Below are positions 1 to 64,000 of a stretch of 64,000 nucleotides of DNA, piece by piece. The stretch is from contig NZ_JACHLP010000004.1 of assembly GCF_014204525.1 (NCBI RefSeq), positions 456,214-520,213 of the forward strand. The letters are read 5' to 3'. A program made the position numbers and the translations under genes. The notes beneath the pieces were generated by a model. That model saw only the letters and a list, made by a program, of their open reading frames with translations. It was not told the DNA's origin and ran no database searches. Numbering within the stretch: position 1 is the stretch's first letter; each line of letters starts with the position of its first letter. The stretch comes from Roseateles oligotrophus (GTDB lineage Bacteria > Pseudomonadota > Gammaproteobacteria > Burkholderiales > Burkholderiaceae_C).

Positions 1-579
1 GAGAGCGGCGACTGCACCGGCATGGCCGGCGCCCTGCGCAGCCTGAAGCGCTGGGGCGTCAAGGTCTTGCTGCAGACCAATGCCTCGGGCTCGCTGCGCC
101 CCAGCATGCCGCCGGGCAGCCTGATGCTGATCAATGACCACATCAACGCGCCCCAGCGTTCGCCCCTGGTCGGCGAGCCCGGCAGCGAGCGTTTTGTGGA
201 CATGAACCAGGCCTATGACCGCGAGCTGCTGGCCAATGCCAGGCAGGTCGCGGCCCAGACCGGCCAGGTGCTGGGCGAGGGCGTTTACTGCTGGGCCTTA
301 GGGCCGCAGTTCGAGACCCCGGCCGAGATCCGCATGTTTGCCGCCTGGGGGGCCGACGCCGTCGGCATGAGCACCGTGCCCGAAACCATTCTGGCCCGTC
401 ACTGCGGCCTGCGCGTGATGGGCCTGGCCTTGATGACGAATATGGCCGCCGGCCTGTCGGAAGAGGCCCTGACCCATGCCCTGACCCTGCAGCAGGCCCA
501 GGCCTCGGGCGAGCGCGCCGCCGGCTTCCTGGCCGCCGTGGTCGCCAGCCTGGCCGAGCTGCCCTCGCTGCAGGCCTGA
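1..579 (+). CDS. Purine-nucleoside phosphorylase, C-terminal part (5' end outside window)
   Basis: Phosphorolysis of purine nucleosides to base plus pentose-1-phosphate in the cytoplasm. The frame is open from base 1 (ESGDCTGMAGALRSL...), so the start lies upstream; about 192 residues are visible. The trimeric PNP/MTAP family signature is present: GPQFETPAEIRMF, GADAVGMSTVPE, and a base-binding segment with MTNMAAGL, where the Asn is the purine-recognition residue of this family. The deoC start lies 2 bp after the stop, so the two genes are very probably cotranscribed for deoxynucleoside use. Whether it prefers xanthosine (XapA) or inosine/guanosine cannot be told from this fragment. Confidence 0.93.
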   Translation, partial: ESGDCTGMAGALRSLKRWGVKVLLQTNASGSLRPSMPPGSLMLINDHINAPQRSPLVGEPGSERFVDMNQAYDRELLANARQVAAQTGQVLGEGVYCWALGPQFETPAEIRMFAAWGADAVGMSTVPETILARHCGLRVMGLALMTNMAAGLSEEALTHALTLQQAQASGERAAGFLAAVVASLAELPSLQA

Positions 580-581
580 GC

Positions 582-1349
582 ATGAGCCAACGCAGCCTGA
601 AACAGTCGGCCGCCCTGGCCCTGCAATGCCTGGACCTGACCAGCCTGGGCGAGGCCGACACGGCCGCCGACATCGCGGCCCTGTGCGCGCGTGCCCAGAG
701 CGCCCATGGCCCGGTGGCCGCCGTCTGCGTGTGGCCGCGTTTTGTGGCCCAGGCCCGGGCGGCGCTGCCGGCCGGCATCAAAGTTGCGGCCGTGGCCAAT
801 TTCCCTGCCGGAGATCTGGATCTGCCCCAGGCCCTGGCCGATGTGCAGGCCATCCTGGCGGCGGGTGGCGACGAGGTCGATGTGGTCCTGCCTTACCGGG
901 CCTTGCAGGCCGGGCAGCAGCAAGCGGTCAGCGACTTCCTCGCCGGCGTGCGTGCCGCCTGCGCGGGCAAGACGCTCAAGGTCATTATCGAAAGCGGCGA
1001 GCTGGCGACGCCCGAGCTGATCCGCCTGGCGACCCAGCTGTCGATGGCCGCGGGCGCCGATTTCATCAAGACCAGCACCGGCAAATCGCCCGTCTCGGCC
1101 ACGCCCGCGGCCGCGGAGGCCATGCTGGACGAGATCGCCAAGGCCGCCAGGCCCGGCCTTGGCTTCAAGGCCTCGGGTGGCATACGCACCGTGCGGGACG
1201 CCGAGACCTATCTGGCCCTGGCCGAGCAGGCCCTGGGCGCGGCGGCCCTGCAGCCCGCCCGCCTGCGCTTCGGCGCCAGCGGGTTGCTGAGCGATATCCT
1301 GGCGCTGCTGGACGGCCAATCTGCCGGCGCCCCCGGATCTGGCTACTAG
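582..1349 (+). CDS. deoC: Deoxyribose-phosphate aldolase
   Basis: Cleaves 2-deoxyribose-5-phosphate to glyceraldehyde-3-phosphate and acetaldehyde, the last step of deoxynucleoside catabolism. The 255-residue length is usual for the family. The Schiff-base lysine lies in DFIKTSTGK and the second active-site lysine in GFKASGG; an N-terminal stretch with LDLTSLGEADTAADI carries the usual LDLT start of the barrel. The gene follows the PNP gene by 2 bp, which links release of deoxyribose-1-phosphate to its breakdown, although no phosphopentomutase gene is visible here. ATG 582 is the only sensible start. Confidence 0.95.
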   Translation: MSQRSLKQSAALALQCLDLTSLGEADTAADIAALCARAQSAHGPVAAVCVWPRFVAQARAALPAGIKVAAVANFPAGDLDLPQALADVQAILAAGGDEVDVVLPYRALQAGQQQAVSDFLAGVRAACAGKTLKVIIESGELATPELIRLATQLSMAAGADFIKTSTGKSPVSATPAAAEAMLDEIAKAARPGLGFKASGGIRTVRDAETYLALAEQALGAAALQPARLRFGASGLLSDILALLDGQSAGAPGSGY

Positions 1350-1402
1350 GCTAGACTCCCGCCCTTTCTTTGTCGTCCCTTACCCGTTACCGCGCTGTCA
1401 CC

Positions 1403-2134
1403 ATGTCCGAGCTTCCAGAAAACCCCGCCACGCCCGCTGAGACCGAGGCCGCAGCGGCCCATCCGCAGCGCGCCATCAAGAGCTTTGTGGTGCGCGCCGG
1501 ACGCATGGGTTCGGGCCAGGTCAAGGCCTTGGCCGAGCTGGGGCCCAAATTCGTTCTGCCCTTCACCCCGGGCCAGCGCCTGGATGTGGCCGCCGTGTTC
1601 GGCCGCGAGGCGCCGCTGGTGCTGGAGATCGGCTTCGGCATGGGCGACGCCACGGCCAAGATCGCCCAGACCCTGGCCGACCACGACTTCCTCGGCTGCG
1701 AGGTGCACGAGCCCGGCGTCGGCGCCTTGCTCAAGCATATTGACGAGAAGCAGCTCGGCAATATCCGCATCCTCCAACACGATGCCGTCGAGGTGCTGGA
1801 GCAGATGATTGCGCCCGCCTCGCTGGCCGGCGTGCACATCTTCTTCCCCGACCCCTGGCACAAAAAGCGCCACAACAAGCGCCGCCTGATCCAGCCGGCT
1901 TTTGTGGCCAAGCTGGTCAAACACATCCGCCCGGGCGGCTATCTGCATTGCGCCACCGACTGGGAGCCCTATGCCCAGCAGATGCTGGAGGTGCTGAGCG
2001 CCGAGCCGCTGCTGGAAAACACGGCCACCGGCTACGCTGAAACTCCCAGTTATCGGCCGCTGACCAAATTTGAGAACCGTGGCATCAAGCTGGGCCATGG
2101 CGTCTGGGACCTGGTGTTCCGCCGCAAGCCTTGA
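1403..2134 (+). CDS. trmB: tRNA (guanine-N7-)-methyltransferase
   Basis: Makes m7G46 in the variable loop of tRNA with S-adenosylmethionine. The SAM-binding motif is [15 protein letters not shown]. The family signature [17 protein letters not shown] follows, with the conserved PDPW and the Arg/Lys cluster, then the C-terminal [12 protein letters not shown] and TKFENRG motifs. I chose ATG 1403 (243 residues); an in-frame TTG at 1370 would add 11 residues with no family support. A TAGACT hexamer at 1352-1357 may be the -10 box. The gene ends immediately before the convergent yoaK-like gene, with no gap. Confidence 0.93.
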
Positions 2135-2881
2135 TCAGCGCTCCACCAAGTCCCCGCGCATGCCGCGCAGCAAGCTGGCCAAGGCCAGCAGCAAGAGCGC
2201 GGCGGCCAGGGGCAGGGTGGCGATGAAGCCCGCGTGCTTGAAGCCCAGAGCACCCGAGATGCCGCCCAAGAAAAAGGCCAGCACCAGGCTGGCGTGAATG
2301 CGCAGGCGGCGCCGGTCGGCGCGCACCTGCTCGGCCTGCTTGCCTTGGTTCCAGTAGATCAGGCGGCCCAATTCCAGGCCCAGATCGGTCAGCAGACCGG
2401 TGACATGGGTGGTGCGAATCTCGGCCTTGGAGATCTTGGTGATCAGGGCATTCTGCAAACCCATCACAAAGCACAGCAGCAAGGTGGTCAGCGAGACCCG
2501 TTCGATCTGCTGCGGCAGCAACTGGCTGCCAACCAGGCCAAAGACCAGCAGCAGCACGGCCTCCAGCAGCAGCGTGGGCACATAGGTCCAAGCCGGGAAA
2601 TTGCGGCGGCTGTAATTGACCATCAAAGCTGTGCTGCCCGCTCCGGTCACGAAAGCCGCCACGGCCACCAGGGCGCTGATGGCCAGGGCCAGATGGCCCA
2701 AGGCCAATGCATCGGTCGCACCCGAGACCAGGCCCGTCATATGCGAGGTGTACTGGCCTACGGCCAGAAAGCCGCCGGCGTTGAGCGCGCCCGCCACAAA
2801 GGCCAGGCCCGCGCCCAGATGCAGATTGGCGCGCGGGCTGCGCACCGGCGAGGTCAGATCGGCGAGGTAGTTGACGGGCAT
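2135..2881 (-). CDS. YoaK-family (DUF1275) membrane protein
   Basis: Integral inner-membrane protein of 248 residues with about six hydrophobic segments. The N-terminal segment AGLAFVAGALNAGGFLAVGQYTSHMTG matches the DUF1275 pattern (Gly-rich first helix followed by a THMTG-like motif), and a second conserved patch FVMGLQNALITKIS matches the family's GxQNA motif. The function of the family is not established; some members sit near transport or fatty-acid genes. The stop abuts trmB. The start has no Shine-Dalgarno sequence but a TATGCT hexamer lies 6 bp upstream of ATG (2888-2893). Confidence 0.85.
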   Translation of the reverse strand: MPVNYLADLTSPVRSPRANLHLGAGLAFVAGALNAGGFLAVGQYTSHMTGLVSGATDALALGHLALAISALVAVAAFVTGAGSTALMVNYSRRNFPAWTYVPTLLLEAVLLLVFGLVGSQLLPQQIERVSLTTLLLCFVMGLQNALITKISKAEIRTTHVTGLLTDLGLELGRLIYWNQGKQAEQVRADRRRLRIHASLVLAFFLGGISGALGFKHAGFIATLPLAAALLLLALASLLRGMRGDLVER

Positions 2882-2887
2882 GGGTCA

Positions 2888-2893
2888 AGCATA
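2888..2893 (-). promoter_or_regulatory. Possible -10 box of yoaK-like gene
   Basis: TATGCT on the minus strand, 6 nt (GGGTCA read on the plus strand) from the ATG. It fits the leaderless pattern seen elsewhere in the window but is the weakest example. Confidence 0.3.
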
Positions 2894-2933
2894 CGGGATG
2901 CGGTCTGCGCCCTGGGGGTGGTGGCCAGCCTGC

Positions 2934-2939
2934 TAGAGT
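2934..2939 (+). promoter_or_regulatory. Predicted -10 box of coaBC, leaderless arrangement
   Basis: TAGAGT preceded by TGC (extended -10 form TGnTAGAGT). The spacer GCGGCCC of 7 nt leads straight to the ATG at 2947, so a start 7-8 nt after the -10 box would give an mRNA beginning at or next to the AUG. No Shine-Dalgarno sequence is present. Confidence 0.5.
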
Positions 2940-2946
2940 GCGGCCC

Positions 2947-4170
2947 ATGTCTGAAACCACTCCTCTTCAACTGGCCGGCAAGCATGTCTTGCTCGGCCTC
3001 TCGGGCGGCATCGCCTGCTACAAGAGCGCCGAGCTGATCCGCCTGCTGAGCAAGGCCGGTGCCACCGTGCAGGTCGTGATGACGGCCGCGGCCGAGCAGT
3101 TCATTACCGCCGTCACCTTGCAAGCCTTGTCGGGCCGCGCCGTTGTCACCAGCCAGTGGGATGCGCGCGAGCCCAATAATATGGCCCACATCAATCTGGG
3201 CCGCGAGGCCGATCTGATGCTGATCGCCCCGGCCAGCGCCGACTTCCTCGCCAAGCTGGCCCAGGGCCGCGCCGACGAATTGCTGAGCCTGACGGCCCTG
3301 GCGCGCCCGCTGGAGCGCTGCCCCCTGGCCGTGGCCCCGGCCATGAACCGCGAGATGTGGGCCCACCCGGCCACCCAGCGCAATATCGCCCAGCTCAAGG
3401 CCGACGGCACCTTGATCCTCGGCCCCGACGCGGGCGACCAGGCCTGCGGCGAGGTGGGCGACGGCCGCATGCTGGAGGCGGCCGATCTGCTGGAGGAGGT
3501 GCTAGCCATCTTCCAGCCCAAGCTGCTGGCCGGGCGCAAGCTCTTGATCACCGCCGGCCCGACCTTTGAGCCCATCGATCCGGTGCGCGGCATTACCAAT
3601 CTGTCCAGCGGCAAGATGGGTTTTGCCATCGCCCGCGCGGCCCGCGAGGCCGGCGCCGAGGTGACTTTGGTGGCCGGCCCCGTGCATCTGGCCACGCCGC
3701 GCGGCGTGACCCGCATCGATGTGCAAAGCGCCCAGCAGATGTTCGACGCCGTGCTGCCGCTGGCGCCGGCGCAAGACCTGTTTGTGGCCACGGCCGCGGT
3801 GGCCGATTGGCGGCCGGCACAGAGCAGCGCTCAGAAGATCAAGAAAGACGGCAGCGGCAGCGCGCCCAGCATCGCCATGTGCGAGAACCCCGACATCCTG
3901 GCCAGCGTGGCCGCCTTGCCCGCGCCACCTTTCTGCGTGGGCTTTGCGGCCGAGAGCGAAAATCTCGCCGCCCATGCCCGCGCCAAGCGCCTGCGCAAGA
4001 AGGTGCCCTTGCTGGTCGGCAATGTCGGCCCGGCCACCTTCGGCCAGGACCACAATGCCTTGCTGCTGGTGGACGCCGAGGGCGAGCGCGAAATTCCCCA
4101 CAACGACAAACAAAGCCTGGCCCGCGAGTTGATCGCGGACATCGCCCGGCGCCTGAATGCAAAACAATGA
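2947..4170 (+). CDS. coaBC: Bifunctional phosphopantothenoylcysteine decarboxylase / phosphopantothenate-cysteine ligase
   Basis: Two consecutive steps of coenzyme A synthesis in one 407-residue cytoplasmic protein. The N-terminal flavoprotein half shows [19 protein letters not shown], the decarboxylase PAMNREMW motif and a Cys-containing flap ([12 protein letters not shown]). The C-terminal CTP-dependent ligase half starts near [27 protein letters not shown] and contains the AAVADWRP motif and a KIKK Lys motif. ATG 2947 is chosen over an in-frame GTG at 2938 because it fits the family start and the predicted leaderless promoter. The last bases overlap dut in ATGA. Confidence 0.96.
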
Positions 4171-4625
4171 CCCAGACCACCGTTGACCTCAAAGTGCTCG
4201 ATGCCCGCATGGCCGAGCAAATCCCCAGTTATGCCACGCCCGGCAGCGCCGGCCTGGACCTGCGCGCCTGCCTGGATGCGCCCGTGACTCTGGAGCCCGG
4301 CCAGACTTTTCTTGTGCCCACCGGCCTGGCCATCCACATCAACGACCCCGGCCTGGCCGCCATCATCCTGCCGCGCTCCGGCCTGGGCCACAAGCATGGC
4401 ATCGTGCTGGGCAATCTGGTCGGCCTGATCGACAGCGATTACCAGGGCCAGCTGATGGTGAGCTGCTGGAACCGCGGCCAGACGGCCTTCGTGATCCAAC
4501 CCCTGGAGCGCATCGCCCAACTGGTGCTGGTGCCGGTGGTGCAGGCGGCCTTTCGCCGCGTCGAAGACTTTGCCGATGCCTCGCAGCGGGGCGAGGGCGG
4601 GTTTGGGTCTACGGGTAAGGCTTGA
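4167..4625 (+). CDS. dut: dUTP diphosphatase
   Basis: Hydrolyses dUTP to dUMP and pyrophosphate, keeping uracil out of DNA and feeding thymidylate synthesis. The 152-residue trimeric dUTPase shows all five motifs: [19 protein letters not shown], the uracil-binding [20 protein letters not shown], and the flexible C-terminal GEGGFGSTG. The start ATG overlaps the coaBC stop (ATGA), so translation is probably coupled; the coaBC-dut pair is widespread in proteobacteria. It is convergent with the toxin gene, one base away from its stop. Confidence 0.96.
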
Positions 4626-4626
4626 A

Positions 4627-4965
4627 TCAAGCGCTCAGCAGGCGCCGCGTCAGCAGGGCTTGCATATCGCGTCGGCCATCGGCGATCAGGTAGATCAGGA
4701 CTTGTGCTGCCAGCACCCGGTAGATCACGCGATAGGGCTTGAACATGGTTTGCCGGTATTCGCGCAGACCCAGGGCCAGCAGTTCTCTGGGAATGCTGCC
4801 GCGCTCGGGAAATTGCTGCAGGCTGGCAATGACGAGCGTCAATTCGTCCAGCACATGATTGGCGCTGGCGCTGCAATCGTACTCGGCGATGTAGTCGTAG
4901 ATGGCTTCAAGATCCCGCTCGGCGCCCGCCGTCAGCAAGACCTCGTAGCTGCGCGCCGCGGCCAT
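4627..4965 (-). CDS. ParE/RelE-superfamily toxin
   Basis: 112-residue protein of the type II toxin superfamily. The N-terminal helices (GAERDLEAIYDYIAEYD) and the C-terminal strand set (YRVIYRVLAAQVLIYLIADGRRD) match ParE proteins, which act on gyrase; RelE-type ribonucleases share the fold. The ParE-like C-terminus argues for gyrase, but the target is inferred. Its ATG overlaps the antitoxin stop in TGATG, which gives coupled translation with the antitoxin made first. It sits on the opposite strand between dut and slyD in otherwise core sequence, as a solitary accessory insertion would. Confidence 0.85.
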   Translation of the reverse strand: MAAARSYEVLLTAGAERDLEAIYDYIAEYDCSASANHVLDELTLVIASLQQFPERGSIPRELLALGLREYRQTMFKPYRVIYRVLAAQVLIYLIADGRRDMQALLTRRLLSA

Positions 4966-5240
4966 CAGCGTGCCGGGTGCTTGGCCCGCAGGCGCGCGAC
5001 CACCTGGGCGGCCGGTTTGAGCTTGCCTTCGGCAATCTCCTGGTTGCCCAAGGCCAGAATCTTCAGCAAGGCCAGGGTTTCCTGGGTCTCTTCATACGAG
5101 GCCACATCTTGCAGCACCGCCTTGGCTTCACCGTTCTGGGTGATGACGATGGGTTGCCGCTCCTGGCACAGCAGGCTCAGTACCTCGGCCGCATTGGCCT
5201 TGAGGTAGCTGATGGGCTTGATTTGACTGGTGTAACGCAT
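4965..5240 (-). CDS. Phd/YefM-family antitoxin
   Basis: 91-residue antitoxin. The N-terminal DNA-binding part has SYLKANAAEVLSLLCQERQPIVITQNGEAKAVLQDVASYEE compressed into the usual Phd/YefM pattern (L..N..ev......pv.IT.nG..kAVl.......), and the Lys/Arg-rich C-terminus would wrap the toxin. It precedes the toxin gene with a one-base overlap. Autoregulation is expected: a 14-bp palindrome lies upstream (5270-5283) and overlaps the likely -10 box. Confidence 0.87.
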   Translation of the reverse strand: MRYTSQIKPISYLKANAAEVLSLLCQERQPIVITQNGEAKAVLQDVASYEETQETLALLKILALGNQEIAEGKLKPAAQVVARLRAKHPAR

Positions 5241-5269
5241 GAGGAGGCCTTTCGCATTTGACGCGGGAT

Positions 5270-5283
5270 GACTAAATATAGTC
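5270..5283 (-). promoter_or_regulatory. Palindromic operator and -10 box of the toxin-antitoxin operon
   Basis: GACTA-AATA-TAGTC is a 14-bp palindrome 30 bp upstream of the antitoxin start. Read on the minus strand it contains TATATT, a good -10 hexamer, so antitoxin binding would block polymerase. Phd/YefM operators are short palindromes of this kind; the role here is inferred. Confidence 0.55.
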
Positions 5284-5309
5284 TTTATTTGGCCTTGTGA
5301 CTCAGGGTG

Positions 5310-5831
5310 TCAATGAAGGGGTTCGTCCGCTGGCGCCCCGCCGATCACGCTGAACACGGCCTCGCCCAGCGAGCCGGCCTCGATCTCGGCCTCGCTGGCG
5401 GCGCGCACCTCCAGCACTTTCAGATGCATGCGCAGGCCGATGCCGGCCAGGGGGTGGTTGCCGTCCAGCACCACATGCTCGGGGTAGACGTCGGTGATGG
5501 TGTAGAGCGCGTGCTCGGGCATGTCCGGCGTGGCCGCGCCCTCGGGCAGGCCTTCGAGCTGCATGCCGGGCTCGACCTCGTCGGGGAAGAGGCTGCGCGA
5601 TTCGAAGCAGACCAGGCTGGAGTCGTAGTCGCCAAAGGCTTCTTCGGGTTGCAGGGCCAGGCTGACGGCGTAGCCGGCTTGCTGGTCCAGCAGGGCCTCC
5701 TCGACCTTGGCAAACAGATCGCTGCCACCGTAGAAAAACTCCAGCGGCTCGGCCAGTTCGTCGATCATTTGGCCTTGGGCATCTTCAAGTCGCCAGCTCA
5801 GGGCGACCACACAGGGGGCAGAAATTTTCAT
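5310..5831 (-). CDS. SlyD-like FKBP-type peptidyl-prolyl isomerase
   Basis: 173 residues with the SlyD/FkpB layout: FKBP strands ALSWRLEDAQGQMIDE and PLEFFYGGSDLFAKVEEALLDQQAGYAVSL, then an inserted flap (roughly residues 75-125) containing HPLAG, and a return to the FKBP fold in LKVLEVRAASEAE. The flap has the chaperone-like insertion typical of SlyD, but there is no His/Cys-rich metal-binding tail as in the E. coli protein. Probably a cytoplasmic folding helper. It is monocistronic, 12 bp from the neighbouring kinase gene stop. Confidence 0.85.
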   Translation of the reverse strand: MKISAPCVVALSWRLEDAQGQMIDELAEPLEFFYGGSDLFAKVEEALLDQQAGYAVSLALQPEEAFGDYDSSLVCFESRSLFPDEVEPGMQLEGLPEGAATPDMPEHALYTITDVYPEHVVLDGNHPLAGIGLRMHLKVLEVRAASEAEIEAGSLGEAVFSVIGGAPADEPLH

Positions 5832-5843
5832 GCCTGCATTGTT

Positions 5844-7199
5844 TCACAGGCTTCCCGGCGCCGTGGCAAAGCGCAGCAGGGCCTGGCAGCCGGGGTCGTT
5901 CGGCCGATTGCTCAGGGCGAGGCTGCCCTGGTGGGCCTCGGCGATGCGCCGCGCCAGCACCAGGCCGATGCCGCTGCCCTGCGGCTTGGTGGTGTAGAAG
6001 GGCACGAAGAGATTGGCCGCGTTGGCGATGCCGCAGCCCTGGTCCAGCAGGCGCAGTTCCAAAGGCTGGGCCTGCACCTGCAGGCGCAGCGGCGCGCCAC
6101 CGGCTTCGATGCCGTTCTGCAGCAGATTGATCAGCATCTGCTCGATCTGCACCGGGTCGCCGAAAAAAGGTAGCTCGCCCTCGCCCAGGCCGCTTAGCTC
6201 CAGCCGCGCCTGCGGCAGCAAGGCGGGCAGGCGGCGCAGCAGGGCGGCCAGGTCAAAGCGCTGCTTGTGCGGCTCGGGCAGGCGGGCCAGCTGGGCATAG
6301 CGCTGTACAAACTCGCCCAGATGGCGGGCGCGGTCACGGATCAAGGCCAGGGACTCTTCGGCATCCTGGCGCCAGTCGGCGCTGATCGCCTGGCCCTGCC
6401 CCTGTTTTTGCAGGCCCTGGCTCAGCATCTCGCTCAGGCTGGCGATGGGGGCCAGGGAGTTGTTGACCTCATGGCTCAGCACCCGCAGCAGGCGCTGCCA
6501 GGCTTGCAACTCCTCCTCGCGCAGGACCTGCTTGAGATCGGTGACGAAGAGCAGACGATGCTGGGCCGGCTTGTCCTGACTCTGGCCGGGCATGGCATAG
6601 GCCTGGCGGCGCAGGCGCCACAGGCCGGCGGCACCGGGAAAGACATGCTCGCACAGCGGCTCGGTGTCGGCCTGCAATAGCGCCGCCAGGCCCAGGCTGC
6701 GCGCGTCCCGGCCCAGGGCTTGCGCGGCCTCGCATTGCAGCAGGCGCAGGGCGCTGGGGTTGGCCAGTTGCAGGTGGTCCTGGCCGTCGAAGGCGAACAC
6801 CGCCACATCCAGTTGCTGCAGCACGTTTTCGGCCAGGCTCAGCGCCGCCAGCGCCTGCTGGCGCTGCTGGTGCAGGCCGTCCACCAGGCGGTTGATCTGC
6901 TCGCCCAGCAAGTCCTCGGGGCCGGCACGGCGCAGGCGCTGCTGGTACTCGCCAGCGATCACGCCCTCGATCACATTGCCCAGCAGCAGGCGCTGGAACT
7001 CCGCCCGCTCGCGCAAGCGCCAGGCCATGCCCAGCCAGGCGGCGCCGGCCAGGCAGAGCAGCAAGATCTTGGGGTAGATGGACCAGGCCTGCTGGCTCAG
7101 CAGATAGGCGGCCAGCAGCAGGGCGGGCGCGCCGCCGGCCAGCGCCCGCAGGAATTGCGCCTGGGCGAAGCCTTGTTTGCCTTGGCTGCGTGGGCTCAC
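5844..7199 (-). CDS. NtrY-like sensor histidine kinase with minimal periplasmic domain
   Basis: 451 residues. Two transmembrane helices at about 17-35 and 43-61 are separated by only some eight residues, so there is almost nothing in the periplasm. A HAMP/PAS-like region follows, then the H-box HEVNNSLAPIASLSEML, N-box INLLQNGIEAGG, G1 LLDQGCGIA and G2 GSGIGLVLARRI. Both phosphoacceptor His and ATP-lid glycines are present. The start is GTG, overlapping the regulator stop as GTGA. It should phosphorylate the sigma-54 activator encoded just upstream. Lack of an input domain suggests sensing within the membrane or through the adjacent transporter (inference). Confidence 0.88.
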   Translation of the reverse strand: MSPRSQGKQGFAQAQFLRALAGGAPALLLAAYLLSQQAWSIYPKILLLCLAGAAWLGMAWRLRERAEFQRLLLGNVIEGVIAGEYQQRLRRAGPEDLLGEQINRLVDGLHQQRQQALAALSLAENVLQQLDVAVFAFDGQDHLQLANPSALRLLQCEAAQALGRDARSLGLAALLQADTEPLCEHVFPGAAGLWRLRRQAYAMPGQSQDKPAQHRLLFVTDLKQVLREEELQAWQRLLRVLSHEVNNSLAPIASLSEMLSQGLQKQGQGQAISADWRQDAEESLALIRDRARHLGEFVQRYAQLARLPEPHKQRFDLAALLRRLPALLPQARLELSGLGEGELPFFGDPVQIEQMLINLLQNGIEAGGAPLRLQVQAQPLELRLLDQGCGIANAANLFVPFYTTKPQGSGIGLVLARRIAEAHQGSLALSNRPNDPGCQALLRFATAPGSL

Positions 7200-8593
7200 A
7201 GCTGGTGTTTTTCCAGACGGCGGTAAAAGGCCGAGCGGCTCAGGCCCAGGGTCTGGGCCGCAGCCAAGGCATTGCCCTGGCTGCGCTGCAAGGCCTTGCG
7301 GATCAGCAGCTTCTCGGCCTCGTCCAGGGTCAGCTGCTCCAGCTCCCGGGCCGGTGCATGGGCTTGGGGCTGCAGGCCCAGATCGGCGGCCTCGATGGCG
7401 TCGCCCGGGCTCAGCAGGCAGGCTCTTTCCAGGCAGTGGCTCAGCTCGCGCACATTGCCGGGCCAGGCATGGTTCAGCAAGGCCTGCCTGGCGGACTCGG
7501 CCAGGGCCAGCGCGGGCCGCTGATAGCGGCGGGCGTGGCCGGCCAGAAAGTGCTGGGCCAGCAGAAGGATGTCGGCGCCGCGCTCGCGCAGCGGCGGCAG
7601 ATGCAGCTGCACGCTATTGAGCCGGTAGAGCAGGTCGCGGCGGAACAGGCCCTGGCTCACCAGCTGATCCAGGTCGGCATTGGTGGCGCTGATCAGGCGG
7701 ACCTGGGCCCGGCGCGGCGTGGCCGAGCCCAGGCGCTCGAACGCCCCGCTCTCCAGCACCCGCAAGAGCTTGGCCTGCTGGGCCAGCGGGATATTGCCCA
7801 CCTCGTCCAGGAACAGGGTGCCGCCATCGGCCAGCTCGAAGCGGCCCAGCCGGGTCTGGCGCGCATCGGTGAAGGCGCCGCGCTCAACACCGAACAGCTC
7901 GCTTTCGAACAAGGTGTCGGGGATGGCGCCCATATTCAGGCTGATGAAGGGGCCGCCGGCTTTATGGTTTTGGCGGTGGATGGCCTGGGCTAGCTGGCTT
8001 TTGCCGGTGCCGTTCTCGCCGGTGATCAGCAGATTCACATCGGCCGCCGCCACGGCCGCCACCCGCCGCATCAGGCCCAGCAAGGCCGGGGACTGGCCCA
8101 GCCAGGCTTGCTCGGTGCTGTCGGCCTGCAGCAAGGCGTTCTCGGCCGCCAGGCGCGCGGCTTGCTGGCGGCTGCTGTGCAAGCTCAGCTGATTGCGCAG
8201 CACGGCGGCCAGGCGGGTGTTGTCCCAGGGTTTTTCGATGAAATCATTGGCGCCCAGCTGCAGGGCCTGCACCGCCAGCGGGATGCTGCCCCAGGCCGTC
8301 ATCGCGACGATGGGCAGCAGGGCGGATTGGGCACGCGCCTGGCGTATCAGCGCCAGGCCTTCCTCGCCCGAGGTGGTGTCGCGGGCGTAGTTGAGATCGG
8401 CCAGCAGCAGGCCGACCGCGCCCTGGGCCAGCTCGGCCAGGGCTTCTTGCGGCGAGGCCACCAGCACGCTGCTCAGGCCCTCGCTTTTCAGGAACAGGCG
8501 CAGGGCCGCCCGCACGGCCGCGTCGTCATCGGCGACGAGGATGGGCGCGTTCGGGCTTGGGCTGGCTTCCATGCTGCTGAAGTATCGAGTCAT
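7196..8593 (-). CDS. Sigma-54-dependent response regulator (NtrC family)
   Basis: 465 residues in the order receiver, AAA+, Fis-type HTH. The receiver has acidic pocket ADDD and phosphoacceptor Asp66 (LLLADLNYA). The AAA+ domain has Walker A GENGTGKS, the sigma-54 loop written GAFTDA instead of GAFTGA, and Walker B GGTLFLDEVG. The C-terminal HTH is GNALAAAQTLGLSRSAFYRRLEK. It should activate sigma-54 promoters; the obvious target is the exporter promoter at 13238-13253. ATG 8593 has no clear Shine-Dalgarno sequence; ATG 8572 is an alternative. A strong terminator lies 12-38 bp upstream, so expression probably depends on read-through from the exporter genes. Confidence 0.92.
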   Translation of the reverse strand: MTRYFSSMEASPSPNAPILVADDDAAVRAALRLFLKSEGLSSVLVASPQEALAELAQGAVGLLLADLNYARDTTSGEEGLALIRQARAQSALLPIVAMTAWGSIPLAVQALQLGANDFIEKPWDNTRLAAVLRNQLSLHSSRQQAARLAAENALLQADSTEQAWLGQSPALLGLMRRVAAVAAADVNLLITGENGTGKSQLAQAIHRQNHKAGGPFISLNMGAIPDTLFESELFGVERGAFTDARQTRLGRFELADGGTLFLDEVGNIPLAQQAKLLRVLESGAFERLGSATPRRAQVRLISATNADLDQLVSQGLFRRDLLYRLNSVQLHLPPLRERGADILLLAQHFLAGHARRYQRPALALAESARQALLNHAWPGNVRELSHCLERACLLSPGDAIEAADLGLQPQAHAPARELEQLTLDEAEKLLIRKALQRSQGNALAAAQTLGLSRSAFYRRLEKHQL

Positions 8594-8604
8594 TGTGGGG
8601 AAGG

Positions 8605-8631
8605 AAAAGGCCGGGCCATTCTCGCCCGGCC
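8605..8631 (-). terminator. Intrinsic terminator between exporter permease and response regulator
   Basis: On the minus strand GGCCGGGC-GAGAATG-GCCCGGCC followed by TTTTCC: perfect 8-bp GC stem, 7-nt loop, short U-run. It ends the adaptor-ATPase-permease transcript and lies directly before the regulator start. Confidence 0.75.
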
Positions 8632-8661
8632 CGGCCCTGGTTTTGTTTTGGGCCCCGGCCT

Positions 8662-11124
8662 TCAGGCACTGTTCAATGCCGCGCTGGGCAGGCGGCGCAG
8701 GGCCTGGCGGGCCGGCAGCCAGGTGGAGAACAAGACGAGGCCGCCGATCAGCACGCTCACCCCGCCCACGCCCCCGGCCAGCAGGGCCGCGGAGGCGGCG
8801 TCCTGGTTCAGGATCAAGGCCCCGGCCAGCAAGCCCAGCGGCAGGGCGCAGAGCAGCAGGCGCAGGGCTTGCGCCATCAGCAGGCCCATCATCTGGCCAT
8901 CGCTGGCGCCGACCGCGCGGCGCACGGCGATTTCCAGGCCGCGCAGCTGCACCGCCCGGCTGGTGACGCCGTAGATGCCGCTGACGGCCAGGCTCATGGT
9001 CATCAGGCCCAGGATCAGGCTCAGGGCCGACCTCACCTCCTCGCCGCCGTAGGCGATGCGTTGGCGCTCCTCCGCGCTATAGACCCGCTCCAGGGCCAGG
9101 GCGGGGTCGGCCTTGGCCACGGCGCGGGCCAGCAGCTCCCGGCTGGCCGGCGTGTCGCTCACACCGACCAGGCCGATATTGATGTCCGGCGAGGGGGCCT
9201 GGCTGAGGGGCCGATAGAGGTTGGCGGCCTGCAGGCTGCTCGGGGTGTTGGGGCCCTGCAGCAGATGCGCGCAGACGCCCACCACGGTCAGCCATTCGCT
9301 CTTGGGGTTTTTTGGGTCCAGCTTGACGCGCTTGCCCAGCACCGCATGCAGGTTAAGGCCGGGCCAGAACTGCGCCGCGAAATTGGCGTTGACCACCGCC
9401 ACCTTGAGGCCCTCGCTGCGGTCGGTGCTGCTGAATTCGCGGCCCGCGAGCAAGGGCACTTCCAGGGTCTTGAAATAGCCGCTGTTGACGCTGTAGTCGC
9501 CCGACACGGGGTAGCGCTCCTCGTTGATCTGCTGGCCCTCGGCCATGACCTCCTCGGTGGAGCGCATGCCGCCGCCGGGCAGGCTGGTGGCCAGCGCCAC
9601 GCCGCCGGCCTGCCCGTCCAGCTGTTCACGCAGGGCGGCTTCCAGCCGCGCCCATAGCTGGCCCAGCGCCGGCTCGGCCGCGGGCCCGCGATAGAGGGCC
9701 AAGCGCGGCCTGAGCTGGGCCGTCATCACCTCGTGGCTGCGCGCGCCAGTGCCGCCGTTCAGGCGCTGCTCCAGCTGCACGCTTTGCACGCCGGAGAGCA
9801 GCAGCAGCAGGCTGGACAGAGCGATTTGCAGCAAGACCAGGGCGCGGCTGGCGCGGCCGGCCTGGCGGCTATTGCCGCCGCGGCCATCGCGCAGCACGGC
9901 GGCCACATCGAGCGCCGAAGCCCGCCAGGCCGGCAGCCAGGCGGTCAGCAGGGCGACGGCCAAGCACAGGCCCAGGCCGCAGGCCACGGCGGCCGGGCTG
10001 AGCTGGATCTGGATCCAGAAGGGCATGCGGCCATCGGCCGTGGCGGACACGGCCTGCTGCGTCGCATTCAGCGCCCAGGCGGCGAAGAAGAGGCCGATCA
10101 AGCCCGCCGCAGCGCACAGCAGCAAGGCCTCCAGCAAGAGGCGCCAGATCAGCCGCGCCCTGGGGGCGCCCAGGGCGGCGCGCACGGCGATTTCCTGGCG
10201 GCGTTCATTGGCCCGGGCCAGCAGCAGATTGCCGGTGTTGATGCAGACCAGGCTCAGCAGCAGGGCCGCCGCCGTGCTCAGGCCCAGAGAGATGAGTTCC
10301 AGATCGGGCATGCCCCAGGCGGCATAGGGCAGGGCGATGGCGCCAACCGGCTTGTTATTGGCCGGAAAGCTCTGCGCCAGCCGGGCGGCGACCTGGTCCA
10401 AGCCGGCCTGTGCCTCGGCGGGGCTGACCCCGGCTTTCAGCCGCCCCAGCACCATCACATGCTGAGCTGTGCCCATGCTCAGGCCTGGGCCGCGGCTGAG
10501 CGTTCCGGTGGGTGGGCGAAAGGGCAGCCAGACCTGCTGAGTCATGGGGAAGCGCAGGGCCGCGGGCAGCACGCCGACGATCTCGGTGTCCACCCCGTTG
10601 ACCAAGATGTGGCTGCCAATCACCTTGGGATCGGCGGCCAGGAAATTGCGCCAGACCTCGGCACCGATGACCACCACGGGCGCGGCGCCGGCCTGCTCGT
10701 CGCTGGCCTGCAGCTGGCGGCCGAGCTGGGGCCGGGCGGCCTCGCCCAGCCAGGGCCACAGGCCCGCAGGCAGATAGGCGGCGTTGAAATTGGCCGGGTA
10801 GTTGCGGCTGCCGCCCAGGGTGATGGTGGCGGTCTGCAAGGCGTGCAAGGCTTCCCAGCCGCGGTCGCTGGCCGTGCCGGCGTATTCCAGGTAGTCCAGG
10901 TAATGCACGCTATTGGCCTGGGTGCGCTCGGCCTCGCGGGTGGCCTCGACGGCGCGCAGGCGTTCCGGCTCGGGGAAGGGGATGTGGCCGTCCATGAAGC
11001 TGAAGTAGATGGCGGCGCTGTAGATGGCGAAGCCCAGGCCGCAGATCAGGCTCAGCAGGCTGAGCAAGCTGAAGCCGGGGGCGCGCAGCAGGGCGCGCAA
11101 GGCGTGTTGCAGGTCGTCGCGCAT
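8662..11124 (-). CDS. MacB/FtsX-type ABC transporter permease with duplicated domain
   Basis: 820 residues, no ATPase domain. An N-terminal transmembrane helix (FSLLSLLSLICGLGFAIYSAAIYF) precedes a large periplasmic MacB_PCD region. A block of three helices follows, containing SLVCINTGNLLLARANERRQEIAVRAALGAPR, then a second periplasmic domain and a final FtsX-type helix block with GLEIAVRRAVGAS. The tandem arrangement resembles orphan duplicated permeases (ADOP type). It should work as a mechanotransmission-type exporter with the ATPase encoded just upstream; the two genes overlap in TGATG. Substrate unknown. Confidence 0.9.
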   Translation of the reverse strand: MRDDLQHALRALLRAPGFSLLSLLSLICGLGFAIYSAAIYFSFMDGHIPFPEPERLRAVEATREAERTQANSVHYLDYLEYAGTASDRGWEALHALQTATITLGGSRNYPANFNAAYLPAGLWPWLGEAARPQLGRQLQASDEQAGAAPVVVIGAEVWRNFLAADPKVIGSHILVNGVDTEIVGVLPAALRFPMTQQVWLPFRPPTGTLSRGPGLSMGTAQHVMVLGRLKAGVSPAEAQAGLDQVAARLAQSFPANNKPVGAIALPYAAWGMPDLELISLGLSTAAALLLSLVCINTGNLLLARANERRQEIAVRAALGAPRARLIWRLLLEALLLCAAAGLIGLFFAAWALNATQQAVSATADGRMPFWIQIQLSPAAVACGLGLCLAVALLTAWLPAWRASALDVAAVLRDGRGGNSRQAGRASRALVLLQIALSSLLLLLSGVQSVQLEQRLNGGTGARSHEVMTAQLRPRLALYRGPAAEPALGQLWARLEAALREQLDGQAGGVALATSLPGGGMRSTEEVMAEGQQINEERYPVSGDYSVNSGYFKTLEVPLLAGREFSSTDRSEGLKVAVVNANFAAQFWPGLNLHAVLGKRVKLDPKNPKSEWLTVVGVCAHLLQGPNTPSSLQAANLYRPLSQAPSPDINIGLVGVSDTPASRELLARAVAKADPALALERVYSAEERQRIAYGGEEVRSALSLILGLMTMSLAVSGIYGVTSRAVQLRGLEIAVRRAVGASDGQMMGLLMAQALRLLLCALPLGLLAGALILNQDAASAALLAGGVGGVSVLIGGLVLFSTWLPARQALRRLPSAALNSA

Positions 11125-11876
11125 CAGATCACCTCGGCCGCCTGGCCGCTCATTTGCGGCGCGGCCCGGTCCGCCGTGGGCAGGTCGGCGACGATATGGC
11201 CGTCGTAGAGGCTGATGCTGCGCTGGGCCATGGCGGCAAAGCGCGGCTCGTGGGTGACCATGCAGAGCGTGGCGCCGGCGGCATGCACGTCCTTCAGCAG
11301 CTGCATCACCAGTTCGGCATTGCGGGAGTCCAGATTGCCGGTGGGCTCGTCGGCCAGGATCAGGCTGGGCCGGCCCACCAGGGCGCGGGCAATCGCCACC
11401 CGCTGCTGTTGGCCGCCGGAGAGCTGGTTGGGGTAGTGGCGGGCGCGGTGGCTCATGTCCACCTGGGCCAGCACCTCGGCCACGCGGCTGCGGCGCTGGG
11501 CGCGGCTCATCTCCTTGCGGTAGCTCAGCGGCAGGGCGACGTTCTCCTCCACCGTCAGCTCGGCAATCAGATTGAAGGCCTGGAACACAAAGCCGATGCT
11601 GCGATTGCGCAGCAGGGCGCGGGCGCGATTGTCCAGGCGCTCGACCCGCTGGCCGTCCAGCTCATAGCTGCCGGCGCTGGGGCTGTCCAGCAGGCCCAGA
11701 ATGGCCAGCAGGCTGGACTTGCCGCAGCCCGAGGGGCCGCTGACGGCCAGGAACTCGCCGCGGCGTATCTGCAGCTGGATCTCGTCCAGCGCGCGGGTTT
11801 CCAGCTCATCGCTGAGAAAGCTTTTTTGTATGCCTTGCAGGCGGATCAGGATGGGGTCGCTGTTCTGGCTACTCAT
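11124..11876 (-). CDS. ABC transporter ATP-binding protein (MacB/LolD type)
   Basis: 250 residues with Walker [11 protein letters not shown]-loop GFVFQAFNL, signature [15 protein letters not shown], Walker [14 protein letters not shown] and H-loop VTHEP. The DEPTGNLDS form is typical of the LolD/MacB/FtsE group. Start choice: ATG 11876 lies 6 nt after a strong GAGGAG; the in-frame ATG at 11882 would touch that Shine-Dalgarno sequence directly. It powers the permease encoded next (TGATG overlap) and works with the adaptor encoded 53 bp upstream. Confidence 0.95.
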
Positions 11877-11929
11877 GCACATCTCCTCGGGTGGGTCAAT
11901 ATAGGTTGAAAGTTAGGGGGGTCGGGGGT

Positions 11930-13201
11930 TCAGCGCAGGCGCACACGCTGCGCTTCGCGCCAGGCGCTGGTGTCCGAGACCACCACCTGATCGCCCAGGC
12001 GCAGGCCCGACAGCAGGGCGATCCGGCCCACCGAGGCGGGGCCGAACTGCACCGGCACCCGCTCCAGCACGCCGTCCGCGCCCAGGCGGAAGACGCTGCC
12101 GCTGCTCAGGGCCTGGCTGAAGACGGGGCGTTGCAGCTGCAAGGTGTTGTCCAGGCGGCTGAGGGTGATGACGCCGTCCACGCCCAGATCGGGCCGGGCG
12201 CCGCGCGGCAGCGCGCCGCTGGGCTCGACGTCCACCAGCACCACGCCATTGCTGACCTTGGCCGCGACGCGGCTGACCCGGCCGCTGAGCTGGCCGTCGC
12301 TGCCGCCGCTGCGCAGATCGAGCCGGGCGGCCTGGCCCAGGGCGATATCGCGGGCCTGGGCCTCCTGCACCTGCAACTGGGCGTAGAGGGCGCCGGCCCG
12401 CGCCAGCTTGGCCAGATTGGCGCCGGCCGCCACGCTTTGGCCGGGCTGCAGATTGAGCTCCTGCACCACGCCTTCGTCCGGCGCCCGCACGCTGAGCGCG
12501 TCCAGCAAGTCCTGCGCTCTTTGCTGGCTTTGCTGCCAGCGGCTCAGGGCCGCGCGCTTGGCCTCCAGCTGGGCCTGCATGGCGGCGCGCTGCCGGCTCA
12601 GTTGCTCAAGTTCCAGCTGCAGGGTCTGGCGGGCTTGTTCAAGCGCGAAGCGGCTGCGCTCGAAGGCCAGCTTGGACACCATGCCGTCCTTCAGCAACTC
12701 CTGATCCGCCTCCCACTGCAGCTCGGCGCTGCGCAGGGCGAACTCGGCGCGCTGGGTGGCGGCGCGCTGGTTCAGGGCCTGGCTTTCCAGGCTCAGTTGG
12801 GTGGCACTCATCTCGGCCCGGGCCTGCACCCACTGGCCGTGGATTTCCTGCAAGGCCTGCTGCAGCTGCGGATTGCTGAGCTGTAGCAAGACCTGACCCT
12901 TGCGCACCGCCGTGCCCGCCTGCACCTCGACCCGCTCGACCCGGCCCTCGCTCTGCGCCGCAATCCAGCGCTGTTGGCTGGGCAGCAGCAGGCCGGCGGC
13001 GCGCACGTCCAGCTGCAGCGGCCCTTGTTCGACCGCGGCCAGCAGCACGCCTTGGCGGCTCACCGTCAACTCGCTAGGCCTGGCCTGCAGGCGCAGCGCG
13101 AGCAGGCCGGCCAGCAGGCCCAGCAGCAGGGCGGCCAGACCCAGGCGAGAGCCTTGCCGACGCAGGCGCTGCAGGGGTGTGAGGGCACGTTGAATGTCCA
13201 T
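11930..13201 (-). CDS. HlyD/MacA-type periplasmic adaptor (membrane fusion protein)
   Basis: 423 residues anchored by one N-terminal helix (LGLAALLLGLLAGLLALRL). Then come the first lipoyl half (GRVERVEVQAGTAVRKGQVLLQLS), a long Ala/Gln/Leu-rich coiled-coil hairpin (about residues 115-235), the second lipoyl half (APDEGVVQELNLQPGQSV), and beta-barrel and membrane-proximal domains. This is the layout of adaptors that bridge an inner-membrane transporter to a TolC-like channel, though no outer-membrane gene is nearby. ATG 13201 was chosen because the predicted sigma-54 start site (about 13227) leaves earlier ATGs (13237, 13261) off the transcript. No good Shine-Dalgarno sequence is visible. Confidence 0.92.
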   Translation of the reverse strand: MDIQRALTPLQRLRRQGSRLGLAALLLGLLAGLLALRLQARPSELTVSRQGVLLAAVEQGPLQLDVRAAGLLLPSQQRWIAAQSEGRVERVEVQAGTAVRKGQVLLQLSNPQLQQALQEIHGQWVQARAEMSATQLSLESQALNQRAATQRAEFALRSAELQWEADQELLKDGMVSKLAFERSRFALEQARQTLQLELEQLSRQRAAMQAQLEAKRAALSRWQQSQQRAQDLLDALSVRAPDEGVVQELNLQPGQSVAAGANLAKLARAGALYAQLQVQEAQARDIALGQAARLDLRSGGSDGQLSGRVSRVAAKVSNGVVLVDVEPSGALPRGARPDLGVDGVITLSRLDNTLQLQRPVFSQALSSGSVFRLGADGVLERVPVQFGPASVGRIALLSGLRLGDQVVVSDTSAWREAQRVRLR

Positions 13202-13237
13202 GGGAGGCGGGTTTGGCGGAGTCTTTGCCGCTTGCAT

Positions 13238-13253
13238 TGCAGGACTCGTGCCA
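13238..13253 (-). promoter_or_regulatory. Sigma-54 (-24/-12) promoter of the exporter operon
   Basis: Minus-strand TGGCACGAGTCCTGCA. It matches the consensus TGGCACG-N4-TTGCA with one mismatch (C for T) and exact GG-to-GC spacing. The -24 GG is at 13251-13252 and the -12 GC at 13239-13240, so transcription should start near 13227, about 26 nt before the adaptor ATG. Confidence 0.75.
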
Positions 13254-13346
13254 GCGGGCATGAATGCCACCAAGTGCTTGATTTCAGCGGGCGCTGACCC
13301 TGAGACGCGGGATTGATCCGGCGCAAGCAAGGGCCAGGAATTGCGG

Positions 13347-13379
13347 AATCGGGACCTGCGGGCGCAAATCGTCCCGATT
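13347..13379. promoter_or_regulatory. Inverted repeat, candidate enhancer (UAS) for the sigma-54 activator
   Basis: AATCGGGAC, 15-nt spacer, GTCCCGATT: perfect 9-bp arms. Its centre is about 136 bp upstream of the predicted sigma-54 start site, the usual range for NtrC-type enhancers. It also lies just upstream of the cupin gene start and could affect that gene instead or as well. Confidence 0.5.
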
Positions 13380-13402
13380 TCGGAACGGAGGAGCAGGCGA
13401 CA

Positions 13403-14527
13403 ATGCCGGCCATGGACATCACTGCAAAACTGCCGCTGCTGGGCGGCCTCAGCCCCGAACAATTCATGCGCAGCCACTGGCAGAAAAAGCCCTTGCTGGT
13501 GCGCCAGGCCTTGCCGGGCATACGTCCGCCGGCCTCGCGCAGCGAGCTCGCTGCCCTGGCCGCCAGCGAGGACGCGGAGTCGCGCCTGGTCAGCGCTTTT
13601 GATGGCCGCTGGGCCTTGCGCAAAGGCCCGATTGCCAAACTGCCGCCTTTTTCAAAACCGGGCTGGACCCTGCTGGTCCAGGGCCTGGAGCAGCATGTGC
13701 CGGCGGCTTACGAGCTGCTCAGCCAGTTCCGCTTCGTGCCCGAGGCGCGGCTGGATGATTTGATGATTTCCTACGCCAGCGATGGCGGCGGCGTGGGCCC
13801 GCATTTCGATTCTTACGACGTCTTCCTGATCCAGGTCCATGGCCAGCGCCGCTGGCGCATCGGCCAGCAGAAGAACGCCCAGCTGCGCGACGATGTGCCG
13901 CTGAAGATCATCGCTAACTTCGAACCTGAGCGGGAGCATGTGCTGGAGCCGGGCGATATGTTGTATCTGCCGCCGGGCTGGGCGCACGACGGCGTGGCCA
14001 TTGGCGAATGCATGACTTGCTCAGTGGGCTTCCGCACGCCCTGGCGCGCCGAGCTGGCCAAGGACTTGCTGAGCCGTCTGATGGACGACGAGGACAGGCA
14101 TTACGTCAACAAAATGTATGCCGACCCCAGGCAGCCGGCCACCACCACGCCGGGCCTGATGCCGCAGCAATTGCTGGACTTTGCCCGCGATGCCGCCGAG
14201 CGCGCCCTGCGTGAGCCGCTGGCGCTGGAGCGGGCCCTGGGCGAGGCGATGACCGAGCCCAAGCCCCATGTCTGGTTCGACGCCGGCCTGCCGCTGCCGG
14301 CCGGCCGCGCGGCCGTGCTGGACCGCCGCAGCCGCATGCTGTACGACGCCGCCCATATCTTCATCAACGGCGAGTCCTTCCGCGCCGCCGGCCGCGATGC
14401 CAAGCTGATGCGCGAGTTCGCCGACCACAGGGCGCTGACGGCCAAGCAGGTGGCGCAACTGTCCGAAGGCGCGCGGGACTTGCTGGACCAGTGGGCCGAG
14501 GACGGCTGGGTCCGGCTGGCCGACTGA
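13403..14527 (+). CDS. JmjC-like cupin, ribosomal protein uL16 (L16) arginine 3-hydroxylase family
   Basis: 374 residues resembling YcfD/RoxA, 2-oxoglutarate- and Fe(II)-dependent oxygenases that hydroxylate an Arg of ribosomal protein L16. The N-terminus has the LGGLSPEQFMRSHWQKKPLLVRQA pattern of the cupin-4 family. The metal triad is His and Asp in GPHFDSYDVF and the distal His in PPGWAHDGVA. A C-terminal winged-helix-like domain follows (residues about 290-374). ATG 13403 is preceded by GGAGGAG at 9 nt; ATG 13412 (MDITAKL) is also possible, since GACAAT at 13399-13404 could be a -10 box for a leaderless start there. Confidence 0.88.
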   Translation: MPAMDITAKLPLLGGLSPEQFMRSHWQKKPLLVRQALPGIRPPASRSELAALAASEDAESRLVSAFDGRWALRKGPIAKLPPFSKPGWTLLVQGLEQHVPAAYELLSQFRFVPEARLDDLMISYASDGGGVGPHFDSYDVFLIQVHGQRRWRIGQQKNAQLRDDVPLKIIANFEPEREHVLEPGDMLYLPPGWAHDGVAIGECMTCSVGFRTPWRAELAKDLLSRLMDDEDRHYVNKMYADPRQPATTTPGLMPQQLLDFARDAAERALREPLALERALGEAMTEPKPHVWFDAGLPLPAGRAAVLDRRSRMLYDAAHIFINGESFRAAGRDAKLMREFADHRALTAKQVAQLSEGARDLLDQWAEDGWVRLAD

Positions 14528-14549
14528 GGGCTTGAGGGGGCTTGCAGCC

Positions 14550-15086
14550 ATGGCGCCAGAACCTGACGCATGCTGTCCGCCCGGCTTGAGCCTGGGCGTG
14601 TTTGAGGGCCGCCAGGCCTTTGCCGCTGCCATCGGCCAAGCCCTGGCCTGGGCCCTGGCGCAAGACTGCCGGGATCTGCGCTGCATGGATGCGAGCTTTG
14701 TCGACTGGCCCTTGTCCGAGCCCGCCTTGCTGGCCGATCTGCAGGCCTGGGCCAAGCCTGGCCGGCGCCTGCTCTTGCTGGCCCGGCAGTACGAGGACTT
14801 GCGCCGCCGCCACCCACGCTTTGTGCAGTGGCGCGGCCGCTACGGCCACTGCGTGCAAGCGCGTGCTTTTGACGAGGATTGGCAGCCCTTGGGCCAGGGC
14901 GCGCCCGAGGCCTTGCTGTGGGCCAAGGGGCGCTCGGCCACCCTCAGCCTGCGCCTGCTGGACAAACTGCATTGGCGTGGGGTTTTGTCCTTGAGCCCGC
15001 TCGATGCTGTGTCGCTGCGCGAACAGATTGATGCAAGCTTGCAACGGTCTTACGAATCATTTGCTAGCACGACATTGGGTCTATAA
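14550..15086 (+). CDS. Hypothetical protein downstream of the uL16 hydroxylase gene
   Basis: 178 residues, not assigned to a named family. It is soluble, Arg/Trp/Leu-rich, without signal peptide or membrane helix. Visible features are LLLLARQYEDLRRRHPRFVQWRGRYGHCVQARAFDEDWQPLG in compressed form (a basic central patch) and a C-terminal segment SLREQIDASLQRSYESF. ATG 14550 is chosen because GAGGGGG lies 9 nt upstream; a TTG at 14532 has no such support. It lies 22 bp after the cupin gene and is probably cotranscribed, so a link to that oxygenase is possible but unproven. Confidence 0.7.
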   Translation: MAPEPDACCPPGLSLGVFEGRQAFAAAIGQALAWALAQDCRDLRCMDASFVDWPLSEPALLADLQAWAKPGRRLLLLARQYEDLRRRHPRFVQWRGRYGHCVQARAFDEDWQPLGQGAPEALLWAKGRSATLSLRLLDKLHWRGVLSLSPLDAVSLREQIDASLQRSYESFASTTLGL

Positions 15087-15273
15087 GGCTGGACAAAATC
15101 ACCGGTTATACTTATTGACTAGGCGGTGGAAGCGCTCGAGGTTTCCTCGTCTTAAGACGTCGAGGTTCGCAAAAAGTCAGGTTTGGGGAGTTTCCCGGGA
15201 TTTGAAACTGTTGTGATGCTTCAAAAAATTACCGGTAATTGCATCGTCGTTTAAACGAATTTTGAGGACAAGT
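15087..15273 (+). promoter_or_regulatory. AT-rich leader of the Ala-rich lipoprotein gene
   Basis: 187 bp, clearly more AT-rich than the surroundings. It holds a perfect 10-bp palindrome GTCTTAAGAC (about 15150-15159) flanked by CCTC and GAGG, a TTGAAA at 15202-15207 as a possible -35 with AAAATT 17 bp later, and TGAGGA as Shine-Dalgarno before ATG 15274. Promoter assignment is tentative. Confidence 0.4.
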
Positions 15274-15519
15274 ATGAACAAGTCGATCCTGTTGGCTACC
15301 CTGTTGGCTGCTGTTGCCCTGACCGCTTGCGGCAAGAAGGAAGAAGCCGCTGTTGTGGCTCCCGTCGCTGAAGCCGCTTCGGCTGCCGCCAGCGCTGTTG
15401 ACTCGGCTGCTTCGGCTGCCGCTTCCGCAGTGGCCACCGGCGCTGCCGACGCAGCTTCGGCTGTCGGCGCTGCTGCTGCTGACGCAGCTGCTTCGGCTGT
15501 TGACGCCATCAAGAAGTAA
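15274..15519 (+). CDS. Small alanine-rich lipoprotein
   Basis: 81 residues: signal peptide MNKSILLATLLAAVALTAC with lipobox LTAC, then a mature chain of about 60 residues made almost only of Ala, Ser, Val and Asp (repeated ASAVDSAASAA-like units) ending in AIKK. The repeats would form one long amphipathic helix, reminiscent of Lpp-type proteins, but there is no recognisable family. The gene prefers GCT for alanine where neighbours use GCC, which suggests strong expression. It is monocistronic, with an AT-rich leader, a clear Shine-Dalgarno sequence and a strong terminator. ATG 15274 is preferred over 15262. Confidence 0.75.
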   Translation: MNKSILLATLLAAVALTACGKKEEAAVVAPVAEAASAAASAVDSAASAAASAVATGAADAASAVGAAAADAAASAVDAIKK

Positions 15520-15544
15520 TCGAATCTTTTCGATTCTCTGAAAG

Positions 15545-15576
15545 AACCGCCCGGTGCGAACCAGGCGGTTTTTTTA
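15545..15576 (+). terminator. Intrinsic terminator of the Ala-rich lipoprotein gene
   Basis: AACCGCC, 12-nt loop, GGCGGTT followed by a run of T. It lies 26 bp after the stop codon. Confidence 0.85.
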
Positions 15577-15601
15577 CGTCTGCTGTTTTCTCGCCTGTGG
15601 T

Positions 15602-16381
15602 TTAGCGCAGTGAGAACCAGTCGGTTCCCAGGCTTTGGCTGGCCACCGGGATGTCCTCGATCCGGCGATCCAGGGCCGCGGCCAAGGCCTGTGCGGCCAG
15701 CTCGGGGCGGTTGTTGCGCTCGCTCAGATGGGCGGCCACCACCACACCCAATTCGGCATGCAGGCACTGGCGCAGCAAGTCGGCCGAGTGCTGGTTGCAC
15801 AAATGGCCGTGGCTGCCCAGGATGCGGCGTTTGAGGCTGGCGGGATAGCTGGAGTTGCGCAGCAAGTCCTCGTCGTGATTGCATTCCAGCAGCAGGGCAT
15901 GGCAGCCCTGCAGGGCTTCAATGACCGAGGGCGTGGCGCAGCCCAGATCGGTCAGCAGGCCCAGATGGTGCAGGCCATCGTGGCAGCGTAGATGCAGGGG
16001 TTCGCGGGCGTCGTGCGGCACGGCAAAGGGCTGCAGGGCCAGATCGCCCAGGTCGATGAAGTCGCCGTCGCGGACCAGGTGCAGCAGCCTGGGGTCGAAG
16101 TCCTCGTGGCCTATGGCCTTCCAGGTGCCGCGGCTGGTCCATAGCGGTATTTGAAAGCGCTGGCAGAGATTGAGCACGCAGCCCACATGGTCGCCATGCT
16201 CGTGCGTGATGAAGACGGCGCCGAGCTGCTCGGGCGAGCTGCCGGCGCGCTGCAGGCGCTTGCCGAGCTCGCGCAGGCTGAAGCCGCAGTCCAGCAGCAG
16301 CTGGGTGCTGGTGATGCCCTGGCTGGCCTCGATCAGCGTGGCATTGCCGCCACTGCCGCTGCCCAGGCTGCAAAAACGCAT
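15602..16381 (-). CDS. MBL-fold metallo-hydrolase (YycJ/WalJ-like)
   Basis: 259 residues of the metallo-beta-lactamase fold. The N-terminus MRFCSLGSGSGGNATLIE and metal motif THEHGDHVG are clear; further ligands are expected in LLECNHDED and GSHGHLCNQH. Proteins of this type include nuclease-like YycJ; the substrate here is unknown. ATG 16381 is the family-like start; an upstream ATG at 16420 would place the start inside the bamC terminator hairpin. It is the last gene after dapA and bamC on the minus strand, but is separated from bamC by that terminator. Confidence 0.85.
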   Translation of the reverse strand: MRFCSLGSGSGGNATLIEASQGITSTQLLLDCGFSLRELGKRLQRAGSSPEQLGAVFITHEHGDHVGCVLNLCQRFQIPLWTSRGTWKAIGHEDFDPRLLHLVRDGDFIDLGDLALQPFAVPHDAREPLHLRCHDGLHHLGLLTDLGCATPSVIEALQGCHALLLECNHDEDLLRNSSYPASLKRRILGSHGHLCNQHSADLLRQCLHAELGVVVAAHLSERNNRPELAAQALAAALDRRIEDIPVASQSLGTDWFSLR

Positions 16382-16409
16382 GGGGTTTTTCCGTCCGCTG
16401 TCTTGAATG

Positions 16410-16439
16410 AAAAACGCCACCGGCCCGGAGGCGGTGGCG
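16410..16439 (-). terminator. Intrinsic terminator after bamC
   Basis: Minus-strand CGCCACCG, 9-nt loop, CGGTGGCG then TTTTTC. It lies between bamC and the MBL gene, 29 bp upstream of the MBL start. Confidence 0.75.
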
Positions 16440-16464
16440 TGTTCTTGCCTCTGAACGATTCAGA

Positions 16465-17688
16465 TCAACGCAGATCGTCCATCAGCAGATTGAGAATGCG
16501 CTTGGCGATTTCGTTGGTTTGCTTCTGGCCCTTGTCGTCCAGCACCGAGACGGTGCTGCGCTCGCCTTCGGACTTGACCATCACCCGGTAGCGCACCTTG
16601 GTCGGGCCCTCATCCTTGCTGAAGAGCTTCTGGAAGAAATTGGGCTCTTCCTTGCCGGCCTGGTTGGGGTCGGCATAGCGCAGATAGAACAGGCCTTGCT
16701 TGCGGTCACGGTCTTCCACGGTGAAGCCATGGCGGTCCAGCGACTGGCCGACACGGCGCCAGGCACGCTCGAAGCCTTCGGCCACCTGCAATTCGTCCGG
16801 CACCTCGGCCAGGCTGCGGCTTTGCGGTTTGCTGGCCACGGCGGCCGCGCCGGCGGTGGCCACGGCCCCGCCTGTTGCGACAGCGGCCGGCTGGCTGGCG
16901 GCCGCCTGCAGCGCGGCCTTGGCGGCCTCTTCCTTGGCGCCCAGCTTGAGCATCAGGCGTGAGAGCATCTCACCTTCCAGCATGGGGTCGCTGGGGCGGG
17001 GCTGCCAGGCCGTGCTGTCTTTTTGCTGGCTGGTGTAAACCTCTTGCACGCCTTTGTGCGAGATATGGATCTCGGTGCCGCCGGCCACGCGCTCGATGCG
17101 GCTGCGGTACATATCGCGCTCGCCGCTGGAGTAGAGGCCGTCAAACACCCGGCCTATGGTGGAGCGGATGATGTCTTGCGGCAGCTTGGCGCGGTTCTCG
17201 TTCCAGTTGGTTTCGATCAGGCCGATATCGGCCTGCTCTTTGGCGATCTCGAAGCCGCGTTCGATCCAGAACTCGCGCACCTGTGGCCACAGTTGCTCGG
17301 GCGGCAGGTCCACGCGCAGAAAGCGCTCGCTGCCATTGCGCTCCAGGCGCACATTGCCGGCGGCGTTCAGGGCCACGGTATTGGCCGGAGCCGCGCTGCT
17401 GGCCTGGGCATTGGCCTTGGCTGCTGCATTGTTCTGCTGGAAGGTGGCGGCGCTGACCACGCCGCCTTGCTGCTGGGCGCGGCCGTCGCGGGCCAGTTGG
17501 CTCAGATCGGGCGGCACGTCCAGGCCGGTGGTCTGCTTGGCGCCGCTGCGGTAGTCCACCTTGTCGGTGGAGATCACATTGTCCAGCGAGGAGCAACCGG
17601 CGGCCAGCGCGCCCACCATCAGCAGACAGGCCAAGGACACCGGGCGGGTCTTGGAAGAAGCAATTGAGGAACGAGTCACGCTAGACAT
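16465..17688 (-). CDS. bamC: Outer-membrane assembly lipoprotein BamC
   Basis: 407 residues, an accessory lipoprotein of the BAM complex that inserts beta-barrel proteins. Signal peptide with lipobox LAAGCSS; the following unstructured segment contains VDYRSGAKQTTGLDVPPDLSQL, the BamD-binding signature of BamC (YRSG...LDVPPDL). Two helix-grip domains follow, separated by an Ala/Pro-poor linker with alanine-rich low complexity (about residues 255-285). It is longer than the E. coli protein (344), mostly through these linkers. It follows dapA by 74 bp and its ATG has GGAG upstream. Confidence 0.92.
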   Translation of the reverse strand: MSSVTRSSIASSKTRPVSLACLLMVGALAAGCSSLDNVISTDKVDYRSGAKQTTGLDVPPDLSQLARDGRAQQQGGVVSAATFQQNNAAAKANAQASSAAPANTVALNAAGNVRLERNGSERFLRVDLPPEQLWPQVREFWIERGFEIAKEQADIGLIETNWNENRAKLPQDIIRSTIGRVFDGLYSSGERDMYRSRIERVAGGTEIHISHKGVQEVYTSQQKDSTAWQPRPSDPMLEGEMLSRLMLKLGAKEEAAKAALQAAASQPAAVATGGAVATAGAAAVASKPQSRSLAEVPDELQVAEGFERAWRRVGQSLDRHGFTVEDRDRKQGLFYLRYADPNQAGKEEPNFFQKLFSKDEGPTKVRYRVMVKSEGERSTVSVLDDKGQKQTNEIAKRILNLLMDDLR

Positions 17689-17762
17689 CTCCGGAGGTCA
17701 AGGTTGCGCCTGCATGTGAACTCATGGCTTGCACATGCGCGGCGGCTATCAAAATGGGGCGA

Positions 17763-18644
17763 TTAGAGCAGGCCTGCGTCCGTCATCGCTTGTTCGACCA
17801 GGGCCTGGCCGGCAGGCGTCAGGCCGGTGATGGGCAGGCGCAGATGGGGTTCGATGCGGCCCAGGCGCGACAAGGCCCATTTGGCCGGTGCCGGGCTGGG
17901 TTCACAGAACAGATGCTTGTGCAGGCCCAGCAGTTGGAAGTGGATGCGGCGGGCCTCGGCGATATTGCCGGCCAGGGCCGCCTTGCACAGCTCGTGCATG
18001 GCGCGCGGGGCCACATTGGCCGTCACGCTGACATTGCCCGCGCCGCCCAGCAGCATCAGGGCGATGGCCGTGCCGTCGTCGCCGGAGTAGATCTTGAAGT
18101 GCTCGGGCGCATGCTTGATCAGGTAGGCCGCGCGCTCGATATTGCCGGTGGCTTCCTTGACGCCGAACACGCCGGGCAGGGCGGCGCAGCGCAGCGCCGT
18201 CTCGGGCAGCATATCGGCGACGGTGCGGCCGGGCACGTTGTAGAGCATCATGGGGATGTCTACCGCCTCGGCGATGGCCTTGTAATGCTGGTAAATGCCT
18301 TCTTGCGAGGGCTTGTTGTAATAGGGTACGACGGAGAGCGTGCAGTCCGCGCCGACTTCCTTGGCATAACGGCTCAGCTCGATGGCTTCGGCGGTGGAAT
18401 TGGCGCCGGTGCCGGCCATGATGGGCACGCGGCCCTTGGCATGCAGCACGGCCGCGCGGATGATCTCGCGGTTTTCTTCCATGCTGACGGTGGGCGACTC
18501 ACCGGTGGTGCCGACCACGCCGATGACATCGGTGCCTTCGGCGATATGCCAGTCGATCAGCTTGCGCAGGGTGGGGTAATCAACGCTGCCATCTTCAAGC
18601 ATCGGGGTCACGAGAGCGACGATGCTGCCAACAAGTCCGTTCAT
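17763..18644 (-). CDS. dapA: 4-hydroxy-tetrahydrodipicolinate synthase
   Basis: First committed enzyme of lysine/diaminopimelate synthesis, condensing pyruvate with aspartate semialdehyde. 293 residues, typical length. Motifs: GTTGESPT (Thr pair of the catalytic triad), YNVPGRT (catalytic Tyr) and FGVKEATGN (Schiff-base Lys). It heads the dapA-bamC unit, an order found in many proteobacteria. No riboswitch-like leader is evident in the 50 bp before the upstream methyltransferase gene. Confidence 0.97.
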
Positions 18645-18694
18645 TGAGCAATTCCTATTAATCGAGCGATTCTACTCAGCCGCACAGCGCTTTC

Positions 18695-19252
18695 TCAGCC
18701 GGGCAAGGCATAACGCTGGAAAACCCCGTTTTCGGTGGATGGGGAGCGAACAGCGGCAACGCGCTGGACATAGCGGCCGTTGACGCTGTCAAAACCATCC
18801 TCGTAGCCGATCACCCGCAGGCCCTGGCAGGCCTGCAGCAGCTCGCCCGGCTGCAGCAGGAATTCGGCCCGCGCCGGCCGGCCTATGCTTTGCTGGCCAT
18901 CGGCAAAGGTTTCGTAGATCAGCCAGCCGCCCGGGGCGACCGCCGCCATGATCTGCGGCAGCAGGGGCCGCCAGAGGTAGTTGCTGACCAGCACCAGATC
19001 GAAAGCCCGCCCGGCCAGCGGCCAGGGCCCGGCCTCGATATCGGCCTGGATGATTTCGGCCTCTTTGAGCTCTTGGCGCAGCGGCGCGAGGGCGGCCGCG
19101 TCGCGGTCCACCCCCGTGACGCGCAGGCCCAGCCCGGCCAGATGGCGCAGATGGCGGCCGCTGCCGCAGGCCAGGTCCAGGGCCGTGGCACCGGGGCGGC
19201 AGGCTTGCTGCCAGCGCAGCAGCCAGGAGGAAACAACAAGATTTGTGTTCAG
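18695..19252 (-). CDS. SAM-dependent methyltransferase with non-canonical or damaged start
   Basis: The open frame reads WLLRWQQACRPG-ATALDLACGSGRHLRHLAGLGLRVTGVDRDAAAL in outline. It includes the SAM-binding motif I (LDLACGSGRH) and the acidic loop VDRD, then the class I core with VSNYLWRPLLP and GGWLIYETFA. No ATG, GTG or TTG occurs in frame upstream of motif I; the first is GTG at 19111, which would delete the SAM site. The coordinates given use CTG 19252, which overlaps the upstream stop as CTGA. A one-base frameshift is the alternative: a TTG at 19239 is out of frame by one. The substrate is unknown. Confidence 0.6.
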   Translation of the reverse strand: MNTNLVVSSWLLRWQQACRPGATALDLACGSGRHLRHLAGLGLRVTGVDRDAAALAPLRQELKEAEIIQADIEAGPWPLAGRAFDLVLVSNYLWRPLLPQIMAAVAPGGWLIYETFADGQQSIGRPARAEFLLQPGELLQACQGLRVIGYEDGFDSVNGRYVQRVAAVRSPSTENGVFQRYALPG

Positions 19253-19371
19253 AAACAGGCCCAGATTTGTTCGGACAAGCCCTGCATCAAGCTGGGCTGG
19301 AAATAGGCCAGGAAGACCAGGCCCAGCGCCACCAGGGCCAGCAGCCGCAGCAATGCGGGGCGTATTTTCAT
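19249..19371 (-). CDS. 40-residue single-pass membrane protein
   Basis: Very short gene: MKIRPALLRLLALVALGLV begins with two basic residues and runs into one hydrophobic helix, followed by a short tail ending SEQIWACF. Its ATG overlaps the MFS stop in ATGA, and its TGA overlaps the probable methyltransferase start, so it sits tightly inside the operon. Short membrane proteins with a similar ...W(A/S)CF ending occur in related genomes as far as I recall; function unknown. Confidence 0.6.
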   Translation of the reverse strand: MKIRPALLRLLALVALGLVFLAYFQPSLMQGLSEQIWACF

Positions 19372-20585
19372 GCCGCCACGGCGCCGCGCGGGATGGCGCT
19401 CTCGCGCACCGGCAGATTCACCAGCGCGGCCATCACGCCAAGCCCGACGGCCAGCCACCAGACCCCATCGTAGCTGCCGCTCAGGTCGTAGAGCTTGCCA
19501 CCCAGCCAGACGCCCAGAAAGCTGCCGATCTGGTGGCTGAGGAAGACAAAACCGCCCAGCATGGACATGTGTTGCACGCCGAAGATCTGCGCCAGCACCG
19601 CATTGGTGGGCGGCACGGTGGACAGCCACAGCACGCCCATCACGGCCGAAAAGAGGTAGATGGAGGCCGGCGTCAGCGGCAGGCTCAGAAAGATCACGAT
19701 GGCGATGGAGCGCAGGGCGTAGATGGCCGAGAGGATGTAGCGCTTGGGGAAGCGCTGGCCCAGCGAGCCGGCCGCGTAAGTGCCAAACACATTGAAGAGC
19801 CCGATCAGGGCCAGTGAATAGGTGGCGATCTGGGGGCTGAAGCCATGGTCCTTCAGATAACTGGGCATGTGCACGCCGATGAAGACGACCTGGAAGCCGC
19901 AGACGAAATAGCCCAGCATCAGCAGCTGGAAGCTGCGGTAGCCAAAGGCCTCGCGCAGCGCCTGGGCAATGCTTTGCTGCTGGCCGTGGGCGGCTTGCGC
20001 ACCCTTGGGTTCGCGCAGGCCCAGGGCCAGCGGCAGGATGATGAGCGCTGCACAGGCCAGGATGAAAAGAGCGTTTTGCCAGCCCGTGTGGCCGATCAGC
20101 CAGTTCTCCACCGGCACCATCAGGAACTGCCCGAAGCTGCCCGCCGCCGCCGCCACGCCCATGGCCCAGGAGCGCTTCTCGGGCGCCACATTGCGGCCGA
20201 TGACGCCGTAGATCACCGCGTAAGTCGTGCCCGACTGGGCGATGCCTATCAGCAGGCCGGCGCTGCCGGTGAAGGCCAGGCCCGAGGTCGACAGCGCCAT
20301 CAGCACCAGGCCCAGGGCATAGAGCGCGCCACCGGCCAGCAGCACGCGGAAAGGGCCGTAGCGGTCGGCCAGCATGCCGGTGAAAGGCCCGGCCAGGCCC
20401 CAGGCCAGGTTCTGTATCGCCAGGGCGAAGGCAAAGGTCTCGCGGGTCCAGCCGCGTTCCAGGGTGATGGGCTGCAGCCACAGGCCGAAGCCGTGGCGTA
20501 TGCCCATGGACAGGGTCACGATCAGGGCGCCGCAGAGCAGCACCTGGCGCATGGACAAGCGTGGGGGGAGGGCGGGGGCAGTCAT
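19368..20585 (-). CDS. MFS transporter (oxalate/formate antiporter-like)
   Basis: 405 residues, twelve predicted helices. Family features: RHGFGLWLQPITLERGWTRETF in the first loop region, GMLADRYGPFRVL (motif A between helices 2 and 3), a repeat of it as GSLGQRFPKRYIL in the second half. This is the monocarboxylate/oxalate-formate branch of the superfamily; the substrate cannot be told. It is the first gene of a minus-strand unit with the 40-residue protein and the methyltransferase. The promoter looks leaderless (20592-20597). Confidence 0.87.
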   Translation of the reverse strand: MTAPALPPRLSMRQVLLCGALIVTLSMGIRHGFGLWLQPITLERGWTRETFAFALAIQNLAWGLAGPFTGMLADRYGPFRVLLAGGALYALGLVLMALSTSGLAFTGSAGLLIGIAQSGTTYAVIYGVIGRNVAPEKRSWAMGVAAAAGSFGQFLMVPVENWLIGHTGWQNALFILACAALIILPLALGLREPKGAQAAHGQQQSIAQALREAFGYRSFQLLMLGYFVCGFQVVFIGVHMPSYLKDHGFSPQIATYSLALIGLFNVFGTYAAGSLGQRFPKRYILSAIYALRSIAIVIFLSLPLTPASIYLFSAVMGVLWLSTVPPTNAVLAQIFGVQHMSMLGGFVFLSHQIGSFLGVWLGGKLYDLSGSYDGVWWLAVGLGVMAALVNLPVRESAIPRGAVAA

Positions 20586-20591
20586 GGGCGG

Positions 20592-20597
20592 ACTCTA
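20592..20597 (-). promoter_or_regulatory. Predicted -10 box of the MFS gene, leaderless arrangement
   Basis: Minus-strand TAGAGT, 6-nt spacer CCGCCC, then ATG. No Shine-Dalgarno sequence. Confidence 0.45.
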
Positions 20598-20711
20598 GCC
20601 AGAAATGCAAGACCCGGCTGTCCCGCAGGTGATCTAGGGTTTGATGGGGGATGCGGGCCCGCCTTGCGCTTGCACAATGCGGCCACCTCAAGCACCGCCC
20701 GTTCGAGACCG

Positions 20712-21953
20712 ATGCCTCAAGAACTCAACCGCCCCGCCAGCGAGCTACCCACCCAATGCGAGTTTCTGGTCATCGGTGCAGGCCCTGCGGGCAGCGCCTG
20801 TGCGCGCATGCTGGCCCTGGCGGGTCGCGATGTGGTGTTGGTCGATGCCCAGGCTTTTCCGCGCGAGAAAACCTGCGGCGACGGCCTGGTGCCCGATGCC
20901 TTGGCCGCGCTCCAGCGCCTGGGCCTGCGGGAGACGGTTATGGCTCGGGCGCAGAAGGTCAGCCATGCGCGCTGCATAGGCCCCAGCGGCGGGGCCGTCG
21001 AGGTGCCGGGCGAGATGGCGGTGCTGCCGCGCCGGCTGCTGGACGAAATCCTCTGCCGCGCTGCCGTCAACGCCGGGGCGCGCATGTTCGCACCGCTGCG
21101 CTTCGTGTCGGTGCTGCAGGATGAGCAGGGTCGGGTGATGGGCGCCGAGCTCAGCAGCGGCGAGCAGCGCTGCGAGTTGCGCGCTCGCTGGGTGGTTTTG
21201 GCCACGGGGGCGGCCGCGCCGCCCCTGCAAGGCGCCGACCTGGCGCATCGGCGCTCACCCAGCAGCATTGCCTTGCGGGGCTATTTTGAGCTGCCGGGTC
21301 TGGAGGCCGAGCTGAGTCAGCTGAACTTTGTCTGGCACCCCCGCATCAGCCACGGCTATGGCTGGATATTCCCGGTGGGCGCGGGCGTTTTCAATGTGGG
21401 CGTGGCGATTCTCGATTCCCATAATGTGGAGGATGAGCGGGGGCAACGCGGCATGAAAAACCTCAATCTGCGCCATTTGTTCGCCGAGTTCTGTGCCATC
21501 CATCCTCTGGCCCGCAAGCTGGTCCAGGAGGGGCGCAGCCTGGGCGAGCTGAAGGGTGCGCCGCTGCGCTGCAATCTGGACGGCGCGGCCCTGGGTCGGC
21601 CCGGCCTGCTGGCCACCGGCGAGGCGATTGGCAGCACTTATGCCTTCACCGGCGAGGGCATAGGCAAGGCGATGGAGACGGGCATACATGCCGCCGAGGT
21701 CTTGCTGCAGGGCCAGCCGGACGCCGAGCTGCTGCAAGCCTACGCCGCCCGCCTGGAGCTGCTGCGCCCACGCTTTCAGATGTACCGCAAGGCGACCAGC
21801 TTCAACCGCTATCCCCGCCTGGTCGATCTGGTGATCTGGCGCGCCGGCAAGAGCCCGCGCCTGATCCAGTCCATGGCCGGTATCTTGAACGAGACCCGTA
21901 TGCCGGGCTCCTTGCTGAGCTGGCGCGGTGTCAAGCGCCTGCTGCTGGGTTAA
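20712..21953 (+). CDS. FAD-dependent oxidoreductase of the geranylgeranyl-reductase family
   Basis: 413 residues. Rossmann motif VIGAGPAGSACARMLALAGRDVVLVDA, then the family signature FPREKTCGDGLVP (PxxKxCGdg), a mid-protein GYGWIFPVGAGVFNVG and a second FAD motif GLLATGEAIGSTYAFTGEGIGKAME. This family includes GGR and FixC-like flavoproteins that reduce isoprenoids or oxidise quinone-linked substrates; the substrate is not deducible. It starts 126 bp from the divergent MFS gene and is followed 3 bp later by the convergent amidohydrolase gene. No carotenoid or archaeal-lipid genes are nearby. Confidence 0.85.
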   Translation: MPQELNRPASELPTQCEFLVIGAGPAGSACARMLALAGRDVVLVDAQAFPREKTCGDGLVPDALAALQRLGLRETVMARAQKVSHARCIGPSGGAVEVPGEMAVLPRRLLDEILCRAAVNAGARMFAPLRFVSVLQDEQGRVMGAELSSGEQRCELRARWVVLATGAAAPPLQGADLAHRRSPSSIALRGYFELPGLEAELSQLNFVWHPRISHGYGWIFPVGAGVFNVGVAILDSHNVEDERGQRGMKNLNLRHLFAEFCAIHPLARKLVQEGRSLGELKGAPLRCNLDGAALGRPGLLATGEAIGSTYAFTGEGIGKAMETGIHAAEVLLQGQPDAELLQAYAARLELLRPRFQMYRKATSFNRYPRLVDLVIWRAGKSPRLIQSMAGILNETRMPGSLLSWRGVKRLLLG

Positions 21954-21956
21954 GGA

Positions 21957-23234
21957 CTACTGGCTCAGCACCCGCCCTTGCTTGACCCGCAGCTGGATGC
22001 GCTCCAAGGCCTCCAGTCCTTGCAAGGGATTGCTCTTGAGCAGCAGAAAGCTGGCCTCGCAGCCATTGTCAAAACAGGCGATCTTGCGCTTGGGGAAGAG
22101 GGCGCGCGGCGTGTCCACCGTGGCCAGGCGCAGCAGCTGGCTGCGGTCCAGCAGGCCCAGGGCGTCCAAGGTGCGCAGCTCGCTCAGCGCCGTGCCGTTG
22201 TAGAGGTCGGAGCCCAGCAGCAGCGGCACCTTGGCCTCCAGCAGGCGGCGCAGATTCTCGGCCTGCAGCTGGCGCACGGCGGCCAGGGTCTCGGCCGGCA
22301 TGGGGAAGAGCTTGCTGCCCGAGATGGCGGTGATGACGCTGAGCTTCTTTTTGGCCGCCTCGGCCGCCGCCTCGGGGCTGATGCGGTAGCGCTCGGCCGT
22401 CGTGCCCTCGAAGAAATGGAGGCCCGGCAGGCGGGCCACCCAGTCCACCCCGCTCTGGGTGGCCAGGGCGAAGTCGGCGGCGGTGTCGGCCTGGGCGATG
22501 ACCTTGTAGCCATCCTGGTGGGCGCGCTTGACGATAGCCCCCACCAGCTCGGGCCTCAGCCCCAGGCGGCCGTGCTGCTTGGGCTCGCTGCGCAGCTCGG
22601 GGCTTTCCGAGCGGCTGATCATCAGCTTGATGGAGTCGCTTTTGCGCGGCCCGACCAGCGGCCACTTTTGATTGAGGTCCTGCAGCGTGTCCATCACCAG
22701 CACGGCCTTGTCGATGAAGTCCTCGGCGCGCAGCTTGGGGTCGTCGCCCAGCAACTGGGCCAGGGGCTGGCCTTCGCTGGCGGTGATGCAGGCGCTGTTG
22801 AACAAGACCTCGGGCGAGGCGGCCTGGGCGGCGATGGGCCGCATCTCGGCCACCGCCTTGGGCTCGCCGCATTGCTGGGCGGTGTAGAAGACGCCGTCGC
22901 GCAGATAGCTGGGCGCATAGCGCGCAAAGCCCCACAAGGTCTGCAGATTGTGGTTGTGGGCATCGGCCAGGGGCGGGATCAGGAACTGGCCCTTCAGGTC
23001 CATCTGACGCTGGGCTTTTTTGATGCGTTGGTCGGTGAAGCGGCCGTCCTTGACGTAGAGCGTGCCGCGCTGCAAGCCCTTGCCATCGAACCATTGGGCG
23101 TTTTTCAGCTCCATGCTCAGCGCGGCGCTGGCCTTGAAGTAAGGCGTCTCGGGTTCGGGATTGGCGGCGGCCGGGACCGTGGCGAGCAGCAGGCTCAGGC
23201 CGAGTGAGAAGGGAAGGATGCGGGGAACTTTCAT
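21957..23234 (-). CDS. Exported amidohydrolase-like protein, metal site degenerate
   Basis: 425 residues with signal peptide (cleavage near ANPEP). TIM-barrel amidohydrolase features are the HxH pair H93/H95 (DAHNHN), a strand with the bridging Lys (DSIKLMISR) and the distal Asp (LLLGSDLYNG). The two usual later histidines are missing: the VxxHA position reads VIAQA and the IEHG position reads WVARL. The protein may therefore bind one metal, have another activity, or be a binding protein. It is convergent with the FAD gene and divergent from the HDAC-like gene. Confidence 0.8.
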   Translation of the reverse strand: MKVPRILPFSLGLSLLLATVPAAANPEPETPYFKASAALSMELKNAQWFDGKGLQRGTLYVKDGRFTDQRIKKAQRQMDLKGQFLIPPLADAHNHNLQTLWGFARYAPSYLRDGVFYTAQQCGEPKAVAEMRPIAAQAASPEVLFNSACITASEGQPLAQLLGDDPKLRAEDFIDKAVLVMDTLQDLNQKWPLVGPRKSDSIKLMISRSESPELRSEPKQHGRLGLRPELVGAIVKRAHQDGYKVIAQADTAADFALATQSGVDWVARLPGLHFFEGTTAERYRISPEAAAEAAKKKLSVITAISGSKLFPMPAETLAAVRQLQAENLRRLLEAKVPLLLGSDLYNGTALSELRTLDALGLLDRSQLLRLATVDTPRALFPKRKIACFDNGCEASFLLLKSNPLQGLEALERIQLRVKQGRVLSQ

Positions 23235-23314
23235 AGCCTGCCCATGCTAGCCGGGTTTGCCGGGCGGCCCCCGTGCGAAGATGGTTCCGCCCCAGAACAG
23301 CGAGGAGCCAAGGC

Positions 23315-24349
23315 TTGAAAACGGTTTACAACGACAGGCACGGTCAGCACGCCGCCAGGCACGAGTTTTTTCGCGGGCAGTTGGTGCCGGCGTTTGAGAT
23401 TCCGGCCCGCGCCTACTACGTTTTGCAGGCGCTGCAGGCCGCCGAGCTAGGCCCCATCCTGCCCCCCGAGGATCATGGCTTGGCGCCGCTGGCCCGGGTG
23501 CATAGCGCTGCTTATCTGGATTTTTTGAGCGGTGCTTGGGCCGAGTGGCAGGGCCTGGGCGGCGAGGGCGATGCCTTTCCCGCCGTCTGGCCGGTGCGCA
23601 CGCTGCGCGCCGATGTGCTGCCGCGCAGCTTTGCGGCTCGCCTGGGCTTGTACTCGATGGACAGCGGCACGCCGCTGACGGCCGGTGCCTGGCCGGCCGC
23701 CTACTGGGGTGCGCAATGCAGCCTGACGGCTTTGGATCTCGTCCTGGCTGGTGAGCGCAGCGCCTATGTGCTGACGCGCCCGCCGGGCCATCATGCGGGC
23801 GCCGATTTCTTTGGGGGTTACTGCTTCGTCAACAACGCGGCCGTGGCGGCCCAGGCGGCGCTGGATCGCGGCTTGAAAAGAGTCGCCATCCTGGACGTGG
23901 ACTACCACCACGGCAACGGCACGCAAGCTTGTTTTTACGAACGTGCCGATGTCTTTTTCGCCAGCATCCATGGCGACCCGCTGACCGAATACCCCTTCTT
24001 CCTGGGCCATGCGGACGAGACCGGCGCGGGCGCCGGCCTGGGTTTCAACGCCAATTTCCCCCTGCCCGCCGGCGCCAGCAATGAGGCCTGGTTCGCGTGC
24101 CTGGACGCCGCCCTGGCGCGCCTGCAAGCCTATGCGCCCGAGCTGCTGATCGTCTCCCTGGGCGTGGACACCTATGGCGGCGACCCGATCTCGCACTTCC
24201 AGCTGGACCGGCCGGAGTTCAGCTTGCTCGGCCAGCGCATCCGGCGCTTTGGCGCACCCACGCTCTGGCTGCAGGAGGGCGGCTACGCCACCGAGGCGAT
24301 TGGCCACAATGTGCTGGCCGTGCTGCGAGGTTTTGAGAGCAGCACTTAG
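23315..24349 (+). CDS. Histone-deacetylase-family amidohydrolase (acetylpolyamine amidohydrolase-like)
   Basis: 344 residues of the arginase/deacetylase fold. Motifs: RPPGHHAG (tandem catalytic His), GGYCFVNNAAVAA, the zinc-binding ILDVDYHHGNGTQ (Asp and His ligands) and LGVDTYGGDP (second Asp ligand). Bacterial members deacetylate polyamines or other small amides; the closeness to acetylpolyamine hydrolases (YNDRHGQH...E start) is a judgment from the N-terminus. The start is TTG 23315, 7 nt after GAGGAG, and reads (M)KTVYNDRHG; a GTG at 23273 has no such site. Confidence 0.87.
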   Translation: MKTVYNDRHGQHAARHEFFRGQLVPAFEIPARAYYVLQALQAAELGPILPPEDHGLAPLARVHSAAYLDFLSGAWAEWQGLGGEGDAFPAVWPVRTLRADVLPRSFAARLGLYSMDSGTPLTAGAWPAAYWGAQCSLTALDLVLAGERSAYVLTRPPGHHAGADFFGGYCFVNNAAVAAQAALDRGLKRVAILDVDYHHGNGTQACFYERADVFFASIHGDPLTEYPFFLGHADETGAGAGLGFNANFPLPAGASNEAWFACLDAALARLQAYAPELLIVSLGVDTYGGDPISHFQLDRPEFSLLGQRIRRFGAPTLWLQEGGYATEAIGHNVLAVLRGFESST

Positions 24350-24362
24350 CGCCGCCTAGAAT
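24333..24362 (+). promoter_or_regulatory. Predicted promoter of parE, leaderless arrangement
   Basis: TTGAGA (24333-24338), 18-bp spacer, TAGAAT (24357-24362), then 8 nt CCCGCCCC and ATG. No Shine-Dalgarno sequence. This is the best -35/-10 pair in the leaderless group. Confidence 0.6.
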
Positions 24363-24370
24363 CCCGCCCC

Positions 24371-26368
<1,998 letters not shown>

Positions 26369-26371
26369 GCC

Positions 26372-26460
26372 CACCCCCGAAGCGCGTCGCGCCTCCCCCT
26401 CAAGGGGGCAAGACCAGCAGCCCGGCAGAGCCGGTTCTGCGGTCTCTGCTGGGTGAAAGC
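26372..26460. repeat. Burkholderiales-type intergenic repeat with CCCCCTTGAGGGGG hairpin
   Basis: Read on the minus strand, this gap holds GCCCCCTTGAGGGGGAGG followed by GCGACGCGCTTCGGGGG, a form I recall as a dispersed intergenic element in Comamonadaceae genomes. The CCCCCT/AGGGGG arms form a hairpin. It separates parE from the acetyltransferase gene. The element's function is unknown. Confidence 0.5.
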
Positions 26461-26474
26461 AAACTCATTCCGTG

Positions 26475-27011
26475 ATGTCGAAGATCCATCTGCGTCCCAG
26501 CATGCTGTCCGACCTGGACTATGTGGTTTCGGTCGAGCAGGACGGCGCCAACCGCCCCTTCATCACGCCCTGGGAGCGGGTGCAGCACGAGGGCGCGCTG
26601 CGCTTCCCGGACTCGCGCCACTTCATCATCGAGGCCGGGCCGGCGCTGGAGCGCGCCGGCTTTGTGATCTTCCAGGGCTGCCGCAACCCGCATGGCTCGG
26701 TGGAGCTCAAGCGCATCGTGCTGGCCCGCCAGGGCCAGGGCCTGGGCCTGGGCCGCGAGGCCTTGCGCCTGCTGAAGAAAATGGCCTTCACCCAGCTGCA
26801 TGCCCACCGCTTCTGGCTGGATGTGAAGGCGCTCAATGTGCGCGCGCTCAAGCTCTACGAGAGCGAGGGCTTTGTCACCGAGGGCCGTTTGCGTGAGAGC
26901 GTGCGCATCACGGCCGAGGGCGCGGACGGTTACGACAGCCTGATCGTCATGTCCATGCTGGACCGCGAATACCAGGCCCGTGTGGCCCTGGGCGAGGAAC
27001 AACAGCCATGA
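26475..27011 (+). CDS. GNAT-family N-acetyltransferase
   Basis: 178 residues with the GNAT core: acetyl-CoA loop [16 protein letters not shown] (Q/RxxGxG/A form), then [20 protein letters not shown], a RimJ/RimL-like motif V.Asl...NxxAlklYes.GF. Substrate unknown; small molecules or protein N-termini are both possible. ATG 26475 chosen over the adjoining GTG 26472. It sits between parE and the lytic transglycosylase gene, overlapping the latter in ATGA, which is an addition to the parE-transglycosylase-parC order common in this group. Confidence 0.87.
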
Positions 27012-27700
27012 TCGCCCGTGCCCTGTGCTTGGCCGCCTTGAGCTGGGCCGCTGCGGCCCACGCCGAGCTATGGGGTTATGTGGACGCGCAAGGCGTGGCC
27101 CATCTGGCCGGCAAGCCCTTGTCGGGGCAGTACAGCCTGGTCCTGGCCGGCAAGCAGGACAAGTCCGCGGAGCCAGGCCGCGTACCCGGCAAGACCGACG
27201 GCAGCCTGGGCCTGCTGACCTGGCTGGAGATCGCGCCCGAGGTCAAGGCGGTGCAGCCTTTTCTGCGCGAGGCGGCCCAGGCGCACGGCGTGGACATGGA
27301 GCTGCTCAAGGCCATCATCGCGGTGGAGTCGGGCTTCAAACGCGATGCCGTCTCGCCGCGCGGCGCCCTCGGCCTGATGCAGATCACCACGGTGGCGGGC
27401 GAGCGCTATGCCGGCATCGCCGCGCCCGAGCTGGCGCAGCGTCTGCTGGACCCGCGCACCAATGTGCTGACCGGGGCCCGCATGCTGGCCGATTTGATGC
27501 AACGCTTTGGCCGCATCGACGCGGCCCTGGCGGCCTGGAATGCCGGCGAGGGCGCGGTGCGCCGTGCCGGCGGGCGCATGCCGCCGATTCTCGAAACCCA
27601 GGCCCATGTCCATCTGGTGCTGGAGCTGTATTGGGCGCTCTTGCAGAAACGCCTGCCCGCCCAGGCCCAGCATCTGAAGATTCACTCCTCTCAACCATGA
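27008..27700 (+). CDS. Periplasmic lytic transglycosylase, SLT domain
   Basis: 230 residues. A signal peptide (cleavage after AHA) precedes a small N-terminal region resembling DUF4124 ([18 protein letters not shown]). The SLT domain spans about residues 80-200, with the catalytic Glu in [22 protein letters not shown] and the AWNAGEGAV motif. It cleaves the MurNAc-GlcNAc bond of peptidoglycan. Its ATG overlaps the acetyltransferase stop and its stop overlaps the parC ATG, so translation of the three genes is probably coupled. Confidence 0.93.
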
Positions 27701-30075
27701 ACCAGACTCCCATCGATTTCGATTCGCCGGATCAGCCGGCCCAGCCTCCCGTTCCACCCACTTCGCCCACCCCCGCTTTCGACGAGCCCGGCGACGCCCT
27801 GAGCCTGGGCGATTACGCCGAGCGTGCTTACCTCGAATATGCGCTGAGCGTGGTCAAGGGCCGGGCCCTGCCCGATGTCTGCGATGGCCAGAAGCCGGTG
27901 CAGCGCCGCATCCTCTACTCGATGGAGCGCATGGGCCTGAGCTTCAGCGGTGCCACCGGGGCCAAGCCGGTCAAGGGCGCGCGCGTGGTGGGCGATGTGC
28001 TGGGCCGTTTTCACCCGCATGGCGATCAGTCGGTCTACGACGCCCTGGTGCGCATGGCGCAAGACTTCTCGCAGCGCTACCCGCTGATCGACGGTCAGGG
28101 CAATTTCGGCAGCCGCGACGGCGACGGCGCCGCCGCCATGCGTTACACCGAGGCCCGCTTGGCCCCGATCTCGCGCCTGCTGCTGGACGAGATCGACGAA
28201 GGCACGGTGGACTTCGTGCCCAATTACGACGGCTCCACCCAGGAGCCGCGCCAGCTGCCGGCCCGCCTGCCCTTTGTGCTGCTGAACGGCGCCAGCGGCA
28301 TTGCGGTCGGCATGGCTACCGAGGTGCCCAGCCACAATCTGCGCGAGGTGGCCAGCGCCGCCGTGGCCTTGCTGAAGAATGAGAAGCTGACGGACGATGA
28401 GCTCTTCACCCTGCTGCCCGGCCCGGACTACCCCGGCGGCGGCCAGCTGATCAGCTCGGCCGACGATATCCGCTCGGCCTACCAGTCAGGCCGCGGCAGC
28501 ATGAAGCTGCGCGCGCGCTGGAAGATCGAGGATCTGGCCCGCGGCCAGTGGCAGCTGGTGGTAACCGAGCTGCCCCACGGCACCAGCTCGCAAAAAGTGT
28601 TGGAGGAGGTGGAGGAGCTCACCAACCCCAAGGTCAAGACCGGCAAGAAAACGCTCAGCCAGGAGCAGTTGCAACTCAAGGCCAGCCTGCTGGCCGTGCT
28701 GGACTGCGTGCGCGACGAGTCCAGCAAGGAGGCGGCCGTGCGCCTGGTCTTCGAGCCCAAGAGCCGCACGGTGGAGCAGCAAGACCTGATCACCACGCTC
28801 TTGGCCCACACCAGCCTGGAGACCTCGGCCTCCATCAATCTGACCATGATTGGCGCCGACGGCCGGCCCACGCAGAAGAGCTTGCGCCAGATGCTGGCCG
28901 AGTGGCTGGGCTTCCGCCAGGCCACCGTGCTGCGCCGCACCGAGCACCGCTTGAAGAAGGTGCTGGACCGCATCCATGTGCTGGAAGGCCGGCAGCTGGT
29001 GCTGCTGAATATCGACGAGGTCATCCGCATCATCCGCAATGCCGACGAGCCCAAGCCGGCGCTGATCGAGCGCTTCCGCCTGAGCGATCGACAGGCCGAG
29101 GACATTCTCGAAATCCGCCTGCGCCAGTTGGCGCGGCTGGAGGCGATCAAGATCGAGCAGGAGCTGAAGTCGCTGCGCGAAGAGCAGATCAAGCTGCAAG
29201 ACATCGTCGCCAACCCCGGCGTCCTGAAGCGCACCCTGGTCAAGGAAATCGAGCTTGACGCCAAGCAGTACGGCGACGAGCGCCGCACCCTGATTCAGGC
29301 CGAGAAAAAGGCCACGGCCGAGGTCCGCATCGTCGATGAACCCGTCACCGTGGTGGTGAGCCTGAAGGGCTGGGTGCGCGCGCTCAAGGGCCACGAGGTG
29401 GACCCGGCGGCCCTGGCCTTCAAATCGGGCGACCAGCTCTACGGCACCTTCCCATGCCGCAGCGTGGACCCGCTGATCGTCTTCGGCAGCAATGGCCGGG
29501 TCTACTCGGTGCCGGTCTCGGTGCTGCCGGGTGGGCGGGGCGATGGCCAGCCCATCACCACCTTGATCGAGCTGGAATCGGGCACGCAGATTGCACATTA
29601 CCTGGCCGGTGCCAGCGGCCAGCGCCTGGTGCTGGCGGGCACGGGCGGTTTTGGCCTGATCGCGGCCCTGGGTGATCTGGTCGGCCGCCAGAAGGCCGGC
29701 AAGACCTTCCTCAGCCTGGAAGGCGATGAGAAGCTGCTGCCGCCGGCCCTGGTGCCCACGGGCGAGGTGCTGGGCGTGCAACTGGCCTGCTTGTCGCTGC
29801 AAGGCCGCTTGCTGACCTATGCGCTGGATGAGTTGAAGCACCAGCCCAAGGGCGGCCGCGGCCTGACCCTGATGGATCTGGAGCCCAAGGACGCCTTGCT
29901 GAGCGTGGCTGCCTTCAGCCAAAGCCTGCTGGTCGTGGGCCTGGGCCGCGGTGCCAAGCCCAAGGAGGAGGTGCTGAAGGGCGTCGGATTGGCCAGTTAT
30001 GCCGGCAAGCGCGCCCGCAAGGGCAAGGCGGTGGAGGCCTTCCAGAAGGTCTTGCGGGTGCTTACCAGCGCTTGA
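27697..30075 (+). CDS. parC: DNA topoisomerase IV subunit A
   Basis: 792 residues. DNA-cleavage Tyr lies in AMRYTEARL. The quinolone-resistance region reads [13 protein letters not shown]: the position of E. coli Ser80 is Gln and that of Glu84 is Asp. The coiled-coil and C-terminal beta-pinwheel (about residues 530-760, with GxxxxVyxvPVSxLP-like blade repeats) are present. ATG 27697 overlaps the preceding stop (ATGA). The 3' end overlaps the convergent CYTH gene by 14 bp. Confidence 0.96.
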
Positions 30076-30523
30076 AGGGGTGGGCGGCCAGCTGTGAGTT
30101 GAAGTAGCGGGCGTCCTGGCTGACCTCTGCGCCCAGCCAGGCCGGGCGCTCAAAACCCTGCTCGGCGTGCCCCAACTCGATCTCGGCCACCACCAGGCCG
30201 GCGTTATCGCCCAGGAATTCGTCCACCTCCCAGAGCATGCCGGCATGTGCAATCTCGCGGCGTATCTTCTCGACCCGCGGGCCCTCGCACAGGGCCAGCA
30301 ATTGCTTGGCATCTTCCAGCGGCAGGGGGTATTCAAACTCGGCCCGGGCCAGGCCTTCGTTCCGGCCCTTGATGGTCAACCAGGCGGACTCGCCCTTGAT
30401 GCGCACCCGCACCGTGCGGGCCGGGTCGCGGTTCAGATAGCCCTGGCTGATGAACTCGCCCGGGCCGCCGTCCTTCCAGGCCTCACCCAGCACCAGGAAT
30501 TTGCGCTCGATCTCCAGGCCCAT
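30062..30523 (-). CDS. CYTH-domain protein
   Basis: 153 residues with the CYTH signature EIERKFLV at residues 4-11 and the alternating charged strands of the triphosphate tunnel fold ([39 protein letters not shown]). The family hydrolyses inorganic triphosphate or thiamine triphosphate, or cyclises ATP; small bacterial members are most often triphosphatases. It overlaps the end of parC and is 4 bp downstream of pyrD on the same strand. Confidence 0.88.
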
Positions 30524-30527
30524 GGCT

Positions 30528-31568
30528 TCAGACCCTGGCCATGGCGCGCGCGCATTCGCTGACCAGGGCCGGGCCCTTGTAGATCAGGCCGGTGTAGATC
30601 TGCACCAGATCGGCGCCGGCCTGCAGCTTGGCGCGGGCGTCCTCGCCGCTCAGCACGCCGCCCACGCCGATGATGGGAAAGTTGGCGCCCAGGGCCGCGC
30701 GCAGCAGGCGTATGACCTGGTTGCTGGCCTCGAACACCGGCTTGCCGGACAGGCCGCCGGCTTCTTCCGCATGGGGCAGGCCCTTGACGGCCTCGCGCGA
30801 GATGGTGGTGTTGGTGGCGATCACGCCGTCGATGCCATTGGCCTGCAAGGTGTGGGCGATGACGCTGACCTGGGCCTCGTCCAGATCGGGGGCGATCTTG
30901 ACGAACATAGGCACCTGGCGCGAGGCCTGGGTTTGCAGCTTGAGCTTGCGCTCCTGCAGGGCGCCCAGCAGGGCGTCCAGCGCCGCATCGCTTTGCAGGG
31001 CGCGCAGATTCTTGGTGTTAGGGCTGGAGATATTGACGGTGATGTAGTCCGCATGCGGGAACACGCCGTCCAGGCCCAGCAGATAGTCGTCCACCGCGTT
31101 TTCTATCGGGGTGGCGGCGTTCTTGCCGATATTCAGGCCCACCAGGCCGCCGGCGGCGCGGAAGGAGCGGGCGCGCTGCACATTGGCCAGAAAGCTGGCC
31201 AGCCCCTCGTTATTGAAGCCCAGGCGGTTGATCAAGGCCTGGGCCTCGGGCAGGCGGAACATGCGGGGCTTGTCATTGCCCGGCTGGCCCTTGGGCGTGA
31301 CCGTGCCCACCTCGATGAAGCCAAAACCCATGGCGCCCAGGCCGTCGATGCAGCGGCCGTTCTTGTCCAGGCCGGCGGCCAGGCCGATGCGGTTGGGGAA
31401 TTTGAGGCCGGCCAGGGTCAGGGGGTCCTGGATCCGGGGCTGGGACCACAGGCATTGCGCCGGCGTGTTCTGCAGCTTGGCGATCGAGGCCAGGGTCAGC
31501 TCGTGAGCATGCTCGGGATCGAGGCCGAACAGAAAGGGGCGGGTGAGGGCGTAGGGGATCAAAGACAT
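30528..31568 (-). CDS. pyrD: Dihydroorotate dehydrogenase (quinone), class 2
   Basis: Fourth step of pyrimidine synthesis, membrane-associated and coupled to the quinone pool. 346 residues. The N-terminal amphipathic helix ([22 protein letters not shown]) is the class 2 quinone-side extension. FMN and substrate motifs include [46 protein letters not shown] (catalytic Ser in the SSPNT loop) and [11 protein letters not shown] 31568 lies 8 nt after a GACAAT hexamer and lacks a Shine-Dalgarno sequence. Confidence 0.96.
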
Positions 31569-31576
31569 AGCGGCGG

Positions 31577-31582
31577 ATTGTC
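31577..31582 (-). promoter_or_regulatory. Predicted -10 box of pyrD, leaderless arrangement
   Basis: Minus-strand GACAAT preceded by TGC (extended -10), then 8 nt CCGCCGCT and ATG. No Shine-Dalgarno sequence. Confidence 0.5.
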
Positions 31583-31621
31583 GCATTGGCCCGGATGAGG
31601 CCTGGGTAGCCGATTTGGCCC

Positions 31622-32560
31622 TTACCGATCCCAGGGCGCCACCTCCCCCATTTTCTCCAGCATGAAGTCGATCAAGGCGCGCAGCTTGGGGGCGGGGAAG
31701 CGGCTGGGCAGATAGACGGCGTAGAGGGTGTCGGCCTCGGCCAGGCCGCCGACCGGGCGCCAATCTGGCAGCAGGGCTTGCAGGCGGCCGGCGCGCAGGT
31801 CGGGGCCGATGGCGTAGGTGGGCAGGATGGCCAAGCCCATGCCGGCCAGGGCGGCCACGCGCAGGGACTCGCTGCTGTTGACGGTGAGGCCGCTCTCGAA
31901 ACGCAGCGCGCCCTGCACGGCCACGCTTTGCTCGCCCTGCCGGGCGTGGGCAAAGGTCCAGCGTTCGGGGCTGTGCAGATAGCCGAAGCGCAGGCAGCGG
32001 TGGGCGGCCAGCTCGGCCACGGTCTCGGGCCGGCCCATGCGGGCCAGGTAGTCGGGGGCGGCGCACAAGACGTAGCGGATCTCGGCCAGGCGCCGCGCCA
32101 CCAGGCCGGGCGCAGGCTGGCTGGTCAGGCGCAGCACCAGGTCGAAGCCCTCTTCGGCCAGGTCCACATAGCGGTCGTTCAGGCCCAGCACGACTTGCAG
32201 CTGCGGGTAGCGCTGGCAGAACTCGGCCAGCAGGGCGGTGAACTGCAGATTGCCGAAAGCGGTGGAGGTGCTGAGGCGCAGGAGGCCGCGCGGCTGGCTG
32301 CTTTGCCCGGCGCTCTCGGCCTCCAGCGCCTGGGCGGCCTCGATGACGCGCAGGCCCTGGGCATGGACGGCATGGCCTGCCGCACTGAGGCTGAGGCTGC
32401 GGGTGCTGCGATGCAGCAGGCGCAGGCCTAACTCGGATTCCAGGCGGCCGATCTGCTTGCTGACGGCGGATTTGCTCGTGCCCAGGGCCCGTGCGGCGGC
32501 GGAAAAGCTGCCGCTGTCCACCACCTTGGCGAGGCATTGCAGGTCTTCCAGACGGCCCAT
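31622..32560 (-). CDS. LysR-family transcriptional regulator
   Basis: 312 residues. The N-terminal winged HTH reads [44 protein letters not shown] in outline, typical of the CrgA/AaeR-like branch; the effector domain follows, with [10 protein letters not shown] and a C-terminal LRALIDFM. It is divergent from the DMT transporter gene with 114 bp between, the usual arrangement for a LysR regulator and its target; a TTC-N8-GAA element around 32580-32593 may be part of the operator (weak). Confidence 0.92.
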
Positions 32561-32674
32561 GGCGGCACTCCAGTCATTGTTCTTGAATTGGAAACATTGC
32601 TGTGATTGTGAGCTGGATTGTGCGCCGGGCCACCGATTTCTACAGTCGAACCCTGTTCATCACAGGAGCTTGCC

Positions 32675-33598
32675 ATGCCTCACTCGTCACCCACTCTGGC
32701 GTTGCCATCGGTTCGTTTGCCCGCAAGGCCGCGGGGCCTGGCCGCCTGGGCCGGCCTGAGCCTGCCCCTGCTCTTCATCCTGCTGTGGAGCAGCGGCTAT
32801 GTGGCGGGCAAGCTGGCCCTGCCGTTTGCCGGGCCCTACACCTTGCTGAGCCTGCGCTTCGGCCTGGCCGCCTTGTTCTTGCTGGGCCTGAGCGTGCTCA
32901 GCAAGGCGCCCTGGCCGCGCGGCCGGGCCTGGCTGCATCTGGCGGTGGTGGGCCTGCTGGTGCAGGGCCTGCATTTCATCGGCGTCTACCAGGCCTTGCG
33001 CCTGGGCCTGCCGGCCGGGGTGGCGGCGCTGGCCATAGGCTTGATGCCGTTGGCCACGGCCTTTGCCGCGCGCCTGTGGCTGGGCGAGCGCCTGGGGCCG
33101 CGCCAGGGCCTGGCCTTGCTGGGCGGTTTGGGCGGCGTCTTGCTGGTGGTGGCGGCCAAGCCCATGGCGGGCGCGGCGGGCTGGGCGGCCTATGGCGCGG
33201 CGCTGCTGGGTTTGCTGGGCCTGGTGCTGGGCAGCTTGTACCAAAAGCAGTTTTGCGCGAATACCGATTTGCGCAGCGGCAGCTGCGTGCAACTGGCCGT
33301 GGCCGCGCTGCTGGTGGCGGGCCTGGCGGGCGCGCAAGAGGGCTTTGCCATGCGCTGGCATTGGCAGCTAGGCGTCGCCACGCTATGGCTGGCCCTGGTC
33401 AATTCCATCGGCGCCTTCAGCCTGATGTTTGTGATGCTCAGGCGGGGTTCGGCGGGCGCGGTGGCGCGGCTGTTCTTCCTGATCCCGGGCGTGTCGGCCT
33501 TGCTGGGCTGGCTGCTGCTAGGCGAGCACCTGAGCGGCTTGGCCCTGATGGGCTTCGCGCTCTCTGGCTTGAGCGTGGCCTGGGCAGCGCGGCGTTGA
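32675..33598 (+). CDS. DMT-superfamily transporter (EamA domains)
   Basis: 307 residues with ten predicted helices in two EamA repeats. Characteristic points are LWSSGYVAGKLALPFAGPYTLLSLRF in the first repeat and GAVARLFFLIPGVSALLGWLLLGEHLSGLALMG in outline at the end of the second. Members export amino acids or other metabolites; the substrate is unknown. ATG 32675 has CAGGAG upstream. The neighbouring LysR gene probably controls it. Confidence 0.9.
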   Translation: MPHSSPTLALPSVRLPARPRGLAAWAGLSLPLLFILLWSSGYVAGKLALPFAGPYTLLSLRFGLAALFLLGLSVLSKAPWPRGRAWLHLAVVGLLVQGLHFIGVYQALRLGLPAGVAALAIGLMPLATAFAARLWLGERLGPRQGLALLGGLGGVLLVVAAKPMAGAAGWAAYGAALLGLLGLVLGSLYQKQFCANTDLRSGSCVQLAVAALLVAGLAGAQEGFAMRWHWQLGVATLWLALVNSIGAFSLMFVMLRRGSAGAVARLFFLIPGVSALLGWLLLGEHLSGLALMGFALSGLSVAWAARR

Positions 33599-33635
33599 TA
33601 ATGAAGGCAATCCCTCAAGACTGCCGGAGCCCTGC

Positions 33636-34766
33636 ATGACGCCCTTGGACGATCTCCATCACGACCACGAAGTGGGCTCGCGCGACGAGACCCGTGACAC
33701 CACTCGCACCGATGACACCCGCATCGGCGCGGTGCGCCCGCTGATCTCGCCCGCCCTGCTGCTGGACGAGTTGCCCCTGCCCAGCGCCTCGCTGGAGCTG
33801 GTGGAGCGGGCCCGCCGCGAGATCGGCGATGTGCTGCACGGCCGCGACGATCGCCTGCTGGTGGTGGTGGGGCCTTGCTCCATCCACGACCACGACCAGG
33901 CCATGGACTATGCCCGCCTGCTGAAGGCCGCCGAGGAGGAGTTGCGCCAGGATCTGCTGCTGGTGATGCGCGTCTATTTCGAGAAGCCGCGCACCACCGT
34001 GGGCTGGAAGGGGTATATCAACGACCCCCGCATCGACGGCAGCTTCCATATGAACGAGGGCCTGCGCCTGGCGCGCAAGCTCCTGCTGGATGTGACGGCC
34101 CTGGGCCTGCCGGCCGGCACCGAATTCCTGGACCTGCTGTCGCCGCAATACATCTCGGACCTGATCGCCTGGGGCGCCATCGGCGCGCGCACGACGGAGA
34201 GCCAGAGCCATCGCCAGCTGGCCTCGGGCCTGAGCTGCCCGGTCGGCTTCAAGAACGGCACCGATGGCGGCATCAAGGTGGCCAGCGATGCGGTGCTGGC
34301 GGCCCAGGCCAGCCATGCCTTCATGGGCATGACCAAGATGGGCGCTGCCGCCATCTTCGAGACCCGCGGCAATGACGACTGCCACATCATCTTGCGCGGC
34401 GGCAAGGCGCCCAATTACGACGCGGCCTCGGTGGAGGCGGCCTGTGCGGCCATGCGCGGGGCCGGCCTGCGCGAGCAGGTGATGATCGATTTCTCGCATG
34501 CCAACTCCAGCAAGAAGTTCGAGCGCCAGATCGAGGTGGGCCGCGATGTGGGTGCCCAGATCGCGGGTGGCGACGCCCGCATCACCGGCGTGATGATCGA
34601 GTCCCATCTGCAGCCGGGCCGCCAGGACCTGGCCGCGGGCCAGACCAAGGCCGATCTCAAGCCGGGTGTCTCCATCACCGACGCCTGCCTGGGTTGGGGC
34701 CAGACCGAGCCCTTGCTGCGCGAACTGGCCGCGGCCGTGCGGCAGCGCCGCGTCGCGGGGCGCTGA
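33636..34766 (+). CDS. aroG: 3-deoxy-7-phosphoheptulonate synthase, class I
   Basis: First enzyme of the shikimate pathway, condensing phosphoenolpyruvate and erythrose-4-phosphate. 376 residues. Signatures VGPCSIHD (metal-binding Cys), KPRTTVGWKG, GARTTESQSHRQLASG and the final DACLGWG match the AroF/G/H family. A hydrophilic Asp/His/Arg-rich extension of about 30 residues precedes the core. Which aromatic amino acid inhibits it cannot be read from sequence, so the symbol is by best resemblance. ATG 33636 follows CGGAG. Confidence 0.92.
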   Translation: MTPLDDLHHDHEVGSRDETRDTTRTDDTRIGAVRPLISPALLLDELPLPSASLELVERARREIGDVLHGRDDRLLVVVGPCSIHDHDQAMDYARLLKAAEEELRQDLLLVMRVYFEKPRTTVGWKGYINDPRIDGSFHMNEGLRLARKLLLDVTALGLPAGTEFLDLLSPQYISDLIAWGAIGARTTESQSHRQLASGLSCPVGFKNGTDGGIKVASDAVLAAQASHAFMGMTKMGAAAIFETRGNDDCHIILRGGKAPNYDAASVEAACAAMRGAGLREQVMIDFSHANSSKKFERQIEVGRDVGAQIAGGDARITGVMIESHLQPGRQDLAAGQTKADLKPGVSITDACLGWGQTEPLLRELAAAVRQRRVAGR

Positions 34767-34773
34767 AAACACC

Positions 34774-34794
34774 GGGCGCCCACCACTGGCGCCC
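34774..34794 (+). terminator. Possible weak terminator after aroG
   Basis: GGGCGCC, 7-nt loop, GGCGCCC followed by TGATT. The U-run is poor. Confidence 0.35.
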
Positions 34795-34904
34795 TGATTC
34801 AGGGCTTTGGCGACTTGGCGGCCGCTTTGGTCGCAAGGCGGTGGAGGGCAGGGGGCGTGCCACCTAGAGTGCGCCCATCGCCAACCAGCCCTCGAGGTGC
34901 CGCC

Positions 34905-35339
34905 ATGAAGACTCTGCCGTCCTTTCCCCTTGCCCTGCTCCTGACCGCCGGCCTGCTGCTGGCCCAGAGCAGCCCTGCCGCCGATATGGAGCTGGAGGTC
35001 CAGGGCGTGAGCGAGGAGCAGGGCCAGCTCCTGGTCAGCGTCTTTGCCGAGGCCAAGGACTGGCTGCGCAAGCCGGTGCTGGTGTTCAAGGCCCAGGCGG
35101 CCGAGCGCAAGGACGGCAAGGTCTTGATCCAGCTGCGCGAGCTGCCCGAGGGCAATCTGGCCCTCAACGTCAGCCACGACGTCAACGGCAATGGCCGCCT
35201 GGACATGAATGCCATGGGCATGCCGACCGAGCCCTACGGCTTTTCCAATAATGCCGCCGGCATGTTCGGCCCGCCGGCCTTTGACAAGGCCCAGTTCAGC
35301 GTCAAGCCCGGTACGCGCATCGTCGTGCAACTCAACTGA
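34905..35339 (+). CDS. DUF2141 exported protein
   Basis: 144 residues with a signal peptide (about 26 residues, to AAD). The mature part fits DUF2141: a beta-rich domain with GQLLVSVFAEAKDWLRKP, LPEGNLALNVSHDVNGNGRLDMNAMGMPTEPYGFSNNA in compressed form. The D.N.NG.LD run resembles a calcium-binding loop and is typical of the family. Function unknown. It is 11 bp upstream of the carotenoid oxygenase gene and clearly cotranscribed with it; DUF2141 and carotenoid oxygenase genes are found together elsewhere, as far as I recall. ATG 34905 starts the signal peptide. Confidence 0.83.
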   Translation: MKTLPSFPLALLLTAGLLLAQSSPAADMELEVQGVSEEQGQLLVSVFAEAKDWLRKPVLVFKAQAAERKDGKVLIQLRELPEGNLALNVSHDVNGNGRLDMNAMGMPTEPYGFSNNAAGMFGPPAFDKAQFSVKPGTRIVVQLN

Positions 35340-35350
35340 GGGGGCGCATC

Positions 35351-36850
35351 ATGGTCATGCAAAGACGTGAACTCCTCAAGGCCGGGCTGGCCGGCCTGGG
35401 CCTGAACAGCCTGCAAGAAGCCTGGGCCCTGGGCGCCCCGCTGTCGAATTCCTTCGGCAGCGCCCCCGAGCTGCTGCCTTTTCAGGGCCTGAACGGCCAG
35501 GACCTGGCGGCCCAGGATCTGCAGATCGAAGGCCGCCTACCCAGGCAGTTGCGCGGCGTCTACTACAAGAACGGGCCCGCCCTGATGGCGCGCGGCGGGC
35601 AGCGCTATCAGCATTGGTTTGACGGTGATGGCCTGGTGCAGGCCTGGCGTTTTGGCGATGGCCGTGCCAGCCACCAGGCCCGTTTTGTGCAAACGGCCAA
35701 GTTCAAGGCCGAGAGCGCGGCCGGACGCTTTCTGCTGCCCGCTTTTGGCACGGCGATCGAGCCGCGCATGCCGACGCGGGGTTCGGACGGCATGAATGTC
35801 GCCAATACCAGCGTGCTGCTGCAGCAGGACAAGCTTTACGCCCTGTGGGAGGGCGGCAGCGCCCACGAACTGGATCCGCTAACGCTGAGTACCCGCGGGC
35901 TCAAGACCTGGGCGCCGGACTTGGCCGGCATGCCTTTTTCGGCCCACCCCAAGGTGGAGGCGGACGGTACGGTGTGGAACTTCGGCACCATGGCCGGGCG
36001 CATGGCGCTCTACCAGATCTCGGCCCGGGGTCAGGTCTTGCGCAGCGAGGTCTTTGCCGTGCCAGCCTCGACGGCTTTTGTGCACGACTTCGTGGTCTCG
36101 CAAAACTATCTGGTGTTCCTGCTGCCGCCCCTGCATCTGGATGTCGAGACCTTGCGCGCCGGTGCCAGCATGGCCGGGGCCTTGCGCTGGCAGGCGGCGG
36201 AGTCGTGCAAGGTCTTGGTGGTTGCCAAGGCCGACTTCAGCCACCGCCGCATTCTGGAGATTCCGGCCTGCATGGTGTTCCACTTCGGCAATGCCTGGGA
36301 CGATGGCCAGACCCTGCAACTGGACTATGTGCAGTCGCGCGAGATGCCCTTGCTGACAGAGGATTTCAAGCAGCTGATGCAGGGCGAGCGGCCGCTCAGC
36401 AAGCAGGCCTCAAGCCCCCGTTTCATGAAGATAGATCTGGCCAGCGGCCGGGTCGAGCTGCAGTCGCGTGACGAGGAGGTGGAGTTCCCGGTGGTGGACC
36501 CGCGGGTGGTGGCGCAGCGCTACCGCCATGTCTACTACCCCACGGCGCTGGAGACCGGTGCGCGCTGGGGCTTCAACGGCCTGCTGCATCTGGACCTGCA
36601 GAGCGGCCGCCGCCAGCGCTACTGCTTTGGCAATGAGGTGGTGGTGGAAGAGCATGTGCTGGTGCCCAAGCCCGGCAGCGGCCGGGAAGGCGAGGGCTGG
36701 TTGCTGGGGCTTTGCTATGACAGCCGGCGCCAGCGCAGCTTTGCCAGCGTGTTTGATGCCCAAGCCCTGGATGCGGGCCCGCTGGCCAAGGTCTGGCTGC
36801 CCTATTGGGTGACTTACGGCTTCCACGGCAAGTTCTACGCGGCGGGATAA
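35351..36850 (+). CDS. Carotenoid oxygenase family protein
   Basis: 499 residues, seven-bladed propeller dioxygenase family that cleaves carotenoids, stilbenes or lignostilbenes. All four iron-binding histidines can be placed: SAHPKVE, VHDFVVS, VFHFGNAWDD and the C-terminal YGFHGKFY. The second-sphere acidic residues are less certain. The N-terminus MQRRELLKAGLAGLG looks like a twin-arginine signal, so the enzyme may act outside the cytoplasm. No carotenoid synthesis gene is in the window, so the substrate could be exogenous. It pairs with the DUF2141 gene. Confidence 0.9.
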   Translation: MVMQRRELLKAGLAGLGLNSLQEAWALGAPLSNSFGSAPELLPFQGLNGQDLAAQDLQIEGRLPRQLRGVYYKNGPALMARGGQRYQHWFDGDGLVQAWRFGDGRASHQARFVQTAKFKAESAAGRFLLPAFGTAIEPRMPTRGSDGMNVANTSVLLQQDKLYALWEGGSAHELDPLTLSTRGLKTWAPDLAGMPFSAHPKVEADGTVWNFGTMAGRMALYQISARGQVLRSEVFAVPASTAFVHDFVVSQNYLVFLLPPLHLDVETLRAGASMAGALRWQAAESCKVLVVAKADFSHRRILEIPACMVFHFGNAWDDGQTLQLDYVQSREMPLLTEDFKQLMQGERPLSKQASSPRFMKIDLASGRVELQSRDEEVEFPVVDPRVVAQRYRHVYYPTALETGARWGFNGLLHLDLQSGRRQRYCFGNEVVVEEHVLVPKPGSGREGEGWLLGLCYDSRRQRSFASVFDAQALDAGPLAKVWLPYWVTYGFHGKFYAAG

Positions 36851-36883
36851 TGCGCGGCATTTCATCCCTCTCCAGCATCAGCC

Positions 36884-37543
36884 ATGACTCAAGACGAACT
36901 CAAGACCCTGGTGGGCCAAGCCGCCCTGCAATACGTACAGCCCGGCAGCATCATCGGTGTCGGCACCGGCTCCACGGTGGACAAATTTATCGACGCCCTG
37001 GCCGCCAGCGGCCTGCAGATCAAGGGCGCGGTCAGCAGCTCGCTGCGCTCCACCGAGCGCATGCAGGCGCTGGGCATCCCGGTGTTCGAGGCCAGCGAGG
37101 TGCAGTCCCTGGGCGTCTACATCGACGGCGCCGACGAGATCGACCATGCCGGCCACATGATCAAGGGCGGCGGCGCGGCGCTGACGCGCGAGAAGATCGT
37201 CGCCGACCTGGCCGAGCAATTCGTCTGCATCGCCGACGAGTCCAAGCTGGTCAAGGTGCTGGGCCAGTTCCCGCTGCCGGTGGAGGTAATCCCCATGGCC
37301 GCGGCCCAGATCGCCCGCCGCTTTGCAGCCCTGGGCGCGCAAGCAAGCCTGCGCGCCGGCGTGGTGACCGATAACGGCGGCCACATCCTCGATGTGCGCG
37401 GCTTGGCAGTCACCGACCCGCAAGCCTTCGAGGCCGATGTGAACCAGTGGCCCGGCGTGGTCACCGTGGGCGTGTTTGCCCGCAACCGTGCCTCGGTCTG
37501 CCTGCTGGGCACGGCCGAGGGCGTCAAGACCCTGGCCTTCTGA
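36884..37543 (+). CDS. rpiA: Ribose-5-phosphate isomerase A
   Basis: Interconverts ribose-5-phosphate and ribulose-5-phosphate. 219 residues, family length. Motifs: [13 protein letters not shown] (phosphate loop), [22 protein letters not shown] (catalytic Asp pair), [14 protein letters not shown] and [17 protein letters not shown] at 36846-36851 could be the -10 box, giving a short leader. It ends directly at the convergent chemoreceptor gene. Confidence 0.96.
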
Positions 37544-39097
37544 TCAGGCCAGCCTGAACACCGCGATGGCCGAGGCCAGGCGACCGGACTGGTCGCGCAG
37601 GCTCTCGGCCGCGGCGGCCGATTCTTCCACCAGGGCGGCGTTCTGCTGGGTCATCTGATCCAGCTGGCCGACGGCCTTGTTGACCTGGTGGATGCCCTCG
37701 CTCTGCTCGCGCGAGGCGGCGCTGATCTCGGCGATGATGTCCGAGACCCGCTGCACGCTGGCGACGATATCGCTCATCGTGCTGCCGGCGTCCTGCACCA
37801 GCTGGGTGCCGGACTCGACCCGCTCGGCGCTGGCGCCTATCAAGGTCTTGATCTCCTTGGCGGCCTCGGCCGAGCGCTGGGCCAGGCTGCGCACCTCGGA
37901 GGCCACGACCGCAAAGCCACGCCCCTGCTCGCCCGCCCGGGCCGCTTCGACGGCGGCATTGAGGGCCAGGATATTGGTCTGGAAGGCGATGCCATCGATG
38001 GTGCCGATGATGTCGGTGATGCGGCGTGAGCTGGCGCTGATGTCCTCCATGGTGCTGACCACCTGGGCCACCACCGTGCCGCCGCGGCGTGCCACCTCGG
38101 CGGCCGAGTTGGCCAGCTGATTGGCGGTGACGGCCGACTCGGCCGTCTGGCGCACGGTGCCGGTCAGCTGGGCCATGGAGGCCGCCGCCTCTTGCAGATT
38201 GGAGGCCGTCTGCTCGGTGCGGGCCGAGAGGTCGTGGTTGCCGGTGGCGATCTCGGCGCTGGCCGTGCTGATGCTGTCGGTGGAGCTGCGCACCTCGCCG
38301 ATCAGGCGGATCAGGGACTCCTGCATCACCTTCTGCGCCTGCTGCAGCTGGCCGGTCTCGTCGGCCGAGTTCACCACGATCTGGCGGCTGAGGTCGAAGC
38401 CGGCGATGGCATCGGCCGAGGCGGCTGCCTGGCTCAGCGGCCGCACGATGGAGCGGGTCAGGCGCAGGGCCAGGGCCGCTCCGGCGGCCAGGGCGCAGGC
38501 GGCGAAGACCAGCAAGGCGATGCGGGCCCGGCTATTGGTCTGGGCGACGCGCTGGGCGGCGGCGTCCAGCTCGTCGCGCTGCTCCTGCACGATCTGCTTG
38601 ATGGTGTCCTGGAACTGGCCGGCCGCCGGCAGGTATTGCTGGTTGAAGATCTCGCTGGCGCGCTGGCCGTCCTCGCTTTTCTTGGCCTGGGTCATGGCAT
38701 CGCGCGCGGCCAGATAGGCCTGCCGGCCCTGGCTCAGCTGCTCGAACATCTGCCGCTCATGGGGCGTCGTCAGCAAGGCGTCCAGGCGCTTTTGCAGTTC
38801 GCCGGACTGGCGGGTGGATTCGGCCGCAGAGGCGCTGAAGTAATCGGCCAGTTCCTTGTCCTTGCTGACCGCGATGGCGGTGGACCGGTAGATGCCGCCG
38901 ACGATATTGCGCTGCCAGTCGCTGGCCAGGCGCTCGGAGAGCAGGGTCTCGCCATACATGCTGGCGGTCTCATCCGCCACTTTCTGCAGGGACCAGAAAC
39001 CCATGGCCGAGCCGGCCAGGGCAATCAAGAGCACGAGGGAGAAGGAGAAATTCAAACGACGACCGATTGAGCGGCCGGACAGTTGGGAAGCAGGCAT
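37544..39097 (-). CDS. Methyl-accepting chemotaxis protein
   Basis: 517 residues. N-terminal helix ([23 protein letters not shown]), a periplasmic four-helix-bundle domain of about 150 residues, second helix ([21 protein letters not shown]), HAMP-like linker and the cytoplasmic hairpin with the conserved tip [41 protein letters not shown] in outline. No CheR-binding pentapeptide ends the protein (it ends AVFRLA). The ligand is unknown. No che or flagellar genes are nearby. ATG 39097 begins a typical short basic leader before helix 1. Confidence 0.93.
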
Positions 39098-39224
39098 GCA
39101 AACTTTCTTCGGAAAACATCGGGGAGGACAGAGGTTTACATCGACGTTTTCGGGCGATTGCTGAGTCGCCAGGGGCGCAGTGCGCACGCTCGCGCCGGGA
39201 GTCGCCCAAAATTTGCCCCAAGAA

Positions 39225-39248
39225 GCAAGGGCCCCGCAGGGCCCTTGC
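39225..39248. terminator. Perfect 10-bp hairpin after the M4 protease gene
   Basis: GCAAGGGCCC, 4-nt loop, GGGCCCTTGC, 24 bp after the protease stop on the minus strand, followed there by TTCTT. A strong stem but only a weak U-tract, so termination is likely but not certain. Confidence 0.5.
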
Positions 39249-39272
39249 ATTCGTGCTTGCAGAAACTGCCTA

Positions 39273-40877
39273 TCAGTTGACGCCCACCGCAGACCAGGCC
39301 GCCGCGACCTGGGCCGAGTAGTCGCTGCCCAGGGTGGCGGTCAGCTCGGCGGCGGCGGCCAGGGTGGCTGCACGGGCGCCGGCGTAGTTGGTGGCCGAGG
39401 TCATCTTGGTGGTCAGCGCGCGGTACCAGATCTTGGCCGCGGCCGTGCGGCCGATGCCGCTCAGGCTGGCATTGCCGGTGGCCACGCGGGTATTGCCGGC
39501 CACGCAGGTGGGGCTGGCGCCCAGCGGGCTGTTCGTGCCTTCGGCCAGGATGAAGAAGAGGTGGTTGGCCACGCCCGAGCTGTAGTGCACATCCAGATTG
39601 CCCACGCCGGCATACCAGCAGTCAGCCGAGGCGCCGTCGGCGCTGGGCTTGATCATGCTGCGCATAAAGCTGCGGCCGATCATGATCTTCTCGCCGATCA
39701 GATAGTCGCCGCTGTCGTTGGCATTGGCGGCGTAGAACTCGACCATGGTGCCGAAGATGTCGGAGGTGGCTTCGTTCAAGCCGCCGGACTCGCCCGAGTA
39801 GGTCAGATTGGCCGTGCGGCTGGTCACGCCATGGGTCATCTCGTGGCCGGCCACGTCCAGCGAGACCAGGGGGCGCAGGGACGTGCCGTCGCCATCGCCA
39901 TAAGTCATGCAGAAGCAGCTGTCCGACCAATAGGCGTTGTTGTAGTTGCGGCTGTAGTGCACGCGGTTGTAGGCGCCCTTGCCGTCGTTGGCGATGCCCA
40001 TGCGGCCATGCACATTCTTGTAGTAATCCCAGGTCACAGCGGTGCCGAACTGGGCGTCGGTGGCGGCGCTGGTGCTGTCGCTGGTGGCGTTATTGCCCCA
40101 GCTGTTATCGCTGTCTTTCAGGATGCTGCCGCCGCTGGTCCGGTTGGCCATATTGATGGTGTAGGTGTTGCCGCGGCTGGGGTCGCGCAACTCGTAGCCA
40201 CCGCTGACGCTATTGGTGGTCAGCAGCACATTGCCGCTGTACAGGGTCTTGCCCGTGCCGTTGGCGGCCGCGGTGTGGATATCGTCCCAGGCTTCCAGCA
40301 CGCGGCCGTTTTGCGCGTCCACGATGATGTGCATTTCCGAGGGCGTGCCATCGGCCTTGGTCTGGAAGCTGCGCACATCCCAGGCCAGGGCGGGCAGATC
40401 GCCGCGGGCGTAAATCATCAGCTCGGGCTGCTTGCTGAGCAGCTCACCGCCGTGTTGTTGCAGGGCGATCCGATTGGCTTCGGCCGCGCGCAGCTTGGGG
40501 CTGGTGTCGATCTGGAGTTGGCGGTTGAGCGTTTGGCGGAGCGACTGCAAAGCGCCTTGACGGCCGGAGTGCACGATCAGATCGCCGCCCAGCACCTTGA
40601 GGCCTTTGTAGCGGCGGTCAAAACGGGCGTGCTCGGCGCCGTCCTCGTCGACCACCAGGTCGCGGGCTTCAAAGCTGTGGTCGGCATCGCTGAGGCTGCG
40701 GCCACGGAAGGATTCGATATGGCCTTGGGCCTTGCTGAAGGCACTGGCCCGCTGGGCTTGGCTGTGTTCCTGTACCTGGGCTTGCGCGCCCAGGCTGAGG
40801 GCCGCGAGGCCGGTGGCGATGGACAGCGCCAGGCTGGCTTGGCGGAAGGTGTTGCGGGACATGGACCGTGTTGTCAT
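39273..40877 (-). CDS. M4-family zinc metalloprotease (thermolysin/griselysin type), secreted
   Basis: 534 residues. Signal peptide (cleavage near AQAQ), a propeptide of about 180 residues (FTP/PepSY-like) and the catalytic domain with HEMTH (zinc ligands and catalytic Glu), the third ligand in [11 protein letters not shown] and the [16 protein letters not shown] transition-state His region. Four cysteines occur in the mature domain. There is no C-terminal PPC or binding domain. ATG 40877 has GGAG 8 nt upstream. Monocistronic; extracellular proteolysis is expected. Confidence 0.93.
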
Positions 40878-41049
40878 TCGAGAATCTCCGGGTTTCGGGG
40901 GTTGGCTCGCCAACGGTCAACCCCCGGAGTAGAGGGGCCGCCTTGGCGAGGACTCGAATGTCCGCTGCTCGCACAAATTTCAGCATCCAGTGTTTCCCTG
41001 ATTCACATCAAAGCAACGCCCATCCTGTAAGAGTTGACAGGTCGGCGGC

Positions 41050-42948
41050 TCATTCGCGCAGGAGAAAACGGGCCGGGTCGATGGCGTCCAGCAAGCTGGC
41101 TTCCAGCGGCATCGGGGTGCCGCTGATTTGCGCCGCCAGCACCTGGGCGCACAGCGCCGCCCAGGCAATGCCGCGCGAGCCCATGGCCGTGCACAAGGCC
41201 AGGCCGGGCCGACGGGGAATGAAGCGGGCCTGGTCCTGGCGGCCGCCATAGCCCGGCTGGGGCAGGCCGCCGACCAGGGGCAGGCGGTCCGGTGTGGCCA
41301 GGCGCCAGCCGACGCGGCCGCCCTGGATCGTGGCCCTGCTGTCGGCCTGTCCGCTCAGGCTCAGCCACTGGCCCAGATTGCGCTGATGATCGGCGTCACG
41401 CAGGCGGGGCTCGGTGTCGTCCAATTGGCTGGTGGCGCCGCACCACAGGCCTTGTGCGCGGTCCGCAATGGCATAACCCAGGCCGGCCACGGGCAGTTTG
41501 GGGCGTGGCTCGGCCGGGCTCAGGTGGCTGAGCTGGCCGCGCATCACCGACAGGCGCCTGGCCAGGCCCGGGTCCAGCTGGGCGAGCAAGACCTGAGCCT
41601 CATGCCCGCCGGCCAGCACCAGCAAGTCGGTCTCGGCGATCAGCCGACCGGCCTCGTCCCACAGCCGCCAGCGGCTTCCCAGCGAGTCGATGCGCGCGAC
41701 CCGGCAGTTGAAGCGGGTGTCGACCGCCGGCCCGGCGGCATCGAGCAAGGCCTGGGCATAGGCCGGTGGCGGCAGGGCGCCGCCGGCGGGGTAGAACCAG
41801 GCCGGGCCGGGCAGGGCCAGGCCGGACAGGGCGGCGGCCTCGGCCTGGCTCAGGGCCTGCACATAGTCGGGCGGCAGGCCCAGGCGCTGCAGCAAGGCCT
41901 GCATCTGGGCCAGGTCGCGCGCTTGCTCCAGGCGCAGCAGGCCTTGCTGCCGCCAGGGCAGGGGCGGCAGGTCGCGCAAGGCCTGGGCGGTGGCCAGGGC
42001 GGCCGCGCGATTGAAGCGGGCGTGCAGACCGTCGTCCGGGTTGAGCGTGCCGTGGTAGAGCCCGCCGGGATTGCCCGAGGCCGCCTGGGCCGGGCCGGGG
42101 CGGGCATCGATCAGGGTGCTCTTGATGCCTTGCGCCGCCAGGGCCCAGGCGCAGGCGGCACCGGCCAGGCCGGCACCCAGGATCAGGGCATGCTGGGCCT
42201 GGGGCGCAAGCGCCTCGCGGCCGGCGGGCTTCTGGGCCTGGTGGCGCGGCTCGTAACGGGCCACGCACATGCCACCCTTGTTGGCAAAGCCGCGCTGTCT
42301 TTCCTGGCTGAAGCCGGCGGCCATCAGCCCCTCGCGCAGCTGCGGCGCCACGCTCCAGCTGGCGGCCGTGGCGCCCGGGGCGGCGCGCCGGGCCAGGGCC
42401 TTGAGCAGATGCTTGTCCCACATCTCGGCATTGCTGGCGGGCCTGAACCCGTCCAGATAAAAAGCGTCGACCTCGGCCACCAGCTCGCGCATCCACAGAT
42501 GCACATCGCCCAGGCCCAGCAGCAGCTGCACCCGCCCGCCCTCGAAGCCGAGGCGGTGCAGATTGGGCGTTAGCGGCGGCCAGGCCTCGTGCAATTGCTG
42601 GGCCAGACCGGCCAGCTCGGGTGGCCGCTGGACCCGAGCCAGATCGTCCTTGCGCAGCGGGTGTTTTTCGATGCTGATGAAGACCAGGGTCTGGCAACGC
42701 TGCGGGTCTTGCCGCCAGGCCTGCCAGGTGGCCAGGAAGTTATTGCCCAGGCCAAAGCCGGTTTCCAGGATGACGAAGCGCGGCTTTTTTGCCCAGCGCC
42801 CGGGCAGGCTATTGCCGGCCAGAAAGACATGACGGGCCTGCTCCAGCGCCCCGGCGTGGCTGTGATAGACGTCTTGAAAGGCCGGCGCGCTGGGGGCGGC
42901 GGGGTCGGTGAAGTCGATCTCGGCAGGGGTGATGGGCTGGGTTTTCAT
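41050..42948 (-). CDS. mnmC: Bifunctional tRNA 5-methylaminomethyl-2-thiouridine synthesis enzyme MnmC
   Basis: 632 residues. The N-terminal methyltransferase half (MnmC2) has ILETGFGLGNNFLATWQAW and VDAFYLDGFRPASNAEMWD. The C-terminal FAD oxidoreductase half (MnmC1) starts with LILGAGLAGAACAWALAAQGIKSTLIDA and has GNPGGLYHGTLNPDDG. Together they turn cmnm5s2U34 into mnm5s2U34 in the wobble position of tRNA. ATG 42948 (third-codon ATG after 42957) is preferred because a TACGAT -10 box lies 7 nt before it and would exclude the earlier ATG. Confidence 0.93.
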   Translation of the reverse strand: MKTQPITPAEIDFTDPAAPSAPAFQDVYHSHAGALEQARHVFLAGNSLPGRWAKKPRFVILETGFGLGNNFLATWQAWRQDPQRCQTLVFISIEKHPLRKDDLARVQRPPELAGLAQQLHEAWPPLTPNLHRLGFEGGRVQLLLGLGDVHLWMRELVAEVDAFYLDGFRPASNAEMWDKHLLKALARRAAPGATAASWSVAPQLREGLMAAGFSQERQRGFANKGGMCVARYEPRHQAQKPAGREALAPQAQHALILGAGLAGAACAWALAAQGIKSTLIDARPGPAQAASGNPGGLYHGTLNPDDGLHARFNRAAALATAQALRDLPPLPWRQQGLLRLEQARDLAQMQALLQRLGLPPDYVQALSQAEAAALSGLALPGPAWFYPAGGALPPPAYAQALLDAAGPAVDTRFNCRVARIDSLGSRWRLWDEAGRLIAETDLLVLAGGHEAQVLLAQLDPGLARRLSVMRGQLSHLSPAEPRPKLPVAGLGYAIADRAQGLWCGATSQLDDTEPRLRDADHQRNLGQWLSLSGQADSRATIQGGRVGWRLATPDRLPLVGGLPQPGYGGRQDQARFIPRRPGLALCTAMGSRGIAWAALCAQVLAAQISGTPMPLEASLLDAIDPARFLLRE

Positions 42949-42955
42949 GGCGGGC

Positions 42956-42961
42956 ATCGTA
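42956..42961 (-). promoter_or_regulatory. Predicted -10 box of mnmC, leaderless arrangement
   Basis: Minus-strand TACGAT, 7-nt spacer GCCCGCC, then ATG 42948. No Shine-Dalgarno sequence. Confidence 0.45.
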
Positions 42962-42978
42962 GAAGCTCGGGCCGTGCA

Positions 42979-43010
42979 GAAAAAAAGCCCAGACCGGGAG
43001 GGCTGGGCTT
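42979..43010 (-). terminator. Intrinsic terminator of the RhlE-like helicase gene
   Basis: Minus-strand AAGCCCAG, 10-nt loop, CTGGGCTT leading into a run of seven T. It lies 20 bp after the helicase stop and just upstream of the mnmC promoter. Confidence 0.85.
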
Positions 43011-43029
43011 TGGGCCATATTTGTCTTGT

Positions 43030-44493
<1,464 letters not shown>

Positions 44494-44811
44494 TGACTGC
44501 TTTATGAGCACGGCTCATGAGTGCAAGGCCGCGCAGCAGGAATGCTGGGCCAGTCTTAGCGCCTGCGAAGGAAACGTGCTTGAGGCTCAAAAAAATAAAA
44601 GCCGCGACAAGACTGGTAGTCGCAGCAATGCCGCAGATTATAGCCGTCATAGGGTGGCGCTCCCGAAGCTGCGACAATAGCGTTCTTTGCGTTCTGCCCG
44701 GCCCGGTGCTTTGCGGGGTCTAGCCCTGAACGCAAGGGGCGGCCGGTCCTTTGTTTGACGCGGCTGCTCGCAGCCTGCAAATCCAACGCTTTTCTCCAGG
44801 GTCTCATCCTC
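44494..44811. other. 318-bp divergent intergenic region between helicase gene and ettA
   Basis: On the minus strand it holds TATAAT (44637-44642), the best -10 hexamer of the window, for the helicase. A minus-strand open frame (44650 down to 44483) would code a short hydrophobic peptide, MTAIICGIAATTSLVAAF, but it overlaps the helicase start and has no Shine-Dalgarno sequence, so I do not call it. On the plus strand TTGACG at 44755-44760 is a possible -35 for ettA, with only CAAATC as -10. Confidence 0.5.
44637..44642 (-). promoter_or_regulatory. -10 box of the RhlE-like helicase gene
   Basis: Perfect TATAAT on the minus strand, about 145 bp upstream of ATG 44493. No convincing -35 at 16-18 bp. 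It implies a 5' leader of about 135 nt. Confidence 0.5.
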
Positions 44812-46476
<1,665 letters not shown>

Positions 46477-46500
46477 TCGGTTCTTGCCGCAGCGAAACGA

Positions 46501-46524
46501 GGGAGCCCGAGGGCTCCCTTTTTT
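46501..46524 (+). terminator. Intrinsic terminator of ettA
   Basis: GGGAGCCC, 2-nt loop region, GGGCTCCC followed by TTTTTT, 25 bp after the stop codon. Confidence 0.9.
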
Positions 46525-46550
46525 GTTCTGGCGGCTGTCCTTCACAGAAC

Positions 46551-46577
46551 TTTACGGCCGCGGCATGGCTGATTTAC
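46551..46577. promoter_or_regulatory. Spaced TTTAC direct repeat upstream of the Spy/CpxP-like gene
   Basis: TTTAC at 46551-46555 and 46573-46577, one on the same helical face 22 bp apart. Read on the other strand these are GTAAA, the half site of CpxR boxes, which normally repeat every 10-11 bp. Role speculative. Confidence 0.25.
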
Positions 46578-46637
46578 CTGGCCTGGCGAGACTTCGGTCA
46601 GCCCCTCTCGGAGGTGCATAAATTCTGGAGTTCAAGC

Positions 46638-47150
46638 ATGCGTCAACTGATTTCTACATCCCTGCTGAGCAAGGCCTTGTTGCTGGGTGCGCTGAGTTTG
46701 GGTGCTGCCATGGCCATGGCGCAAGGGCCGATGAACGGCCCGGGCGAGCACGGCGGCCGCGCTGGCCCCGGCATGATGATGGGTAGCGGGCATATGGCTC
46801 ATATGCTGGACGCGGCCGACGCCAGCGAGGCCCAGCGCGCCCAGATCAAGCAGATCATGAGTGCCGCCCAGGCCGATCTCAAGGCCCAGCGCCTGGCGGC
46901 TCGCAAGCTGCATGAGCAGGGCATGGCCTTGTTCACCGCGCCGGTGATCGATGCCGCTGCCATCGAGGCCCATAGGCAGCAGATGCTGGCCCAGCACGAT
47001 CAGATGAGCCGGCGCATGAGCCAGGCCATGACCGAGGCCGCCAAGGTGCTGACGCCCGAACAGCGTGCCAAGCTGGCCGAGAAGATGAAGAAGATGCAGG
47101 CCCGTCGCGGCGAGCGTGGCCAGGCGCCGGCCGCCAAGCCGGGTCAATGA
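46638..47150 (+). CDS. Spy/CpxP-family periplasmic protein
   Basis: 170 residues. Signal peptide (cleavage near AMAQ), a Gly/Met/His-rich N-terminal part, then long helices with the family LTxxQ motif as LTPEQRAKL near residue 145. Spy and CpxP are all-helical cradle-shaped chaperones; CpxP also inhibits the CpxA kinase. It precedes a CpxR/CpxA-like pair by 109 bp, the same functional grouping as in Cpx systems. GGAG lies 7 nt before ATG 46638. The basic tail (RRGERGQAPAAKPGQ) is Lys/Arg-rich. Confidence 0.85.
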   Translation: MRQLISTSLLSKALLLGALSLGAAMAMAQGPMNGPGEHGGRAGPGMMMGSGHMAHMLDAADASEAQRAQIKQIMSAAQADLKAQRLAARKLHEQGMALFTAPVIDAAAIEAHRQQMLAQHDQMSRRMSQAMTEAAKVLTPEQRAKLAEKMKKMQARRGERGQAPAAKPGQ

Positions 47151-47259
47151 TTCCGCTTGCAGCAGGGCGCGCTCGTTTATGCTCAGCCCCCAGATTCACC
47201 CCGCTCATTTCGCGCAGCCGCATGCGTTGCGTTCCCCCACCTGCCTCCACTTTTCGCCC

Positions 47260-47973
47260 ATGCCTGCAAGACTGTTGCTGATCGATGATGACGCCCGTTT
47301 GACCGCGATGCTGGGTGACTATCTGGGCGCCGCAGGCTTTGAGGTGGCGGTGGCGGGCTCGCTGGCGGAGGCGCGCTCGCAACTGGCTTCGGGGGCTTTT
47401 GATCTGCTGGTATTGGACCTGATGCTGGGCGACGGCGATGGCCTGGACTTTTGCCGCGAGCTGCGCGGCGACGCCCATACCCGCCGCCTGCCGGTGCTGA
47501 TGCTGTCGGCCCGCGGCGAGCCCATGGATCGCATCCTGGGCCTGGAACTGGGTGCCGACGATTACCTGGCCAAGCCCTTCGAGCCGCGTGAGCTGCAGGC
47601 CCGCATCAAGGCCCTGCTGCGCCGGGCCGAACCACAGTCGCAGGACCAGGACGTGCTGCGCTTTGGCCGCCTGGAAATCGATCTGGCCGAACGCCTGGCG
47701 CGCCTGGACGGCAAGCCTTGCGACTTCACCAGCCACCAGTTCGACCTGCTGGTGGTGCTGGCCCAGAGCCCGGGCCGGGTGCTGTCGCGAGACCAGATCA
47801 TGGATGCCTTGAAAGGCCATCCCCTGGATGCTTTTGACCGCTCCATCGATGTGCACATCTCCCGCATCCGGGCCCTGATCGAGGACGACCCCAAGAGTCC
47901 GCGCCGGGTCTTGACCGTGCGGGGTGCGGGTTATGTTTTTGCGCGCAAGCAAGATGCTGAGAATGCGGCCTGA
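47260..47973 (+). CDS. OmpR-family response regulator, CpxR/RstA-like
   Basis: 237 residues. Receiver with acidic pair DDD at residues 8-10, phosphoacceptor in VLDLMLGDGDGLD and conserved Lys in AKPFEPRE; winged-helix output domain with DRSIDVHISRIRALIEDDPKSPRRVLTVRGAGYVF in outline, whose DVHISRIR recognition helix is typical of the CpxR/OmpR branch. It should be phosphorylated by the kinase encoded 21 bp downstream. ATG 47260 was chosen because it begins the receiver directly; there is no good Shine-Dalgarno sequence. Confidence 0.93.
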   Translation: MPARLLLIDDDARLTAMLGDYLGAAGFEVAVAGSLAEARSQLASGAFDLLVLDLMLGDGDGLDFCRELRGDAHTRRLPVLMLSARGEPMDRILGLELGADDYLAKPFEPRELQARIKALLRRAEPQSQDQDVLRFGRLEIDLAERLARLDGKPCDFTSHQFDLLVVLAQSPGRVLSRDQIMDALKGHPLDAFDRSIDVHISRIRALIEDDPKSPRRVLTVRGAGYVFARKQDAENAA

Positions 47974-47994
47974 TTGTCTTGGCGGGTGCTTGGC

Positions 47995-49416
47995 ATGAAG
48001 TCGCTCTATCTGCGCATCTATCTGACCCTGGTGGTCTTGCTGCTGGCCTTCGCCTTTGGTTCGGCCTGGCTGTTTCAGCGCCATATCGAGCAGGAGCGTG
48101 GCAGCGTGGAGGTGACGGCCAATGACCGGGCCCTGGCCATGGCCGAGCTGCTGCAACTCGCCTTGCCCTCGGCCGAGGCCTCGCGTGAGCAGCAGGCGGC
48201 CGCGCTGGAGGACTGGGGTCAGCGCCTGCGCATGGCGGTGGCCTTGATGGATGCCAAGGGGCAGCGCATTGCCGCGACGGAATTGTTCCGCCGCCGCGAG
48301 TCGGACGACAGCATGCCCATGCTGAGCCAGCAAGTGGCCTTGCGCGACGGGCGCAGCCTGTTGCTGCTGCGGCCCCGCCGCCTGCCGCCGGCCGTGCTGG
48401 CCCAGGCGCGGGAAGGTCGCGAGACGCGCGAGCTGCGTGAAGCCCGCGAAGGTGGGCGCGAGTTCGGGGAGGGCCGCGGCATCTTGGCCCCGCCGCGCGA
48501 TGAGGTCTTGTGGCGCCTGCCTTTTCTTGGCCCCAGGCCTAATGGCCAGGCGCTGGTGATCCTGCTGGTGCTGCTGTTTTTCGGCGTTGCCCTGGGGGCG
48601 TATCCGGTGGTGCGGCGCCTGACCCGGCGCCTGGAAGCACTCAAGCAAGGCGTGGAGCAATTCGGCGCCGGCGAGCTGGCCCATCGGGTGGATGACCAGG
48701 GCACCGACGAGGTGGCCGCCCTGGCCAGCAGCTTCAACCGCGCGGCCGCGCAGTTGGAGACCTTGCTCCGCTCCCAGCAAACCCTGTTGGCCAATGCCAG
48801 CCATGAGCTGAGATCGCCGCTGGCGCGCCTGAAGATGGCCTTCTCCATGCTGGACGAGGCGGGCCCGGCACAGCGCGCCAAGCTGGCGAGCGAGATCCAT
48901 ACCAATATCGCGGAACTGGATGCCCTGGTCGAAGAGGTGTTGCTGGCCAGCCGCCTGGACTCCGGCCTGCCCCGGGACGCCAGCGAGACGGTGGATTTGA
49001 TGGGCCTGGCCGCCGAGGAGGCGGCGCGGGTCGGGGCCGATTTCGAGCCGGCCGAGGGCCTGAGCAGCCTCAAGGTTAGCGGCGAAGACCGCTTGCTGCG
49101 GCGGGCCTTGCGCAATCTGCTGGAGAATGCGCGCCGCTACGGTGGCAGCGAGGTGCTGCTGGGTTTGGCCTGCCTTGAGGGCGTGGCCGAGCTGCGCGTG
49201 TCGGACCGCGGCCCGGGCGTGCCCGAGGCCATGCGCGAGCGCATCTTCGAGGCTTTTTTCCGCCTGCCCGGCCATGCCGAGCAGGCCGGTGGCGTGGGCC
49301 TGGGCCTGAGCCTGGTCAAGCAGATCGCCCAGCGCCATGGCGGCCAGGTGCGTTGCGAGGGGCGGCAGGGCGGGGGCAGCGTGTTTGTGCTGAGCCTGCC
49401 GGCCCTGCCGGGCTGA
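47995..49416 (+). CDS. Sensor histidine kinase, CpxA-like
   Basis: 473 residues. Helix 1 (TLVVLLLAFAFGSAWLF), a periplasmic domain of about 140 residues, helix 2 (ALVILLVLLFFGVALGAYPVV), HAMP domain, then H-box NASHELRSPLARLKMAFSML, N-box LRNLLENARRYG, G1 VSDRGPGVP and G2 GGVGLGLSLVKQIAQRHGG. The end of the periplasmic domain is an unusual Arg/Glu/Gly-rich stretch (REGRETRELREAREGG). ATG 47995 is preferred over TTG 47974. It forms a unit with the regulator and, functionally, with the Spy/CpxP-like protein. Confidence 0.93.
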   Translation: MKSLYLRIYLTLVVLLLAFAFGSAWLFQRHIEQERGSVEVTANDRALAMAELLQLALPSAEASREQQAAALEDWGQRLRMAVALMDAKGQRIAATELFRRRESDDSMPMLSQQVALRDGRSLLLLRPRRLPPAVLAQAREGRETRELREAREGGREFGEGRGILAPPRDEVLWRLPFLGPRPNGQALVILLVLLFFGVALGAYPVVRRLTRRLEALKQGVEQFGAGELAHRVDDQGTDEVAALASSFNRAAAQLETLLRSQQTLLANASHELRSPLARLKMAFSMLDEAGPAQRAKLASEIHTNIAELDALVEEVLLASRLDSGLPRDASETVDLMGLAAEEAARVGADFEPAEGLSSLKVSGEDRLLRRALRNLLENARRYGGSEVLLGLACLEGVAELRVSDRGPGVPEAMRERIFEAFFRLPGHAEQAGGVGLGLSLVKQIAQRHGGQVRCEGRQGGGSVFVLSLPALPG

Positions 49417-49433
49417 TCAGGGCCGAGCAGGGC

Positions 49434-50825
49434 TTAGCGCGTCCGCCGAGCCTCTTGGGCATGGACCCAGGCCAGGAAGCCGCCCATGCCGGTGGCGGCC
49501 AGGGCCAGGCCCAGGGTCGCGGCCGCCCAGAAGCCGGGCGCGCCCTGCAGGCGGGCCGGGATCCAGGCCGCCTCGCCGAAGGCCAGCCAGTAGCCCCCGC
49601 CTATGCCCACACCCCAGATGGCCAGGGCATAGACCAGCATGGGCGCGGTGGCGATGCGGTGGGCCCGCAGCACAAAGGCGCCGACGGTCTGGCCGGCATC
49701 GCCCACATGGAAGTACCAGAGCCAGATCAGCAGAGGCATGGCCGCGGCGATGATGGCGGGGTCGTGGGTGTAGAGGCCGAGGATGTGCTCGCGCAATGCA
49801 AACACCAGGCCACCCATGCAAAAAGCCAGGGCCAGGCCGATTTCCAGGCTGTGCCAGCCCAGGCGGCGGGCCTCGGCCAGGCGCTGTGCGCCTATGCTTT
49901 GCGCCACCAGGGTCTGGGCGGCATTGCCCAGGGCCATCGGGGCCATGAACATCAGGGCCACCAGATTCATGGCCAGCTGGTGGCCGGCCACGGCCGTGGC
50001 GCCCAGGCGGGCGATGAAGATGGCCATGAAGGTGAAGCCCGTCACCTCGATCAGCATGCCCGCGCCCATGGGCAGGCCCAGCTTCAGCATGGACTTGATG
50101 GCGGCCCAGCGCGGCGCATGCAGACCGCCTGTGCACAGGCCGAAGGGGGCGTAGAAGGGGTCGCGCCGCAACAGGCGCCAGGCGATCAGGGCCTGGGCCC
50201 ACATCACCAGGGCGGTGGCGGCCGCGCAGCCCACGGCGCCCAGGGCCGGCAGCTGCAGGCCGGCCAGGCCGAAGCCATGGATCAGCAGGACGCTCAGCGG
50301 CACTTTCAGCGCCAGGCCGGCGAGCTGGATGGCCATCACCACCTTGGGCCGGGAGACGGCCGTGTTGAAGCCGCGGTAGGCGGTGAACAGCAGGGCGGGC
50401 GGCAGGCCCAGGGCCAGGGTGGCGAGGTAGCCGCGCACCTTGGCTTCCACCTCCGGCGTCACCCGGGCAAGGCTCAGCATGGGGTCGGGGAAGAGCAGGG
50501 CCAGGCAGCCCAGCGAGGACAGGCCCAGGGCCAGCCACAGGGCCTGGTGCAGCTCGTCGCCCGCCTGAGTCAGTTTCTGCGCGCCGAACAGCTGGCCGGC
50601 GATGGGCGAGATGGCCAGCACCACGCCCATCAGGCCCAGAAAAACGGTGATGTAGATGGCCGCACCGACGGCCAGGGCGGCCAGGTCGATGGAGGAGTAA
50701 CGCGCCATCAAGACGGTGTCCACCGTGCTATTGGCCAGCACGGCGATCTGGCCGATGAAGACCGGCCAGGCCAGCGGGGCGAGGCGGCGCAGGCTGCCCA
50801 GCCGGCCCGTGCCCGAGGCGCTCAA
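49434..50825 (-). CDS. MATE-family multidrug efflux transporter (NorM-like)
   Basis: 463 residues with twelve predicted helices in two halves. The first half has PVFIGQIAVLANSTVDTVLMARYSSIDLAALAVG in outline and the second GLPMGAGMLIEVTGFTFMAIFIARLGATAVAGHQLAMN, both standard NorM features. It exports cationic drugs against Na+ or H+. The start is TTG 50825, overlapping the upstream stop as TTGA; no in-frame ATG occurs before residue 40, so the TTG is well supported. It is translationally coupled to the small zinc-ribbon-like gene upstream. Confidence 0.92.
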   Translation of the reverse strand: MSASGTGRLGSLRRLAPLAWPVFIGQIAVLANSTVDTVLMARYSSIDLAALAVGAAIYITVFLGLMGVVLAISPIAGQLFGAQKLTQAGDELHQALWLALGLSSLGCLALLFPDPMLSLARVTPEVEAKVRGYLATLALGLPPALLFTAYRGFNTAVSRPKVVMAIQLAGLALKVPLSVLLIHGFGLAGLQLPALGAVGCAAATALVMWAQALIAWRLLRRDPFYAPFGLCTGGLHAPRWAAIKSMLKLGLPMGAGMLIEVTGFTFMAIFIARLGATAVAGHQLAMNLVALMFMAPMALGNAAQTLVAQSIGAQRLAEARRLGWHSLEIGLALAFCMGGLVFALREHILGLYTHDPAIIAAAMPLLIWLWYFHVGDAGQTVGAFVLRAHRIATAPMLVYALAIWGVGIGGGYWLAFGEAAWIPARLQGAPGFWAAATLGLALAATGMGGFLAWVHAQEARRTR

Positions 50826-51286
50826 GACCTGGACCCCTGGTCCGGCCTTGCTGCCTGGTTCTGCGGGTGGTCAATGCCGTGGAACTCCCGCGCCCGTTCG
50901 GCATAGCGGTTGAAGCGCCAGGCGGTGGCCTCGATGGAGATGCGGCGCCAGGTGACGCGCTTCTCGGCCGGCGTCATCACCGGCCAGTTCTGCACCTCGT
51001 CAAAAGTGCGGCCGCAGCCCTTGCACAATTCGTCGCCCTGGCTGGTGGAGCAGATGGCGATGCAGGGGGCGTCGGGCGTGCTGTCGTACCAGCCCAGCCA
51101 GGCCTGGCGGGCGGCGGCGGGCATGCTGTCCTCGTCGCATTCGGTCTCGCGGTAATAGACCAACAGGGCGTAGACCTCGGCCAGGGCCAGCACCTCGGCG
51201 CAGGCGCGCAGGCCGTCGGCGGAGGGCTGGCGTTCGCGCCACCAGTTGATGGCGGATTCGATATCGGTGATGTGGATGCCGGCCAT
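50822..51286 (-). CDS. DUF3717-DUF1289 two-domain protein
   Basis: 154 residues. The N-terminal half (IHITDIESAINWWRERQP, then LAEVYALLVYYRETECDED) matches DUF3717, a small Burkholderiales domain. The C-terminal half is DUF1289, with PCIAICSTSQGDELCKGCGRTFDEVQNW in outline and four cysteines that may bind a metal. The two are usually separate genes as far as I know, so this looks like a fusion. Function unknown. It overlaps the MATE gene start. Confidence 0.8.
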   Translation of the reverse strand: MAGIHITDIESAINWWRERQPSADGLRACAEVLALAEVYALLVYYRETECDEDSMPAAARQAWLGWYDSTPDAPCIAICSTSQGDELCKGCGRTFDEVQNWPVMTPAEKRVTWRRISIEATAWRFNRYAERAREFHGIDHPQNQAARPDQGSRS

Positions 51287-51483
51287 GTCAGTTATCCGTA
51301 GCGCTGCGCGCCACCCGCAGCCGATGAAACTGGGTATTCGGGCCGAGCGCCGGGCCGCCCCAAGCTGGCCCGCGCTGGCGACGCTGGGCGGTCGAACCGC
51401 CCCGCGTCGCCGTTCCCTCGGGGGACCGACTGGGCTTGCCCGCGTTCAGCGTGGCAAGACTGGGCGAGGGGTTTACTTTCATT
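51287..51483. repeat. Intergenic repeat-like region after trpS
   Basis: 197 bp without a gene. It reads GGGCCGCCCCAAGCTGGCCC then GTCGCCGTTCCCTCGGGGGACC, resembling the GCCCCAAG...CCCTCGGGGG intergenic elements I recall from Comamonadaceae. Several short inverted repeats (GGCGGTCGAACCGCC; CCCTCGGGGG) would fold the transcript. It may terminate trpS by a folded structure; there is no U-run. Confidence 0.45.
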
Positions 51484-52503
51484 TCAATAGGCTAGGCCCA
51501 TGGCGGTGCGGACCTCGCGCAAGGTCTTGCGGGCGACGGCGCGGGCGCGTTCGGTGCCGACCTCGACGATCCACTGCACCTGCTTGGGGTTGGCCAGATA
51601 GCTCTCGGCGCGCTCGCGCCAAGGCTCTTGTTCCTTGTGTATGGCCTGGATCAGGGGCTGCTTGCAGTCCAGGCAGCCGATGCCGGCCGAGCGGCAGCCC
51701 TGGGCCGCCCAGGCCTGGGTGGCGGCGGTGGAGTAAAGCTCGTGCAGCGGCCAGACGGGGCAGCGCGTGGGCTCGCCCGGGTCGCCGAGGCGCACCCGCT
51801 GCGGGTCGGTCGGCATGGTGCGAACTTTTTCTTCCACCACGGCCGGCGCATCGCGCATGGCGATGGCGTTGCCGGCGCTCTTGCTCATCTTCTGGCCGTC
51901 CAGGCCGGGCAGGCGGGCGGTCTCGGTCAGCAGCTCCTGCGGCTCGGGCAGGATGGCGCGCTCCGGTGCGTAGATGCGGTTGAAGCGGCGCGCCACCTCG
52001 CGGGTCACTTCCACATGGGCGGTCTGGTCCTCGCCCACCGGCACATAGGCGGCCTTGTAGATCAGGATGTCGGCCGCCTGCAGCAGCGGGTAGCCGAGGA
52101 AGCCGTAGGTGGCGAGTTCACGGTTCTTCTCGACCTGATCCTTGTAGCTGGGGATGCGCTCCAGCCAGCTGGAGGGCGTGCTCATGGCCAGCAGGGTGAA
52201 GAGCTCGGCATGCTCGGGCATGCGGCTCTGGATGAAGAGGGTGGCCTGCTCGGGGTCGACGCCGGCGGCCAGCCAGTCGATCACCATGTCGTAGACATTG
52301 CGTTCGATCTCGCCGCGGTCCTGGTAATGGGTGGTCAGGGCATGCCAGTCGGCGACGAAGAAGAAGCAGTCGTGGCTGGACTGCAGGCGCACCCAGTTCT
52401 TCAGTGCGCCGTGGTAATGGCCCAGATGCAGGGCACCGGTGGGGCGCATGCCGGAGAGCACGCGCTGGCGTGCGGGAGGGTGATCGGGAAGGGCTTCAGA
52501 CAT
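51484..52503 (-). CDS. trpS: Tryptophanyl-tRNA synthetase with four-Cys motif
   Basis: 339 residues, class Ic synthetase charging tRNA-Trp. The HIGH motif reads TGALHLGHYHGAL, the KMSKS motif is intact (GQKMSKSAG), and the Trp-binding region includes FVADWHALT. An insertion after KMSKS carries Cys-x21-Cys-x6-Cys-x2-Cys (PTRC ... GCRSAGIGCLDC), very like the Fe4S4-binding motif described for Thermotoga maritima TrpRS. ATG 52503 is chosen because a TACAAT -10 box lies 7 nt before it and overlaps the earlier ATG 52512. Confidence 0.95.
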   Translation of the reverse strand: MSEALPDHPPARQRVLSGMRPTGALHLGHYHGALKNWVRLQSSHDCFFFVADWHALTTHYQDRGEIERNVYDMVIDWLAAGVDPEQATLFIQSRMPEHAELFTLLAMSTPSSWLERIPSYKDQVEKNRELATYGFLGYPLLQAADILIYKAAYVPVGEDQTAHVEVTREVARRFNRIYAPERAILPEPQELLTETARLPGLDGQKMSKSAGNAIAMRDAPAVVEEKVRTMPTDPQRVRLGDPGEPTRCPVWPLHELYSTAATQAWAAQGCRSAGIGCLDCKQPLIQAIHKEQEPWRERAESYLANPKQVQWIVEVGTERARAVARKTLREVRTAMGLAY

Positions 52504-52510
52504 GGGTGGC

Positions 52511-52516
52511 ATTGTA
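52511..52516 (-). promoter_or_regulatory. Predicted -10 box of trpS, leaderless arrangement
   Basis: Minus-strand TACAAT, 7-nt spacer GCCACCC, then ATG 52503. No Shine-Dalgarno sequence. Six bp from the divergent purN box. Confidence 0.5.
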
Positions 52517-52522
52517 GGGAGC

Positions 52523-52528
52523 TACACT
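52523..52528 (+). promoter_or_regulatory. Predicted -10 box of purN, leaderless arrangement
   Basis: TACACT, 8-nt spacer CGCCGCCC, then ATG 52537. No Shine-Dalgarno sequence. Its -35 would lie at the trpS start codon. Confidence 0.45.
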
Positions 52529-52536
52529 CGCCGCCC

Positions 52537-53172
52537 ATGAAAAGCATCGTGATCCTGATCTCCGGCCGTGGTTCGAATATGGAGGCCATCGTGCGTGCCT
52601 GCGCGGCCGAGGGCTGGCCGGCCCGCATCGCCGCCGTGATCAGCAACCGGCCCGATGCGGCCGGTCTGGCGTTCGCGCAATCGCATGGCATTGCGACGGC
52701 CGTGGTCGATCACAAGGCCTTCAGCGGCGAGAACCGGCGCGAGGCTTTTGACGCCGAGCTGCAGCGGGTGATCGATGGCTTTGCGCCCGATCTGCTGGTC
52801 TTGGCCGGCTTTATGCGCATCCTCACACCTGGCTTCACGGCGCATTACGCCCAGCGCATGCTGAACATCCACCCCTCGCTGCTGCCGGCCTTCACCGGCC
52901 TGCACACGCATGCGCGGGCGCTGGAGATGGGCTGCAAATTCGTCGGCGCCACGGTGCATTTCGTGACGGCCGAGCTGGACCACGGTGCCATCGTGGCCCA
53001 GGCCGTGGTGCCGGTGCAGGCGGGTGATGACGAGGCTTCCTTGTCGGCCCGGGTGCTGGCGCTTGAGCACCGCATGTATCCGGCCGCCGTGCGCTGGTTT
53101 GTGCAGGGCCAGCTTGCGATCGAGGGCGGCCTGGTGCGTCAGACGGCGGGCGAGAACCAGGCCTTCAGCTGA
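52537..53172 (+). CDS. purN: Phosphoribosylglycinamide formyltransferase
   Basis: Transfers formyl from 10-formyl-tetrahydrofolate to GAR in purine synthesis. 211 residues. Motifs: ISGRGSNMEAI (phosphate loop), LLVLAGFMRIL, the catalytic Asn-His pair in NIHPSLLPAFTGLHTH, and the catalytic Asp region VHFVTAELDHGAIVAQ. Divergent from trpS with 33 bp between start codons. Confidence 0.96.
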   Translation: MKSIVILISGRGSNMEAIVRACAAEGWPARIAAVISNRPDAAGLAFAQSHGIATAVVDHKAFSGENRREAFDAELQRVIDGFAPDLLVLAGFMRILTPGFTAHYAQRMLNIHPSLLPAFTGLHTHARALEMGCKFVGATVHFVTAELDHGAIVAQAVVPVQAGDDEASLSARVLALEHRMYPAAVRWFVQGQLAIEGGLVRQTAGENQAFS

Positions 53173-53188
53173 CAGGCTGTGGCCGGGT

Positions 53189-53422
53189 TCAGTCGATTGG
53201 GCTGAATCGCCGGACGATCCGGCCCTCGACTTCCAGCTCGCCGAAGAACATCTCGTAGGGCCGCACCCATAGGCCGGTGGCGTTGTAAAGCGGGCGGTAG
53301 AGCACCAGCGGCTCCAGGGTTTCGCTGTGGCGGGCGACGCCTATCACCTCGTATTCACCGCCTTTGTAGTGGCGGTAGCGGCCGGTGGGGGCCGCGGGCA
53401 GGGGGCTCAGTTCTTCGCTCAT
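53189..53422 (-). CDS. DUF1653 protein
   Basis: 77 residues. The DUF1653 signature GRYRHYKGGEYEVIGVARHSETLEPLVLYRPLY in outline, and the WVRPYEMFFGELE end, are both complete. A small SH3-like beta-barrel is expected; function unknown. Convergent with purN (16 bp). ATG 53422 gives the family length. Confidence 0.85.
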   Translation of the reverse strand: MSEELSPLPAAPTGRYRHYKGGEYEVIGVARHSETLEPLVLYRPLYNATGLWVRPYEMFFGELEVEGRIVRRFSPID

Positions 53423-53479
53423 GATGGTTTTTGTGCGGGCCTTGCCGCATTCGAATTCGGGCAGGGCGGCCGGTGCTGG

Positions 53480-53485
53480 GATAAT
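53480..53485 (+). promoter_or_regulatory. Predicted -10 box of the RsmB-like gene, leaderless arrangement
   Basis: GATAAT preceded by TGG (extended -10 form), then 6 nt CGGGGC and ATG 53492. No Shine-Dalgarno sequence apart from this GGGG. Confidence 0.45.
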
Positions 53486-53491
53486 CGGGGC

Positions 53492-54751
53492 ATGCATCCT
53501 AATGCCCTTCTTGAAATGAGCTGCGAGCTCTTGCGCGCCGTCCTCAAACTCGACGCACCCGCTGACAGCGTGGTGTCCGCCTTCTTCCGCCAACACAAGG
53601 GCCTCGGCCAGCGTGAACGGCATGCTCTCGCGGAGACGACTTATGCCGTCCTGCGGCGCCGGCCTCTGCTGCAGCATCTGGCCCAGTCGGGCCGCGGCCC
53701 CACCGAGAGACGCCTGGCCATCCTGGCCTGGCAAGGTAACGACACCTTTCTGCGTGGTGCCCTGACGCCGCCGGAGCAGGAATGGCTGGCCCAGGTCCAG
53801 GCCCTGGATCAAACCGGCCTGCCGCCCAAGCTGCGCCACAATCTGCCGGAATGGCTGGCCGCGCCCCTGCTGGAGCGTCTGGGCGAAGAGCAGTTCTGGC
53901 TGCTGGCCGCCAGCATGAACGAGCCTGCACCGCTTGATCTGCGCGTTAACACCCTGAAGAACAAGCGCGAGGAAGCGCTGGCGGCCCTGGCGGCGGCCAA
54001 TATCGCGGCCGAGCCCACGCCCTTCTCGCCCATGGGCCTGCGCATCCCCGGCAAACCGGCCTTGAACAAGTTGGAGCTGTTCACCGGCGGCGGCGTCGAG
54101 GTGCAGGACGAGGGCAGCCAGTTGCTGGCCTTGCTGTTGGATGCCAAGCGCAGCGAGATGGTGGTGGACTTCTGCGCCGGTGCCGGTGGCAAGACCCTGG
54201 CCCTGGGTGCGTCAATGCGCAATACCGGGCGCCTGTATGCCTTCGATGTGTCCGGCCACCGCCTGGCCGCCTTGAAGCCACGCCTGGCCCGCAGCGGCCT
54301 GTCCAATGTCTACCCGACCCAGATCGCGCACGAGCGCGACGATCGCATCAAGCGCCTGGCCGGCAAGATAGATCGCGTGCTGGTCGATGCACCTTGCTCG
54401 GGCCTGGGTACCTTGCGCCGCAACCCCGATCTGAAATGGCGCCAGACGCCGCAGGCGATTGCCGAGCTGCAAGTCAAGCAGGCCGCCATCCTGGCCAGCG
54501 CCGCCCGCATGCTCAAGCCGGGTGGCCGCCTGGTCTATGCCACTTGCAGCCTGCTGGACGCCGAAAACGAGCAGATCGCGCAAGCCTTTGAGTCCGCCCA
54601 TCCCCAGTTCACCAAGCTCGACGCCGCCGAGGTCTTGGGCAAGGCCCATGTGGCCCAGGCCGAGAAGCTGGTGGAGAAGGGCTATCTGCGCCTGTGGCCA
54701 CACCAGCATCAGACGGACGGCTTCTTTGCTGCCGTCTGGGAAAAGCGTTAA
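53492..54751 (+). CDS. RsmB/NOP2-family RNA (cytosine-5-)-methyltransferase
   Basis: 419 residues. An N-terminal helical domain is followed by the Rossmann core: VVDFCAGAGGKTLALGASM (SAM motif I), VDAPCSGLGTLRRNPDLKWR (motif IV, first catalytic Cys) and YATCSLLDAENE (motif VI, second catalytic Cys). The two-Cys arrangement is that of RsmB/RsmF 5-methylcytosine enzymes. The substrate is most likely 16S rRNA, but tRNA-acting relatives exist, so I give no symbol. Confidence 0.9.
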   Translation: MHPNALLEMSCELLRAVLKLDAPADSVVSAFFRQHKGLGQRERHALAETTYAVLRRRPLLQHLAQSGRGPTERRLAILAWQGNDTFLRGALTPPEQEWLAQVQALDQTGLPPKLRHNLPEWLAAPLLERLGEEQFWLLAASMNEPAPLDLRVNTLKNKREEALAALAAANIAAEPTPFSPMGLRIPGKPALNKLELFTGGGVEVQDEGSQLLALLLDAKRSEMVVDFCAGAGGKTLALGASMRNTGRLYAFDVSGHRLAALKPRLARSGLSNVYPTQIAHERDDRIKRLAGKIDRVLVDAPCSGLGTLRRNPDLKWRQTPQAIAELQVKQAAILASAARMLKPGGRLVYATCSLLDAENEQIAQAFESAHPQFTKLDAAEVLGKAHVAQAEKLVEKGYLRLWPHQHQTDGFFAAVWEKR

Positions 54752-54878
54752 GTCTTGCGCCCTCTTGCTCGGGCCTGGGGCTTTGGCCCTGGGCGATTTG
54801 GGGTGGCCCACCTACAATTGAGCGGAAAATTTTTCGCAGGCTTGGGCTTTTGGCCTTGGATCACTGTTTAAGGATCGA

Positions 54879-56099
54879 ATGAACTTCTTGATGACGATAG
54901 GTGACGGCCTGGTGGCGTGGCTCAGCAATGGCTTGCTGGACGCCAGCGCCTGGCAGATGGTGGCCTACACCCTGGTCGTGACGCATTTCACGATTCTCGG
55001 CGTGACCATCTTTCTGCATCGCGCCCAAGCCCACCGAGCCTTGGACCTAGGCCCCATCCCGGCGCATTTCTTCCGCTTCTGGCTGTGGCTGACGACCGGC
55101 ATGGTGACCAAGGAGTTTGTGGCGGTGCACCGCAAGCACCACGCCAAGTGCGAGACCGAGGAAGACCCGCACAGCCCGCAGACGCGCGGCCTCAAGGCCT
55201 TGCTGCTGACCGGCGTGGAGCTGTATCGCGCCGAGGCCAAGAACCCTGAGACCCTCAAAAAATACGGCCTGGGCACGCCGGACGACTGGATCGAGCGCAA
55301 TCTCTACACCCGCTATTCCTGGCAGGGCGTGGGCCTGATGCTGATCATCAATCTGACCCTGTTCGGCGCCATCGGCGCCACCATCTGGGCCATCCAGATG
55401 GCCTGGATTCCGGTCTGGGCGACGGGTGTCATCAATGGCATCGGCCATTTCTGGGGCTATCGCAATTTCGAGGCGCCCGATGCCTCGACCAATGTCTCGC
55501 CCTGGGGTATCCTGATCGGCGGTGAAGAGTTGCACAACAACCATCACACCTATCCGACCTCGGCCAAGTTCTCGGTCAAGCCTTTTGAGTTCGACATCGG
55601 CTGGGGCTATATCCGTGCCTTCGAGATGCTGGGCTGGGCCAAGGTCCGCAAGACGGCGCCCAAGCTGCGCCAGGGCGATATCAAGCCGGCCGACAAGCAG
55701 ACGCTGGAGGCCATCATCGCCAATCGCTACGAGGTCATGGCCAGTTATGGCCGCGGCCTGAAGGCGGCTTGTGGCGAGGAGCTGGACAAGCTCAAGGCCC
55801 AGGGCAAGCAGCACAGCGCCCAGTGGGCGCAGTTCAAGGCCGCCAAGGCCTGGTTGCACCGCGATGCCGACCGCATCCCGGACGAGGCGCTGAGCCAGAT
55901 TGCCGGTGCCCGCGCCGCCAGCCCGGCACTGGACAAGTTGCTGACCATGCGCGAGGAATTGCGCCAGCTCTGGACCCGCACCAATGTCTCGGCCGAGCAG
56001 TTGGTCAGCGATCTGCAAGCCTGGTGCCGTCGCGCCGAGGAGAGCGGCATTGCCGAGCTGCGCGCCTTCTCCATGAATCTGCGCATGGCGCGGGTCTAG
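54879..56099 (+). CDS. Acyl-CoA/acyl-lipid desaturase with C-terminal extension
   Basis: 406 residues, integral membrane di-iron desaturase. Three His boxes: HRAQAH, HRKHH and HNNHH, plus the NGIGHFWGYRNF segment of the delta-9 acyl-CoA type. At least four hydrophobic helices span the first 200 residues. The last 130 residues are hydrophilic and helical (LKAACGEELDKLKAQGKQ... to SMNLRMARV), longer than in eukaryotic enzymes. It introduces double bonds into membrane fatty acids. A TACAAT at about 54812-54817 may be its -10 box. A strong terminator follows. Confidence 0.93.
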   Translation: MNFLMTIGDGLVAWLSNGLLDASAWQMVAYTLVVTHFTILGVTIFLHRAQAHRALDLGPIPAHFFRFWLWLTTGMVTKEFVAVHRKHHAKCETEEDPHSPQTRGLKALLLTGVELYRAEAKNPETLKKYGLGTPDDWIERNLYTRYSWQGVGLMLIINLTLFGAIGATIWAIQMAWIPVWATGVINGIGHFWGYRNFEAPDASTNVSPWGILIGGEELHNNHHTYPTSAKFSVKPFEFDIGWGYIRAFEMLGWAKVRKTAPKLRQGDIKPADKQTLEAIIANRYEVMASYGRGLKAACGEELDKLKAQGKQHSAQWAQFKAAKAWLHRDADRIPDEALSQIAGARAASPALDKLLTMREELRQLWTRTNVSAEQLVSDLQAWCRRAEESGIAELRAFSMNLRMARV

Positions 56100-56129
56100 G
56101 GCAACAAAGCCTTACAGAAGCGATACAGA

Positions 56130-56157
56130 AAGGGCACCCAAGGCGGTGCCCTTTTTT
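56130..56157 (+). terminator. Intrinsic terminator of the desaturase gene
   Basis: AAGGGCACC, 6-nt loop, GGTGCCCTT then TTTT, 30 bp after the stop codon. Confidence 0.9.
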
Positions 56158-56205
56158 ACGTCTGCGGACTAGACTTTGCTTGTGACTAGCCCAAGGAGAG
56201 ACGAG

Positions 56206-56703
56206 ATGAAAACAATCAGACTTGCTGTTCTGCCCCTGGCCTTGCTGCTGGCGGCGCTGACGACCCAGGCTGCGGTCGAGGTTCGCTTCGTGAATCCCGA
56301 GAAGTTTTCCGACGCCAACCGCTCGACGGTCGACCGTGATCGGGTCTTGCAGGCGCTGCAAGCGCATCTGCGCGAATTGGGTGATCAGCAACTGCCCGGC
56401 AAGGATTTGCTGATCGAGGTGAGCGATGTGGACCTCGCCGGTGAGTTGGAGCCCCATGGCCGCGCCATGGAAATGTATCGGGTGTTGCGCCCGGTGACGC
56501 GTCCGGCCATCGATCTGCGCTTTGTGTTGAGCGAGCAGGGCAAGGAGTTGCGCAAGGGCCAGGCTCAGCTGAGCGACCTTTCGTATATGGATCGCTTCAA
56601 TCGCTATGACAGCAATGACTCGCTGCGCTTCGAGAAGCGCATGCTGGACGAGTGGTTCGCCAAGGAGTTTTCCGCCGAGATCAAGCCTGCTGCCAAGCCC
56701 TGA
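56206..56703 (+). CDS. DUF3016 exported protein
   Basis: 165 residues. Signal peptide of about 23 residues (cleavage after TQA), then a domain with VEVRFVNPEKFSDA at the start and FEKRMLDEWFAKEF at the end, both typical of DUF3016. Function unknown; probably periplasmic. AAGGAGAG precedes ATG 56206. Bounded by terminators on both sides, so monocistronic. Confidence 0.83.
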   Translation: MKTIRLAVLPLALLLAALTTQAAVEVRFVNPEKFSDANRSTVDRDRVLQALQAHLRELGDQQLPGKDLLIEVSDVDLAGELEPHGRAMEMYRVLRPVTRPAIDLRFVLSEQGKELRKGQAQLSDLSYMDRFNRYDSNDSLRFEKRMLDEWFAKEFSAEIKPAAKP

Positions 56704-56715
56704 TTTGCGGCCATA

Positions 56716-56750
56716 AAAAAACCCCGCCAGCTTGGTGCTGCGGGGTTTTT
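56716..56750. terminator. Bidirectional terminator between DUF3016 gene and rpmG
   Basis: AAAAAACCCCGC, 11-nt loop, GCGGGGTTTTT: an A-run on one side and a T-run on the other, usable by the plus-strand DUF3016 gene and the minus-strand rpmB-rpmG operon. Confidence 0.88.
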
Positions 56751-56801
56751 CTTTGGGCGAGACCTGGGTTCAGGCCTCAAGCACCGGGATGCCAGGCCGA
56801 A

Positions 56802-56969
56802 TTACTTCAGCTTGATTTCCTTGTACAGAACATGCTTGCGAGCCTTGGGATCGAATTTCATGAATTCGAGCTTGCCGGTCGTGGTCTTCTTGTTCTTGTC
56901 GGTGGTGTAGAAGTGACCGGTTCCTGCGGTCGACTCCAGCTTGATCTTTTCGCGTGCGCCTTTAGCCAT
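56802..56969 (-). CDS. rpmG: 50S ribosomal protein L33
   Basis: 55 residues, starting [16 protein letters not shown] and ending YKEIKLK, the usual length and ends of bL33. The zinc-ribbon cysteines are absent, so this is the C- (cysteine-free) type. It follows rpmB by 25 bp. An AAGGAG-type site precedes the ATG. Confidence 0.95.
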
Positions 56970-56994
56970 GGTGATGCTCCTTGGGTCTTGTTAA

Positions 56995-57228
56995 TTAGAG
57001 CTCGCCTTTGGCGCGCAGGTCGGCGACGACTTGGTCGATGCCGACCTTGTCGATCAAACGCAGGGCAGCATTGCTGATGCGCAGACGAACCCAACGGTTC
57101 TCGGTCTCCAGGAAGAAGCGGCGGTACTGCAGATTGGGCAGAAAGCGACGCTTGGTTTTGTTATTGGCGTGGGAAACATTGTTTCCCACCATGGGCTTCT
57201 TGCCCGTGACTTGACAGACGCGTGCCAT
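56995..57228 (-). CDS. rpmB: 50S ribosomal protein L28
   Basis: 77 residues: [31 protein letters not shown] and the C-terminal [15 protein letters not shown] are typical of bL28. A strong AGGAG lies 7 nt before ATG 57228. First gene of the rpmB-rpmG operon. Confidence 0.97.
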
Positions 57229-57390
57229 GACGCTTCTCCTGTTTTCAACTTTTTTGACCAGTTCCTCGACCGATTTGAATCGCGTGCCGAGCAACCACAT
57301 GACCGCTTATTACCTGCCAAACCCGAATAGAGCGCGGCCCATACAGCAGGAAAGCCTGCGAGTATAGCGCAAATTTCGAGTGTGCCCGGT

Positions 57391-58461
<1,071 letters not shown>

Positions 58462-58568
58462 CTAGGTAAGCTCGCCAAAGCTGCTGGGAACTTCTTGTTT
58501 GCCCTGGTTTCGCTGTAGGTGTTGGGCTTGCGTGCCGATATCAAATCATCATTTGTAGGAGACCATCT

Positions 58569-59234
58569 ATGGCCATGTTGTCGAATCTGGACCTGATCCG
58601 CAGAGTGCCTCTGTTCTCTCTGCTGACCACCGACCAGGCGCAGTCCATTGCAGACAATGTCGTCAAGCGTCGCTTCAAGCGTGGTGAATTGATCGTGGAG
58701 CAGGGCACCAAGTCGAATGCCCTGTTCATCTTGCTGAATGGCCGGGCCCGGGTGCTGACCTCGGATACGCGTGGCCGCGAAGTTATCCTGGCCGTGCTGC
58801 AGCCCGGCGACTATGTGGGCGAGATGAGCTTGATCGACCACGAACCCCATTCCGCCACCGTGCGTGCCGAGGTGCAGACCGATATGTTGGTGCTGGGCCG
58901 CCTGGAGTTCGCGCGCTGCCTGCCCGAGACCTCCAGCCTGTCCTATGCCATCCTGCGCGGCCTGGTGGCGCGTCTGCGCAATGCCGACCGTCAGATCGAA
59001 TCCCTGGCCTTGCTGGACGTTTATGGCCGTGTGGCGCGCACGCTGCTGGATATGTCCGAGGAAGAAAAGGGTTTGAAGATCATCCGCGGCAAGGTCTCGC
59101 GCCAGGACATGGCCAAGGTCGTCGGTGCTTCGCGCGAGATGGTCAGCCGGGTGATGAAGGATCTGGAGGAGCGCGGCGTGATCGAGACGCTGGAAAACGG
59201 CTCGGTGGTGATCAAGGAGCGCTTTCCCGATTGA
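58569..59234 (+). CDS. Crp/Fnr-family transcriptional regulator
   Basis: 221 residues: cyclic-nucleotide-binding domain, dimer helix, winged HTH. The phosphate-binding cassette is GEMSLIDHEPHSATVRAE; the position of E. coli Crp Arg82 is His, so the ligand may not be cAMP. There are no N-terminal Fe-S cysteines, so it is not Fnr. The recognition helix SREMVSRVMKDL keeps the Arg-Glu...Arg set that reads TGTGA half sites. TAGGAG precedes ATG 58569. Possible targets in the window were not identified; a single TGTGA lies at about 58421 in its own upstream region. Confidence 0.9.
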   Translation: MAMLSNLDLIRRVPLFSLLTTDQAQSIADNVVKRRFKRGELIVEQGTKSNALFILLNGRARVLTSDTRGREVILAVLQPGDYVGEMSLIDHEPHSATVRAEVQTDMLVLGRLEFARCLPETSSLSYAILRGLVARLRNADRQIESLALLDVYGRVARTLLDMSEEEKGLKIIRGKVSRQDMAKVVGASREMVSRVMKDLEERGVIETLENGSVVIKERFPD

Positions 59235-59317
59235 GTGCCGCTGGCGGTGAGCGCCGCCTTGTTGGGCTTGGTCACACCCTCGGGTGACGCGGGCCCGAAC
59301 AGCGCCAAATCCTGCGC

Positions 59318-59323
59318 CACAAT
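59318..59323 (+). promoter_or_regulatory. Possible -10 box of ftsK, leaderless arrangement
   Basis: CACAAT, 6-nt spacer GGCAGC, then ATG 59330. No Shine-Dalgarno sequence. Confidence 0.35.
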
Positions 59324-59329
59324 GGCAGC

Positions 59330-61693
59330 ATGAGTTTTCCCCTGGGTTCCCTGCTGCGTGGCGACGAAGCCGGCGCAAACGACAAAGTCTATAAACGCCA
59401 AGGCAAAAAAGGCCAGGCGCCCCTGCCCGTGCGCGGCAACCCCCTGAGCACGCCGGTCTGGCTGTTGCTGGGCGGGCTGCTGTGGTGCCTGGTGGTGCTG
59501 GCCTTGCTGAGCCACGACCCGGCCGATGCCGCGTTCAGTAGCTCGGGCACTCGGGCCCTGTACGGCAATCGCATGGGCGGCTTGGGGGCCTGGATTTCCG
59601 ATCTGCTGCTCTTCGGCTTCGGCTTCTCGGCCTGGTGGCTGGTGCTGATCGGGCTGCGCCAATGGCTCAGCGGTCTGGCCGGACTCTTGCGGGCCGAGGC
59701 GCCCGAGGTTCATCCAAGTGCCGGCGGCCGCAAGGCCTTGTGGGTTCTGGGCCTGCTGCTGCTGATGTGCGCCAGCTGCTCGCTGGAATGGACCCGGCTC
59801 TACTCCTGGGAGTCCCATTTGCCCGGCCATGCCGGCGGCGTGCTGGGTTATGCCCTGGGGCCCTGGAGCATGCGGGCCCTGGGTTTTGCCGGTTCGGGCG
59901 TGGTCTGGATTGCCCTGGCCTTGCTGGGTTCGGGCCTGGCCCTGCGATTCTCCTGGCTGCGCCTGGCCGAGGCCCTGGGCACCCGCCTGGACCAGTTGCG
60001 CGAACGCCAGGCCGAGCGCCGCGAGCAGGCCGAGGACCAGCGTGTCGGCGAGCAAGCCGCCCAGGAGCGCGAATATGTCGTGGAGGTGGAGCGCCAGGTG
60101 GTCGAGGAGCACCATGTGCCCATCGTCATCGAGCCGCCGGTGGTGGAGGTGCCCAAGTCCAGCCGCGTGGCCAAGGAGCGCCAGACCACGCTCTTCGTCG
60201 ACGCCAGCGACACCAAGCTGCCCCAGGTCGATCTGCTGGACAGCGCGCCGCAGCGGGTGGAGTCGGTGACGCCCGAGTCGCTGGAAATGACCTCGCGCAT
60301 GATTGAGAAAAAGCTGCGCGACTTTGGCGTCGAGGTGCGTGTGGTGGCGGCCTCACCCGGCCCGGTGATCACGCGCTACGAGATCGAGCCGGCCACCGGC
60401 GTCAAGGGCTCGCAAATCGTCGGCCTGGCCAAGGACCTGGCGCGCTCGCTGAGCCTGGTGTCCATCCGTGTGGTGGAAACCATCCCGGGCAAAAACTATA
60501 TGGCGCTGGAGCTGCCGAATGCGCGGCGCCAGACGATTCGTCTGTCTGAAATTCTGGGTTCGCAGGTTTATGCTGACGCCGCTTCTCAGCTGACCATGGG
60601 CCTGGGCAAGGACATCGTCGGCCTGCCCGTCGTCGCCGATCTGGCCAAGATGCCGCACTGCCTGGTGGCCGGTACTACCGGCTCGGGCAAGTCGGTCGGT
60701 ATCAACGCGATGATTCTGAGCCTGCTCTACAAGGCCGAGGCGCGCGATGTGCGCCTGATCTTGATCGACCCCAAGATGCTGGAAATGAGTGTCTACGAAG
60801 GCATTCCCCATCTGCTGGCGCCCGTGGTCACCGATATGAAGCAGGCCAGCAATGCGCTGAACTGGTGCGTTGGGGAAATGGAGCGGCGCTACAAGCTGAT
60901 GAGCAAGCTGGGCGTGCGCAATCTGGCTGGCTATAACAAAAAGATCGACGAGGCCAGCGAGCGCGGCGAGCACCTGCCCAACCCCTTCAGTCTGACGCCG
61001 GAAATGCCGGAACCGCTGGAGCGCCTGCCCTTCATCGTCGTCGTGATCGACGAATTGGCCGATCTGATGATGGTGGTGGGCAAGAAGATCGAGGAGTTGA
61101 TCGCCCGCCTGGCGCAAAAAGCTCGCGCCGCCGGCATCCACCTGATCCTGGCCACCCAGCGCCCCTCGGTCGATGTGATCACCGGCCTGATCAAGGCCAA
61201 TATCCCGACCCGCCTGTCCTTCCAGGTCAGCAGCAAGATCGACAGCCGCACCATCCTCGACCAGATGGGTGCCGAGGCCTTGCTGGGCATGGGCGATATG
61301 CTTTACATGCCCTCGGGCACGGGCCTGCCCATACGCGTGCACGGCGCCTTCGTCAGCGATGACGAGGTGCACCGCGTGGTCGAGTATCTGAAAAGCCAGG
61401 GCGAGCCCAATTACATCGAAGGCATTCTGGAAGGTGGCGTGCTGGAAGGCGAGGGCGGCGAGGCCGGCGGCGGCGGGGCAGGGGGCGAGGGCGAGGCCGA
61501 CCCCATGTATGACCAGGCGGTCGCTATCGTCCTGCAGCACCGGCGCGCCTCCATCTCCCTGGTGCAGCGCCATCTGCGCATAGGCTATAACCGCGCCGCC
61601 CGGCTGCTGGAGCAGATGGAAAAATCCGGCCTGGTCACCAGCATGGGGACCAATGGCAACCGCGACCTGATCGTGCCCAAACGAGACGAATGA
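59330..61693 (+). CDS. ftsK: DNA translocase FtsK
   Basis: 787 residues. Four N-terminal membrane helices (about 45-175) anchor it at the septum, then a fairly short charged linker (about 215-300). The motor has Walker [11 protein letters not shown] and Walker [15 protein letters not shown]. The C-terminal gamma winged-helix domain (last 65 residues, with [23 protein letters not shown]) reads KOPS sites. It pumps DNA toward dif and activates XerCD during division. Its stop overlaps lolA in ATGA. Confidence 0.96.
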
Positions 61694-62319
61694 AGAAGAC
61701 GACGATGAAACGAATCAAGGCCTTGATGGTGATAAGCGCAATGCTGCTGGCGGGCGGGGCCCAGGCCGACGCCGTGGCGGCGCTGAAGGACTTTGTGCGC
61801 GAGGTCAAGAGCGGCCGTGCCCAGTTCAGCCAGGTGGTCAGCTCGCCCGACGGCCAGCGCAAAAAAACCTCCTCGGGCAGCTTCGAGTTCCAGCGCCCCA
61901 ATCAGTTCCGCTTTGCCTACACCAAGCCTTTTGAGCAAGTGATCGTCGGCGATGGGCAAAAGGTCTGGATCTTCGATCCCGACCTCAATCAAGCCAGTTC
62001 CCGCCGCATGAGCCAGGCCCTGGGTGCCACGCCAGCGGCCTTGCTGGCGGGCGGCAATCTGGAGCGCGATTTCAAGCTCAAGGCCCTGGCCTCGGAGGGC
62101 GGCCTGGACTGGGTGCAGGCCGAACCCAAGCAAGGCGATGGCGGCTTTCAGTCGCTCAAGATCGCCTTCAAGGGCAGCGAGCTGGCGGCGCTGGAAATCA
62201 TTGACGGCTTCGGCCAGCGTTCGCGCCTGGACTTCACGGCGGTGACGGCGAACGCGCCCATCCCGGCCGAGCGTTTCCGCTTTGTGTTGCCCGCGGGTGC
62301 CGATCTGATCGAGCAGTGA
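61690..62319 (+). CDS. lolA: Outer-membrane lipoprotein carrier protein LolA
   Basis: 209 residues. Signal peptide (cleavage after AQA), then the LolA fold: [60 protein letters not shown] in outline. It ferries lipoproteins through the periplasm from LolCDE to LolB. Start ATG 61690 overlaps the ftsK stop; ATG 61705 is an alternative that leaves a standard signal peptide. Order ftsK-lolA-rarA is conserved in many proteobacteria. Confidence 0.95.
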
Positions 62320-62328
62320 GGGCCGGGC

Positions 62329-63648
62329 GTGGATTTGTTCAGCACCCCGCCCACGCCGCCGCTGGCCGAGGCCTTGCGGCCGCGCAGCCTGGATGAGGTC
62401 ATAGGCCAGAGTCATTTGCTGGGCCCAGGCAAGCCTCTGCGCCTGGCCTTCGAGTCCGGCAAGCCTCATTCCATGATTTTGTGGGGCCCGCCCGGCGTGG
62501 GCAAAACCACCTTGGCCCGGCTCACCGCTGCGGCCTTCAAGTGCGAGTTCATCGCCCTGTCGGCCGTGCTCTCTGGCGTCAAGGACATACGCACGGCCAT
62601 GGAGCAGGCCCAGCAATACCTGGCGCGGGGTCGACCCACGATTTTGTTCGTGGACGAGATTCATCGCTTCAACAAGTCCCAGCAAGACGCCCTGCTGCCG
62701 CATGTGGAGTCGGGCCTGTTCACCTTCATCGGTGCCACCACCGAGAACCCCTCCTTCGAGGTCAATTCGGCCCTGCTCTCGCGCGCCCAGGTCTATGTGC
62801 TCAAGTCCTTGAGCGATGAGGAGCTGCATCAGCTGTTCGCGCGCGCCCAGGCCAGCGCCTTGGCCCATCTGCAATTTGACCCGCCGGCCATGGACAGCCT
62901 GGTCGGCTATGCCGACGGCGATGCACGGCGCCTGCTCAATCTGCTGGAGCAGTGCCAAACGGCAGCGACGGCCGCAGGCCTCAGCCGCATCGATGCCGAG
63001 TTCATCGCCAATGCCTTGAGCCTGAACGCACGCCGTTTCGACAAGGGCGGGGACAATTTCTACGACCAGATCTCGGCCCTGCACAAATCGGTGCGCGGCT
63101 CCAACCCGGACGCAGCGCTCTACTGGTTTTGCCGCATGCTGGATGGCGGCGCCGATGCGCGCTATCTATCGCGCCGCATCGTGCGCATGGCCTGGGAGGA
63201 CATAGGCCTGGCCGACCCGCGCGCCATGCAGCTTGCCAATGACGCAGCCGCCACCTTCGAGCGCCTGGGCTCGCCCGAGGGTGATCTGGCCCTGGCTCAG
63301 GCGGTGATCTACCTGGCCGTGGCCGCCAAGAGCAATGCGGGCTACAAGGCCTTCAACGAGGTGCGCGCCTTTGTCAAGCAGGACAAATCGCGCGAGGTGC
63401 CGGTTCATCTGCGCAACGCGCCCACCGCCTTGATGAAGGAGTTGGGGCACGGTCATGCTTACCGTTATGCCCACGATGAGCCGCATGCTTATGCGGCCGG
63501 TGAAAGTTATCTGCCGGCCGGCCTGGAGGCGCAGCGCTGGTATGAGCCCGTACCGCGCGGGCTGGAGAGCAAGATCGCCGAGAAGCTGGCTTTTCTGCGC
63601 CGTCTGGATGACGATGCCGGCGCCCCGCTCGGGCCCGACTCCGAATGA
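62329..63648 (+). CDS. rarA: Replication-associated recombination protein RarA (MgsA)
   Basis: 439 residues, AAA+ clamp-loader-like ATPase acting at stalled forks. Walker [13 protein letters not shown], Walker [17 protein letters not shown], sensor 1 [11 protein letters not shown], and the C-terminal tetramerisation domain with [28 protein letters not shown] in outline. The start is GTG 62329 (reads MDLFSTPP), 9 bp after lolA. The C-terminal part holds the PxxLR-like and YxxPHA segments typical of the family. In many relatives serS follows; here it does not. Confidence 0.95.
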
Positions 63649-63869
63649 AGAGGCCACGCTGACCCCGTGTTTGTCCGGGGTGCCGGTACGGGTATTTACT
63701 ATCGAAATGGGACGCTAGCCCACTCCTACAATCGTTCCGAGCCTGCAGTAATAGATGGCCAGCCAAGGCCCGCCGACTTTGCGGCGGGTTTTTTTTTGCT
63801 CGTCATGCGATGAACGGGCAAGGGCAGTACAAAGGCTGTACAAGGCCCAAGCCAAACCGGAGACGTTTT
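63649..63869 (+). other. Gap between rarA and livH; possible small transcript
   Basis: 221 bp. Contents: a small hairpin ACCCCG...CGGGGT (63663-63682), a TACAAT hexamer at 63727-63732 with no good -35, then about 60 nt leading into a strong terminator (63769-63797), and GGAG before livH. The terminator lies 120 nt after rarA, so either rarA has a long 3' tail or a short RNA starts near 63739. No tRNA or peptide is visible. Confidence 0.4.
63769..63797 (+). terminator. Intrinsic terminator upstream of livH
   Basis: CCCGCCG, 6-nt loop, CGGCGGG followed by nine T. Confidence 0.9.
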
Positions 63870-64000
63870 ATGGAAACCCTTTTCCAGCAAATCATTAACG
63901 GGCTTGTGCTCGGCAGCATGTACGCCCTGGTGGCGCTGGGCTACACGATGGTGTACGGCATCATCAATCTGATCAATTTCGCGCATGGCGAGATCCTGAT
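63870..64000 (+). CDS. livH: Branched-chain amino acid ABC transporter permease LivH, N-terminal part (3' end outside window)
   Basis: First 43 residues, METLFQQIINGLVLGSMYAL then VALGYTMVYGIINLINFAHGEIL. The GYTMVYGIINLINFAHGE stretch is the LivH/BPD_transp_2 signature. It would form the membrane channel for branched-chain amino acids or related amides with LivM, LivG, LivF and a binding protein, expected downstream. CGGAG lies 8 nt before the ATG. Confidence 0.93.
   Translation, partial: METLFQQIINGLVLGSMYALVALGYTMVYGIINLINFAHGEIL

Follow-up and report, generated by a model that had tools for sequence, protein, structure and literature searches.

Putative leaderless promoters with a -10 box directly upstream of the ATG in Roseateles oligotrophus and their conservation within the genus

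The analysed window, a stretch of 64,000 nucleotides of the Roseateles oligotrophus genome (contig NZ_JACHLP010000004.1, positions 456,214 to 520,213), contains 56 genes, nine of which had been proposed in the original prediction to carry a -10 box 6-8 nt before the ATG. All nine hexamers, spacings and ATGs were found at these positions in the window sequence (Table 1), and the gene names are backed by NCBIfam/Pfam, for the MFS protein at the superfamily level only. The genes trpS and purN form a divergent pair with an ATG-to-ATG distance of 33 nt, and mnmC has a further in-frame ATG (ORF from 42957) which overlaps with its -10 box. A gene for a 425-aa protein, which has a weak amidohydrolase-like match slightly below the Pfam cut-off, is likely to be a tenth member of the putative class, with a longer spacing, and a DUF1275 gene divergent from coaBC is an additional candidate. 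The proposed bias of the class towards core biosynthesis genes is tentative, as the nine sites were chosen by visual inspection in a window that is richer in such starts than the rest of the genome sample described below: an unbiased scan found 12 candidate starts in the 56 window genes, that is, the nine and three more, versus 50 in the 625 genes of the rest of the sample.

Table 1. Genes in the window with a -10-like hexamer directly upstream of the ATG (positions within the window).
Gene	Position	Strand	Start	Layout	Remark
coaBC	2934..2949	+	2947	TAGAGT-N7-ATG	
MFS transporter gene	20583..20597	-	20585	TAGAGT-N6-ATG	
parE	24357..24373	+	24371	TAGAAT-N8-ATG	
pyrD	31566..31582	-	31568	GACAAT-N8-ATG	
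mnmC	42946..42961	-	42948	TACGAT-N7-ATG	
trpS	52501..52516	-	52503	TACAAT-N7-ATG	
purN	52523..52539	+	52537	TACACT-N8-ATG	
RsmB-family methyltransferase gene (rsmB)	53480..53494	+	53492	GATAAT-N6-ATG	
ftsK	59318..59332	+	59330	CACAAT-N6-ATG	
425-aa protein gene	23232..23249	-	23234	TAGCAT-N9-ATG	Absent from the original prediction
DUF1275 gene	2879..2893	-		TATGCT-N6-ATG	Additional candidate

The genome sample comprised 864 kb with 681 called genes, namely 800 kb of sampled sequence and the 64-kb window. Near gene starts in this sample, in-frame ATGs were preceded by a -10-like hexamer 34 times at spacing 6, 22 times at spacing 7 and 7 times at spacing 8, over a background of about 5 at each of the remaining spacings. 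The peak at spacing 6-7 was seen for in-frame and not for out-of-frame ATGs, and no comparable spacing peak was present upstream of GTG, TTG or CTG in the same sample. The observed background would yield about 15 chance hits at spacings 6-8, and the excess amounts to about 48 genes, so that leaderless-type genes are estimated to make up about 7% of the 681 genes examined. A genome-wide comparison of the motif with a control, which the original prediction had proposed, gave 283 occurrences of TANNNT-N6-ATG versus 179 of the reversed pattern, and 86 versus 32 for TANANT-N6-ATG. Counts made without gene calls in 400 kb (22, 18 and 33 at spacings 6, 7 and 8 versus about 15) revealed a weak signal that was highest at spacing 8 and not at 6, because coding sequence masks the signal.

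Conservation could be followed for the 26 window genes that had at least five genus orthologues each. Seven of them have a -10 box at spacing 6-8, and six of these keep it in at least 60% of their orthologues, whereas the nine other 3-nt spacing bands combined yielded two genes, one of them conserved. This lone gene matches the tenth candidate at 23234 (-), for which all nine genus orthologues carry TAGCAT or TACCAT with a spacing of 9. For seven of the nine originally named genes, 60 of the 64 orthologues found in the genus retain the layout. It was present in every genus orthologue of parE (9/9, TAGAAT or TACAAT, spacing 7-8), pyrD (5/5 among the stretches retrieved, spacing 6-8), purN (10/10, spacing 7-8), ftsK (10/10, CACAAT or GACAAT, spacing invariably 6) and rsmB (10/10; GATAAT at spacing 6-7 in nine of ten named loci among the matches listed), in 8 of 11 for coaBC (TAGAGT at spacing 6-7; three lack the layout) and in eight of nine for the MFS gene (spacing 6-7; one lacks the layout; the count is 7/9 or 8/9, depending on the reference start). 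The remaining two, trpS and mnmC, are weak members: the trpS layout was found in just 2 of 10 genus orthologues when a wider upstream range was used (TACAAT lies upstream of the gene in all ten), and the one mnmC orthologue in the fetched stretches has TAGAGT-N6-GTG. With both included, the count is 62 of 75.

Degenerate as TANNNT is, with about five background hits per spacing, the layouts could have been chance hexamers near ATGs that were selected by hand, and the poor retention of trpS is what such an explanation would predict. For the class as a whole it is refuted by the peak of 34 and 22 hits at spacings 6 and 7 together with the concentration of conserved genes in the 6-8 band, and we regard it as extremely unlikely, although single genes may have acquired their hexamer in this way.

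Among genus orthologues, mean pairwise identity is 0.94 in the -10 box and 0.92 and 0.88 at its two preceding bases, compared with 0.38 where a -35 element would lie and 0.30 in more distal upstream DNA. The value of 0.94 is to some extent a product of the selection, which made use of the -10 columns, whereas the count of 60 of 64 is free of this effect. The putative promoters thus appear to be retained across the genus despite turnover of the sequence upstream of their -10 box. TANNNT-N6-ATG exceeded its reversed control in all 12 genus genomes counted, including that of R. oligotrophus itself.

Beyond the genus, loci retrieved from a set of 60 genomes of the order showed the layout for rsmB in 2 of 30 cases (R. 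oligotrophus and one genome of the same family) and for parE in 4 of 29, the R. oligotrophus locus not being among them (one in the same family and three in other families), and therefore the layout of these two genes is mainly a genus or family trait. TANNNT-N6-ATG was above the reversed control in only four of eight other genomes of the order, and below it in the other four. With the first listed genome taken per family, TANANT-N6-ATG was above the reversed pattern in 25 of 49 families (uncorrected p < 0.01); pooled counts were 1117 versus 474 in 18 low-background families and 4505 versus 4339 in 13 high-background families.

The consensus of the class, TAcAAT, in which the second A and the sixth T were fixed by the search, resembles a -10 box. 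In 80% of the class, a C immediately precedes the ATG. The original prediction had described the spacers as C/G-only or nearly so, which holds as a tendency: in the sampled set they are 82% G+C, with 10% A, and purely G/C in just 23 of 62 cases. A -10 box normally lies 6-7 bp from +1, and RNA polymerase prefers a pyrimidine-purine step at the start. As the observed spacing matches this distance and the C before the ATG provides such a step, we infer that transcription would begin with the A of the AUG. The predicted mRNA would then be leaderless, and ribosomes would bind straight to its 5'-terminal AUG. A search for a -35 element in 64 leaderless-like sites detected none (best match 2.69 versus 2.61 in shuffled sequences, sd 0.08). 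However, the leadered comparison set has no -35 signal either (z = 1.0), so that no difference between the two sets is claimed. Recognition may instead occur through an extended -10, G(-14)C(-13)-TAnnnT.

It is also conceivable, in particular at the N7, N8 and N9 sites, that these are real promoters whose transcripts begin 1-3 nt ahead of the ATG and so have very short leaders. The spacing of 8 at parE, pyrD and purN, the spacing of 9 at the gene at 23234, both in the window and in nine of nine relatives, and the range from 6 to 8 among orthologues would fit this alternative. Conversely, the peak in the gene-aware counts lies at 6, then 7, and drops at 8, and the A of the ATG is the favoured purine start since C precedes it in 80% of cases and the spacers contain only 10% A. 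We consider very short leaders possible but rather unlikely, and transcripts that begin at the AUG very likely.

A Shine-Dalgarno-like (SD-like) motif precedes only 2 of 62 class genes versus 231 of 508 other ATG genes, a difference that agrees with the predicted lack of SD motifs but arises in part by construction, as the -10 box takes up some of the region in which SD motifs were sought. The first 40 nt from the AUG have a predicted folding energy of -4.5 kcal/mol versus -6.7 in SD-led genes (p = 6e-6), and GC3 at codon 2 is 0.45 versus 0.65. The strong preference for ATG is consistent with 70S initiation on a 5'-terminal AUG. The other genes, which have SD motifs and a separate broad rise of TANNNT about 25-43 nt before their starts, are predicted to be transcribed into leadered mRNAs, and the claim that two modes of initiation coexist is well supported by sequence statistics and conservation. 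A bias of the class towards divergent neighbours (28/62 versus 135/508, p = 0.004) was dropped, since p was only 0.05 once short gaps were excluded.

The hexamer occupies the place of a ribosome site and might thus be a translation signal of a leadered mRNA instead of a promoter element. This is highly unlikely in view of its -10-like consensus, the enrichment of C just upstream and a distance equal to that from -10 to +1; in addition, the same motif in this position in Deinococcus interacted with RpoD, and a ribosome binding site could not substitute for it (PMC12340547). Equally, translation might begin at a downstream in-frame codon of a leadered mRNA, and the N-terminal codons of trpS, the MFS gene and parE indeed vary in sequence and length among relatives. 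Yet in rsmB, ftsK, purN and pyrD the initial 15 codons, counted from the first Met, are conserved and free of indels across the genus, and the peak is confined to ATG and the coding frame, which makes a downstream start very unlikely. Taken together, we favour, with a probability of roughly 0.9, the reading that the class consists of sigma-70-type promoters at which transcription would start on the A of the AUG, yielding leaderless mRNAs loaded at the 5'-terminal AUG; the original proposal of leaderless promoters is thereby well supported.

The accompanying claim that such genes are not well described in Betaproteobacteria did not hold, since, as far as the consulted parts of the publications go, leaderless genes on a similar scale have already been reported in related bacteria. 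Of 71 beta-proteobacterial genomes, 9 were predicted to contain them, at a mean share of 6.8% (range 2.8-10.6%; PMC3160421, Zheng et al. 2011), and they have been mapped in two species. The TA-led genes of that study, with TANNNT about 12 bp before the start codon read as a -10 alongside SD-led genes, have their counterpart in R. oligotrophus, where a TANNNT-like -10 is found at that distance more often than expected by chance and SD-like motifs are rare in the class, in part by construction. The sections consulted give results per genome or group, whereas the present analysis follows individual promoters through a genus. In Burkholderia cenocepacia J2315, 72 primary starts were mapped at the start codon and 42 within 10 nt, 24 of these transcripts being tRNAs, a TA-rich motif directly precedes leaderless genes, and leader lengths peak at 21-30 nt (PMC4603805); in Cupriavidus metallidurans CH34, 4.67% of primary starts are leaderless and the leader length is 26 nt (PMC7563307). 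The TANNNT rise at about 25-43 nt fits these mapped leader lengths. In both species starts at or near the AUG were mapped, whereas in R. oligotrophus the start is deduced from sequence. Over-represented among leaderless genes are transcriptional regulators in B. cenocepacia (PMC4603805) and transcription plus replication/repair in C. metallidurans (PMC7563307).

In Deinococcus-Thermus, the TANNNT motif likewise lies close to the ORF, at a distance of about 6-7 bp; its commonest form is TACACT, and it is functional there without a -35 (PMC12340547). In R. oligotrophus, too, a motif 6-7 bp before the ORF is conserved among the species of the genus. However, nearly one third of D. radiodurans genes have the motif versus an estimated 7% here (an excess of about 48 in 681), and promoter function was established by experiment in Deinococcus (PMC12340547) and is suggested by conservation in R. 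oligotrophus. No literature pairing 'leaderless' with Comamonadaceae was found, and there was no work on leaderless mRNA among the matches listed for Roseateles, Rubrivivax, Leptothrix and Sphaerotilus. What is added here is that conservation is limited to the -10 box and two preceding bases, together with the strong ATG preference, the lack of a detectable -35 and the weakly structured 5' ends predicted by folding.

A more far-reaching proposal, which we regard as improbable, is that within this part of the Burkholderiales parE, coaBC, pyrD, ftsK and other core genes form a coherent leaderless class that can be switched together, defined by promoters consisting only of an extended -10 (GC-TAnnnT), a G/C-rich discriminator, the lack of a -35 and an AUG-preferring, unstructured 5' end. 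If this were true, joint switching would operate through the GC-rich discriminator at the level of transcription and through 70S-type initiation at the level of translation. More immediately, the predicted starts may aid the correction of start annotation of core genes in Paucibacter/Roseateles-type bacteria, and parE, rsmB, ftsK, purN, pyrD and coaBC offer a conserved set for studying leaderless initiation in a Gram-negative host that also uses SD sites.

The nine arrangements of -10-like hexamer, short spacer and ATG listed in the original prediction are all exact in the sequence and, as it implies, the motif exceeds its control genome-wide: TANNNT-N6-ATG occurs 283 times in the whole genome (5.34 Mb, 30 contigs) versus 179 times for the reversed pattern, and TANANT-N6-ATG 86 versus 32 times. 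A simple codon-usage script provided the gene calls for the window and 800 kb of sampled stretches (together 864 kb, 726 genes). Within this sample, TANNNT preceded in-frame ATGs near gene starts 19 times at a spacing (nucleotides between hexamer and ATG) of 6 and 14 times at 7, versus a background of about 2.4 at other spacings within 0-20; the counts were 3 and 1 before out-of-frame ATGs, and 17 and 11 in frame without the window. With the motif widened to TANNNT or VANAAT, 34, 22 and 7 occurrences were found before ATG at spacings 6, 7 and 8, versus about 5 elsewhere, and the corresponding counts were 3, 6 and 0 before GTG, 1, 4 and 0 before TTG, and 4, 6 and 4 before CTG, in each case within the scatter of that codon's other spacings. 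After background subtraction, the leaderless-like excess amounts to about 48 of the 681 genes examined, or roughly 7%. Such starts are denser in the window (12 of 56 genes) than in the rest of the sample (50 of 625, p = 0.003), and a 400-kb sample of G008, a genome of the same genus, showed a similar peak with lower counts (7 at spacing 6 and 3 at 7, versus about 1.3).

The names CoaBC, ParE, PyrD, MnmC, TrpS, PurN, RsmB-family methyltransferase and FtsK are backed by NCBIfam and Pfam, several of the matches lying under strict curated cut-offs, yet with E-values no worse than 1e-67; for the MFS protein, the support reaches only the superfamily level. Five or more genus orthologues are available for 26 window genes; seven of these carry a -10 at spacing 6-8, which is conserved in at least 60% of orthologues for six of them, while the nine other 3-nt spacing bands from 0 to 29 together contain two such genes, one conserved. 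The gene at 23234 (-) fits this single conserved case and, because its spacing is matched in nine of nine relatives (table), looks like a further class member whose spacer is longer than in the others.

Layouts and their retention in the genus
Feature	Window position	Strand	Layout	Retention and remarks
425-aa protein gene	23232-23249	-	TAGCAT-N9-ATG	spacing exactly 9 in 9/9 genus relatives; absent from the original prediction
coaBC				8/11 genus orthologues
MFS				8/9 genus orthologues
parE				9/9 genus orthologues
pyrD				5/5 genus orthologues
purN				10/10 genus orthologues
rsmB				10/10 genus orthologues
ftsK				10/10 genus orthologues
trpS				2/10 genus orthologues
mnmC			with ATG	0/1 genus orthologue, which has TAGAGT-N6-GTG
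trpS/purN, divergent	52501-52539		ATTGTA-N6-TACACT	33 nt between the two ATGs; paired -10 core in 8/10 genus relatives
coaBC/DUF1275 gene, divergent	2879-2949		each with -10 at spacing 6-7	gap 65 nt
JmjC-domain gene	13385-13414		GACAAT-N7-ATG at 13412	GGAGGAG stretch ahead of in-frame ATG at 13403

Summed over coaBC, MFS, parE, pyrD, purN, rsmB and ftsK, the layout is kept in 60 of 64 orthologues, and in 62 of 75 once trpS and mnmC are included. Hexamer exchanges among orthologues stay within the -10 class (for example TAGAAT/TACAAT, TACACT/TAGACT and CACAAT/GACAAT), and spacers vary in sequence while remaining 6-8 nt long. Averaged over pairs, identity reaches 0.94 in the hexamer (partly built in by selection) and 0.92 and 0.88 in the two bases preceding it, then falls to 0.38 at the -35 position and 0.30 furthest upstream. 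In nine of the ten named loci shown, GATAAT precedes the RsmB start at spacing 6-7; the loci include records named Paucibacter, Roseateles, Pelomonas, Rhodoferax, Ideonella and Rubrivivax. Across the order, the layouts of rsmB (2 of 30 loci, one being the window's own) and parE (4 of 29) are mostly not kept.

The two -10 boxes between trpS and purN face outward, six bases apart. TACAAT is found upstream of trpS in all ten genus relatives, with an in-frame ATG at spacing 8 in only two; thus, trpS appears to have switched between leadered and leaderless initiation with its promoter retained. The window's TrpS shares 97% identity with its counterpart in Paucibacter sp. KBW04, in line with a Paucibacter/Roseateles-type member of Burkholderiales. 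All 12 genus genomes searched also encode a further TrpS-like protein (for example, G000:C2:111343-112353) with 36-42% identity to the window's TrpS. The JmjC-domain gene may be SD-led.

SD-like motifs precede 2 of 62 leaderless-like genes versus 231 of 508 other ATG genes, a scarcity that is partly built in because the -10 box occupies part of the stretch searched. Spacers of the leaderless-like genes are 82% G+C, and purely G/C in 23 of the 62. C directly precedes ATG in 80% of them. This start-context bias extends beyond the leaderless class: among 284 other ATG starts, each with over 60 nt of upstream sequence, 63% also have C there. C is enriched at -13 (p = 3e-5) and G weakly at -14 (p = 0.02), the positions of an extended -10; no -35 signal was detected in the leaderless-like sites or in the leadered comparison set. 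Counted from the AUG, the first 40 nt are predicted to fold more weakly (-4.5 kcal/mol) than in 231 SD-led genes (-6.7; p = 6e-6), and GC3 at codon 2 is 0.45 versus 0.65.

The -10 box would set +1 at the A of the ATG, or one to three bases ahead, so that the mRNA would have no leader and ribosomes would need to load at its 5'-terminal AUG. The strong preference for ATG, the near lack of SD motifs and the weakly structured 5' ends match what direct entry would require; both the transcription start position and entry of the 70S ribosome are inferred.

TANNNT-led genes have been defined as leaderless and, of 71 beta-proteobacterial genomes, 9 were found to have them (mean 6.8%; PMC3160421); in B. 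cenocepacia, 72 mapped primary starts coincide with the start codon, a further 42 lie within 10 nt of it, and 24 of the leaderless transcripts are tRNAs (PMC4603805); in C. metallidurans, 4.67% of primary starts are leaderless (PMC7563307). For non-SD genes, AT-rich biases at about -20 to -10 relative to the start codon have been discussed as possible Pribnow boxes (PMC5397173), and the same motif was tested by experiment in Deinococcus (PMC12340547). Because leaderless genes have already been reported (PMC3160421, PMC4603805, PMC7563307, PMC12340547), these Roseateles starts represent a well-supported further instance of the known leaderless kind rather than a new initiation mode.
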